Shown here one piece after another: positions 1 to 64,000 of a DNA stretch of 64,000 bases (position 1 is the stretch's first letter; each line of letters begins with the position of its first letter). The translations under genes and the position numbers were made by a program. Origin of the DNA: Eledone cirrhosa (taxonomy: Eukaryota; Mollusca; Cephalopoda; Octopoda; Eledonidae); NCBI GenBank assembly GCA_964016885.1, contig OZ024743.1, forward strand, positions 10,711,439-10,775,438, given 5' to 3'. The notes below the pieces were generated by a model. It was not told the origin of the DNA and did not search any database. It was given only the letters and a program-made list of their open reading frames with translations.

Positions 1-3000
1 TTGTTTCAACAGGTATAAATGAGGTGGTAGTTTGTTGTGTTTCAACAGGTATAAACAACGTGGTTGTTTGGTGTTGTTTCAACAGGTGTAAATAAGGTGG
101 TGTGTTGGGGTTGTTTCAGAAGGTATAAAAAAGGTGGTGGGTTGGGGTTGTTTCAGAAGGTATAAATAAATTGGTGGTTTGGTGTTGTTCCAACAGATAT
201 AAATAAGGTGGTCGTTTGGTGTTGTTTCAACAGGTATACATTTGGAGGTGGTTTGATGTTGTTTCAACAGGTATAAATAAGGTGGTGGTTTGGTGTTGTT
301 TCATCAAGCATAAATGAGGTGGTGGTTTGGTTTTGTTTCAACAGGTATACATTTGGTTATGGTTTGGTGTTGTTTCAACAGTTATAAATAAGGTGGTGGT
401 TTGGTGTTGTTTCAACGTGTATAAATTTGTTGATGGTTTGGTGTTGTTTCAACAGATATAAATAATGTGGTGGTTTGGTGTTATTTCAACAGGTATAAAT
501 GAGGTGGTGGTTAGGTGTTGTTTCAACAGGTATAAAGAAGGTGGTGGTTTGGTTTTGTTTCAACAGGTATAAATGAGGTGGTGGGGTGGTGTTGTTTCAG
601 CACGTATAAATAAGGTGGTGGGTTGGGCTTGTTTCAGAAGGTATAAATAAGGTGGTAGTTTGGGTTGTTTCAGCAGGTATAAATAAGGTGGTGGTTTGGT
701 GTTGTTTCAACAGGTATAAATGAGGTGGTGGTTTGGTGTTGTTTCAGCAGGTATAAATTTAGTGATGGTTTGGTGTTGTTTTAAACAGGTATAAATAAGG
801 TGTGGTTTGGTGTTGTTTCAACAGGTATAATTAGGTTGTGGTTTGTTGTTATTTCAACAGGTATAAATGAAGTGGTGCCTTGGGGTTGTTTCAGCAGGTA
901 TAAATGAGGTGGTGGTTTGGGGTTATTACAACAGGTATGAATAAGATGGTGGTGTGGTGTTGTTGCAACAGGTTTAAATAAGGTGGTGGTTTGGTGTTGT
1001 TTCAACAGGTATAAAGAAGGTGATGTTTTGGTGTTGTTTCAACAGGTATAAAGAAGGTGGTGGTTGTGTTTTGTTTCAACAGGTATAAAGAAGGTGGTGG
1101 GTTGGGGTTGTTTCAACAGGTATAAATTTGGTGATGGTTTGGTGTTGTTTCAACAGGTATAAAGAAGGTGGTGGTTTGGTGTTATTTCAACAGGTATAAA
1201 TGAGGTGGTGGTTTGTTGTTGTTTCAACAGGTATACATTTGGAGGTGGTTTGATGTTGTTTCAACAGGTATAAAAAGGGTGGTGGTTTGGTGTTGTTTCA
1301 ACAGGAATAAATAAGGTGGTGGTTTGGTTTTATTTCAACAGGTATAAAGGAGGTGGTGGTTTGGTGTTTTTTCAACAGGTATAAAGAAGTTGGTGGTTTG
1401 GTGTTGTTTCAACAGGTATAAATTTGTTGATGGTTTGGTGTTGTTTCAACAGGTATAAATAGGGTGGTGGTTTGGGGTTGCTTCAGAAGGTATAAAGAAG
1501 GTGGTGGGTTGGGGTTGTTTCAGAAGGTATAAATAAGGTGGTGGTTTGGGGGTTGTTTCAGCAGGTATAAATAAGGTGGTGGGTTGGGCTTGTTTCAGAA
1601 GGTATAAATAAGGTGGTAGTTTGGGTTGTTTCAGCAGGTATAAATAAGGTGGTGGTTTGGTGTTGTTTCAACAGGTATAAATGAGGTGGTGGTTTGGTGT
1701 TGTTTCAGCAGGTATAAATTTAGTGATGGTTTGGTGTTGTTTTGAACAGGTATAAATATCATGTGGTATGGTGTTGTTTCAACATGTATAATTAGGTTAT
1801 GGTTTGTTGTTATTTCAACAGGTATAAATGAAGTGGTGCCTTGGGGTTGTTTCAGCAGGTATAAAGAAGGTGGTGGTTTGGGGTTATTACAACAGGTATA
1901 AATAAGATGGTGGTGCGGTGTTGTTGCAACAGGTTTAAATAAGGTGTTGGTTTGGTGTTGTTTCAACAGATATAAATAAGGTGATGGTTTGGTGTTGTTT
2001 CAACAGGTATAAATAAGGTGGTGGTTTGTAGTTTTTTCAACAGGTATAAATAAGGTGGTAGTTTGTTGTTGTTTCAACAGGTATAAATAACGTGGTGGTT
2101 TGGTGTTGTTTCAACAGTTATAAATAAGGTGGTGTGTTGGGGTTGTTTCAGAAGGTATAAATAAGGTGGTGGTTTGGTGTTGTTCCAACAGGTATACATT
2201 TGGTGGTGGTTTGATGTTGTTTCAACAGGTATTAATAGGGTGGTGGTTTGGTGTTATTTCAACAGGTATAAATAAGGTGGTGGTTTGGAGTTGTTTCATC
2301 AAGCAAAAATGAGGTGGTGGTTTGGTGTTGTTTCAACAGGTATAAATTTGGTAATGGTTTAGTGTTGTTTCAACAGGTATAAAGAAGGTGGTGGTTTGGT
2401 GTTGTTTCAACAGGTATAAATTTGTTGATGGTTTGGTGTTGTTTCAACAGGTATAAATAAGGTGGTCGTTTGGTGTTATTTCAACAGGTATAAAGGAGGT
2501 GGTGGTTTGGTGTTGTTTCAACAGGTATAAATGAGGTGGTGGGGTGGTGTTGTTTCAGCATGTATAAATAAGGTGGTGGGGTGGTGTTGTTTCAGCATGT
2601 ATAAATAAGGTGGTGGTTTGGTTTTGTTTCAACAGGTATAAATAACGTGGTGGTTTGGTGTTGTTTCAACAGGTATAAATAGGGTGGTGTGTTGGGGTTG
2701 TTTCAGAAGGTATAAAGAAGGTGGTGGGTTGGGGTTGTTTCAGAAGGTATAAATAAGGTGGTGGTTTGGGGTTGTTTCAGCAGGTATAAACAAGGTGGTG
2801 GGTTGGGCTTGTTTCAGAAAGTATAAATAAGGTGGTAGTTTGGGTTGTTTCAGCAGGTATAAAGAAGGTGGTGGTTTGGTGTTGTTTCAACAGGTATAAA
2901 TAAGGTGGTGGGTTGGGGTTCTTTCAGCAGGTATAAATAAGGTGGTGGTTTGGGTTTGTTTCAGCAGGTATAAATAAGGTGGTTTGTTTGGGGTTGTTTC

Positions 3001-3254
3001 AGCAGGTATAAATTTAGTGATGATTTGGTGTTGTTTTGAACAGGTATAAATAAGGTGTGGTTTGGTGTTGTTTCAACAGGTATAAATAAGGTGGTGTGTT
3101 GGGGTTGTTTCAGAAGGTATAAATAAGGTGGTGGTTTGGGGTTGTTTCAGAAGGTATAAATAAGGTGGTGGTTTGGGGTTGTTTCAGCAGGTATAAATAA
3201 GGTGGTGGGTGGGGCTTGTTTCAGAAGGTATAAATAAGGGGGTATTTTGGGTTG

Positions 3255-4500
3255 TTTCAGAAGGTATAAATAAGGTGGTGGTTTGGGGTTGTTTCAGCAG
3301 GTATAAATAAGGTGGTGGGTGGGCTTGTTTCAGAAGGTATAAATAAGGGGGTATTTTGGGTTGTTTCAGCAGGTATAAATAAGGTGGTGGTTTGGTGTTG
3401 TTTCAACAGGTTTAAATGAGGTGGTGGTTGGGTGTTGTTTCAGCAGGTATAAATTTAGTGATGGTTTGGTGTTGTTTTGAACAGGTATAAATAAGGTGTG
3501 GTTTGGTGTTATTTCAACATTTATAAATGAGGTGGTGCCTTGGGGTTGTTTCAGCAGGTATAAATAAGGTGGTGGTTTGGGGTTATTACAACAGGTATAA
3601 ATAAGATGGTGGTGTGGTGTTGTTGCAACAGGTTTAAATAAGGTGGTGGTTAGGTGTTGTTTCAACAGGTATAAATAAGGTGGTGGTTTGGTGTTTTTTC
3701 AACAGGTATAAATAAGGTGGTGGGTTGGGGTTGTTTCAACAGGTATAAATTTGGTTATGGTTTGGTGTTGTTTCAACAGGTATAAACAAGGTGGTGGGTT
3801 GGTGTTATTTCAACAGGTATAAATGAGGTGGTGGTTTGGTGTTGTTTCAACTGGGATGAATTTGTTGATGGTTTGGTGTTGTTTCAACTGGTATATATAA
3901 GGTGGTCGTTTGCTGCTGTTTCAACAGGTATAAATTTGGTTATGGTTTGGTGTTGTTTCAACAGGTATAAATAAGGTGGTGGTTTGGTGTTGTTTCAACA
4001 GGTATAAAGAAGGTGGTGTTTTGGTTTTGTTTCAACAGGTATAAATGAGGTGGTGGGGTGGTGTTGTTTCAGCAGGTATAAATAAGGTGGTGGTTTGGTT
4101 TTGTTTCAACAGGTATAAATGAGGTGGTAGTTTGTTGTTGTTTCAACAGTTATAAATAACGTGGTGGTTTGGTGTTGTTTCAACAGGTATAAATAAGGTG
4201 GTGTGTTGGGGTTGTTTCAGAAGGTATAAATAAGGTGGTGGTTTGGTGTTGTTCCAACAGATATAAATAAGGTGGTCGTTTGGTGTTGTTTCAACAGGTA
4301 TACATTTGGTGGTGGTTTGATGTTGTTTCAACAGGTATAAATAGGGTGGTGGTTTGATGTTATTTCAACAGGTATAAATAAGGTTGTGGTTTGGTGTTGT
4401 TTCATCAAGCATAAATGAGGTGGTGGTTTGGTGTTGTTTCAACAGATATAAATGAGGTGGTGGTTTGGTGTTGTTTCAGCAGGTATAAATTTAGTGATGG
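3255..4500. repeat. Satellite higher-order block, left type, copy 1
   Basis: This segment recurs almost unchanged 3,057 bp downstream (about 6,312-7,557). A 300-bp part (3,366-3,665 and 6,423-6,722) has identical antisense translation. A landmark TTAGGTGTTG occurs at 3,650, 6,707 and 9,481, so a third, more mosaic copy exists. Unit types special to the left third include GTTTCAGAAGGTATAAA, GTTTCATCAAGCATAAATG and ATTACAACAGGTATAAA. Confidence 0.85.
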
Positions 4501-6311
4501 TTTGGTGTTGTTTTGAACAGGTATAAATAAAATGTGGTATGGTGTTGTTTCAACATGTATAATTAGGTTATGGTTTGTTGTTATTTCAACAGGTATTAAT
4601 GAAGTGGTGCCTTGGGGTTGTTTCAGCAGGTATAAAGAAGGTGGTGGTTTGGGGTTATTACAACAGGTTTAAATAAGATGGTGGTGTGGTGTTGTTGCAA
4701 CAGGTTTAAATAAGGTGTTGGTTTGGTGTTGTTTCAACAGATATAAATAAGGTGATGGTTTGGTGTTGTTTCAACAGGTATAAATAAGGTGGTGGTTTGG
4801 TGTTTTTTCAACAGGTATAAATAAGGTGGTAGTTTGTTGTTGTTTCAACAGGTATAAATAACGTGGTGGTTTGGTGTTGTTTCAACAGTTATAAATAAGG
4901 TGGTGTGTTGGGGTTGTTTCAGAAGGTATAAAGAAGGTGGTGGTTTGGTGTTGTTCCAACAGATATAAATAAGGTGGTCGTTTGGTGTTGTTTCAACAGG
5001 TATACATTTGGTGGTGGTTTGATGTTGTTTCAACAGGAATAAATAGGGTGGTGGTTTCATGTTATTTCAACAGGTATAAAGAAGGTTGTGGTTTGGTGTT
5101 GTTTCATCAAGCATAAATGAGGTGGTGGTTTGGTGTTGTTTCAACAGATATAAATTTGGTTATGGTTTGGTGTTGTTTCAACAGGTATAAATTTGCTGAT
5201 GGTTTGGTGTTGTCTCAACAGGTATAAACAAGGTGGTGGTTTGGTGTTATTTCAACAGGTATAAATGAGGTGGTGGTTTGGTGTTGTTTCAACAGGTATA
5301 AATAAGGTGGTGGTTTGGTTTTGTTTCAACAGGTATAAAGAAGGTGGTGGTTTGGTGTTGTTTCAACAGGTATAAATGAGGTGGTGGTTTGGTGTTGTTT
5401 CAACAGGTATAAATAAGGTGGTGGTTTGGTGTTGTTTCAACAGGTATAAATAAGGTGGTGGTTTGGTGTTGTTTCAACTGGTATAAATTTGGTGTTGTTT
5501 CAACAGGTATAAGTAAGGTGGTGGTTTGGTGTTGTTTCAACAGGTATCAATCTGTTGATGGTTTGTTGTTGTTTCAACAGGTATAAATGAGGTGGTGGTT
5601 TGGTGTTGTTTCAACAGGTATAAAGAAGGTGGTGGTTAGGTGTTGTTTCAACAGGTATAAACGAGGTGGTAGTTTGTTGTTGTTTCAACATGTATAAATA
5701 ACGTGGTGGTTTCGTTTTGTTTCAACTGGTATAAATAGGGTGGTTTGTTGGTGTTTTTTCAGAAGGTATAAAGAAGGTGGTGGGTTGGGGTTGTTTCAGA
5801 ACGTATAAAGAAGGTGGTGGTTTGGGGTTGTTTCAGCAGGTATAAATAAGGCGGTGGGTTGGGCTTGTTTCAGAAGGTATAAATAAGGTGGTGGTTTGGT
5901 GTTGTTTCAACAGGTATAAATTTGTTGATGGTTTGGTGTTGTTTCAACAGGAATAAATAAGGTGGTGGTTTGGTGTTATTTCAACAGGTATAAATGAGGT
6001 GATGGTTTGGTGTTGTTTCAACAGGTATAAATAAGGTGGTGGGGTGGTGTTGTTTCAGCATGTATAAATAAGGTGGTGGTTTGGTTTTGTTTCAACAGGT
6101 ATAAACGATGTGTTGAGGTGGTGTTGTTTCAACAGGTATAAATGATGTGGTAGTTTGTTGTTGTTTCAACAGGTATAAATAACGTGGTGGTCTGGTGTTG
6201 TTTCAACAGGTATAAAGAAGGTCGTGGGTTGGGGTTGTTTCAGAAGGTATAAATAAGGTGGTGGTTTGGGGTTGTTTCAGCAGGTATAAATAAGGTGGTG
6301 CGTGGGGCTTG

Positions 6312-7557
6312 TTTCAGAAGGTATAAATAAGGTGGTGGTTTGGGGTTGTTTCAGCAGGCATAAATAAGGTGGTGGGTGGGCTTGTTTCAGAAGGTATAAA
6401 TAAGGGGGTATTTTGGGTTGTTTCAGCAGGTATAAATAAGGTGGTGGTTTGGTGTTGTTTCAACAGGTTTAAATGAGGTGGTGGTTGGGTGTTGTTTCAG
6501 CAGGTATAAATTTAGTGATGGTTTGGTGTTGTTTTGAACAGGTATAAATAAGGTGTGGTTTGGTGTTATTTCAACATTTATAAATGAGGTGGTGCCTTGG
6601 GGTTGTTTCAGCAGGTATAAATAAGGTGGTGGTTTGGGGTTATTACAACAGGTATAAATAAGATGGTGGTGTGGTGTTGTTGCAACAGGTTTAAATAAGG
6701 TGGTGGTTAGGTGTTGTTTCAACAGGTATAAATAAGGTGGTGGTTTGGTGTTTTTTCAACAGGTATAAATAAGGTGGTGGGTTGGGGTTGTTTCAACAGG
6801 TATAAATTTGGTTATGGTTTGGTGTTGTTTCAACAGGTATAAACAAGGTGGTGGGTTGGTGTTATTTCAACAGGTATAAATGAGGTGGTGGTTTGGTGTT
6901 GTTTCAACTGGGATGAATTTGTTGATGGTTTGGTGTTGTTTCAACTGGTATATATAAGGTTGTCGTTTGGTGATGTTTCAACAGGTATAAATTTGGTTAT
7001 GGTTTGGTGTTGTTTCAACAGGTATAAATAAGGTGGTGGTTTGGTGTTGTTTCAACAGGTATAAAGAATGTGGTGGTTTGGTTTTGTTTCAACAGGTATA
7101 AATGAGGTGGTGGGGTGGTGTTGTTTCAGCAGGTATAAATAAGGTGGTGGTTTGGTTTTGTTTCAACAGGTATAAATGAGGTGGTAGTTTGTTGTTGTTT
7201 CAACAGGTATAAATAAGGTGGTGGTTTGGTGTTGTTTCAACAGGTATAAATAAGGTGGTGTGTTGGGGTTGTTTCAGAAGGTATAAATAAGGTGGTGGTT
7301 TGGTGTTCTTCCAACAGATATAAATAAGGTGGTCGTTTGGTGTTGTTTCAACAGGTATATATTTGGTGGTGGTTTGATGTTGTTTCAACAGGTATAAATA
7401 GGGTGGTGGTTTGATGTTATTTCAACAGGTATAAAGAAGGTTGTGGTTTGGTGTTGTTTCATCAAGCATAAATGAGGTGGTGGTTTGGTGTTGTTTCAAC
7501 AGATATAAATGAGGTGGTGGTTTGGTGTTGTTTCAGCAGGTATAAATTTAGTGATGG
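6312..7557. repeat. Satellite higher-order block, left type, copy 2
   Basis: Near-identical partner of about 3,255-4,500 at a fixed offset of 3,057 bp. Similarity breaks at about 7,560-7,580, where the order of unit variants jumps to a run otherwise seen at about 5,040-5,160, then returns to the 4,600-type order. This mosaic pattern points to recombination between units rather than one simple duplication. Confidence 0.85.
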
Positions 7558-8679
7558 TTTGGTGTTGTTTTGAACAGGTATAAATAGGGTGGTGGTTTCA
7601 TGTTATTTCAACAGGTATAAAGAAGGTTGTGGTTTGGTGTTGTTTCATCAAGCATAAATGAGGTGGTGGTTTGGTGTTGTTTCAACAGATATAAATTTGG
7701 TTATGGTTTGGTGTTGTTTCAACAGGTATAAATGAAGTGGTGCCTTGGGGTTGTTTCAGCAGGTATAAAGAAGGTGGTGGTTTGGGGTTATTACAACAGG
7801 TATAAATAAGATGGTGGTGTGGTGTTGTTGCAACAGGTTTAAATAAGGTGTTGGTTTGGTGTTGTTTCAACAGATATAAATAAGGTGATGGTTTGGTGTT
7901 GTTTCAACAGGTATAAATAAGGTGGTGGTTTGGTGTTTTTTCAACAGGTATAAATAAGGTGGTAGTTTGTTGTTGTTTCAACAGGTATAAATAACGTGGT
8001 GGTTTGGTGTTGTTTCAACAGTTATAAATAAGGTGGTGTGTTGGGGTTGTTTCAGAAGGTATAAATAAGGTGGTGGTTTGGTGTTGTTCCAACAGATATA
8101 AATCAGGTAGTCGTTTGGTGTTGTTTCAACAGGTATACATTTGGTGGTGGTTTGATGTTGTTTCAACAGGTATAAATAGGGTGGTGGTTTCATGTTATTT
8201 CAACAGGTATAAAGAAGGTTGTGGTTTGGTGTTGTTTCATCAAGCATAAATGAGGTGGTGGTTTGGTGTTGTTTCAACAGATATAAATTTGGTTATGGTT
8301 TGGTGTTGTTTCAACAGGTATAAATTTGCTGATGGTTTTGTGTTGTTTCAACAGGTATAAATTTGCTGATGGTTTGGTGTTGTTTCAACAGGTATAAACA
8401 AGGTGGTGGTTTGGTGTTATTTCAACAGGTATAAATGAGGTGGTGGTTTGGTGTTGTTTCAACAGGTATAAATAAGGTGGTGGTTTGGTTTTGTTTCAAC
8501 AGGTATAAAGAAGGTGGTGGTTTGGTGTTGTTTCAACAGGTATTAATGAGGTGGTGGTTTGGTGTTGTTTCAACAGGTATAAAGAAGGTGGTGGTTTGGT
8601 TTTGTTTCAACAGGTATAAATAAGGTGGTGGTTTGGTGTTGTTTCAACTGGTATAAATAAGGTGTTCGTTTGGTGCTGT

Positions 8680-9270
8680 TTCAACAGGTATAAACGAGGT
8701 GGTAGTTTGTTGTTGTTTCAACATGTATAAATAACGTGGTGGTCTGGTGTTGTTTCAACAGGTATAAATAGGGTGGTTTGTTGGTGTTTTTTCAGAAGGT
8801 ATAAAGAAGGTGGTGGGTTGGGGTTGTTTCAGAAGGTATAAAGAAGGTGGTGGTTTGGGGTTGTTTCAGCAGGTATAAATAAGGCGGTGGGTTGGGCTTG
8901 TTTCAGAATGTATAAATAAGGTGGTAGTTTGGGTTGTTTCAGCAGGTATAAATAAGGTGGTGTTTTGGTGTTATTTCAACAGGTATAAATGAGGTGGTGG
9001 TTTGGTGTTGTTTCAGCAGGTATAAATTTGGTGATGGTTTGGTGTTGTTTTGAACAGGTATAAATAAGGTGTGGTTTGGTGTTGTTTCAACAGGTGTAAT
9101 TAGGTTGCGGTTTGTTGTTATTTCAACAGGTATAAATGAAGTAGTGCCTTGGGGTTGTTTCAGCAGGTATAAATAAGGTGGTGGTTTGGGGTTATTACAA
9201 CAGGTATAAATAAGATGGTGGTGTGGTGTTGTTGCAACAGGTTTAAATAAGGTGGTGGTTTGGTGTTGTT
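8680..9270. repeat. Satellite segment duplicated at 10,812-11,400
   Basis: The landmark TAAACGAGGTGGTAG occurs at 5,658, 8,691 and 10,823. The segment after 8,691 is repeated 2,132 bp further on with the same order of variants, including the AGAAGGTATAAAGAAGG units, the 35-bp AAGGTGTGGTTTGG unit and the GAAGTAGTGCCTTGG unit. It is a further higher-order copy in the left third of the array. Confidence 0.75.
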
Positions 9271-12200
9271 TCAACAGGTATAAAGAAGGTGATGGTTTGG
9301 TGTTGTTTTGAACAGGTATAAATAAGGTGTGGTTTGGTGTTATTTCAACATTTATAAATGAGGTGGTGCCTTGGGGTTGTTTCAGCAAGTATAAATAAGG
9401 TGGTGGTTTGGGGTTATTACAACAGGTATAAATAAGATGGTGGTGTGGTGTTGTTGCAACAGGTTTAAATAAGGTGGTGGTTAGGTGTTGTTTCAACAGG
9501 TATAAATAAGGTGGTGGTTTGGTGTTTTTTCAACAGGTATAAATAAGGTGGTGGGTTGGGGTTGTTTCAACAGGTATAAATTTGGTTATGGTTTGGTGTT
9601 GTTTCAACAGGTATAAACAAGGTGGTGGGTTGGTGTTATTTCTACAGGTATAAATGAGGTGGTGGTTTGGTGTTGTTTCAACTGGGATGAATTTGTTGAT
9701 GGTTTGGTGTTGTTTCAACTGGTATAAATAAGGTGGTCGTTTGGTGCTGTTTCAACAGGTATAAATTTGGTTATGGTTTGGTGTTGTTACAACAGGTATA
9801 AATAAGGTGGTGGTTTGGTGTTGTTTCAACAGGTATAAAGAAGGTGGTGGTTTGGTTTTGTTTCAACAGGTATAAATGAGGTGGTGGGGTGGTGTTGTTT
9901 CAGCAGGTATAAATAAGGTGGTTGATTGGTTTTGTTTCAACAGGTATAAATGAGGTGGTAGTTTGTTGTTGTTTCAACAGGTATAAATAACGTGGTGGTT
10001 TGGTGTTGTTTCAACAGGTATAAATAAGGTGGTGTGTTGGGGTTGTTTCAGAAGGTATAAATAAGGTGGTGGTTTGGTGTTGTTCCAACAGATATAAATA
10101 AGGTGGTCGTTTGGTGTTGTTTCAACAGGTATACATTTGGTGGTGGTTTGATGTTGTTTCAACAGGTATAAATAGGGTGGTGGTTTCATGTTATTTCAAC
10201 AGGTATAAAGAAGGTTGTGGTTTGGTGTTGTTTCATCAAGCATAAATGACGTGGTGGTTTGGTGTTGTTTCAACAGATATAAATTTGGTTATGGTTTGGT
10301 GTTGTTTCAACAGGTATAAATTTGCTGATGGTTTGGTGTTGTTTCAACAGGTATAAACAAGGTGGTGGTTTGGTGTTATTTCAACAGGTATAAATGAGGT
10401 GGTGGTTTGGTGTTATTTCAACAGGTATAAAGAAGGTGGTGGTTTGGTTTTGTTTCAACAGGTATAAAGAAGGTGGTGGTTTGGTGTTGTTTCAACAGGT
10501 ATAAATGAGGTGGTGGTTTGGTGTTGTTTCAACAGGTATAAATAAGGTGGTGGTTTGGTTTTGTTTCAACAGGTATAAATAAGGTGGTGGTTTGGTGTTG
10601 TTTCAACTGGTATAAATAAGGTGGTCGTTTGGTGCTGTTTCAACAGGTATAAATTTGGTGTTGTTTCAACAGGTATAAGTAAGGTGGTGGTTTGGTGTTG
10701 TTTCAACAGGTATCAATCTGTTGATGGTTTGGTGTTGTTTCAACAGGTATAAATGAGGTGGTGGTTTGGTGTTGTTTCAACAGGTATAAAGAAGGTGGTG
10801 GTTTGGTGTTGTTTCAACAGGTATAAACGAGGTGGTAGTTTGTTGTTGTTTCAACATGTATAAATAACGTGGTGTTTTGGTGTTGTTTCAACAGGTATAA
10901 ATAGGGTGGTTTGTTGGTGTTTTTTCAGAAGGTATAAAGAAGGTGGTGGGTTGGGGTTGTTTCAGAAGGTATAAAGAAGGTGGTGGTTTGGGGTTGTTTC
11001 AGCAGGTATAAATAAGGCGGTGGGTTGGGCTTGTTTCAGAAGGTATAAATAAGGTGGTAGTTTGGGTTGTTTCAGCAGGTATAAATAAGGTGGTGTTTTG
11101 GTGTTATTTCAACAGGTATAAATGAGGTGGTGGTTTGGTGTTGTTTCAGCAGGTATAAATTTGGTGATGGTTTGGTGTTGTTTTGAACAGGTATAAATAA
11201 GGTGTGGTTTGGTGTTGTTTCAACAGGTGTAATTAGGTTGCGGTTTGTTGTTATTTCAACAGGTATAAATGAAGTAGTGCCTTGGGGTTGTTTCAGCAGG
11301 TATAAATAAGGTGGTGGTTTGGGGTTATTACAACAGGTATAAATAAGATGGTGGTGTGGTGTTGTTGCAACAGGTTTAAATAAGGTGGTGGTTTGGTGTT
11401 GTTTCCACAGGTATAAAGAAGGTGATGGTTTGGTGTTGTTTCAACAGGTATAAATAAGGTGGTGGTTTGGTGTTTTTTCAACAGGTATAAATAAGGTGGT
11501 GGGTTGGGGTTGTTTCAACAGGTATAAATTTGGTGATGGTTTGGTGTTGTTTCAACAGGTATAAACAAGGTGGTGGTTTGGTGTTATTTCAACAGGTATA
11601 AATGAGGTGGTGGTTTTGTTTTGTTTCAACAGGTATACATGAGGTGTTGGGGTGCTGTTGTTTCAACAGGTATAAATGAGGTGGTAGTTTGTTGTTGTTT
11701 CAACAGGTATAAATAAGGTGGTGGTTTGGTTTTGTTTCAACAGGTATAAAGAAGGTGGTGGTTTAGTTTTGTTTCAACAGGTATAAATAAGGTGGTGGTT
11801 TGGTTTTGTTACAACTGGTATAACTTTGTTGATGGTTTGGTGTTGTTTCAACAGGTATAAAGAAGCTGGTGGTTTGGTGTTGTTTCAACAGGTATAAATT
11901 AGGTAATCGTTTGGGGTTGTTTCAACAGGTATAAATTTGTTGGTGGTTTGGTGTTGTTTCAACAGGTATAAAGAAGGTGATGGTTTAGGGTTGTTTCAAG
12001 AGGTATAAATAAGCTGATGGTTTAGGCTTGTTTTAGCAGGTATAAAGAAGGTGGTGGTTTGGTGTTATTTCAACAGATATAAATAAGGTGGTGGTTTGGG
12101 TTGTTTCAACAGGTATAAATGAGGTGGTGATTTGGTGTTGTTTCAACAGGTATAAAGAAGGTGGTGTTTTGGTGTCGTTTCAAAAGGTATAAATGAGGTG

Positions 12201-13469
12201 GTGGTTTGGTGTTGTTTCAACAGGTATAAATAAGGTGGTGGTTTGGTGTTGTTTCAACAGGTATAAATAAGGTGGTGGTTTGGTTTTGTTTCAGCAGATA
12301 TAAATAAGGTGGTGGTTTGGGTTGTTTCAACAGGTATAAATTTGGTGGTGGTTTGCTGTTGTTTCAACAGGTATAAAGAAGGTGGTCATTTGGGTTGTTT
12401 CAACAGGTATAAATGAGGTGGTGATTTGGTGTTGTTTCAACAGGTATAAATAAGGTGGTGTTTTAGTGTCGTTTCAAAAGGTATAAATGAGGTGGTGGTT
12501 TGGTGTTGTTTCAACAGGTAGAAATGAGGTAGTGGTTTGGTGTTGTTTTAACAGGTATAAATGAGGTGGTGATTTGGTGTTGTTTCAACAGGTATAAAGA
12601 AGGTGGTGGTTTGGTTTTATTTCAACAGGTATAAATGAGGTGGTGATTTGGTGTTGTTTCAACAGGTATAAATTTGGTGATAGTTTGGTGTTATTTCAAT
12701 AGGTATAAATAAGATGGTGGTTTGGGATGTTTCAAAAGGTATGAATGAGGTGGTTCTTGGGTGTTGTTTTAACAGGTATAAATTTGGTGATGGGTTGGTG
12801 TTGTTTCAGCAGGTATAAATAAGGTGGTGGTTTGGTTTGATTTCAACAGGTATAAATAAAGTGGTGCTTTGGTGTTGTTTCAACCGGTATAAATGAGGTG
12901 GTGGTTTGGTGTTGTTTCAACTGGTATAAATAAGGTGGTGGTTTGGTGTTGTTTCAGCAGGTATAAATGAGGTGGTGGTTTGGTTTTATTTCAACAGGTA
13001 TAAGTAAGGTGATGGTTTGGGTTATTTCAACAGGTATAAATAAGGTGGTGGTTTGGTGTTGTTTCAACAGGTATAAATAAGGTGGTGGTTTGGTGTTATT
13101 TCAACAGGTATAAATAAGGTGGTGGTTTGGTGTTGTTTCAACAGGTATAAATAAAGTGGTGATCTGGTGTTGTTTCAGCAGGTATAAATAAGGTGGAGGT
13201 TTGGTGTTATTTCAACAGGTATAAATAAAGTGGTGGTTTGGTGTTGTTTCAAAAGGTATAAATAAGGTGGTGGTTTGGTTTTATTTCAGCAGGTATAAAT
13301 AAGGTGGTGGTTTGGTGTTATTTCAACAGGTATAAATCTGGTGGTGGTTTGGTGTTGTTTCAAAACGTATAAATAAGGTGGTGGTTTGGTTTTGTTTCAG
13401 CAGGTATAAATAAGGTGGTGGTTTGGTGTTGTTTCAACAGGTATAAATAAAGTGGTGATTTGGTGTTGT

Positions 13470-15695
13470 TTAGGCAGGTATAAATTTGGTGGTGGTTTGG
13501 GTTGTTTCAACAGGTATAAATGAGGTGGTGGTTTCTTGTTGTTTCAACAGGTATAAATGAAGTGGTGATTTGGTGTTGTTTCAGCAGGTATAAATAAGGT
13601 GGAGGTTTGGTGTTATTTCAACAGGTATAAATAAAGTGATGGTTTGGGTTATTTCAACAGGTATAAATAAGGTTGGTGGTTTGGTGTTGTTTCAACAGGT
13701 ATAAATTTGGTGATGGTTTGGTGTTGTTTCAACAGGTATAAATAAGGTGGTAGTTTGGTGTTATTTCAACAGCTATAAATAAGGTGGTGGTTTGGAGTTG
13801 TTTAAACGGGTATAGATAAAGTGGTGGTTTGGTGTTGTTTCAGCAGGTATAAATAAGGTGGAGGTTTGGTGTTATTTCAACAGGTATAAATAAGGTGATG
13901 GTTTGGTGTTGTTTCAACAGGTATAAATGAGGTGGTGATTTGGTGTTGTTTCAGCAGGTATAAATAAGGTGGTTATTTGGTGTTTTTTCAGCAGGTATAA
14001 ATAAATTGGTGGTTTGGTGTTATTTCAACAGGTATAAAGAAGGTGGTGGTTTGGTGTTATTTCAACAGATATAAATTTGGTGGTGGTTTGCTGTTGTTTC
14101 AACAGGTATAAATGAGGTGGTGATTTGGTGTTGTTTCAACAGGTATAAATAAGGTGGTGGTTTGGGTTGTTTCAACAGGTATAAAGAATGTGGTGGTTTG
14201 GGTTGTTTCAACAGGTATAAATGAGGTGTTTGTTTGGTGTTGTTTTAACAGGTATAAATTTGGTGATGGTTTGGTGTTGTTTCAACAGGTAGAAATGAGG
14301 TGGTGATTGGGTGTTGTTTCAACAGGTATAAATAAGGTGGTGGTTTGGTGTTGTTTCAACAGGTAGAAATGAGGTGGTGGTTTGGTGTTGTTTTAACAGG
14401 TATAAATTTGGTGGTGGTTTGGTGTTGTTTCAACAGTTATAAATGAGGTGGTGGTTTGGTGTTGTTTCAACAGGTATAAAGAAGGTGGTGGCTTGGTGTT
14501 GTTTCAACAGGTATAATTGAGGTGCTGGTTTGGTGTTATTTCAACAGAGTATAAATATGATGGTGGTTTGGGGTTGTTTCAACAGGTATAAATAAGATGG
14601 TGGTTTGGTGTTCTTTCAACAGGTATAAATAAAGTTGTGATTTGCTGTTGTTTCAACAGGTATAAATTTGGTGATGGTTTGGTGTTATTTCAACAGGTAT
14701 AAATAAGGTGGTGGTCTGGTGTTGTTTTAACAGGTATAAATTTGGTGATGGTTTGGTGTTGTTTCAACAGGTATAAAGAAGGTGGTGGTTTGGTTTTATT
14801 TCAACAGGTATAAATAAAGTGGTGGTTTGGTGTTATTTCAACAGGTATAAATCTGGTGGTGGTTTGGTGTTGTTTCAAAACGTATAAATAAGGTGGTTGT
14901 TTGGTTTTGTTTCAGCAGGTATAAATAAGGTGGTGGTTTGGTGTTTTTTCAACAGGTATAAATTTGGTGGTGGTTTGGGTTGTTTCAACAGGTATAAATG
15001 AGGTGGTGGTTTGGTGTTGTTTCAACAGGTATAAATGAGGTGGTGGTTTGGTGTTGTTTCAACAGGTAGAAATGAGGTGGTGGTTTGGTGTTGTTTTAAC
15101 AGGTATAAATTTGGTGATGGTTTGGTGTTGTTTCAACAGGTATAAAGAAGGTGGTGGTTTGGTTTTATTTCAACAGGTATAAATAAAGTGATGGTTTGGT
15201 TTATTTCAACAGGAATAAATAAGGTGGTGGTTTGGTGTTGTTTCAACAGGTATAAATAAGGTGGTGGTTTGGTGTTATTTCAACAGGTATAAATATGGTG
15301 ATGGTTTGGTGTTGTTTCAACAGGTATAAACTTTGTGGTGGTTTGGTGTTGTTTCAACAGGTATAAATGAGGTGGTGATTTGGTGTTGTTTCAACAGGTA
15401 TATATTTGGTGATGGTTTGGTGTTATTTCAATAGTTATAAATAAGGTGGTGGTTTGGGTTGTTTCAAAAGGTAAAAATGAGGTGGTGGCTTGGTGTTGTT
15501 TCAGCAGGTATAAATAAGGTGGTGGTTTGGTGTTGTTTCAAAAGGTATAAATTTGGTGATGTTTTGGTGTTATTTCAACAGGTATAAATATGGTGGTGGT
15601 TTGGTGTTGTTTTAACAGGTATAAATAAAGTGATGGTTTGGGTTGTTTCAACAGGTATAAAGAAGGTGGTGGTTTGGTGCTGTTTCAACAGGTAT
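13470..15695. repeat. Satellite 2.4-kb duplication, copy A
   Basis: The order of unit variants here is repeated at about 15,905-18,205. Measured offsets are 2,435 bp (13,561 to 15,996), 2,398 bp (14,511 to 16,909) and 2,510 bp (15,581 to 18,091). The steps are 37 bp and 112 bp. The odd base is explained by an extra C in ATTTCGGTGATGG near 17,178. Whole units were gained or lost after the duplication. Confidence 0.85.
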
Positions 15696-15904
15696 AAACT
15701 TTGTGGTGGTTTGGTGTTGTTTCAACAGGTATAAATGAGGTGGTGATTTGGTGTTGTTTCAACAGGTATATATTTGGTGATGGTTTGGTGTTATTTCAAT
15801 AGTTATAAATAAGGTGGTGGTTTGGGTTGTTTCAAAAGGTAAAAATGAGGTGGTGGCTTGGTGTTGTTTCAGCAGGTATAAATAAGGTGGTGGTTTGGTG
15901 TTGT

Positions 15905-18205
15905 TTCAGCAGGTATAAATTTGGTGGTGGTTTGGGTTGTTTCAACAGGTATAAATGAGGTGGTGGTTTGGTGTTGTTTCAACAGGTATAAATGAAGTGG
16001 TGATTTGGTGTTGTTTCAGCAGGTATAAATAAGGTGGAGGTTTGGTGTTATTTCAACAGGTATAAATAAAGTGATGGTTTGGGTTATTTCAACAGGTATA
16101 AATAAGGTTGGTGGTTTGGTGTTGTTTCAACAGGTATAAATAAGGTAGTAGTTTGGTGTTATTTCAACAGGTATAAATAAGGTGGTGGTTTGGAGTTGTT
16201 TAAACGGGTATAGATAAAGTGGTGGTTTGGTGTTGTTTCAGCAGGTATAAATAAGGTGGAGGTTTGGTGTTATTTCAACAGGTATAAATAAGGTGATGGT
16301 TTGGTGTTGTTTCAACAGGTATAAATGAGGTGGTGATTTGGTGTTGTTTCAGCAGGTATAAATAAATTGGTGGTTTGGTGTTATTTCAACAGGTATAAAG
16401 AAGGTAGTGGTTTGGTGTTATTTCAACAGGTATAAATTTGGTGGTGGTTTGCTGTTGTTTCAACAGGTATAAATGAGGTGGTGATTTGGTGTTGTTTCAA
16501 CAGGTATAAATAAGGTGGTGGTTTGGGTTATTTCAACAGGTATAAAGAATGTGGTGGTTTGGGTTGTTTCAACAGGTATAAATGAGGTGTTTGTTTGGTG
16601 TTGTTTTAACAGGTATAAATTTGGTGATGGTTTGGTGTTGTTTCCACAGGTATAAATAAGGTGGTGGTTTGGTGTTGTTTCAACAGGTAGAAATGAGGTG
16701 GTGATTGGGTGTTGTTTCAACAGGTATAAATAAGGTGGTGGTTTGGTGTTGTTTCAACAGGTAGAAATGAGGTGGTGGTTTGGTGTTGTTTTAACAGGTA
16801 TAAATTTGGTGGTGGTTTGGTGTTGTTTCAACAGTTATAAATGAGGTGGTGGTTTGGTGTTGTTTCAACAGGTATAAAGAAGGTGGTGGCTTGGTGTTGT
16901 TTCAACAGGTATAATTGAGGTGCTGGTTTGGTGTTATTTCAACAGAGTATAAATATGATGGTGGTTTGGGGTTGTTTCAACAGGTATAAATAAGATGGTG
17001 GTTTGGGGTTGTTTCAACAAGTATATATTTGGTGGTGTTTTGGTGTTGTTTCAACAGGTATAAATGAGGTGGTGGTTTGGTGTTGTTTCAACAGGTATAA
17101 ATAAGGTGGTGGTTTGGTGTTCTTTCAACAGGTATAAATAAGGTTGTGATTTGCTGTTGTTTCAACAGGTATAAATTTCGGTGATGGTTTGGTGTTATTT
17201 CAACAGGTATAAATAAGGTGGTGGTCTGGTGTTGTTTTAACAGGTATAAATTTGGTGATGGTTTGGTGTTGTTTCAACAGGTATAAAGAAGGTGGTGGTT
17301 TGGTTTTATTTCAACAGGTATAAATAAAGTGGTGGTTTGGTGTTATTTCAACAGGTATAAATCTGGTGGTGGTTTGGTGTTGTTTCAAAACGTATAAATA
17401 AGGTGGTTGTTTGGTTTTGTTTCAGCAGGTATAAATAAGGTGGTGGTTTGGTGTTTTTTCAACAGGTATAAATTTGGTGGTGGTTTGGGTTGTTTCAACA
17501 GGTATAAATGAGGTGGTGGTTTGGTGTTGTTTCAACAGGTATAAATGAGGTGGTGGTTTGGTGTTGTTTCAACAGGTTGAAATGAGGTGGTGGTTTGGTG
17601 TTGTTTTAACAGGTATAAATTTGGTGATGGTTTGGTGTTGTTTCAACAGGTATAAAGAAGGTGGTGGTTTGGTTTTATTTCAACAGGTATAAATAAAGTG
17701 ATGGTTTGGTTTATTTCAACAGGTATAAATAAGGTGGTGGTTTGGTGTTGTTTCAACAGGTATAAATAAGGTGGTGGTTTGGTGTTATTTCAACAGGTAT
17801 AAATATGGTGATGGTTTGGTGTTGTTTCAACAGGTATAAACTTTGTGGTGGTTTGGTGTTGTTTCAACAGGTATAAATGAGGTGGTGATTTGGTGTTGTT
17901 TCAACAGGTATATATTTGGTGATGGTTTGGTGTTATTTCAATAGTTATAAATAAGGTGGTGGTTTGGGTTGTTTCAAAAGGTAAAAATGAGGTGGTGGCT
18001 TGGTGTTGTTTCAGCAGGTATAAATAAGGTGGTGGTTTGGTGTTGTTTCAACAGGTATAAATTTGGTGATGTTTTGGTGTTATTTCAACAGGTATAAATA
18101 TGGTGGTGGTTTGGTGTTGTTTTAACAGGTATAAATAAAGTGATGGTTTGGGTTGTTTCAACAGGTATAAAGAAGGTGGTGGTTTGGTGCTGTTTCAACA
18201 GGTAT
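15905..18205. repeat. Satellite 2.4-kb duplication, copy B
   Basis: Downstream partner of about 13,470-15,695. Rare diagnostic units are shared by both copies: TATAATTGAGGTGCTGG (14,511 and 16,909) and CAACAGAGTATAAATATGATGG. A pair of AAAAATGAGGTGGTGGCTTGG units also occurs near 15,470 and 17,985. Scattered single-base differences separate the copies. Confidence 0.85.
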
Positions 18206-21200
18206 AAATTTGCTGATGGTTTGGTGTTGTTTCAACAGGTATAAATTTTGTGGTGGTTTGGTGTTGTTTCAACAGGTATAAATTTGGTGATGGTTTGGTG
18301 TTATTTTAACAGGTATAAATAAGGTGGTGGTTTGGGTTGTTTCAAAAGGTATAAATAAGGTGGTCGTTTGGGTTGTTTCAAACAGTATAAATAAGGTGGT
18401 GGTTTGGTGTTGTTTCAACAGGTATAAATAAGGTGGTGGTTTGGTGTTGTTTTAACAGGTATAAACTTGGTGGTGGTTTGGTGTTATTTGAATAGGTATA
18501 AATAAGGTGGTGGTTTGGGTTGTTTCAAAAGGTATGAATGAGGTGGTGGCTTGGTCTTTTTTCAACAGGTATAACTGAGGTGGTGGTTTGGTGTTGTTTC
18601 AACAGGTATAAATTTGGTGATGGTTTGGTGTTATTTGAATAGGTATAAATGAGGTGGTGGTTTGGTCTTTTTTCAACAGGTATAAATGAGGTGGTGGTTT
18701 GGTGTTGTTTCAACAGGTATAAATTTGGTGATGGTTTGGTGTTATTTGAATAGGTATGAATGAGGTGGTGGGTTGGTCTTTTTTCAACAGGTATAAATGA
18801 GGTGGTGGTTTGGTGTTGTTTCAACAGGTATAAATAATGTGGTGGTTAGGTGTTGTTTCAACAGGTATAAAGAAGGTTGTGATTTGCTTTTCTTTCAACA
18901 GGTATAAATGAGGTGGTGGTTTAGTGTTGTTTCAACAGGTATAAATTTCGGTGATGGTTTGGTGTTTTTTCAACAGGTATAAAGAAGGTGGTGGTTTGGT
19001 GTTGTTTTAACAGGTATAAATTTGGTGATGGTTTGGTGTTGTTTCAACAGGTATAAATAAGGTGGTGGTTTGGTTTTATTTCAACAGGTATAAATAAAGT
19101 GGTGGTTTGGGTTGTTTCAACAGGTATAAATGAGGTGGTGGTTTGGTGTTGTTTCAACAGGTATAAATAAAGTGGTGATTTGGTGTTGTTTCAGCAGGTA
19201 TAAATAAGGTGGAGGTTTGGTGTTATTTCAACAGGTATAAATAAAGTGATGTTTTGGGTTATTTCAACAGGTATAAATAAGGTGGTGGTTTGGTGTTGTT
19301 TCAACAGGTATAAATTTGGTGATGGTTTGGTGTTGTTTCAACAGGTATAAATAAGGTGGTGGTTTGGTGTTATTTCAACAGGTATAAATAAGGTGGTGGT
19401 TTGGTGTTGTTTAAACGGGTATAGATAAAGTGGTGGTTTGGTGTTGTTTCAGCAGGTATAAATAAGGTGGAGGTTTGGTGTTATTTCAACAGGTATAAAT
19501 AAGGTGGTGATTTGGTGTTGTTTCAGCAGGTATAAAGAAGGTGGTGATTTGGTGTTTTTTCAGCAGGTATAAAGAAGGTGGTGGTTTGGTGTTATTTCAA
19601 CAGGTATTAATTTGGTGGTGTTTTGCTGTTGTTTCAACAGGTATAAATGAGGTGGTGATTTGGTGTTGTTACAACAGGTATAAATAAGGTGGTGGTTTGG
19701 GTTGTTTCAACAGGTATAAAGAAGGTGGTGGTTTGGGTTGTTTCAACAGGTATAAATGAGGTGGTGGTTTGGTGTTGTTTTAACAGGTATAAATTTGGTG
19801 ATGGTTTGGTGTTGTTTCAACAAGTATATATTTGGTGGTGTTTTGGTGTTGTTTCAACAGGTATAAATGAGGTGGTGGTTTGGTGTTGTTTCAACAGGTA
19901 TAAATAAGGTGGTGGTTTGGTGTTGTTTCAACGGGTATAAATAAGGTTGTGATTTGCTGTTGTTTCAACAGGTATAAATGAGGTGGTGGTTTGGTGTTGT
20001 TTCAACAGGTATAAGTTTCGGTGATGGTTTGGTGTTATTTCAACAGGTATAAATAAGGTGGTGGTTTGGTGTTGTTTCAACAGGTATAAATAAGGTGTTG
20101 GTTTGGTTTTATTTCAACAGGTATAAATAAAGTGGTGGTTTAGTGTTGTTTCAAAAGGTATAAATAAGGTGGTGGTTTGGTTTTATTTCAGCAGGTATAA
20201 ATAAGGTGGTGGTTTGGTGTTGTTTCAAAAGGTATAAATAAGGTGGTGGTTTGGTGTTGTTTCAAAACGTATAAATAAGGTGGTGGTTTGGTTTTGTTTC
20301 AGCAGGTATAAATAAGGTGGTGGTTTGGTGTTATTTCAACAGGTATAAATTTGCTGGTGGTTTGGGTTGTTTCAACATGTATAAATGAGGTGGTGGTTTG
20401 GTGTTGTTTCAACAGGTATAAATGAGGTGGTGGTTTGGTGTTGTTTTAACAGGTATAAATTTGGTGATGGTTTGGTGTTGTTTCAACAGGTATAAAGAAG
20501 GTGGTGGTTTGGTTTTATTTCAACAGGTATAAACAAAGTGATGGTTTGGTTTATTTCAAAAGGTATAAATAAGGTGGTGGTTTGGTGTTATTTCAACAGG
20601 TATAAATAAGGTGATGGTTTGGTGTTGTTTCAACAGGTATAAACTTTGTGGTAGTTTGGTGTTGTTTCAACAGGTGTAAATAAGGGGTGGTTTGGTGTTG
20701 TTTCAACAGGCATAAATTTGGTGATGGTTTGGTGTTATTTCAACAGGTATAAATAAGGTGGTGGTTTGGTGTTGTTTTAACAGGTATAAATAAAGTGATG
20801 GTTTGGGTTGTTTCAACAGGTATAAAGAAGGTGGTGGCTTGGTGCTGTTTCAACAGGTATAAATTTGGTGATGGTTTGGTGTTATTTTAACAGGTATAAA
20901 TAAGGTGGTGGTTTGGGTTGCTCCAAAAGGTATAAATAAGGTGGTGGTTTGGGTTGTTTCAAACGGTATAAATAAGGTGGTGGTTTAGTGTTGTTTCAAC
21001 AGGTATAAATGAGGTGGTGGTTTGGGTTGTTTCAAAAGGTATGAATGAGGTGGTGGCTTGGTCTTTTTTCAACAGGTATAAATGAGGTGGTGATTTGGTG
21101 TTGTTTCAACAGGTATAAATAAGGTGGTGGTTTGGTGTTGTTTCAACAGGTATATATAAGGTTGTGATTTGCTGTTGTTTCAACAGGTATAAATGAGGTG

Positions 21201-24200
21201 GTGTTTTGGTGTTGTTTCAACAGGTATAAATTTGGTGATGGTTTGGTATTGTTTCAATAGGTATAAATAAGGTGGTGGTTTGGTTTTATTTCAACAGGTA
21301 TAAATAAAGTGGTGGTTTGGTGTTGTTTCAGCAGGTATAAATAAGGTGGTGGTTTGGTGTAATTTCAACAGGTATAAATTTGGTGGTGGTTTGGTGTTGT
21401 TTCAAAACGTATAAATAAGGTGGTGGTCTGGTTTTGTTTCAGCAGGTATAAATAAGGTGGTGGTTTGGTGTTATTTCAACAGGTATAAATTTGGTGGTGG
21501 TTTGGGTTGTTTCAACAGGTATAAATGAGGTGGTGGTTTGGTGTTGTTTCAACAGGTATAAATGAGGTGGTGGTTTGGTGTTGTTTCAACAGGTAGAAAT
21601 GAGGTGGTGGTTTGGTGTTGTTTTAACAGGTATAAATTTGGTGATGATTTGGTGTTGTTTCAACAGGTATAAAGAAGGTGGTGGTTTGGTTTTATTTCAA
21701 CAGGTATCAATAAAGTGATGGTTTGGTTTATTTCAACAGGTATAAATAAGGTGGTGGTTTGGTGTTGTTTCAACAGGTATAAATAAGGTGGTGGTTTGGT
21801 GTTATTTCAACAGGTATAAATGAGGTGGTGGTTTGGTGTTGTTTCAACAGGTATAAATGAGGTGGTGGTTTGGTGTTGTTTTAACAGGTATAAATTTGGT
21901 GATGCTTTGGTGTTGTTTCAACAGGTATAAATAAGGTGGTGGTTTGGTGTTATTTCAACAGATATAAATAAGGTGATGGTTTGGTGTTGTTTCAACTGGT
22001 ATATACTTTGTGGTGGTTTGGTGTTGTTTCAACAGGTATAAATGAGGTGGTGATTTGGTGTTGTTTCAACAGGTATATATTTGGTGATGGTTTGGTGTTA
22101 TTTCAATAGTTATAAATAAGGTGGTGGTTTGGGTTGTTTCAAAAGGTATGAATGAGGTGGTGGCTTGGTGTTGTTTCAACAGGTATAAATAAGGTGGTGG
22201 TTTGGTGTTGTTTCAACAGGTATAAATTTGGTGATGGTTTGGTGTTATTTCAACAGGTATAAATAAGGTGGTGGTTTGGTGTTGTTTTAACAGGTATAAA
22301 TAAAGTGATGGTTTGGGTTGTTTCAACAGGTATAAAGAAGGTGGTGGTTTGGTGCTGTTTCAACAGGTATAAATTTGGTGATGGCTTGGTGTTGTTTCAA
22401 CAGGTATAAACTTTATGGTGGTTTGGTGTTGTTTCAACAGGTATAAATTTGGTGATGGTTTGGTGTTATTTTAACAGGTATAAATAAGGTGGTGATTTGG
22501 GTTGTTTCAAAAGGAATAAATAAGGTAGTGGTTTGGGTTGTTTCAAACGGTATAAATAAGGTGGTGGTTTGGTGTTGTTTTAACAGGTATAAATTTGGTG
22601 ATGGTTTGGTGTTATTTGAATAGGTATAAATAAGGTGGTGGTTTGGGTTGTTTCAAAAGGTATGAATGAGGTGGTGGCTTGGTCTTTTTTCAACAGGTAT
22701 AAATGAGGTGGTGGTTTGGTGTTGTTTCAACAGGTATAAATAAGGTGGTGGCTTGGTGTTGTTTCAGCAGGTATAAATAAGGTGGTGGTTTGGTGTTGTT
22801 TCAACAGGTATAAATTTGGTGATGTTTTGGTGTTATTTCAACAGGTATAAATATGGTGGTGGTTTGGTGTTGTTTTAACAGGTATAAATAAAGTGATGGT
22901 TTGGGTTGTTTCAACAGGTATAAAGAAGGTGGTGATTTGGTGCTGTTTCAACAGGTATAAATTTGGTGATGGTTTGGTGTTGTTTCAACAGGTATAAACT
23001 TTGTGGTGGTTTGGTGTTGTTTCAACAGGTATAAATTTGGTGATGGTTTGGTGTTATTTTAACAGGTATAAATAAGGTGGTGGTTTGGGTTGTTTCAAAA
23101 GGTATAAATAAGGTGGTGGTTTGGTGTTGTTTCAACAGGTATAAATAAGGTTGTGATTTGCTGTTGTTTCAACAGGTATAAATGAGGTGGTGGTTTGGTG
23201 TTGTTTCAACAGGTATAAATTTTGGTGATGGTTTAGTGTAGTTTCAACAGGTATAAATTTGGTGATGGTTTGGTGTTGTTTCAACAGGTATAAATAAGGT
23301 GGTGGTTTGGTGTTATTTCAACAGGTATAAAGAAGGTGGTGGTTTGGTGTTGTTTTAACAGGTATAAATTTGGTGATGGTTTGGTGTTGTTTCAACAGGT
23401 ATAAATAAGGTGGTGGTTTGGTTTTATTTCAACAGGTATAAATAAAGTGGTGGTTTGGTGTTGTTTCAAAAGGTATAAATAAGGTGGTGGTTTGGTTTTG
23501 TTTCAGCAGGTATAAATAAGGTGGTGGTTTGGTGTTATTTCAACAGGTATAAATTTGGTGGTAGTTTGGTGTTGTTTCAAAACGTATAAATAAGGTGGTG
23601 TTTTGGTTTTGTTTCAGCAGGTATAAATAAGGTGGTGGTTTGGTGTTATTTCAACAGGTATAAATTTGGTGGTGGTTTGGGTTGTTTCAACAGGTATAAA
23701 CGAGGTGGTGGTTTGGTGTTGTTTCAACAGGTATAAATGAGATGGTGGTTTGGTGTTGTTTCAACAGGTAGAAATGAGGTGTTGGTTTGGTGTTGTTTTA
23801 ACAGGTATAAATTTGGTGATGGTTTGGTGTTGTTTTAACAGGTATAAAGAAGGTGGTGGTTTGGTTTTATTTCAACAGGTATAAATAAAGTGATGGTTTG
23901 GTTTATTTCAACAGGTATAAATAAGGTGGTGGTTTGGTGTTGTTTCAACAGGTATAAACAAGGTGGTGGTTTGGTGTTATTTCAACAGGTATAAATAAGG
24001 TGGTGGTTTGGTTTTGTTTCAACAGGTATAAACTTTGTGGTGGTTTGGTGTTGTTTCAACAGGTATAAATGAGGTGGTGATTTGGTGTTGTTTCAACAGG
24101 TATATATTTGGTGATGGTTTGGTGTTATTTCAATAGTTATAAATAAGGTGGTGGTTTGGGTTGTTTCAAAAGGTATGAATGAGGTGGTGGCTTGGTGTTG

Positions 24201-25309
24201 TTTCAGCAGGTATAAATAAGGTGGTGGTTTGGTGTTGTTTCAACAGGTATAAATTTGGTGATGTTTTGGTGTTATTTCAACAGGTATAAATATGGTGGTG
24301 GTTTGGTGTTGTTTTAACAGGTATAAATAAAGTGATGGTTTGGGTTGTTTCAACAGGTATAAAGAAGGTGGTGATTTGGTGCTGTTTCAACAGGTATAAA
24401 TTTGGTGATGGTTTGGTGTTGTTTCAACAGGTATAAACTTTGTGGTGGTTTGGTGTTGTTTCAACAGGTATAAATTTGGTGATGGTTTGGTGTTATTTTA
24501 ACAGGTATAAATAAGGTGGTGGTTTGGGTTGTTTCAAACGGTATAAATAAGGTGGTGGTTTGGTGTTGTTTCAACAGGTATAAATAAGGTGGTGGTTTGG
24601 TGTTGTTTTAACAGGTATAAATTTGGTGATGGTTTGGTGTTATTTGAATAGGTATAAATAAGGTGGTGGTTTGGGTTGTTTCAAAAGGTATGAATGAGGT
24701 GGTGGCTTGGTCTTTTTTCAACAGGTATAAATGAGGTGGTGGTTTGGTTTTGTTTCAACAGGTATAAATTTGGTGATGGTTTGGTGTTATTTGAATAGGT
24801 ATAAATAAGGTGGTGGTTTGGGTTGTTGCAAAAGGTATGAATGACGTGATGTCTTGGTCTTTTTTCAACAGGTATAAATGAGGTGGTAGTTTGGTGTTGT
24901 TTCAACAGGTATAAATGAGGTGGTGATTTGGTGTTGTTTCAACAGGTATATATTTGGTGATTTTTTGGTGTTGTTTCAACAGGTATAAATAAGGTGATGG
25001 TTTGGTGTTGTTTCAACAGGTATAAATTTGGTGATGGTTTGGTGTTGTTTCAACAGGTATAAATGAGGTGGTGGTTTGGTGTTGTTTCAACCGGTATAAA
25101 CTTTGTGGTGGTTTGGTCTTGTTTCAACAGGTATAAATGAGGTGGTGGTTTGGTTTTTTTTCAACAGGTATAAATGAGGTGGTGGTTTGGGGCTGTTTCA
25201 ACAGGGATAAATGTGTTGATGGTTTGGTGTTTTTTCAACAGGTATAAATTTGGTGATGTTTTGGTGTTGTTTCAACAGGTATAAAGAGGGTGGTGGTTTG
25301 GTGTTGTTT

Positions 25310-28300
25310 CAACAGGTATAAAGAGGGTGGTGGTTTGGTGTTGTTTCAACAGGTATAAATGAGGTGCTGGTTTGGTATTATTTCAACAGAGTATAAATAA
25401 GATGGTGATTTGGGGTTGTTTCAACAGGTATAAAGAAGGTGGTGGTTTGGTGTTGTTTCAACAGGTATAAATGAGGTGGTGGTTTGGTGTTGTTTCAACA
25501 GGTATAAACGAGGTGGTGGTTTGGTGTTGTTTCAACAGGTATAAATGAGGTGGTGGTTTGGTGTTGTTTCAACAGGTATAAATTTGGTGATGATTTGGTG
25601 TTATTTCAACAGGTATAAATAAGGTGATGGTTTGGTGTTGTTTCAACAGGTATAAATGAGGTGGTGGTTTGGTGTTGTTTCAACAGGTATAAACGAGGTG
25701 GTGGTTTGGTGTTGTTTCAACAGGTATAAATGAGGTGGTGGTTTGGTGTTGTTTCAACAGGTATAAATTTGGTGATGATTTGGTGTTATTTCAACAGGTA
25801 TAAATAAGGTGGTGGTTTGGTGTTGTTTCAACAGGTATAAAGGAGGTGGTGGTTTGGTGTTGTTTCAACAGGTATAAACGAGGTGGTGGTTTGGTGTTGT
25901 TTCAGCAGGTATAAATAAGGTGGTGATTTGGTGTTGTTTAAACAGGTATAAATAAGGTGGTGGTTTGGTGTTGTTTAAACAGGTATAAATAAGGTGGTGG
26001 TTTGGTGTTGTTTCAACAGGTATAAATAAGGTGGTGTTTTGGTGTTATTTCAACAGGTATAAATTTGGTGGTGGTTTGCTGTTGTTTCAACAGGTATAAA
26101 TAAGGTGGTGGTTTGTGTTGTTTCAACAGGTATAAATGAGGTGGTGATTTGGTGTTGTTTCAACAGGTACAAATAAGGTGGTGGTTTGGTGTTGTTTCAA
26201 CAGGTATAAATGAGGTGGTGGTTTTGTGTTGTTTCAACAGGTATAAATGAGGTGGTGGTTTGGTGTTGTTTTAACAGGTATAAATTTGGTGATGGTTTGG
26301 TGTTGTTTCAACAGGTATAAATAAGGTGGTGGTTTGGTTTTATTTCAACAGGTATAAATATAGTGGTGGTTTGGTGTTGTTTCAAAAGGTATAAATAAGG
26401 TGGTGTTTTGGTGTTATTTCAACAGGTATAAATTTGGTGATGATTTGCTGTTGTTTCAACAGGTATAAATAAGGTGGGGGTTTGGGTTGTTTCAACAGGT
26501 ATAAATGAGGTGGTGATTTGGTGTTGTTTCAACTGGTACAAATAAGATGGTAGTTTGGTGTTGTTTCAACAGGTATAAATGAGGTGGTGATTTGGTGTTG
26601 TTTCAACAGGTATATATTTGGTGATGGTTTGGTGTTGTTTCAACAGGTATAAATAAGGTGATGGTTTGGTGTTGTTTCAACAGGTATAAATTTGGTGATG
26701 TTTTGGTGTTGTTTCAACAGGTATAAATGAGGTGGTGGTTTGGTGTTGTTTCAACCGGTATAAACTTTGTGGTGGTTTGGTCTTCTTTCAACAGGTATAA
26801 ATGAGGTGGTGGTTTGGTTTTGTTTCAACAGGTATAAATGAGGTGGTGGTTTGGGGCTGTTTCAACAGGGATAAATGTGTTGATGGTTTGGTGTTTTTTC
26901 AACAGGTATAAATTTGGTGATGGTTTGGTGTTTTTTCAACAGGTATACATTTGGCGATAGTTTGGTGTTGTTTCAACAGGTATAAATGAGGTGGTGGTTT
27001 GGTGTTGTTTCAACAGGTATAAAGAGGGTGGTGGTTTGGTGTTGTTTCAACAGGTATAAATGAGGTGCTGGTTTGGTATTATTTCAACAGAGTATAAATA
27101 AGATGGTGATTTGGGGTTGTTTCAACAGGTATAAAGAAGGTGGTGGTTTGGTGTTGTTTCAACAGGTATAAATGAGGTGGTGGTTTGGTGTTGTTTCAAC
27201 AGGTATAAACGAGGTGGTGGTTTGGTGTTGTTTCAACAGGTATAAATGAGGTGGTGGTTTGGTGTTGTTTCAACAGGTATAAATTTGTTGATGATTTGGT
27301 GTTATTTCAACAGGTATAAATGAGGTGGTGGTTTGGTGTTGTTTCAACAGGTATAAATTTGGTGATGATTTGGTGTTATTTCAACAGGTATAAATAAGGT
27401 GGTGGTTTGGTGTTGTTTCAACAGGTATAAAGGAGGTGGTGGTTTGGTGTTGTTTCAACAGGTATAAACGAGGTGGTCGTTTGGTGTTGTTTCAACAGGT
27501 ATAAAGGAGGTGGTGGTTTGGTGTTGTTTCAACAGGTATAAACGAGGTGGTGGTTTGGTGTTGTTTCAGCAGGTATAAATAAGGTGGTGATTTGGTGTTG
27601 TTTAAACAGGTATAAATAAGGTGGTGGTTTGGTGTTGTTTAAACAGGTATAAATAAGGTGGTGGTTTGGTGTTGTTTCAACAGGTATAAATAAGGTGGTG
27701 TTTTGGTGTTATTTCAAAAGGTATAAATGAGGTGGTGGTTTGGTGTTGTTTTAACAGGTATAAATTTGGTGATGGTTTGGTGTTGTTTCAACAGGTATAA
27801 ATAAGGTGGTGGTTTGGTTTTATTTCAACAGGTATAAATATAGTGGTGGTTTGGTGTTGTTTCAAAAGGTATAAATAAGGTGGTGTTTTGGTGTTATTTC
27901 AACAGGTATAAATTAGGTGGTGATTTGCTGTTGTTTCAACAGGTATAAATAAGGTGGGGGTTTGGGTTGTTTCAACAGGTATAAATGAGGTGGTGATTTG
28001 GTGTTGTTTCAACAGGTACAAATAAGGTGGTAGTTTGGTGTTGTTTCAACAGGTATAAATGAGGTGGTGGTTTGGTGTTGTTTCAACAGGTAGAAATGAG
28101 GTGGTGTTTTGGTGTTGTTTTAACAGGTATAAATTTGGTGATTGTTTGGTGTTGTTTCAACAGGTATAAAGAAGGTGGTGGTTTGGTTTTATTTCAACAG
28201 GTATAAATAAAGTGATGATTTGGTTTATTTCAACAGGTATAAATAAGGTGGTGGTTTGGTGTTGTTTCAACAGGTATAAATAAGGTGGTGGTTCGGTGTT

Positions 28301-29527
28301 ATTTCAACAGGTATAAATAAGGTGGTGGTTTGGTGTTATTTCAACAGGTATAAATTTGGTGATGGTTTGGTGTTATTTCAATAGGTATAACGAAGGTGGT
28401 GGTTTGGGTTGTTTCAAAAGGTATGAATGAGGTGGTGGGGTGTTGTTGTTTCAACAGGTATAAATTTGGTGATGGTTTGGTGTTGTTTCAAAATGTATAA
28501 ATGAGGTGGTGTTTTGGTGTTGTTTCAACAGGTATAAATTTGGTGATGGTTTGGTGTTATTTCAATAGGTATAAAGAAGGTGGTGGTTTGGGTTGTTTCA
28601 AAAGGTATGAATGAGGTGGTGGGGTGTTGTTGTTTCAACAGGTATAAATTTCGTGATGGTTTGGTGTTATTTTAACAGGTATAAATAAGGTGGTGGTTTG
28701 GTGTTGTTTTAACAGGTATACAGAAAGTGATGGTTTGGGTTGTTTCAACAGGTATAAAGAAGGTGGTGGTTTGGTGCTGTTTCAACAGGTATAAATTTGG
28801 TAATGGTTTATTGTTGTTTCAACAGGTATAAACTTTGTGGTGGTTTGGTGTTGTTTCAACAGGTATAAATTTGGTGATGGTTTGGTGTTATTTTAACAGG
28901 TATAAATAAGGTGATGGTTTGGGTTGTTTCAAAATGTATAAATGAGGTGGTGGTTTGGTGTTGTTTCAACAGGTCTAAATGAGGTGGTGGTTTGGTGTTG
29001 TTTCAACAGGTATAAATTTGTTGATGGTTTGGTGTTGTTTCAACAGGTATAAAGAAGGTGGTGGTTTGGTGTTGTTTCAACAGGTTTAAATGAGGTGGTG
29101 GTTTGGTGTTGTTTCAACAGGTATAAATTTGTTGATGGTTTGGTGTTGTTTCAACAGGTATAAATTTGGTGATGGTTTGGTGTTGTTTCAACAGGTATAA
29201 ATAAGGTGGTGGTTTGGTGTTGTTTCAACAGGTATAAATAAGGTGGTGGTTTGGTGTTGTTTCAACAGGTATAGATAAGGTGGTGGTTTGAGGTTGTTTC
29301 AACAGGTATAAATAAGGTGGTGGTTTGAGGTTGTTTCAACAGGTATAAATAAGGTGGTGGTTTGGGGTTGTTTCAACAGGTATAAATAAGGTGGTGGTTT
29401 GGGGTTGTTTCAACAGGTATATATTTGGTGGTGGCTTGGGGTTGTTTCAACAGTATAATTAAGGTGATGGTTTGGGGTTGTTTCAACAGGTATATATTTG
29501 GTGGTGGTTTGGTGTTGTTTCAACAGG
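25310..29527. repeat. Satellite 4.2-kb duplication, copy A
   Basis: The longest and best-preserved higher-order unit. Landmark GAGGTGCTGGTTTGG lies at 25,361 and 27,062 here, and at 29,609 and 31,273 in copy B. Offsets to copy B are 4,248 bp early on, 4,211 bp in the middle and 4,322 bp at the end. The changes are one unit (37 bp) and three units (111 bp). Each copy also contains an internal 1.66-1.70-kb sub-duplication. Confidence 0.9.
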
Positions 29528-29557
29528 TATAAATGAGGTGGTGGTTTGGTGTTGTTT

Positions 29558-32500
29558 CAACAGGTATAAAGAGGGTGGTGGTTTGGTGTTGTTTCAACAG
29601 GTATAAATGAGGTGCTGGTTTGGTATTATTTCAACAGAGTATAAATAAGATGGTGATTTGGGGTTGTTTCAACAGGTATAAAGAAGGTGGTGGTTTGGTG
29701 TTGTTTCAACAGGTATAAATGAGGTGGTGGTTTGGTGTTGTTTCAACAGGTATAAACGAGGTGGTGGTTTGGTGTTGTTTCAACAGGTATAAATGAGGTG
29801 GTGGTTTGGTGTTGTTTCAACAGGTATAAATTTGGTGATGATTTGGTGTTATTTCAACAGGTATAAATAAGGTGATGGTTTGGTGTTGTTTCAACAGGTA
29901 TAAATGAGGTGGTGGTTTGGTGTTGTTTCAACAGGTATAAACGAGGTGGTGGTTTGGTGTTGTTTCAACAGGTATAAATGAGGTGGTGGTTTGGTGTTGT
30001 TTCAACAGGTATAAATTTGGTGATGATTTGGTGTTATTTCAACAGGTATAAATAAGGTGGTGGTTTGGTGTTGTTTCAACAGGTATAAAGGAGGTGGTGG
30101 TTTGGTGTTGTTTCAACAGGTATAAACGAGGTGGTGGTTTGGTGTTGTTTCAGCAGGTATAAATAAGGTGGTGATTTGGTGTTGTTTAAACAGGTATAAA
30201 TAAGGTGGTGGTTTGGTGTTGTTTAAACAGGTATAAATAAGGTGGTGGTTTGGTGTTGTTTCAACAGGTATAAATAAGGTGGTGTTTTGGTGTTATTTCA
30301 ACAGGTATAAATTTGGTGGTGGTTTGCTGTTGTTTCAACAGGTATAAATAAGGTGGTGGTTTGTGTTGTTTCAACAGGTATAAATGAGGTGGTGATTTGG
30401 TGTTGTTTCAACAGGTACAAATAAGGTGGTGGTTTGGTGTTGTTTCAACAGGTATAAATGAGGTGGTGGTTTGGTGTTGTTTTAACAGGTATAAATTTGG
30501 TGATGGTTTGGTGTTGTTTCAACAGGTATAAATAAGGTGGTGGTTTGGTTTTATTTCAACAGGTATAAATATAGTGGTGGTTTGGTGTTGTTTCAAAAGG
30601 TATAAATAAGGTGGTGTTTTGGTGTTATTTCAACAGGTATAAATTTGGTGATGATTTGCTGTTGTTTCAACAGGTATAAATAAGGTGGGGGTTTGGGTTG
30701 TTTCAACAGGTATAAATGAGGTGGTGATTTGGTGTTGTTTCAACTGGTACAAATAAGGTGGTAGTTTGGTGTTGTTTCAACAGGTATAAATGAGGTGGTG
30801 ATTTGGTGTTGTTTCAACAGGTATATATTTGGTGATGGTTTGGTGTTGTTTCAACAGGTATAAATAAGGTGATGGTTTGGTGTTGTTTCAACAGGTATAA
30901 ATTTGGTGATGGTTTGGTGTTGTTTCAACAGGTATAAATGAGGTGGTGGTTTGGTGTTGTTTCAACCGGTATAAACTTTGTGGTGGTTTGGTCTTCTTTC
31001 AACAGGTATAAATGAGGTGGTGGTTTGGTTTTGTTTCAACAGGTATAAATGAGGTGGTGGTTTGGGGCTGTTTCAACAGGGATAAATGTGTTGATGGTTT
31101 GGTGTTTTTTCAACAGGTATAAATTTGGTGATGGTTTGGTGTTTTTTCAACAGGTATACATTTGGCGATAGTTTGGTGTTGTTTCAACAGGTATAAATGA
31201 GGTGGTGGTTTGGTGTTGTTTCAACAGGTATAAAGAGGGTGGTGGTTTGGTGTTGTTTCAACAGGTATAAATGAGGTGCTGGTTTGGTATTATTTCAACA
31301 GAGTATAAATAAGATGGTGATTTGGGGTTGTTTCAACAGGTATAAAGAAGGTGGTGGTTTGGTGTTGTTTCAACAGGTATAAATGAGGTGGTGGTTTGGT
31401 GTTGTTTCAACAGGTATAAACGAGGTGGTGGTTTGGTGTTGTTTCAACAGGTATAAATGAGGTGGTGGTTTGGTGTTGTTTCAACAGGTATAAATTTGTT
31501 GATGATTTGGTGTTATTTCAACAGGTATAAATGAGGTGGTGGTTTGGTGTTGTTTCAACAGGTATAAATTTGGTGATGATTTGGTGTTATTTCAACAGGT
31601 ATAAATAAGGTGGTGGTTTGGTGTTGTTTCAACAGGTATAAAGGAGGTGGTGGTTTGGTGTTGTTTCAACAGGTATAAACGAGGTGGTCGTTTGGTGTTG
31701 TTTCAACAGGTATAAAGGAGGTGGTGGTTTGGTGTTGTTTCAACAGGTATAAACGAGGTGGTGGTTTGGTGTTGTTTCAGCAGGTATAAATAAGGTGGTG
31801 ATTTGGTGTTGTTTAAACAGGTATAAATAAGGTGGTGGTTTGGTGTTGTTTAAACAGGTATAAATAAGGTGGTGGTTTGGTGTTGTTTCAACAGGTATAA
31901 ATAAGGTGGTGTTTTGGTGTTATTTCAAAAGGTATAAATGAGGTGGTGGTTTGGTGTTGTTTTAACAGGTATAAATTTGGTGATGGTTTGGTGTTGTTTC
32001 AACAGGTATAAATAAGGTGGTGGTTTGGTTTTATTTCAACAGGTATAAATATAGTGGTGGTTTGGTGTTGTTTCAAAAGGTATAAATAAGGTGGTGTTTT
32101 GGTGTTATTTCAACAGGTATAAATTTGGTGGTGATTTGCTGTTGTTTCAACAGGTATAAATAAGGTGGGGGTTTGGGTTGTTTCAACAGGTATAAATGAG
32201 GTGGTGATTTGGTGTTGTTTCAACAGGTACAAATAAGGTGGTAGTTTGGTGTTGTTTCAACAGGTATAAATGAGGTGGTGGTTTGGTGTTGTTTCAACAG
32301 GTAGAAATGAGGTGGTGTTTTGGTGTTGTTTTAACAGGTATAAATTTGGTGATTGTTTGGTGTTGTTTCAACAGGTATAAAGAAGGTGGTGGTTTGGTTT
32401 TATTTCAACAGGTATAAATAAAGTGATGATTTGGTTTATTTCAACAGGTATAAATAAGGTGGTGGTTTGGTGTTGTTTCAACAGGTATAAATAAGGTGGT

Positions 32501-33848
32501 GGTTCGGTGTTATTTCAACAGGTATAAATAAGGTGGTGGTTTGGTGTTATTTCAACAGGTATAAATTTGGTGATGGTTTGGTGTTATTTCAATAGGTATA
32601 AAGAAGGTGGTGGTTTGGGTTGTTTCAAAAGGTATGAATGAGGTGGTGGGGTGTTGTTGTTTCAACAGGTATAAATTTGGTGATGGTTTGGTGTTGTTTC
32701 AAAATGTATAAATGAGGTGGTGTTTTGGTGTTGTTTCAACAGGTATAAATTTGGTGATGGTTTGTTGTTATTTCAATAGGTATAAAGAAGGTGGTGGTTT
32801 GGGTTGTTTCAAAAGGTATGAATGAGGTGGTGGGGTGTTGTTGTTTCAACAGGTATAAATTTCGTGATGGTTTGGTGTTATTTTAACAGGTATAAATAAG
32901 GTGGTGGTTTGGTGTTGTTTTAACAGGTATAAAGAAAGTGATGGTTTGGGTTGTTTCAACAGGTATAAAGAAGGTGGTGGTTTGGTGCTGTTTCAACAGG
33001 TATAAATTTGGTAATGGTTTATTGTTGTTTCAACAGGTATAAACTTTGTGGTGGTTTGGTGTTGTTTCAACAGGTATAAATTTGGTGATGGTTTGGTGTT
33101 ATTTTAACAGGTATAAATAAGGTGATGGTTTGGGTTGTTTCAAAATGTATAAATGAGGTGGTGGTTTGGTGTTGTTTCAACAGGTCTAAATGAGGTGGTG
33201 GTTTGGTGTTGTTTCAACAGGTATAAATTTGTTGATGGTTTGGTGTTGTTTCAACAGGTATAAAGAAGGTGGTGGTTTGGTGTTGTTTCAACAGGTTTAA
33301 ATGAGGTGGTGGTTTGGTGTTGTTTCAACAGGTATAAATTTGTTGATGGTTTGGTGTTGTTTCAACAGGTATAAAGAAGGTGGTGGTTTGGTGTTGTTTC
33401 AACAGGTTTAAATGAGGTGGTGGTTTGGTTTTGTTTCAACAGGTAGAAATGAGGTGGTGATTTGGTGTTGTTTTAACAGGTATAAATTTGGTGATGGTTT
33501 GGTGTTGTTTCAACAGGTATAAATAAGGTGGTGGTTTGGTGTTGTTTCAACAGGTATAAATAAGGTGGTGGTTTGGTGTTGTTTCAACAGGTATAAATAA
33601 GGTGGTGGTTTGAGGTTGTTTCAACAGGTATAAATAAGGTGGTGGTTTGAGGTTGTTTCAACAGGTATAAATAAGGTGGTGGTTTGGGGTTGTTTCAACA
33701 GGTATAAATAAGGTGGTGGTTTGGGGTTGTTTCAACAGGTATATATTTGGTGGTGGCTTGGGGTTGTTTCAACAGTATAATTAAGGTGATGGTTTGGGGT
33801 TGTTTCAACAGGTATATATTTGGTGGTGGTTTGGTGTTGTTTCAACAG
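29558..33848. repeat. Satellite 4.2-kb duplication, copy B
   Basis: Near-identical partner of about 25,310-29,527, ending almost at the array edge. It shares one-off variants such as ATACATTTGGCGATAG (26,944 and 31,155) and the short unit CAACAGTATAATTAAGG (29,451 and 33,773 region). The very low divergence suggests this is the most recently amplified part of the array. Confidence 0.9.
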
Positions 33849-33970
33849 CTATAAAGGAGGTGGTTTCCAAATGTGTGAAAGTGGTGTCTGGTTATTGTTT
33901 TTACAAAAGGTGTGAATGTGGTGGTGGTTTGGTGTTGTTTCAACAGGTATGAATGTGGTGATAGGTTACT
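33849..33970. repeat. Degenerate right edge of the satellite array
   Basis: The last three or so units are strongly diverged (TTTCCAAATGTGTGAAAG, TTTTTACAAAAGGTGTGAATG, then one near-normal unit and GGTATGAATGTGGTGATAGG). The sequence then becomes unrelated, starting with a GAT-rich stretch. Diverged terminal units at an array edge are expected when homogenisation by unequal exchange weakens at the boundary. Confidence 0.9.
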
Positions 33971-34825
33971 ATGACTGAAAGATGGTAAAGAAGAAGATGA
34001 TGATGATGCTCATGATGCTGAGTAAAACATGCATGAGTTTGATTACAATAATGATGACAATGATGGTTATCATCATTTAAAAGGATACTGATCAAATTGT
34101 TAAAATGATACTGATCAGATCGTAAAAATTATATTTCCTTTGGTCTTCATCTTCTTGGCACCATCTGCCAGTTGTATTTTCTGGCAGAAGTATCAGGATT
34201 TACCAATGACATTAGGTGAGATTTGAACTTAGAATATGCAGAAAGATGGAACATCAACAAACATTTTTTAAAATAGACCTTAATGTTAAATTAGCATAGC
34301 AAGAAGGAGATAAGGAAGAGGTCAATTAACACTTAGGAAGCTTGTTACTGCTATTACTCTGCTCCAAATTTCTAGAAAGTGCTATCATAACAAATAATAT
34401 ATGTGAGTACTTTAACTGAACACATAGATAATGTAGCATGTTGATTGAATGTAGATAGAAAATGAAGAATTAAGTATCAATATAGACAACAAAGATTAGT
34501 TTGATATCGTAAATTTAATGTCATACTTATTCAACTTTGGTGCAAATTACTCAATGAGAATTTTTCAAATATTTATCATCAGATAATTAATTCCAAGATT
34601 TAAGCAATTTATCTTGAGAATATGCAATTTTCTTATTACAGCAAAGATCGATGAGATCTCACTTCAACCTGCCTGCTCTCTGTGGGGCTTTTGACCCCCA
34701 ATATTACTCTAGAGAGAGACTAATTTCTTTATTCTTACATAAGATTATTGAACTTACATTGTATGCCATGTTGTATAACTTCTCTCATTACTAGTTTTAG
34801 ACTTAAGGGAAATATACGTTATAGC
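33971..34825. other. Intergenic flank of the array
   Basis: AT-rich sequence with a short GAT-rich stretch just after the array (about 33,990-34,070). At about 34,150-34,255 there is a decayed minus-strand tRNA-SINE-like fragment (GAGATTTGAACTTAGAATATG resembles the reverse of a B box and its surroundings). I see no gene. Confidence 0.6.
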
Positions 34826-34945
34826 GAATGTGATGTATAAGTGCTGGACTAAATATCCTTTGGTCGTGAGTTCAAACCTTACCATAGCTAGAGTTATGTA
34901 ACCTGCTTGTCAGTGTGCTTGGCTTGCTAATAAACTCAACGTCTG
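34826..34945 (+). repeat. tRNA-derived SINE fragment (probable)
   Basis: The stretch carries a tRNA-like head: GCTGGACTAAATATCC, then a B-box-like GAGTTCAAACCTTACC at about 34,868-34,883, then non-tRNA sequence. No clear target-site duplication was found, and it is too diverged to fold confidently as a tRNA. Confidence 0.45.
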
Positions 34946-36754
34946 AGCAGTTAAAAATCAACCAGATGTTCAAAAATTGCTAAAAAAAATAAGCATAAAG
35001 TTCATAACAATCAACTGTGTATACTTTCATACCAGCATGGAAATAAGGACAGAAATTTTTTTTCAATCATCTAAGAAAATGAAACACCAATTGGAAGGGT
35101 TGATTAAACAGGTGTTCTTGTTTTCTTCTTCTTTTCTTTTTAGATTTTTATATACAATATATATTTTGCCATCTTTCCTCTTGAGTGAGCAAGTTGGTAA
35201 CAAGAAATGAGACAATTAGTTGCACAGCTACTGTCTAGTGTATCACACAAGACACAAAACAAACACTGTTATAACTTAAAGCACTACAATATCCATGTAA
35301 CAAGAAGTTAAATTCTTTGGCATGGTCATACTGAAAGGAATTTGTTACCAAACAATTACTTTCCCCAAGACAAATTACAGCTATTAATTATGCAAATCAG
35401 TGAAAGGGATTTAAAGTAGTCACATAGCCAGCTATGATGAAGTGAAAATCTGCAGCATGTCCCACACCATTGTTTTATGAATGACATTTTCTAAGTTTTA
35501 AATCTTTAAATAAAGACTCCCTGATTAGAGTTTGATAGAACTTCTTTATTTTTTTATTGTTTCGATTATACTGAAATGGAATAACTCAGTAAACAGTAAA
35601 TCCAATTCCAATGCCAGAATTATAAACTTTGCCTAAAAAGGCATCATACTCAGGGTAAAAATGGGTTGAAAAAAGTTGAAGGAGTTATTACATCTGTTGG
35701 CAACAAACCGTTTTTTCTTCCAAGTAAGAGGCAGATTATATGATGCTTGTGGACAAACTTTAATATTGCAATGAAACATGGGCAGAGAATGAGGTAAACA
35801 TATTCCATGAAAGAGAAGAGAGTGTATTGGTAGAGATATGTGAGTTATATGAAAGATGCTAGTTGGGTAATGAAGAGCTAAGCAATCGATGAAGATATGG
35901 CAAGAAGTGATGATGGCTAATCTAATGAGACTGAACCTTACAAGTTGTCAAGGTACCAAATCATGTAATGGGACACTGTGCTGTAGAATATCAATTGAAC
36001 AAATGCAGGAAAGGAAAACAGACATGAAAATGATGATGGTGATGAGAATGATGAGAATGTATTTAAGAGAGAAATAGAATAACAATCGTGTATCCGTTGG
36101 TTTCTGGCTGACTCTATTACTAGGCCATCTGCTGCTACTCTCTGTCAAAATTGACTAATTTTACAGGTATAAACTACTACTTCTACCTCCACAATTATTT
36201 CATTTATTTCACATATTATATGTAGGACATTCCCACCCACCCTTCAGCACAGGCTAACCTATCCTGCTACTGCCTGACTTGGTGATATATGACACTATGA
36301 TTTGTTAATTATGACAGGAACTAATTGGTAAAACTTCTCAAGTGATAGATATAAGGTTCAAGTTTTTTCTATGTCCCAGGTTGGTGCTTATAATGTCTTA
36401 TATCATTAATATTTAAATAGCTTTTAATTTATAATTATATATATAAATAGATAGATAGATATACTCATATATTATATGGAATTATACAATGTAGCTAGCC
36501 AAGGAGTCAGTTTAGATTTTGTAACTGGCATTCAATTTTATATATAGTCAACTCGCATTCATCACTAGCATCTGCTGCATAAAACAGGCTAGTCTAATCA
36601 CTCTATTTTATAGAATCTAAATATCAGCATAACTATGGAATTGATTCATAGTTCTCAATGGAATTCACTTTCTTTTGTAAGAAAATAACTTTCAATAGAA
36701 ACAAATTTCTACTTATAAACCCACACACATACACCTATATATATGTAGGTATAT
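34946..36754. other. AT-rich non-coding stretch
   Basis: No gene or well-preserved repeat recognised. Open frames of 60-77 codons occur (for instance at 34,977 and 35,889) but have biased simple composition and no recognisable domain. A short TATA/GATA microsatellite lies at about 36,436-36,475. Confidence 0.6.
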
Positions 36755-36875
36755 ATTTGGTTTCCTTTCAGAATATAACTCAAGAGTTTAAACAAAGGCA
36801 AGTGATTTAGAAAATAGTCATAAATTACCTGCTTTTGTTTAAACTCTCAAGTTATATTCTCAAAGGAAACCAAAT
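36755..36875. repeat. Long hairpin / palindromic element, 55-bp arms
   Basis: Arm 1 (36,755-36,809, beginning ATTTGGTTTCCTTT) is the inverted complement of arm 2 (36,821-36,875, ending AAAGGAAACCAAAT). By hand alignment there are 6 mismatches in 55 positions and no indel. The loop is 11 nt (36,810-36,820). If transcribed in the + direction, two mismatches become G-U pairs. It could be a palindromic miniature transposon, a fold-back remnant or a small-RNA precursor. No clear target duplication was seen. Confidence 0.85.
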
Positions 36876-36895
36876 TCAACCTCTAGTGGCCATCT

Positions 36896-36925
36896 TTATT
36901 TTTATTTTTATTTTTATTTTTATTA
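36896..36925. repeat. TTTTTA short tandem repeat
   Basis: Several copies of TTTTTA lie next to the long hairpin. Confidence 0.85.
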
Positions 36926-37058
36926 AGACAGGCTGAATGAATTGGGGTCCAGAACCCAACGAAACTTAAGTACCTGTTTATGCCAGTGTTGTAACTATTT
37001 ATTCTAAATTCGTCTTGGATATTTCTACCAAACTCTTACTACAGCATATATATATATT

Positions 37059-37395
37059 GACATCATCAACAACATTTTACATCTGCTTCCCATGCTGGCA
37101 TGTTTTGGACAGGTTGTTGAGACCAGAGAGGTTGGATCCATCCATCTTGCTCATATGGTTCATATTTTGTATAGTTTTTATTCTTGACACCAATCACCTA
37201 ACAATTTTTCTTCATGCCAATTCGAACAAATTTGGTGGTTTATTTCACAGCGCCAACACTAACACTTTTCATGGTGTACTGAATGCATTTTATTGTAGCA
37301 CTAGCATTAAATCAGTCGTCACATACTCATCCATGTTGAAGGGTCTTCTCAAATTCTGTTTGATTGCCAACACTATAGCTTCCAGTCACTGATTG
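37059..37395 (-). mobile_element. RTE-like LINE 3' end, minus strand, decayed
   Basis: On the + strand it reads CATCATCAACAACATTTTAC, then CTTCCCATGCTGGCATG, then further on GACACCAATCACCTAAC. This is the order expected for the reversed 3' untranslated end of the octopus RTE-like LINE: GAT tail, GCTTTCCATGCTGGCATGG, then CGCCAACC. The 125-codon open frame on the + strand here (37,015-37,392) has no recognisable domain and is best read as a chance frame. No search was run. Confidence 0.5.
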
Positions 37396-37629
37396 TAATT
37401 ACTTTTAAAGTGATGATGCTTATTGAGGAAGACAGATTGTATCGTGGCACACCATCAGTCAGCTCCTCTGTCATATGCATCAGCTTCAGTTTCTTGTGCC
37501 CATTCTTTACACATGTGTGCAATATATGTAGTAACTAGATGCACACAAACCTCAGAAGGCCCATCTTAATCAAGTCATTATTCACTAAAATACTCCATAA
37601 AAATTGATATTATTCTAAATTTATATTAT

Positions 37630-38580
37630 ACTAGCAGTAAAGCCCGGCGTTGCTCGGGGTCGCTCAGTAGCTGTGTTAAAGTTAGAATGTTAAGTTTCTT
37701 TCTTGGCTTAAAAACTGTAGTGTCTACTGTGCAGACTTGCATGTGGTGTTTTTGATTAATATTCCCTCAACCAACAATATGCCTTATGAAGTTAAGAAAA
37801 CATAACGATAACCCGAATGTTATAACAAAAGAGGATGCTGGGGATAGAAACTGCACTGGTTATTTATTAACAAAGATCGAAAATGTAAACACTGCAACGC
37901 AGAGAAAAACATTAGCGTAACCAAATTATCAGTTATGTCTGTCTGCACGCCTATATCACCTCTCTGCACGACTGTCTGTCTGCACGCCTATATCACCTCT
38001 CTGCACGACTATCTGTCTGCACGCCTATATCACCTCTCTGCATGACTGGCTGTCTGCACGCGTATATCACCTCTCTGCACGACAGTCTGTCTGCACGACT
38101 GTCTGTCTGCACGCCTAACGACGAAATATTTGCTTGTTTTACGTAGTCTTTAAATAGACTTGTTTTCAAGTAAAAATATTGTTTTAAAATGCTTTTAAAT
38201 GGAAATGAAGCAAAACGGAAGCTTAGTGTTCGAACTGATGAATTTTGCAGGTCAATATTTTGCTGGCTCGACAACTGTTCGTGTATTGTGTTAATGTCAT
38301 TTTAAACGCTGAGAAAGCCAGCGTAATTTTTTACGTAAGACGCTCAATGTAAACAGAACAAAGGGAAATAACTGATAACTTACGCTCAAAAATCGATACA
38401 TTATATTCGATTTCGTCACATAGGGCAGGTCAATTTGAAATATTTTTTTTCCGATATCTTCACTAGGGCTCAATGTACAAGTATAGCAATTTCGGTGCAA
38501 TTCCGTGAGAGATTCTAAGAGGAGATGTGTGCCAAAAATCGATAGATAGACAGACAACCACAGTTTTATATATATAGATT
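37630..38580 (+). mobile_element. Unclassified element with GCCCGGCGTTGCTCGGGGTC terminus
   Basis: It begins ACTAGCAGTAAAGCCCGG and ends ACAGTTTTATATATATAGATT. A second copy in the opposite orientation (41,398-42,202) has the same two ends, and a partial copy (39,190-39,386) has the same 3' part. It holds an internal 37-bp tandem repeat. Class is unknown to me: the ends are not inverted repeats of each other and no coding domain is visible. A minus-strand frame of about 93 codons across the internal repeat is not convincing. Confidence 0.7.
37937..38118. repeat. Internal 37-bp tandem repeat, about 4 copies plus 19-bp half copies
   Basis: The motif GTCTGCACGCCTATATCACC with TCTCTGCACGACT recurs at 37,941, 37,978, 38,015 and 38,052, exactly 37 bp apart. 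It is followed by shortened copies (GTCTGTCTGCACGACT). It lies inside the unclassified element. Its period matches the large satellite by coincidence, and the sequences are unrelated. Confidence 0.9.
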
Positions 38581-38681
38581 AGACCACACGTGACACATTG
38601 GGTCACATTCACTTAAAAATAATTTTTAAATAATTAAAATATTCAGACATGTATATAATGTAAAATGAAACTGGAAGGCCC

Positions 38682-38910
<229 letters not shown>

Positions 38911-39067
38911 CTTAGAAACCCTTAATATTCGCTACACACATCCAGTCCTAACACAAGTTAAATTATACATATGAGTTAATATTCAGTCACCAAATTCAAG
39001 CTAGATACAGTAATGCTGTATTCATTCTTTCGAAGTCCCGTTTTATAATTTCATTCAACAATACCAT

Positions 39068-39190
39068 CAGCTCTCTCTCTCTCTCTTCCATTTTCCTTCT
39101 CTGTCTCCTTCTCTCTCTCTCTCTCTGTCTTTCTTTCAATCTACTTTCTCACAACCACTATCTCTTTGTCTCTATCTTTCTCTCTCTCTA
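39068..39190. repeat. CT-rich low-complexity tract
   Basis: An imperfect CTCTCT/CTTTCT polypyrimidine tract directly precedes the third copy of the unclassified element. Confidence 0.85.
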
Positions 39191-39386
39191 TTTATGAAGG
39201 TATCTGGAAAAAAAACCGTATCTTGGGAACCTGTGCTTCGATTTATGCGAAACTTGTTTCATTCCATTTGTATTCCCATTTCAGGGGCAACTTCCTTTCA
39301 AAGTATTTTCCCATTATGCACCGTTTTGGCTGTATTAAATTACAGACAAGACACAATCACAGAGTTTTAGTAGTATATAGATAGGT
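39190..39386 (+). mobile_element. Partial copy of the unclassified element (3' part)
   Basis: Contains AACCGTATCTTGGGAACC, TTCGATTTATGCGAAACTTG and the end CAGAGTTTTAGTAGTATATA followed by GATAG. This resembles the 3' end of the element at 37,630-38,580. The conserved GC-rich 5' terminus is missing, so this copy is truncated or begins in the CT tract. Confidence 0.55.
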
Positions 39387-39409
39387 AGATATAAATAGAA
39401 ATAATGGTT

Positions 39410-39615
39410 TCTAGTTTAGGCACAAAGCTAGCAATTTGGAGTAGAGGGAAAAGTCAAGTACATCAAACCCCATGTTTGACAAATGCTATATTTTATAAAC
39501 TCTTGGAAGATGAAAAGGAAAGTTGACCTCAACAGGACTTGAACTCAGAATGCATTCTAAATCCCAATTAAAAGAAAGTCTGTAAACCATTTATATTACC
39601 TAACAGTGCATCTAA
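39410..39615 (-). repeat. Diverged tRNA-derived SINE, minus strand
   Basis: Read on the + strand: TTTCTAGTTTAGGCACAAAG, AAGTTGACCTCAACAGG and ACTTGAACTCAGAATGC. These match in order the reversed tail, body and B-box region of the SINE seen well preserved at 50,691-50,875. Confidence 0.6.
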
Positions 39616-39669
39616 TAAGTATAGCAAGGAAATGTAATGCATTCCTTTTTTTAAGCAAAGTGGAAGAAA

Positions 39670-39885
39670 TATTTATTTCTAATTTAGGCACAAGGCCAGC
39701 AATCTTAGGAGAAAGTTAAAATTGATTGCATTGACCCCAGTACATAATTACTGCTTTATTTTATCGACTCTGGAAGGATGAAAGGCAAAGTTGACTTCAG
39801 AGGGATTTGCAACTAGAATATAGAAAGTTGTGTCTAAATACTACAAAGCATTCTACCTGATGCTCTATTGATACAGCCAATTCAT
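39670..39885 (-). repeat. Diverged tRNA-derived SINE, minus strand
   Basis: Contains TTAGGCACAAGGCCAGCAAT, TTTATTTTATCGACTCTGG and AAGGATGAAAGGCAAAGTTG in the reversed SINE order, then a degraded B box and head (TGCTCTATTGATACAGCCAAT). Confidence 0.7.
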
Positions 39886-40443
39886 GTCCCTAAAGTGAAT
39901 GAAACATTAAATAAGATTTTAGCCACACTTATATACAACTTCATAGTTAAGGTGTTAAAGTAAGGTAATTTTTAGTGAGTGAGTTGTCAAACATAGATTG
40001 ACACCAAATATGAGAGATCAATACATCATTTTATAGATTATGTTCATTTCTGTAAATGAGTGATATATTGAAATAGAAACTGTCTATTATATTATGGTTT
40101 CTTTGTATCTAGTGATAACAATTCTTGATACGTTATAACATTGTTACATTTTTAGTAAAAAAAATAAAAAAGAGTGGATATTATTGCAATATCAGCTATT
40201 TTCTTAATTTGGCTATTTCTATGATTATATGCTTTTACATTGCTTGTAGTTTTATCTGTCATTTTCTGAACATATATCTAAATGGTAATTTTTAATGATC
40301 TTCTCTGACTTTTGTTGATTTTTAGGGAGTATTTTGGTGTGTATGTATGTTTGTGTGTAGGGTCATGTGTGTGTGTATACATATGCATATATGTGAAAAA
40401 ATATATAAATGTACATACACACAGACACACACACACACACACT

Positions 40444-40532
<89 letters not shown>

Positions 40533-41028
40533 TTGGATATATTGAGTTTTATTTGAAATTATGGTGGTTAAAACTTTTGAAGCACTTTATTCTTATCATT
40601 TTTATTTTTCATTGGCTAAATTGATAAATAGATATTATAGCTTTATATAACTCATCAATCTTATAGAATTTATTTCCTCCCTTAGAATCTATCTTCATTG
40701 ATGCCAATATTTACCATAAATCATTTCTCTTAACATTGCCTTAGGAATACTAGAAGTATTCTGTTGATCTAATTTGAATTTTGACAGTAATTATAAGACT
40801 ATTTCTCCTACTTTTTACAACTTCCAGAACATATGAATTCTGACAATACGTGTAGTTTATTGAGACAAACTAAATAATTAAAAATGTCTGCAATGAATGC
40901 ATTTGTTTTTGAAATGAAGCAACTGCTTCTTAACAAATATAAACCCAAATAAAAAATGAGAACTATTTTCTTCCCTTGTTTACCATAGTTATATACCAAC
41001 ATATATAGTTATATACCAACATTATATT
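39886..41028. other. AT-rich stretch with a long CA/TA microsatellite
   Basis: No gene seen. (CA)n at about 40,420-40,453 is followed by (TA)n to about 40,527. Just before the next SINE a 17-bp block TAGTTATATACCAACAT-like sequence is repeated twice (about 40,986-41,022). Confidence 0.8.
40420..40527. repeat. CA / TA microsatellite
   Basis: About 34 bp of CA dinucleotides are followed directly by about 70 bp of TA dinucleotides. Thr-His / Tyr-Ile frames across it are artefacts. Confidence 0.95.
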
Positions 41029-41214
41029 GGCGGATTGGCAGTATTGGTAGAGCATCAGACACCATGCTTTGCAGCGTAGAGTTATGGCCCTTTACGTTCT
41101 GAGTTCAAATCCCGCCGAGGTTAGCTTTGCCTTTCATCCGTCCGGGGTCGATAAAATAAAGTACCAGTAATGCACTGGGGTAATTGTTGGCCTTGTGCCA
41201 AAAGTAGAAACAAT
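41029..41214 (+). repeat. tRNA-derived SINE, full length
   Basis: It starts GGCGGATTGGCAGTATTGG (A-box region). A B-box-like GAGTTCAAATCCCGCC follows, then CTTTGCCTTTCATCC, GGGGTCGATAAAATAAAG and CACTGGGGTAATTG, with a tail TAGAAACAATTATAT. It is transcribed by RNA polymerase III if active, and is well preserved. Confidence 0.85.
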
Positions 41215-41397
41215 TATATATCTATGTTCTCCAGTACACTAAATTAAAGGCGAGCAGCTCTATATCATTGCTGGCCAGAATTCTCTCACCTCTGTTCAAA
41301 CTGGCCGTAACTGACCACTCATATTGACGTTAAGGTATTGTTCTCAAAATAAATAACATCAAAATCTCATAGATTCGATATTATGTGAGATGATTAT

Positions 41398-42202
41398 CAT
41401 AATCTATAAAGCTCAGTGTGTGGTCATGCTCCTTTGTTATAGAAATCTACGATATAGAATTTCTTCAATTGAAATTTACAATTCAGTATTTGAAATAGTT
41501 TCGATTGCGTCTTTACGCAGATAATTTTTTCAATTTCACCCACAATTACGCAAAAAATAGATAAAACTCAATATTTTACGATTTTTCTCTCTCATTTAAA
41601 CTGCTGAACTCTTTCTACTACCATTCAAAATCTATACAACTTCATACTTTCTGCTACTTTCTCTTTCCAAGCTTGATGGTGATACTCTCCGTTCACACCA
41701 CTCCCTACTGTCTTAAATTTAGAAAACACATATCCTCTATGAGGTCACTAAACCTGCTAGAAACAGCAGCTAACTCTCCCCCATATCACACCACTCCCTA
41801 CTGTCTTAAATTTAGAAAACACATATCCTCTATGAGGTCACTAAACCTGCTAGAAACAACAGCTAACTCTCCCTCATATCACAACCCTCCCTACTGTCTT
41901 AAATTTAGAAAACACACAGACAACCATGCAGAACAACTCCATCGCAGCTCTGTTGTTCGGCTGGCATCGTCTACTCGCGTGTTGCGCAAGTACTGTGAAA
42001 CAATAAATTTCAACACTTTTTTGCACAGAGATAATATCCATAGGCGAAACTACAATTGTCACTGCTGGCGCAGCTCATGCTTCCAGGTCTGCAATTCATT
42101 CACCCAGTGCCTGGCAGACAAAAAAGTGCTGCCATATAATGGGTGGTGCAACCTAACTTTGGTAACTTAATGACCCCGAGCAACGCCGGGCTTTAATGCT
42201 AG
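41398..42202 (-). mobile_element. Unclassified GCCCGGCGTTGCTCGGGGTC element, nested copy
   Basis: In minus orientation it starts ACTAGCATTAAAGCCCGG and ends GAGCTTTATAGATTATG, the same ends as the 37,630-38,580 copy. It interrupts an older repeat, so both ends can be placed to within a few bases. Its interior has a 93-bp tandem repeat and otherwise differs from the first copy. A 165-codon + strand frame (41,673-42,170) covers the tandem repeat. 93 is divisible by 3, so the repeat appears as a 31-residue repeat, but no domain is recognisable. Confidence 0.75.
41694..41915. repeat. 93-bp tandem repeat, about 2.4 copies
   Basis: The block beginning CACACCACTCCCTACTGTC recurs at 41,694, 41,787 and 41,880, exactly 93 bp apart, with very few differences. 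The third copy is partial. It lies inside the nested element. Confidence 0.92.
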
Positions 42203-42465
42203 TGTAAGATAAAGCCTTTACCACAACAATACAATAGTAAATATAGAGTAATGTAAATGCTGCAGGGTTAAAATACTGGATCCCATATCCTGGAGGTTAG
42301 GGTAGTGCGACTAGAAGGTTACTAATAAAGATGAAAAGTATGGAAGAAAGTGCTATATCATGCTGGTATCTAGTGCATTTCATACATTATTCATAATAAT
42401 TATAATAAAACAAGGATCCTTACATGCAATACTACATGTGACTGTGTGGGAGGGGTATGTAAATA

Positions 42466-43815
42466 TCGTCATCATTTTCACATCAACCTTTCCATGCTGG
42501 TATGCATTTGATGACACCTTTTGAGGCAATGTTTTACAGCCAAATGCCTTTCCTGATACCAATCTTTTACTTCTTAAAACATGCAGGGATACGGTGTACA
42601 TCATGCTTTCTCATTTTCTCTCAGTTCTACCTTCCCTTAGATTATTCTAGAAAAAAAAAATCCTTCATGCTTCCTTTCACCAACTCCCCCAACCTCCACT
42701 CTCACTTCATATATGATTATAGGCTCAAGGAAGATGAAATAGGACCCTATTCCTCATTCATTCATCAAAGTAATGTAAACTCTTGTTTTTCTTTCCAACT
42801 ATGTCCATCATCCTACATTACTCTCTTTCATCATCTTTTTCCCTTCCTCCAACCCCCTCAGGCTACCATAGCTGTGAGGCCAAATCAAAACACTGCAGCA
42901 CAAATATGTTGTAACTGCTAACTCAATATCTATCGCAATAGCTACTACTACTTCTCCTAATACAGCTGTGATGGGCCTAATGTTTTTCTGTATGGCATGA
43001 AACCAAACTGCATCTTATCTAATTTGAATCTTTCTCTAATTATTTGTGTTAGAACTTTTTCTGTCACTTTCATAACATGGTTCATTAGTTTTATTCTTCT
43101 GTAGTCGCTTCTTTCTAAAGCATTAACTTTGTCCTTGTAGCAATTTATGAGTATACTGCTGCACCAGTTGTTGGATATGACTCCATCTTATGTTACTTGA
43201 TTGACTATACTTCTGCTTAGTTCAGTATCTACTTTTCACAATGCTTTTAGTATCTCAGCAACAATCACTTGATTGCTCCTTTGACCCTATATCTTTCAAT
43301 TTTGATAGCTGATCTCTCTGCTAGGTCAGCTGGGGAGAGTCTCTCTTCCTCCCATTCATTTTCTACATTCATCAGCCTCTCAGATAGCATTCACGGGCCT
43401 CTTTCTTTTGAACATTAAGTGATGTTAAGTGCACCAGTGTTATTTCAAACACACTTTCCTCTGACAACATTCTGATTCACACTGACACACTGCTTTGTTC
43501 TTTACGAAGTCCTGCTTGGGGTGCACAGGTAGAGATAATTGTCATCATTTTATTGCCTATGACTACTATCAGCTTTATAATTCTGTCACATCCTCTACCA
43601 TAATAATCTTATCTATCCCCTTCTCAGCTTGTAGATTGCTTGCCCCACTTACCTAATCATCATTTATTACCCAGAAAAGTTTATAGCTATGTTGTTTGCC
43701 TATGAATAGTCTTGCTGAGGCACATCTTCATCTTACCTTCTCTCCTCTCAAGCAACTCTACAATTTTCCTGATCTTCCTTTCAGAGTATCCGCATTGAAA
43801 GTGGCAGCCCTGAGA
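42466..43815 (-). mobile_element. RTE-like LINE relic: endonuclease, reverse transcriptase and 3' end
   Basis: Read on the minus strand, the order is that of an APE-type non-LTR retrotransposon. The endonuclease N-terminus reads RAATFNADTLKGRSGKIVEL (43,811-43,752). The endonuclease C-terminal motif TIISTCAPQAGL lies near 43,545-43,511. The linker MNVENEWEEERLSP is near 43,375-43,335. The reverse transcriptase segment INCYKDK, SDYRRIKLMNHVMKVTEKVL and MQFGFMP runs 43,185-42,993. The 3' untranslated part with CATGCTGGTATG and a GAT-type tail lies at 42,605-42,466. At 1.35 kb against about 3 kb expected it has large internal deletions and several stops (for example in the linker to the RT). It is dead. 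I place it in the RTE-like group by motif recognition only. Confidence 0.85.
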
Positions 43816-43922
43816 TGTGTTACCTCACAATGATGATTAGATCGTTTAGTAATATTTCTTTGTACCTGAAAGGTAATAAGGATGTGATTGCAACTTTAAG
43901 GATTTTAGTTGAGTATTGTCCA

Positions 43923-44156
43923 TTGTGTGAAGGCATGTGGCTGAGTGGTTAGAGAATTGGATTTGCAATTGTGAGGTTGTGAGTTCGATTCCTGGACCGG
44001 GCTATGCGTTATGTCCTTGAGCAAGACACTTTATTTCACATTGCTCCTTCTACCTGGAGTTGCAACTGATAGATAATATTAGCAATTGGAAATACCAATG
44101 GAAACATTGTTTCCTTGGTCCGATTTGACGAAAGTTGATCGTTCCTTTTTTTTTTT
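43923..44156 (+). repeat. tRNA-derived SINE (second family) with target duplication
   Basis: The tRNA-like head has an A box (TGGCTGAGTGGTTAGAG, 43,937-43,953) and a B box (GAGTTCGATTCCTGG, 43,981-43,995). The body CTTGAGCAAGACACTTTATT is followed by a T-rich tail. It is flanked by a 9-bp direct repeat TATTGTCCA (43,914-43,922 and 44,157-44,165). It is well preserved and is not a functional tRNA gene, as no acceptor-stem match follows the B box. Confidence 0.85.
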
Positions 44157-44907
44157 TATTGTCCAAGCATAAAAAGGGAGTAATGTTATTGTGTTATGTT
44201 TATTTATCACGTGCATGTAATACTGAAGAAAACGACTACATGGTCATGACTACATTGGGGGATGATTCTGAGGTTTATGTTCTTAAAAGCAATGTATGTC
44301 TAGTGTGAGAAGTCTAAGGTTGTTAGTGGCAAATACATGTATGAAGAATATTAAAGAAGAATGAATAGTAACATTATGCCAAAAGTAGAAACAATTATTT
44401 ATAGTCTGCAGTTGACATTAGTTACCTGTTTGTTTTTATATCATTTTGCAAGTTTTTTTTATGATTAGGTATCGATCTTATATAGCTAAAATCATACCTT
44501 CCTTTTCTGCATTTAATCCAGAGCTTTTGAGCCATTTTTTTTATTTCATATTGATTCACTTCCTCTCTGTCCAACTGTGCAGAACACTGAACATTTGATT
44601 TCATTTTCTTTTGTTCATTTTTTTTCTTGTGTCTCTTGTCTAAACTTTTTTTATTTGTGTAATTAGGTTCTTGTTTGTACTTTATTGTTTCCTTAAATAG
44701 AAATTCTTTTCTTTTTTGTCCTGTCCCTTCATTATACTAATCAATATACATTTGTTAGCTTCTAAGTATTTTTCTTAACCCTCCTCAGTTACTTTTTCAC
44801 CATTCACTATTCTATAAAGCCCATTCTAATCTATGCCTCTGATTGATATTCAACATGTGATTTGAAGTCATTTTTCCTGTAAATAGACATTAGTCCTGTG
44901 ACCCCTA
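44157..44907. other. AT-rich non-coding stretch
   Basis: I see no gene or clear repeat. A 60-codon minus-strand frame at 44,422-44,604 has no recognisable domain. Confidence 0.55.
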
Positions 44908-45025
44908 TCTTGAGATTCATCAACCAATCAAGGGCTCCTTTTGAGGCAATGCTTTACAGCTGATAGCCCTTACTGGCACCAACCCTTTTATTCACCTCTT
45001 ACAAAATGTACGGATACAGTGTATT
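44908..45025 (-). mobile_element. RTE-like LINE 3' untranslated fragment
   Basis: CTCCTTTTGAGGCAATGC, TTTACAGCTGATAGCCC and TTACTGGCACCAACCC parallel the 3' part of the minus-strand LINE at 42,500-42,600 and the known octopus sequence CAGCTGGATGCCCTTCC. It is a diverged fragment. Confidence 0.55.
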
Positions 45026-47682
45026 AATACTTACCTGGATACACAATGCATTGGCCCATGAATAGATATAGATTGGATACACCTATGTCCATGATATATA
45101 TATTCAATGTATACTCATTTTAAAAAAAATTATTAAGAATATACTGTATAGCTTTCTAGTTTTCCTCTCTACTCTCTTCAGTCGATTTAATGCTCAATTT
45201 ATTAAACCGAAGTTGTCGCCTTAGTCCTTAAATCTGAATCTGTTCCATATTGCACCATACGTCTATCTATTCATAGCTACCATGTATGCCTCTGGGCTTC
45301 ACCCATCCTTAGTTCTGAATTTATTCCATGCTACACCATACATTTGTTCACCCATACCCATCATGTATACCTCTGGGCTGCAAAGGTTTGCTAGCCCTGA
45401 GCTCATCTGTTTTTGTTTTTTTTACTAGGGTTTGGGATCAGCTGGTATCTTCACTTGAATGACAATGACCAGGCAGAGATCAATCATTTGAGGAAAATGA
45501 AGAGAGAAGAAAGAAAGGAGAGAGAAAGAGAGTGAAGAGGAGAACAACACCAGTACTTGACTGGTAATTTATTTTATCAGTCTCAAAATATATAGTTATT
45601 ATATCATACTTATAATCCTATGACTGGCATGAGTTCAATTTAATATTAATCTGACTCTTCAATAGTACTATTTTCTTAACGTTCTCTTTCATTATGGTAT
45701 GCTGTATATAATAAGTTTCATCTATTTCTTTCTCGAATTCCAATATTCAAATTTAGTTAAATAATTTTAGTTTTCTCAGGATTTTTTACCTCCTGGAGTG
45801 GCCATGACACAATTGTATAATCTCATAAACATTTTGATATTATTGAACTCATGAGCAGTTTTTAGTAGATTCTCCAGTACAATGTTGTCTTTTGTTTGTG
45901 TTATTAAATCAATGCAACAGAGAAAGTGGTTTATAGTTTGTCAATAGAATTTGTTATAATTGATAGTTTTATCCATTAGATTTGTTAGTTTATGTCAGAT
46001 AGAGATACAAGAGTAGTGGAGTAGTGTAGATAAAGAATTTTCTTCTCACTAAAAACTATTTTCTTGCAAGATAAAGGTGGCTTGTATTATCTTCTTTTTA
46101 TCATAGTTTTATTGATGTTTTTCCCCTTTGACATTGTGTGGTTAATATTCTACATTGGTATTGGGGCTGACTTATTTATGTATCTTGTCTCCAATATATA
46201 TAGCAGTGTGAAAAGCATTTGAAGGCACTTCAGTAATAAATCCATGCCTTGCTTAGATTTTTGTTACATTTCTGCTGGCTGCTCAGTTTACCAATAGTTA
46301 TTCATTACATTCATATATATCCCCATCTGACGTGATTTCAGCTCAACTGGTTATATATTATTATGTTCCAAATGAACAGTCTGTTGGAGAATACAGATAC
46401 CCAGGATTTGAATAATGTTGATAAAGATATTGCTGGTCTATAATCTTAAAGGCTCGTGGCAGTTTTGTTTTGGAGATGGATTAATATTATATTATCTTCT
46501 AATTTGATGTTCATTCAAGTTCCTTTAATAATACATTGAACACTGTTCCCATAGCTTCATTTATACCTTCCCAAAGAAATTGTGGATTTATGAATTCTAA
46601 ACACTAGCAGCCTTGTTTATGTTGCTATGGATTCAATCAATCATCATTTTAGGTATAAAACCTAATTAAAAAGTAATTCCTAAACTGTAATACTAGTAAT
46701 GGTCAGATGGGGAAATTTGCTACAGATTAAAAAATTAATGATGTTTCAAATCACATTCGTGTGACAACGGACAACTAAGGTTACATATCAAAATTATTTC
46801 TATGGTAACATGTCATGTTTCTCATAACATTGTAACTAGATATTAAGTTATGACAGCAACTGCAACTGTTTTGAAATTTTAGAATGTTACGAATATACCA
46901 TTCCACTGAATATCACAATTATTTCAATCATATTCTTCACATGATATTCCCTTGTATTAACAACATTTTCCTTATAGCTATACTAATAAAATTGTAAGCT
47001 ATCTCATTTTCCTTTATGTTCAAACTGCTTTAACTGAGTTTTCTTTTCCAAGAAAATATAAAATGAGGAAGCGAAGAACAAATGCAATAATTTTTATTTC
47101 TTATATTTTGTTATTTTTCCATTTATGTTGACTAGTTGATAAAACAAAAGAGAACCTAGCTCTGAAGACTTCTATTCCTTAGATATTAACTACGTTCCCA
47201 TGACCTTTGTACTAAAGGGATATCTGCAAGTTATTATGAGATTAACTTCCATAAAGTTGTACAATTTGCTGTTATCAATAATGCTTTTTAATAGAACACA
47301 ATAGGCACTAAGATTAGTTTTATGGTGTTGACGAAAGTGGGAACTTAAAGCAAAACATTCTGTTAAAGATTTAAAATAGCTTCCCTGATTGTACTGGCAT
47401 TAATATTACAATCAGGTAAACCATTTTAAACCTTTTATTATAAAAGGGTTTTGAACAGTCATTTTTACTCCGTAGCTTTTCCATTTGGTGGGTTCCTACA
47501 TTTAACCTTAATTCTTTTTCCATATTAATAATGCTATGTAAAATCTTTGAATGGAAACTGGAGAAATTCCAATTTAGAAATTAAAGCCAATATAGTTTGG
47601 TCAAAATGGAATTAGCCATAGCACAAATTACAATGCATAATTCCAGAAGAATTTTGGAATTCTTGTCCTGACATCATTGTTG
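45026..47682. other. AT-rich non-coding stretch
   Basis: About 2.7 kb in which I recognise no gene and no well-preserved repeat. A purine-rich patch (GAAGAGAGAAGAAAGAAAGG region) lies at about 45,495-45,545, followed by a weak SINE-tail-like AATTTATTTTATCAG. Confidence 0.5.
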
Positions 47683-47741
47683 AGTAGTAGTAGTAGTCGT
47701 AGTAGTAGTAGTAGCAGTAGCAGCAGCAGCAGCAGCAGTAT

Positions 47742-47789
<48 letters not shown>

Positions 47790-47790
47790 C
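47683..47790. repeat. AGT / AGC trinucleotide microsatellite
   Basis: A run of AGT repeats is interrupted by about ten AGC triplets. A minus-strand frame here reads as poly-Leu, which is an artefact. Trinucleotide repeats of this length are expected to vary in length between individuals. Confidence 0.95.
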
Positions 47791-48047
47791 AACACAAACA
47801 GCAGCAAATAAGCTGCAACAGATAAAATAATTATAATTTTTCTTATTGCAATATTTGAGTTCTTATCCACTGCACCATTATTATGATACTATCACTTCAA
47901 CAACACCAACACCAAACCTCACTACTACTAGGCACAAACATGGTTATGTAAATTAAGAAATCTGCTTTACAACTATACTGTTTTGTATTAAATCCCAGTG
48001 CACAACACTTTGGGAAAGTGTCTTCTATTGTCATCTCTGACTGACTT

Positions 48048-48239
48048 ATGCTTTGCAGCATAGAGTTATGGCCCTTTGTCTTCTGAGTTCAAATCCTGTC
48101 AAGGTTAGCTTTGCCTTTCATCCTTACGAGGTCGATAAAATAAAGTACCAGTAATGCACTGGGATCAATTTAATTGACTTTCCTCGCCCCCAAAATTGCT
48201 GGACTGTGCCTAAATCAGAAACCATTATTATTATTATTA
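48048..48239 (+). repeat. tRNA-derived SINE, 5' truncated
   Basis: It starts within the head (TGCTTTGCAGCATAGAG), has the B-box GAGTTCAAATCCTG, the GAGGTCGATAAAATAAAG body and an ATT-repeat tail. The next SINE begins directly at its tail. Confidence 0.85.
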
Positions 48240-48443
48240 GGGCGGTGGATTGGCACTATCTGTAGAGGGTCAGACGCCATACTTTGAAGCATAGAGTTAC
48301 CTCCCTTTATGATCTGAGTTCAAATACCGCTGAGATTAACTTTGCCTTTCATCCTTATGGGGTCGATAAAATAAAGTACCAGTAATGTGCTGGGTAATTG
48401 CTGCCCTTGTGCCTAAAGTAGAAACCATTATTATTATTATTTT
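48240..48443 (+). repeat. tRNA-derived SINE, full length, abutting the previous copy
   Basis: It starts GGGCGGTGGATTGGCACTAT, has a B-box GAGTTCAAATACCGC and GGGGTCGATAAAATAAAG, and ends in an ATT repeat. It sits head-to-tail on the ATT tail of the SINE at 48,048-48,239. Confidence 0.85.
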
Positions 48444-48660
48444 GCCATTCCATGCTGTCCCATCAGTATTATAGAGTGTCAATCTTTGTTCTGGCTCTCA
48501 GTACTCTGAGTTCAAATCCTGCACCGAGGTTAACTATGCCCTTATTGAGGGTAGATAAAATACCATTTCAGGTTTTGTGGATTGGTTGAATTGTTAAAGA
48601 ATGCTTTGCCATATCTAATGTGGCTGTGTACCTTCTAAGTTCAAATCTGACTTTCTTCTG
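48444..48660 (+). repeat. Two diverged tRNA-SINE fragments (probable)
   Basis: First: CTCTGAGTTCAAATCCTGC and ACCGAGGTTAACTATGCC with GGGTAGATAAAATACC (48,470-48,575). Second: GTGGATTGGTTGAATTG and CTAAGTTCAAATCTGAC (48,578-48,655). With the two well-preserved copies upstream this makes a cluster of four SINE-like pieces in 0.6 kb. Confidence 0.5.
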
Positions 48661-49089
48661 TTAGGAAATGCAATCAACTGACAGTATAAGGAATAAGAAG
48701 ACCAACACACCTGGTCATCCCTAGAAACTGGTTGTTCTATACCAGTTTTTCTATGAAAGAGATTGCAATTCCCTCACTGAAACTTTCTCTACTTCTGGAG
48801 AATGGAACATTGTAAGTGTTCTCCCACAACTCTTCTCATGATTCAGAGCTAAAGAGAATGGTAGCAGCATGGTGGCAATATCCAAAGTAATGGAGAGTAT
48901 TGTGTGGTTTTATGTCCTGTCATATGATTTGACATGGGTGGGTGTGGACTGTGTAGTGGAAAATACAAGCTTAGTAATTTTCTTGATGTTGTCAGAATAA
49001 GACGTGTCAAAAATTATGTTCATCATCTAACCAAACTATGAGTTGAAATTATTTGTCGAGGTAGGGGAGCATTATTTGTAATGTAGAAA
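48661..49089. other. Non-coding stretch
   Basis: No gene or recognisable repeat seen. Confidence 0.5.
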
Positions 49090-49281
49090 GTCCGTGGTTT
49101 GGCAGTATTGGTAGAGCATCAGACACCATGCTTTGCAACACAGAGTTACGGCCCTTTACTTTCTGAGTTCAAATCTCGCCGAGGTTAACTTTGCCTTTCA
49201 TCCTTAAGGAGTCGATAAAATAAAGCACCGGTAATGCACTGGGGTAATTGCTGGCCTTGTGCCAGTAGAAACAATTACTTA
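49090..49281 (+). repeat. tRNA-derived SINE
   Basis: TTTGGCAGTATTGGTAGAG head, B-box GAGTTCAAATCTCGCC, body CTTTGCCTTTCATCC and GAGTCGATAAAATAAAG, tail GTAGAAACAATTACTT. Good preservation. Confidence 0.85.
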
Positions 49282-50182
49282 TAATGGAGAAAGGGGTGCA
49301 CATCTCAGAGCTAACATAGGGTGCAAAATACCCAGGCACTGGCTTTGTTTATATTTACACTTAAAACTATTTCATCAGCTCTACACAAACTATTTTACTA
49401 CCAACTCCATACACATCAACACTGCCATACATGAATTTCCCAATTGTTACTACCATTATATCAATTCTGTACCCATTATTATATATTTAGCTGCAAAGCT
49501 ATTACCCCTACCAGTTGTTTGTGAGCCTCTATGTGATCACTTGACCTTCTAAAAATAACAGCCAAATCTGCTTTAAATAACACCCTATAGTCATAAAAAT
49601 AATATCTCAAATTAAAATTCTTAATGCAGTACTAAACATATTACCCTGGAAAAAAGACAGGATAGTCGTTGCCAGAATGTTTTTGATCATAGGTTTGCTA
49701 ATTCATGACTTACGTGGGGTTAAACATTAACAACAGCTAATTGTAAGCCTACTGTTACTACACTGTGAGTTCCATGTGTACTAGCAATGCAATAGTCACT
49801 ACCTTATACTATCTCACAATAATCAATATATCATACTACCATTACAATACCATAAGTTCCATATTTACTACCACACCCTCATCTTAAGTAGTAAGGTAGT
49901 TCAGCTTTTAATTGAATTTTACTTTGTATATTCTGCATCTAAATTCTCACAAACTATCCTTGACAGTAAGCAATGAAATTGTCAAGGATTATGCAAACAA
50001 TCCCCACTGCAGCTGTGATAGTAAACAATGTTTCTAGTGTACAGCTACTTTTCTGAAACAGGCAAATTGGTCACTTGAGATTAAGTATTATAAAGAACTG
50101 AACAAATACAAACAGCTGACAAAATGAGTAGTACTGCTGTCTAACTACTCAGCTCATCACATTATCTTCCTGATCCTCTTGA
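49282..50182. other. AT-rich non-coding stretch
   Basis: Nothing recognised. A 97-codon + strand frame starting in the SINE tail (49,259) is judged spurious because it begins inside the repeat and has no domain. Confidence 0.5.
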
Positions 50183-50292
50183 TGAGCATGATGATGATAC
50201 TGATGTCAATGATGATGTTGATGATTATCATCATCATCATCATCATCATCATTGATGTCACCATCATTGTCATAATCATCATCATCAATATT
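50183..50292. repeat. GAT / ATC microsatellite with self-complementary halves
   Basis: An interrupted GAT repeat (50,183-50,227) is followed by an ATC repeat (50,228-50,292). The two halves are complementary and could fold into a hairpin. GAT repeats are also the 3' tails of the RTE-like LINE, so this may mark two LINE tails meeting in opposite directions. Confidence 0.85.
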
Positions 50293-50690
50293 TTAACATA
50301 AGTTTTTCTCTGTTAATATTGGCTTGATAGGTCTGCAGTATTGCATATTAATCTTGATCTTGTGTTGCTTCCTTTGTGAGGCCTTCATCCTGAGATCTGA
50401 ATCTGTCACTTTTTTTTTTATTATTATACTGTCACTAGTTCCTTATGCTGTCTGTACATGACACTTGTTTGGACAAAAACTGTTGTTTGCGTGCAACACA
50501 TATTCATGTCAATGCAGTCTCCTTCTTACCATATATACTCGAATATAAGCTGACCGCACTAATCTACACATTGTTTAGAGAGCATAGTTTTGAAATTCTC
50601 ATGAGTATAAAATATATTTATGAAGTTTTGATATTTTGATGTTTGAAATGTTTTGCATGTCATTTTTGTTTCACAACTCCATTACATAAT

Positions 50691-50875
50691 TGTTTCTACT
50701 TTAGGCACAAGGCCAGCAATTATCCCAGTGCATTACTGGTACTTTATTTTATCGACCCCATAAGGATGAAAGGCAAATTCAACCTCAGCGGGATTTGAAC
50801 TCAGATCATAAAGGGACGTAACTATGCTGGAAAGCATGGCATCTGACCCTCTACCGATACTGCCAATCCACCGCC
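50691..50875 (-). repeat. tRNA-derived SINE with perfect 10-bp target duplication
   Basis: Full-length minus-strand copy. On the + strand it runs TGTTTCTACTTTAGGCACAA to CTGCCAATCCACCGCC. The direct repeat ATTACATAAT lies on both sides (50,681-50,690 and 50,876-50,885). The B-box complement GGGATTTGAACTC lies at 50,790-50,802. This is the best-bounded SINE in the window. Confidence 0.93.
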
Positions 50876-50885
50876 ATTACATAAT

Positions 50886-51737
50886 GAGTTTCTATTATGT
50901 TAAGTTTCAACAAGTTTCTCGAATTTTTATTTACTTCTGGCCACTCAGATGCTAGGAGTACTTTGACAACAAAAGATTGAATAAGACAACTTTGGAAATG
51001 AATTCCTATAGTAGAAGGGGAAGGGAAAGACAGTAACTGAGAGTGATAGGAGGAAGAGCAACAAAAAGAGAGGGAACGAGCAAGAAGGGAGGGAGAGCGA
51101 GCGAAATAAATTAAATCAGAAATAAGATTGAAAAAAAAAGTTGTGTCAGAAAAAAACATGTATGAGTGTGTGCAGGAGTGCATCAATGCATGTGTGTGCA
51201 CATGTGCATCTGTGTGTGTGTGTGTGCACATGTGCATCTGTGTGTGTGTGTGTGTGCCTGTGCATGTTTATGGTATATTTATGTATTAAAAAGTTCAAAT
51301 TATAAACCTTTGTTGGAAATATTTTCAAGAAATGCATAAATAACATCAACAATGATGTAGTAAATGTAGAAAAACAGTGTTTCCTTGTATCACTATACTC
51401 TGGGGAAACACCTTCTGCTATTCTGTCCGCCAAGGCCGCTGGGTGGCCAGCATGTGAGCCGCCATTTTCTGATAATAGTGAGAGATGGGGAGAGCAGGAA
51501 AGACAGACATATTGACAGTGGGAGTTTGGTTCCTTTGTGTTTGGACCTGGTGTATATGTGTATATTTATTTACTGCACTTACACATACATTATTTAAATG
51601 AAGACTTAAAGCCTCATGTCAAAATTACTCCAGATATTTTAGCATCTTATTTACATAGAATGTGAAGTTGGTGGAAATCATCAAAATATTGACCCCCCCC
51701 CCCATTGTACCCTATATTTTTTGTCACATACTCCACA
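50886..51737. other. Non-coding stretch with TG microsatellite and a GC-rich patch
   Basis: A purine-rich tract lies at about 51,015-51,110. (TG)n and CATGTGCA variants lie at about 51,165-51,262. A short GC-rich patch CCGCCAAGGCCGCTGGGTGG lies at 51,428-51,447, unusual for this AT-rich background. An 11-C run lies at about 51,693-51,703. No convincing gene. Confidence 0.6.
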
Positions 51738-51824
51738 GCTTATATTTAAGTATATACAGTACATAGTCTATTGTATTTAATGCCTAGACACACTTTCTGC
51801 TCACTTGTATTCTGTCTTTTATGC
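51738..51824. repeat. Direct repeat copy 1 (partner 52,133-52,221)
   Basis: GCTTATATTTAAGTATATAC and CTTGTATTCTGTCTTTTATG recur with modest divergence at 52,133-52,221, about 395 bp away. After TCTTTTATGCA, copy 1 runs into an RTE-like LINE tail whereas copy 2 does not. Confidence 0.7.
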
Positions 51825-51868
51825 AGGGAAAAACGGACGTAAAATGATGATGATGATGATGATGATGA
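51825..51868 (+). mobile_element. Short RTE-like LINE 3' tail
   Basis: GGGAAAAACGGACGTAAAAT followed by GATGATGATGATGATGATG matches the end of the LINE relic at 58,988-59,040 (GGGAAAAGCGGACGTAAAAT plus GAT repeat). Only the last 45 bp or so is present: extreme 5' truncation, or a copied-in tail. Confidence 0.7.
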
Positions 51869-52132
51869 ACTCATTTCTCTTCACACATTCTTCTCCCCTC
51901 TCTGCAGACCCTCCCAATTGAATGACCATATTTCATTACCATATAGCATCCCTTATATTGTATTAACCCATTTGATACCAACCACTAAATCTCATCTTTG
52001 GTTCTATGAAACTAAACCAATAATTTAAAAAAAGTTTCTATTTGAATTAAAATTTTCCAGCATGATTTTATATAAGAAACTTTTGTTGAGTTATCTTACA
52101 AACACCATTTATTAATAACTCTAGAAATCCTT

Positions 52133-52221
52133 GGCTTATATTTGAGCATATATAGTACATGGTCTATCATCTTTAAAGCACAGCCACTCTTTCAGCCCAC
52201 TTGTACTCTGTCTTTTATGCA
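52133..52221. repeat. Direct repeat copy 2
   Basis: Partner of 51,738-51,824: GGCTTATATTTGAGCATATA, then CACTTGTACTCTGTC and TTTTATGCA. It runs on into non-LINE sequence, so it probably shows the state before the LINE tail was added to copy 1. Confidence 0.65.
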
Positions 52222-52732
52222 AGGTTTCATTATACATTTCACAACTCATTCTCTTCATGCATTTATATTTCATGACCAGTGGCAGATTGGCCAGGTCAGG
52301 TTGCCCAATGGTAAGTGGGCCCCAGGAGGCCCATAGTAGCATCGCAAGGGCCCACAGTAGCATTGCAGGGCCCACTGTAGTATTTTAGGGGCCAATGCTT
52401 TGCTTTCAAAAAATACCTGAAGTCCAAGAGAAAGAATAAACATTTAAAAAAAATAAATAAAACAATTAAGCAAAGCATTTGGTCAACAAATTCCCCAGGG
52501 AATTACTAGAAACCAAAATATATGATAGTGCAAATAGCTGCAATCAGTGGTTGTACATTCTACTAAATCTAAAGCTTAGTGAATTCATGCATGCAAACAC
52601 ATCTATAGACACAGACACACAAGCATATATATATATACTTACACACGAACTACTGACAAAATAATATTTGGTAACAATCAGTTAAAAACATCTGTCAAAT
52701 CAATTAGTGGTGAAAGTGGTGTATATATAAAT

Positions 52733-52780
<48 letters not shown>

Positions 52781-52800
52781 AGTGAGTGTGAAAGACCAAA

Positions 52801-53025
52801 GGTCATTAACGAAAGTCTCTGGATTTCATAAAATACAATATTTTTTATTGGAGAAGGTAAGATATTTTCCGCAAAAATTTGATTGCACTGTTTTGTTTCC
52901 ACTTATGTATTTTTTTAAATGTTATTTATTCATTATAAAAATTAAATGATAGCATTCTATATGTAGGTGGGGCCCTCTTCATCTGGCATCCAAGGCATCC
53001 AATCATTTTAGACCTAGTCCGCCAC

Positions 53026-53027
<2 letters not shown>
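52801..53027. repeat. Internal copy of the hAT right end
   Basis: GGTCATTAACGAAAGTCTC to GTCCGCCACTG is repeated with about 10 per cent differences at 53,713-53,933. It ends in a complete-looking hAT terminus, but the following bases (CATATATA) do not match the left-flank duplication. Confidence 0.85.
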
Positions 53028-53059
<32 letters not shown>

Positions 53060-53263
53060 GCCAATCATTGTAAATTTGAATCTAACTGACATGCAAAAAC
53101 ATATATATAGGAATAAGGTAAGTTTAAATCATAGTGGATTCAAATATCCCAAAGACAGAGAGAGAGAGAGAAAGAGAGGAGGGGGAGAGATAAGGTGGAT
53201 TACATGTTAAAATATAGTCTAGATAGATGTGAAACAAAACGAGGATGTAGTTTATGGAACACC

Positions 53264-53722
53264 CAAATGATTTAGAAGTCGACCTTAAGTAGCATCAATA
53301 ACATTAAGAAAGGCATGAACGACACCACAACACTTTGTTTTGAAAATTTTGGAAGTAGGTTTATAAGTATGAATTTTCATACAATTTTTGTAGTTGTCAT
53401 TGTGAGATGTTGGAGATCCTGACCTTGGGTTCAATCCTGGTCAAGAGGTACATGTAACCCTTTTTCAGTTTTTATTTTACAACCAATAGAAAAAAACTGA
53501 AAAGGTTTATCGGGAGCCCTACTCCCAACCAGGATTGAACTTCAGACCAGGAACGCTACCGTCGATGATTCCTCCAACTGGGCCACCAAGACAGGTACAA
53601 AAGTATAATGAAAATTGATAAATATAAACCTACTTTCAAAATCAAAGTTAAAAAGATGTGGTGTCGTTCATGGCTTTCCTAGAGTTATTAGTAATATTTA
53701 GGGTCGACTTCTGGTCATTATT
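53264..53722. repeat. Fold-back (long inverted repeat) with two opposed SINE-like cores
   Basis: The left arm (AGAAGTCGACC, GGCATGAACGACACCACA, GTAGGTTTATA, GGTTCAATCCTGG, CTTTTTCAGTTTTT) is mirrored in order on the right as the reverse complements (AAAAACTGAAAAGG, CCAGGATTGAAC, TATAAACCTAC, TGTGGTGTCGTTCATGG, GGTCGACTTCT). The centre is about 53,484. The right arm keeps an A-box region (GGCCCAGTTGG on the minus strand, about 53,583-53,573) and a B box. The left arm keeps the B box but lacks most of the head. Confidence 0.8.
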
Positions 53723-53933
53723 GAAAGTCTCTGGATTTTGCAAAATACATATTTTTTATTGGTGAAGGTAAGATATTTTTCCCCAAAAATTTGATTACAC
53801 CGTTTTGTTTCCACCTATGTATTTTTCGAAAATGTTATTTATTCATTATAAAAATTAAATGATAGCATTCTATAAGTAGGTCGGTCCCCTTCATCTCCTG
53901 GCAACCAATATTTTTAGACCCAGTCTGCCACTG
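53713..53933. repeat. Outer copy of the hAT right end
   Basis: GGTCATTATTGAAAGTCTC to CAGTCTGCCACTG, followed by the target duplication TTCATGAC. Partner of 52,801-53,027. Confidence 0.85.
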
Positions 53934-53941
53934 TTCATGAC

Positions 53942-54564
53942 TATATTAATAACTCTAGAAATCCCTCCAAATTCTTCATGAATTAATTCAAATACAGTGT
54001 GTGTCATTAAAAATATTGTAATGAAATAGTTAATTCTGACCTTTTTTAAGAGACAGAAACCTTTTGTAACTATCTGAAATTCTTCCATCCTTTAATCATT
54101 CAATAAATAATACATTGTACAAAATTATAATTGATAACAAACAATACCAACCTATTGAAACCAATTTATGATGGATCATTTCAGCATGAGATGGTAATGT
54201 TGATTATCTTATCCATGTAGGTAATGAAGTATCTTTGGAATTTTTATATATATGTAGCAAAGCAAGGTAGCCTGGTAAAGCCATTTCTCTGAAACATTGG
54301 AAGGATTGTTTAGAATGGTTGTCACATATGCAAATATTGTTAGCTTTCAATAATTATATCTAAAATATACTACTAACATTAATGCAACTATGGTAGTTTG
54401 CACTAGAGGCTAATTGAATTAATTTGAACAAACAAGAATTAGTATGAAATAGTTTGCTATCAAGAATGATGAAATTGTGTAAAACCATAATTCAATTTAA
54501 CTTTAAATTAAAGCCTTACTCAAAATATTCCTTAGATTACTCATAGCATTTAAATCGGTCGTAT
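53942..54564. other. AT-rich non-coding stretch
   Basis: It begins with a 20-base exact match (53,945-53,964) to 52,111-52,130 on the other side of the hAT element. Otherwise nothing is recognised. Confidence 0.55.
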
Positions 54565-54753
54565 CTGGCCAGAATTCTCTCACCCCTTTCTGCTCAAGCT
54601 GGCTGCAACTGGTCACTCATACTGATGTTGAGGTATAGTTCTGAAAATAAATAATATCAAAATTTCATAAATTCAATATTATGTGAGATAATTATGTGAG
54701 GTAAAGCTTTTACTGGGAAAATACAATAGTAAATATAGAGTAATGTAAATGCT
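54565..54753. repeat. Intact copy of the older interspersed repeat
   Basis: A 189-bp uninterrupted paralogue of 41,271-41,397 plus 42,203-42,262. It runs from CTGGCCAGAATTCTCTCACC to AATATAGAGTAATGTAAATG-like sequence, and provides the pre-insertion structure for the nested element. Repeat class unknown. Confidence 0.8.
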
Positions 54754-54962
54754 AAAGTGCTGAGTAAGCCTCTGTCAGGCTTACAATTAATCTGCTATTT
54801 TTCGTGGTGAAGGATTCCTCCACATGATACCCTGTATATGTAAAAAAAAGTTTTATGTTGATATAGCCCACACCTCTGCTTTCTATAATATTGCATAGAA
54901 TATTTCATGGATGTTTTAATTATAGGGATTCCAGTCTGATTGTGTCACCATTTTCCAGTGAT

Positions 54963-55165
54963 AGGAGGTAGGATTTGAACTCAGAATTCACAGATACTAC
55001 AAGCCACCAGATTCAATGCTCTAACAATTCCATCTATCCACTACCTCAGCCTAGTACTTTATTTATCAACTCTAAATGGTTAAACAACAAAGTTGACCTT
55101 GGTAAGCCTTGAAATCTTTATTCCAGATCAAATTCCACAAGTCTCTAACAACTCTGCCGATTTTT
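54963..55165 (-). repeat. Two decayed minus-strand SINE pieces
   Basis: The first piece has a B-box complement (GGATTTGAACTCAGAATTC, 54,971-54,989) and a head complement ending CTATCCACTACC. The second piece (55,050 onward) has CTAGTACTTTATTTATC, AAGTTGACCTTGG and a degraded head. Both are highly diverged. Confidence 0.55.
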
Positions 55166-57324
55166 TGTAAGAAAGATTTAAACTGTAAGAATTAAGTCTC
55201 AGCTCAGTGATGAATATGAACTGTAAACATTTTAATTAGTAAACCAATCCCCAGTTGAGACAATTAATTATGAGACTGGAAACAAGTAAACTGTTAAACC
55301 ATGAGAGATTAAACCTTCAAGATGTCATTGAAAACTGGTATGTTAGTGGGCTTAATCAATCTCAGAATTACTACATCAGGCCAAACATTTAAAATTAATT
55401 GAAAATAAACCAAACAAAGAAACATCAACCTGAAGAAATAAAATTCCTTTATAACCCTTTATTAAATCTCTGGCTGTGAAACCAATCTTCAATGCCAAAT
55501 TACCCTAGAGTAGAAAGTTCTTAAAATAGTTCTTTGGAAATGAAAAAGAATATTTTAAAAATGCAAAATAAAGATGTTGAATATATTATTGGTGTTATTA
55601 CTAATATTTTACTATGACAGCTTATCTTCAATTTTCTTGTTGATTTGCTTTCTTCAGTGGGAAAATTAAACTAATAGTGTTTCAAAAAGATTTTTTTTAC
55701 ATTTATAAGAACACCAGGAAAATTTAATGAACTATTATCTATTATTTAGGAAATGAAAAATATTCAGAAAGAAAAATTGGTGAAAAATAAAAGGTTATTC
55801 TCTTTTTTAAGAACCTTATTCTAAAAGTTAGCTGCAGCTCTCTAATAGGTCTGCTGAGAAGCAGAGAATTTTAATTTTTTTATCTATTTATTTATTCATT
55901 TATGTATATTTATTTATATATATATTTATTTTTTACTTTTTTTATTTATCTTGAGAAGTGATTTGTTAGGGTAGGTTGTGTTGGACAGGAAATAAATTGA
56001 GAAAGATATAATGGGATATAAGTTTCAGTTACAATGAAGAAAGGTCAAAGTAGATGGAAAAGAAACTGGAAAAGAAAAAAAATATTTCATACAAGCTAAA
56101 TGGAAAAAAAATATAACCATATATAAAAATATATAGATTTTTCTTTAAATATATTGTAAGCATGCTGCTTGTTACAATAAGTCCTCAACACATCTTGATT
56201 TATATCACTATTGAAAATATGATATCACATTGATTTGGAATCTAAATTATTTTTCCCTAAATATAATAAAGCTACTTTGTTACAGCATAGATATTTTTCT
56301 TTACTTTCTGTCAATGGTAATAAGGGGGGAAATATAATTACCATACTCTAGGTTTTGACATTTGTCTACATTAATAGCAACTTTTTACTTCAAAACTGGC
56401 AAAGTTTTACATAAAAACGTTTTTACATTTAATGCTAATATTTTTAGGATCCATCAGTTCTAAATGAGTGTTTTCAAAATCTTCAATGAAAGAAAAACAA
56501 TATAGATTCAATAAATTGTAAATATTTTTTTCATTTGTTAAAATGACTAGCATTCTTCAGAGAAGAAAATACTTAACTTTTTCAGAAATCAACCATAGAG
56601 TTATTCTATAAAATATTTTGAGTAAAGCTTTAATCTAAAGCAAAACTGAATTATGTTTTTCATAAATCTTTATCTTTTTTATGTCAGTATCTTTCATATT
56701 AGCTTACTTAAAACTCTTATTTGCTCAAATTCATTAGATTCACTTTTAGTTCAAACTATCACAATAGCTAAGTCAGTGTTAATGTCTTATATATAATGAT
56801 CGTAATATAAGGATATCTATATATGTAACCAAAACTCTTAAACAATCTTTTGATGAATCTGAAATGATGGTAAAATCTTTAAAACTCCTATTTTGAGGTA
56901 TTTTGATAACAGTAGTACTTTATTTACATTTTGAGCACTAATGTTACTGAAAAGCTGCAGTTCACAGTGGTCAACTGTTCTCTTTCTTTCTTTCTCATTC
57001 TTTAAAATTTGATTGACTTCTTTATTATTTCAACCCATCTAATTTATGTTGGCATTCACTGTGGTGATACTATTATTATAAGAATTATAATTTTAAAGAA
57101 AGGAAGAAAATATTGTTCACATACTTCAAACTTCAAATTAAACTATCCTTTCATTAAGAGTAGAAATATACTATATTAAGGTTTAATGGATACTTATGAA
57201 AAATATATATCTATCATGTATCTCCTAAATTTTTTTAATTATTTGAGTTGTCTTAATGCAACTCTTTCTAAGATATTTTTAGCATTTCTTATGGCCCGTC
57301 CTGTAATATCTGCCCTTCTGTTAG
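55166..57324. other. AT-rich non-coding stretch
   Basis: About 2.2 kb with no recognised gene or repeat. TTTATTTA-type low complexity occurs at about 55,880-55,945. Confidence 0.5.
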
Positions 57325-57495
57325 AGGGCCGGACACCATGCTTTGCAGAATTGAGTTACAGCCCTTTACATTCTGAATTCAAATCCCACCGAGGTTAACT
57401 TTGCCTTTGATCTTTATAGGATTGATGAAATAAAGTACCAGTAATGCACTGGAATAATTGCGGGCCTTGTGCCAAAAGTAGAAACAATTATTTTA
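57325..57495 (+). repeat. tRNA-derived SINE, diverged
   Basis: GGGCCGGACACCATGCTTTG, B-box-like AATTCAAATCCCACCGAGG, CTTTGCCTTTGATC, GAAATAAAGTACCAGTAATG, tail TAGAAACAATTATTTT. The first part of the head is degraded. Confidence 0.8.
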
Positions 57496-58404
57496 ACACC
57501 ACATAGAGTACATTTCAAATTTATCCCTGGGCAGATAATTAGTATTTAACACTAACCTTACTAATAAATGAAATAATATTCTTATGATGCTTATTACCAA
57601 AATTGATCATTGGTGATTAATACTAAATACTAAGATTGATGGCTTGCATCTTTTCTTTGAATTTTGTGAAACAGATCTGTCTGCCATTATAGGCATTGTT
57701 GCCATCATTAATTGCTCTGTATGTATGTACAAAATGCTAGTAGTTTCTCAATGGATATATATTTTTTTTTATATATCATTTAAACTTGTTGTGTATACAA
57801 ACTAGGAGAAAAATCTGCCAGTGGAAGGTGTTTAACTTAATTTATTGTAATGTGAATTAAATACCTAATAAAAAAAATAACCATGCAGTAAGGACAAAGC
57901 ACTCATATTAAACCTTAACTAACCTTTCTCACCTACACAATTTTATCCCTGCATAGTAATTCTAGCATGACTATTTTAGCAATTATGATGGAATCTATGC
58001 TTTTCTGAAGAAAACTAATAAAACCAAAACACGCTTGCCAAAAGGATTAAATTTTAGTCCTTGAGCTAATGTTACCTTGTCCTCGTTACATATATGTTTC
58101 TTATTAGGCATTTATTGCTCATTGTATTGAATACGCTAACACTAACTTCACTATTGTTTATTGTGCAGATGGTGTTTCTGAGTAATTAACCTCAGTGATT
58201 TGTTGTATATTTTTGTATCAGACTATAACCTAATGTTTAGCTTACAGATTCATAAATAGAGACAAATGTTTTATATAATACTTCTATTTTTAATCTGGCA
58301 TATGAAATACATTCTGAGAGGATTAAAATTTGTTTAGCAATCTACATAAACAATTCTAAGTAAGGAATATCTCTCAGAGTTTATTAGTCAATGAATTATT
58401 AACA
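57496..58404. other. AT-rich non-coding stretch
   Basis: No gene or clear repeat recognised. Confidence 0.5.
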
Positions 58405-58600
58405 TAGGCACAAGGCCACAAATTTGACAAGAGGAAACAGACCACTAAATTAACCCTAGTTCTTGGCAGGTAATTTAATTATCATATTCAGAAGGATGAA
58501 AATACAAAGTTAACCATATCTGTATCTAAACTCAAAACATAGCTAAACTCTGCAAAGCATTTGTTTTGATGCTCTGCTGATTCTGCTATGCATTGCTCTA
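58405..58600 (-). repeat. Diverged tRNA-derived SINE, minus strand
   Basis: ATAGGCACAAGGCCACAAAT, AAGGATGAAAATACAAAGTT and CTGCAAAGCATTTG with TGCTCTGCTGATTCTGC follow the reversed SINE order. The B box is badly degraded. Confidence 0.55.
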
Positions 58601-58624
58601 AAGTTGTGCACTGCTCTAATGATA

Positions 58625-59040
58625 TTTAACAATAAGATGGAGAGAAATGAAGCAAGCATGCTCCATTGGATGTGCAATGTCATTGTGTGTGAACGACCAA
58701 GCATAGATGGGTTGAAAGAGAAACTGTGTATAAGAGGGATAAGCTGTAGTGTGTGGGAGAGAAGACTGCATTGTTATGGACATGTGATGCGCAAGGAGGA
58801 TGAGCGCTGGGTAAAGTGTCAAGAAATCCCAGTAGAAGGAAGACGCAGTAGAGGAAGACCATGAAAAACATGGGCGGGGGTGGTGAGAGCTGATCTCAGA
58901 TCGCTGAAGCTTACGAAGAAGATGACGAAGGACCATGACGAATGGGAAGATGCTGTGCTGAATAGGACCCGTCCTAGCCTTGCAAGCAGGGAAAAGCGGA
59001 CGTAAAATGATGATGAGGATGATGATGATGATGATGATGG
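58625..59040 (+). mobile_element. RTE-like LINE relic, C-terminal part of ORF2 plus 3' tail
   Basis: Translation contains ASMLHWMCNV, YGHVMRKEDERWVKCQEI and VEGRRSRGRP, then an in-frame TGA (58,862-58,864), then KTWAGVVRADLRSLKLTKK and LASREKRT. This is the usual C-terminal region of RTE-like LINE polyproteins. It ends in GCGGACGTAAAATGATGATG and a GAT repeat. The stop sits where the family normally has Arg after GRP, consistent with a CGA to TGA change. It is a 5'-truncated dead copy. Confidence 0.85.
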
Positions 59041-59610
59041 AATGATTGATATAAAGGGTAGAGTTAAGGATCTTTCTTTGCATTTAACATTGCTGAGATC
59101 ATGTTGAGTTTGTGTTTTGAGCACATGTGAATTAGGGAGAAAACAAAGGATGATGAATTGATTTCTAAGAGGTTCATTAACATCGACAAGAGTATCTAAT
59201 TAGATTTTACTAAATGATGTTAATGTTAGTATGAATGAATGTCTTGTTGAAATTGTCATGTCTTTGTATAACTGGTTTCTTCTTTGAAGGAGGCACTCAA
59301 TGAGAGGAAAGGACTAGTTCATGAAATATCTCAGGATGATAAGAAGCAATCAGAATAATGAATAGAGAATAACAACAAAAGCCCATTTACCCACATAAAG
59401 TGGGAGTTTACCTTGTGGACAGCAGGATAGGCTTCATATTTATCATAAAATTGTTTGGAAGCAATGTTTTAATATGTCCTTCCTGGTGCAAACCTGTTAA
59501 ATCACCTCGTATAACATGCAGCCATTCTAAACTGAGTATGCATAGAGTAGATAGAACAGGGTAGACATGGAAAGAAAGATATTAAAAACTGTGCTTTTAT
59601 GGGTAAGCAA
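59041..59610. other. Non-coding stretch
   Basis: Nothing recognised after the LINE tail. Confidence 0.5.
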
Positions 59611-59694
59611 AACAGAGATAGCATGAATGATAACAGAGATAGCATGAATGATAACAGAGATAGCATGAATGATAACAGAGATAGCATGAATGAT
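59611..59694. repeat. 21-bp tandem repeat, 4 copies
   Basis: AACAGAGATAGCATGAATGA plus one base recurs at 59,611, 59,632, 59,653 and 59,674 with perfect identity. 21 is a multiple of 3, so every frame without a stop shows a 7-residue repeat (NRDSMND on the + strand). The 84-codon frame around it has no other protein-like feature. Confidence 0.95.
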
Positions 59695-60164
59695 AACAAT
59701 TTAGACAAACCCAGTCTGTGCAAGCCACGTAACCTAGATACCATCTTGTGTATGATACCTGAGTATTATAATTCTTATTTTCTTTTTGGGGGTTTACAAA
59801 TAGGGCAAAATCTTTCAAACAAATGGGTGTGGGGATCAAAATTAGGACCTTAATGGTCTTGTACGTATATCAGAAACCATTATATTACTTTATGTGAGAT
59901 AATTCCTATAACTTTGATAACTTTGATATATTTTGGCCAGTATTATCCATACCATGTCTATCTTAATATATGGCATGATATAATTATACCTTATATACGT
60001 AATATAATTATATCTTTCTTTTATTGGTGAAATATTTAATATCAGTATAGTATTATTTACAGTCAGATATCTAATAGTCTTTGTCTTTATTTTTCCTTTC
60101 TGTTCATCATTGCACTAATACACAGAACATTACCAAGAACAAATATGAAACTGATTCACTATGA
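59695..60164. other. AT-rich non-coding stretch
   Basis: No gene or clear repeat recognised. Confidence 0.5.
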
Positions 60165-60440
60165 AGTAGAGGCCACTTCATCTGACATTTGCCCCAGTCT
60201 CATTCATAAAAAACTGTTGTTGATTTACTGACAATACCAATTGTTTCTATCATAACTGGTTCAAAGGTATATGTATCTAGCTGAGATGCATACTTGTCCT
60301 GTTTGCCTTCCTTGGCCCTCATTGCAGCACTCAATGGAGGAATCATAGCCTCTCAGATATGGCTGCCAGTGAAAGTATTGGTGACAGTAGTATCTGCATC
60401 AAATTCTAATTGCTGTAGAAAAAATGATAACATGGTTATA
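60165..60440 (-). mobile_element. Decayed LINE C-terminal fragment (probable)
   Basis: Minus-strand translation reads FDADTTVTNTFTGSHI, a stop, then KQDKYASQLDTYTFEPVMIE and TIGIVSKSTT. This resembles the C-terminal pattern of several mollusc LINE polyproteins: a Asp-x-Thr-Val-x-Asp-Thr-Phe-like start, then Lys-Tyr, then Phe-x-Pro-x-x-x-Glu-Thr-x-Gly. Two in-frame TGA stops show it is dead. Recognition is by eye and the family is not assigned. Confidence 0.5.
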
Positions 60441-61784
60441 TTTTACTAATGATATCCTCCCAGAATAACCCACTATCCTACATCGAGCATTCTTTTACAT
60501 CTGCCTATTATTTATGCATCAACCCATCCTCCACACAACATCCTCTAATTTTTTTTTTTTTTTTTTTTGGTGGTTTTATAAATTTTTTCTTCTAATTCTG
60601 TCTTTTCATAGATTATAATTATATGAATTTGATATTTCATGGGGAATGCCACCATGAAACCTAAAACTAGAATTATAATCTTTAAATATATATATTTTTC
60701 TATTTATAGTCAATTCAGTTTTAATATTCAATGCAAGTTTTGTTCTATCTCTATACCACATGCCAGGCATGATTGATTATCTTTGGGGATTTAGTCTACT
60801 TTTCCTGAATAGAAGTTACAAGTATTAAGAGGAGGAGTATTTCTACCAATTCTAGCTTAATATATTCAAAGCTAGTTCACTGGATGAAGCAGAATATTCT
60901 GAATTTATTTACTTCAAATTGATATATAACAGCAATAATTCTAGAAGTTATAAGTTAAACTAATCTTGTATTTAACATTATTGATGAGGAAAGAAGTTTG
61001 CTTACTTTCATTATTGCTACTGGTGCTGTTGTTGCTGTTGTTATGTATGCTACTCAGCTTTGTTTGAGAAATTTATGCCATAGAGCTAACCAACAGAACA
61101 TCTAGAAACAAAACATTAATTCAGTGCACTTCATTGTATTTTGCTCCTATCCAAAATATGTAGTAGCAATAGCTGGAATTAACCTTGTTCAGATTAGTGT
61201 CCCCTTCCAAGTGCAAGTCTTGTACATTCAGTTGCTTGATACCACAGAAAACTGAAAGATGCTCCACCCACTAGTCAATGAGATGATGATGATGATGTTG
61301 ATATCTGGACCAACACAACTGACCACCTGTGACCATAAGATTTACTTCTGGCTAAACAATAAAAATGATTACCAAATCATTAGAAGGAAATAAATGTAAT
61401 TTGATGCTTTTTAAAAAATCATATTAAGATTTTTTTTTTATTATTTCAGCCTTTTGATACCAAACTGCCCGAATACACCCCTGGTTATATGGAACAAAAC
61501 TGTTCGTTTTTAAGGAACATGTATTTACAAAAAGACCTTCTATAATCATTTTATGTAAATACCATAGCTTAAATACCAGCTTAATAATGGAGAAGGTAAT
61601 TATATAATTCCCTTTAATCTTTTGGTTATTTTCAAAAGGATTTGAAATTATAGGTAGTATCTTTCATTATAGATCTGGTAACAAAAAAGAACTAAGATTC
61701 AAGTTATGAGATGTTTCTATATTGTTCTGTGGATTTTTGCTAAGAACAAACACAAATAATCCTATACTGTTGAATACACCTGTA
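60441..61784. other. AT-rich non-coding stretch
   Basis: Contains a poly-T run (about 60,548-60,568) and a short GAT repeat (about 61,280-61,297). CAGCCTTTTGATACCAAACT (61,449 onward) weakly resembles CCCATTTGATACCAACC at about 51,968, possibly an old dispersed repeat. No gene seen. Confidence 0.5.
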
Positions 61785-61818
61785 CAGGAGAATTCTCTTG
61801 TCCTGTAGAATTCTCCTG
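61785..61818. repeat. Perfect 12-bp inverted repeat
   Basis: CAGGAGAATTCT (61,785-61,796) and AGAATTCTCCTG (61,807-61,818) are exact inverted complements around a 10-nt loop. A third related block, CCTGGAGAAT, follows at about 61,822. Small hairpin of unknown meaning. Confidence 0.85.
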
Positions 61819-62334
61819 CCCTGGAGAATAATGCTCTTGTTGAAAAGTTTATAATGTATTGATCTTAGAATACTTATTTTAATATCTGTTGTTACCTTGT
61901 CGGTCTATATGCATACCAGTGTGTATATGTGCCTACATGTAAGCATTCACACACATATGTGTGTATATTTCTCTCTCTCTCAAACACCCTATCTATTCAA
62001 TATATATACATATATATATAAGAGTTTTGTTTCTTCTTTATTTTTTTTATATGCAATCTCATTCCATATTTAACAGAAGATAATATTGGTCCTGCCCTGC
62101 CAACCAGCGATATTAATGTCTCCAGCAAGTCACTCACTGGAGAAACTGAACAAGATACTTGAAACATATGTAATTGATTTTGCTAGATGTACATTAGAAA
62201 TTTTCTGCAGATAAAAGAAAAAAGATATGAAACCTTTTGCATTTGAAAATGCTAAGGTAAAAGAAAAATAAGTTTTATAGAAGATTTAAAATAGAAAACC
62301 AAAATTATGAAATAGTGCAAACAAAATTAAAAAA
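61819..62334. other. AT-rich non-coding stretch
   Basis: Short TATA-rich and CT-rich patches at about 61,968-62,020. No gene recognised. Confidence 0.5.
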
Positions 62335-62350
62335 GATAATAATAATAATG

Positions 62351-62408
<58 letters not shown>
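62335..62408. repeat. AAT trinucleotide microsatellite
   Basis: About 24 triplets of AAT with early GAT interruptions. It could be an extended SINE tail, as ATT tails end the main SINE family, but no SINE body lies directly beside it. Confidence 0.95.
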
Positions 62409-62409
<1 letters not shown>

Positions 62410-62510
62410 GAACTAAAAATATATTTGAGAGATTTATTTTTTAATCCTTATCAGAATTCTATAGCTTATATTTTTAAATCATTGCAAGACATGAAAAGAT
62501 GAAATAAGAT

Positions 62511-62513
<3 letters not shown>

Positions 62514-62563
<50 letters not shown>

Positions 62564-62650
62564 ATTATATATATATATTTGCATGTGTGTATATGTGGTA
62601 TGTGTGTATATATATGTATGTATGCATATGTGAGTATTTGTCTCTGTGTG
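62514..62650. repeat. TA / TG microsatellite
   Basis: (TA)n at about 62,515-62,552 is followed by interrupted TGTG and TATG repeats to about 62,650. Confidence 0.9.
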
Positions 62651-62999
62651 TGTGTACACTAACACACACTGTATATTTAACAGGGAAGGATACGAGAAAG
62701 TGAGTGGTGAGTGGGGATGTCATTGTATCCCAAGGAAGCTAGGAAAGGAAAATTTATCCTCAAGAGACATATGAAAGGATTATTTACTCCAAAACCTGCA
62801 TGTGCAGTGTGTACAGAATGGGCGACATATTGCATATTAAATAACAATAACAATAATAAGGTGAAGAGGTTATCATTCCTACTTATGGTGGTAGTGTGGC
62901 ATTTGTAGTGCTGCAGTTGTTGCTGCTAGTGATGTTGCTACTGTTGTTGTTGGTGATGATAATGATGATAATGATTTTGAATATTTTCATATTTGCTGG

Positions 63000-63880
63000 T
63001 GGTCTGAATCTCTGGAAAAGCACTAAAGCAATTGTAATCTGGAATCATAATCCCAATTTTCAAATGAAAGGTTGCTCTATTTAAAGAGGAATCTCCTTGT
63101 TAAGCCTCCCTGGGAAATTCTATAATAAGTATCTGGCAAATAGATATAGGGATATTATCGAGCCTAAGCTAGCTGACAAACAGTGTAGTTTTTGCCCAAA
63201 TATTCGCTCTGCAACAGGTTTTCAAAAAAATTTTGGATTATTGCTTGTTTCATGGATCTTGAAATGCATTTGATATGGGCAATACAAAAATTGCTGGAGC
63301 TGGTATAGTAATATTCCAGATACAACACTTGGCCATGAGAAAAAGCAGGTCAATTCAGTGATTGGACTTACTCTTACCTATCATCAGGAATCTTTGGCAA
63401 TGACTGAAAATCTATAATTGCAAATACAAGCAGCTGAAATTCACAAGGGTATTTGGAGTAATGTTATTCAATATAGTGCATAGCTTAGAAATCAGGGTGT
63501 CACTCTAGGTAGAGCAGCTACATCTTTGAGTTAAAAGATGACAACATGGCTACTATGGACATATGGTTAGAATATCTGAAGAAAGAATCACAAGACAGAT
63601 TTTATGGGCAAAGCAGCCAGCAAGAGACCCAAAGGTAGACCATGAGTAAAATGGTTTGATATCATCCATAAGCTCAGTCTTTTTTGGAGATCCTTCTGGG
63701 TCATTTAGAGATGGTTTTTTCACATAAGACCCGCTGGAAAGCATTTTTGAAGACTCTACCTTAACGACACTATGAAGAAGAAGAAGGAGGATGAGAGCAA
63801 GTTCATAGGCTTTGAGATTAATGATGTTGATGTTCAGTTTAATTGTGCAGGGAGAGAATTCCAAAGAGATGATGGTCTGG
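63000..63880 (+). mobile_element. LINE relic with reverse transcriptase remnants
   Basis: The remnants, in order, are: KAIVIWNHNPNFQMKGCSI (63,025-63,081); a stop; RGISLLSLPGKFYNKYLANR (63,085-63,144); IIEPKLADKQCSFCP (63,153-63,197); after a frameshift CFMDLEMHLI (63,245-63,274), which corresponds to the first conserved Asp block of RTs; and YGHMVRISEERITRQILWAK (63,553-63,612), a typical C-terminal segment. KRPKGRP, a stop (63,643-63,645) and VKWFDIIHKLS complete it. The polymerase catalytic region between about 63,310 and 63,540 is missing. Its RT motifs differ from those of the 42.5-43.8 kb relic, so it appears to be another LINE lineage. Confidence 0.75.
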
Positions 63881-64000
63881 GAAGAAAAAACCAGGTGGTA
63901 TGTTTAGAGTTGAGTGACGTGGGGGCTAGTAGATTAGAAATGATATGGTTGATGAGAGGAGAAATGAGTGAGGTAAGAATGTTTGTGTGGGGGTGTCATA
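63881..64000. other. Window end, non-coding
   Basis: Nothing recognised in the last 120 bases. The nearby 103-codon minus-strand frame (63,553-63,864) lies across the LINE relic and is its antisense shadow. Confidence 0.6.

Follow-up and report, generated by a model that had tools for sequence, protein, structure and literature searches.

Identification and extent of the array

The 64,000-bp stretch analyzed here (the window; C4:10,711,439-10,775,438, C4 being contig OZ024743.1 with a length of 378,849,418 bp) contains part of a tandem array that, taken as a whole, is very probably a non-coding, single-locus giant minisatellite of a cephalopod-like genome, grown in place by block copying. TRF, a tandem-repeat finder of the kind proposed as a check in the first-pass annotation, recovered a period of 37 bp in the window as a single array on the forward strand at positions 1-33,864 (917.8 copies, 86% matches, score 48,783). 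When TRF was applied to a 264-kb region consisting of the window and 100 kb taken from either side, the complete array was found at C4:10,696,991-10,745,302, spanning 48.3 kb and 1308.6 copies (approximately 1,309 units), both the array length and the block structure described below being those of one assembly. An approximate scan of the window with the 17-mer GTTTCAACAGGTATAAA (up to three mismatches) gave 909 forward matches and no reverse match, and the spacing between anchors was exactly 37 in 790 of 912 cases. These results agree with the first-pass annotation, which had described an uninterrupted array of about 900 units in a single orientation, starting before the window; the array begins 14,448 bp to the left of the window start. 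The right end had been placed at 33,970, which overshoots the clean array by 106 bp and the degenerate edge by about 10 bp.

Both edges of the array were sharp. On the left, the first unit was 0.81 like the consensus and the second 0.95, and on the right the clean end at 33,864 was followed by merely about 2.5 diverged units (33,869-33,960, forward strand, delimited from TRF and the sequence). Since the ends of tandem arrays are expected to be more diverged and less homogenised, according to the available text of PMC12692304, the sharp edges count against our preferred explanation.

Restriction to a single locus

The assembly scanned comprised 2,984,417,623 bp in 1582 contigs. Genome-wide repeat counts can be lower bounds, but here they were exactly equal to the local counts for all four probes: 528 for a 17-mer, 620 for a degenerate 26-mer, 249 for a 22-mer from the other half of the unit, and 1052 for a 25-mer with up to three mismatches. 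None of the four probes had a reverse-strand match in the genome, and the backwards-read controls returned one match for the 17-mer and none for the other three. The 37-bp unit is thus confined to one locus of this assembly, at up to three mismatches over 25 bp, which identifies the array as a single-locus giant minisatellite rather than a dispersed satellite. As expected, an exact unit probe was found in neither viral nor prokaryote contigs.

The first-pass annotation had called the array a satellite. Its description of a long array of 37-bp units stands, but the repeat is not genome-wide. A dispersed family would have related units at several loci, and all 1052 matches of the 25-mer lay inside the array; a centromeric satellite would be found on many chromosomes, and the unit occupied one locus in the assembly. 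It is accordingly extremely unlikely that the array is one block of a satellite family, whether genome-wide or centromeric, and this reading is already contradicted within this assembly. Such a family would fit a long, uninterrupted array in one orientation, and this genome does have a 59-bp satellite that behaves as a multi-locus family, but the 37-bp unit has no copy elsewhere at the sensitivity given above, and the array sits 10.7 Mb into a 378.8-Mb contig.

Composition and variability of the units

The mean identity of the 1308 full units to the consensus was 92.0%, a distance of approximately 8%. Most units were 37 bp long (n = 1184), and the others were 36 bp (n = 104), 38 bp (n = 18), or 26 bp (n = 2). 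Throughout the array, no unit carried more than one inserted base, indicating that no mobile element interrupts the 48 kb. The two 26-bp units, near window positions 5471 and 10637, had an identical 11-base loss, which could be either the marker of one duplicated block or the outcome of repeated deletion.

In the first-pass annotation, a short word was said to vary among a few states between two halves that are both kept. Positions 18-20 were indeed TAA, TGA, TTT, or GAA in 813 of the 918 window units and in 1142 of the 1308 units of the whole array, and all four states were present in every tenth of the array. Nevertheless, other sites vary strongly as well, and the G-rich half is less well kept than had been stated, with G1, G25, and T34 deviating in approximately 14-22% of units. 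In the window, the changes A19T and A20T co-occurred (r = 0.90) and A19T was linked to G25A (r = 0.65), suggesting that the states at positions 18-20 may mark old lineages of units. TTT-type units appeared to shun adjacency (lag-1 autocorrelation of -0.13, null sd of 0.027), with a null that is too narrow because of block duplication.

The array had a GC content of 36-39% and one G-rich strand; across the eight 4-kb bins filled entirely by the array, the GC skew was 0.66-0.70. CpG was observed 118 times against 890 expected from the base content, and the observed/expected ratio was below that of the right flank (0.27).

Probable growth of the array by block duplication

Exact duplicates of at least 150 bp covered 60.7% of the array. 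When the unit order was shuffled 20 times, the coverage averaged 0.03% and reached at most 0.64%. There were 44 exact duplicates of at least 200 bp; half of their offsets exceeded a median of 3.8 kb, and the smallest was 368 bp. The longest was a 1213-bp block at 26,702-27,914 of the window, repeated at 30,913-32,125 (offset 4211 bp), followed by a 936-bp block at 25,289-26,224, repeated at 29,537-30,472 (offset 4248 bp), and a block of 649 bp (offset 6172 bp); a 601-bp block at 3303-3903 was repeated at 6360-6960 (offset 3057 bp). The 1213-, 936-, and 601-bp blocks were all on the forward strand. The 1213-bp block is part of a tandem block duplication of approximately 4.2 kb near the right end of the array, the two copies of which aligned over 4253 columns with 37 mismatches and 40 gap positions (98.2% identity). 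Two further aligned block pairs were 89.6% and 96.7% identical.

Neighboring units were only slightly more alike than expected. The similarity of adjacent units was 0.8640 compared with 0.8610 (sd 0.0009) in random order (200 shuffles), and identical neighbors made up 1.6% of cases compared with 0.75% in shuffles, indicating a minor component of short-range duplication. Long exact duplicates at kilobase offsets, together with this near-background similarity of neighbors, point to duplication of multi-kilobase blocks, and not to unit-by-unit slippage, as the mode of growth, as far as can be judged from one assembled sequence. Replication slippage by one unit or a few at a time seems decidedly improbable as the main route of expansion: the roughly twofold excess of identical neighbors and a 184-bp exact duplicate at an offset of five units (185 bp) would agree with it, but neither the neighbor similarity nor the long duplicates at kilobase offsets do. 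A higher-order repeat of fixed period was also considered and rejected. Among lags of 1-699 units, the lag richest in identical units was 114 (6.8%, compared with 1.6% for adjacent units), which matches the block duplication at the right end, and no sharp peak was seen at short lags.

The exact duplicates of 1213 and 936 bp are such as mis-assembly could make, and the assembler could in principle have distorted a real array, inflating or scrambling its length or its block structure. We regard this as improbable, although the least so of the alternatives. The 48.3-kb array contains no N, and the only Ns in the 264-kb region are two 5-kb stretches, each more than 45 kb away from the array. The duplicates are nested, with many offsets and identities, and the mismatches and gaps between the copies of the 4.2-kb pair argue that it is not a plain assembly copy. 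Therefore, a plain duplication artefact is not suggested.

Under growth in place by block copying, a chance tandem duplication of 37 bp might have arisen in DNA without a recognised host gene. Unequal exchange involving sister chromatids or homologues, or break repair that copies between some tens and a few hundred units at a time, would then account for its expansion and continuing turnover. The tandem block of approximately 4.2 kb near the right end would be the most recent-looking large step. More tentatively, the strongly G-rich strand may assist the process by stalling replication.

Sequence conservation and possible function

The first-pass annotation had described one half of the unit as conserved, and the raw counts suggested selection on it. 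Positions T2, T3, A6, and T37 deviated in 0.0-1.3% of units, both in the left part of the array (391 units) and in the window part (917 units), whereas A19 deviated in 39-45%. The per-position variability of the two parts was highly correlated (Spearman 0.93). Because the two profiles are alike through belonging to the same lineage, changes were counted by Fitch parsimony on a tree instead. The tree was built from 482 distinct units, which represent all 1308 units except the two of 26 bp (1306 units); it rests on only 37 columns and is noisy.

On this tree, most of the apparent selection was lost. Among a total of 578 changes, T positions had a median of 8.5, with four changes at T2, two at T3, and four at T37, and T3 was the only T position below P = 0.01 (P = 0.009, uncorrected). 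A6, with seven changes, was ordinary among A positions (median of 12; P not below 0.01). G positions changed most (median of 21.5), and G1, inside the core, was one of the two most changeable sites with 43 changes. Positions in the same context still differed, with 4 changes at T2 compared with 15 at T29 (both GTT) and 2 at T3 compared with 9 at T30 (both TTT), which speaks against a reading based purely on composition and ancestry. Taken together, the conserved half mostly reflects fewer changes at A and T positions, or base composition, and shared ancestry, and weak constraint may act on it in addition.

Two functional readings were weighed against these counts. In one, the array is a set of binding sites in which selection holds a TT(G/A)TTTCA core for a putative binding protein with a regulatory or chromatin-nucleating role. 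The near-invariance of T2, T3, A6, and T37 in both parts of the array and their shared variability profile would favor it, but the parts share ancestry, only one position fell below P = 0.01 before correction, A6 was not unusual, and the core itself includes one of the most changeable sites; we thus consider binding-site selection quite unlikely. The more elaborate proposal is a seedless, locus-born 48-kb array whose core is kept by a sequence-specific binding protein and which serves a single cephalopod chromosome as its own chromatin or replication element; it is less likely still. The motif TGTTTCA looks similar to forkhead-type sites and to the upstream motif of nematode piRNAs, and TATAAA looks similar to a TATA box.

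Other candidate functions were rejected. The array contained no canonical G3 quadruplex motif, although GGG occurred 375 times and four GG runs were present in 622 of the 1308 units, and G positions were the most changeable. For hairpins, the folding of one three-unit stretch did not stand out from that of shuffles (z of 0.56 and 0.45 for the two strands). The longest open reading frames in the 48.3 kb were 82 aa on the forward strand and 196 aa on the reverse strand, and the array is non-coding. A sequence-specific function is not needed to explain the array.

Comparison with known tandem repeats

Four 16- to 18-mers of the unit had no match in the main texts of 5.39 million open-licence papers, in agreement with the first-pass annotation, in which the unit was not recognised as a named satellite. 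Among the titles and abstract starts listed for tandem repeats of cephalopods, octopuses, and mollusks, none named this unit, and the main text of a repeat annotation of Octopus vulgaris, in the version available (PMC13282606), contained no words beginning with satellite-, minisatellite-, or centromer-. Minisatellites have units of 11-60 bp, usually in arrays of a few hundred base pairs, according to the available text of PMC12692304, which also covers low-copy satellite DNA families and puts variability at usually up to about 10%. The 37-bp unit falls within this size class and the array is non-coding with units approximately 8% from the consensus, but its 48.3 kb exceeds the usual length, which is not a strict criterion because the source says 'usually'. 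The same text models long arrays as growing from dispersed short 'seed' arrays, and here no seed was found at any other locus of the assembly within the sensitivity of the probes. By unit class, the array looks like a minisatellite that is unusually large and otherwise ordinary.

The array resembles CEB1, a hypervariable G-rich minisatellite at one locus, in its unit size, strand asymmetry, mixture of unit variants, and single location. Human CEB1-1.8 consists of 42 polymorphic repeats, each 36-43 bp in length and G-rich on one strand, as given in the available text of PMC2673046. The present array differs in its size (approximately 1,309 units and 48 kb compared with 1.8 kb), and in its GC content of 36-39%, and it lacks the canonical G3 motif of CEB1-like quadruplex minisatellites. 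Compared with the 59-bp satellite of the same genome, it is likewise a long, short-unit array in a single orientation, but the 59-bp satellite is multi-locus and more homogeneous (96% matches).

The array is a clean example from nature of a very long repeat confined to one place; since the 2.98-Gb assembly yielded no related copies, the history of its units can be read without traffic from other loci. Its block structure makes it a testable case of short units growing into tens of kilobases in the absence of dispersed seeds. The array is also a candidate polymorphic marker. None of this implies a function.

Genomic neighborhood and other features of the assembly

The right flank (33,961-64,000 of the window) was AT-rich, with microsatellites and, by eye in the lists of open reading frames, mobile-element-like scraps. 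Among its 169 open reading frames of at least 50 aa, the 10 tried against Pfam gave no match above the curated cut-off; no tRNA gene was found in the window, and no Rfam match reached the gathering score in 33,865-64,000. In the 264-kb region, 84 open reading frames of at least 110 aa were left after low-complexity filtering, including frames that looked retroelement-like by eye. No host gene around the array was recognised in the 10 flank frames tried against Pfam or in the by-eye reading of the 264 kb.

TRF identified two other arrays longer than 1 kb within approximately 100 kb of the main array. A 51-bp array of 24.7 copies (C4:10,691,633-10,692,893) lies 4 kb to the left of the main array and adjoins a frame of 1061 aa that resembles a gypsy-type retroelement by eye. 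A 49-bp array of 128 copies with 98% matches (C4:10,826,352-10,832,623) is likewise restricted to a single locus, with all 76 places of an exact probe found there in forward orientation. One of the four random 10-kb control stretches (out of 36 places drawn; a small sample) consisted wholly of the 59-bp array, which fills C4:173,856,392-173,866,391. An exact probe of this satellite matched 3664 times, with no reversed match, on two contigs or more (C2 and C4 among them), and the 59-bp repeat is a candidate for the major satellite of the genome. Together, the neighboring and control arrays suggest that long arrays of short units are common here, which makes the 37-bp array less surprising. At the ends of C4, the last 1.5 kb (right end) consisted of a 49-bp tandem repeat (CACCACTACCCCAG...), possibly a subtelomeric satellite, and the first 1.5 kb consisted of N.

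The mollusc-type haemocyanin domain PF14830 had 39 matches in this genome and none in the 14 control genomes. One haemocyanin exon scored 854.9 bits over 390 residues against PDB 1js8_A, which we take to be octopus haemocyanin; the scores against what are presumably squid haemocyanins were lower, at 738.3 (4yd9_C) and 733.8 (6r83, best domain). For a second exon, the scores were 658.6 bits (4yd9_C), 655.6 (best single domain of 6r83), and 650.0 (1js8_A). The haemocyanin matches support a cephalopod host, and an octopod is plausible, although the two exons disagree on the latter. The haemocyanin domains apparently form three near-equal sets at C1:173.75-173.91 Mb and two mirror-image sets at C26:21.93-22.02 Mb, with two more on C27, and these sets could represent either recent gene duplication or retained haplotypes.
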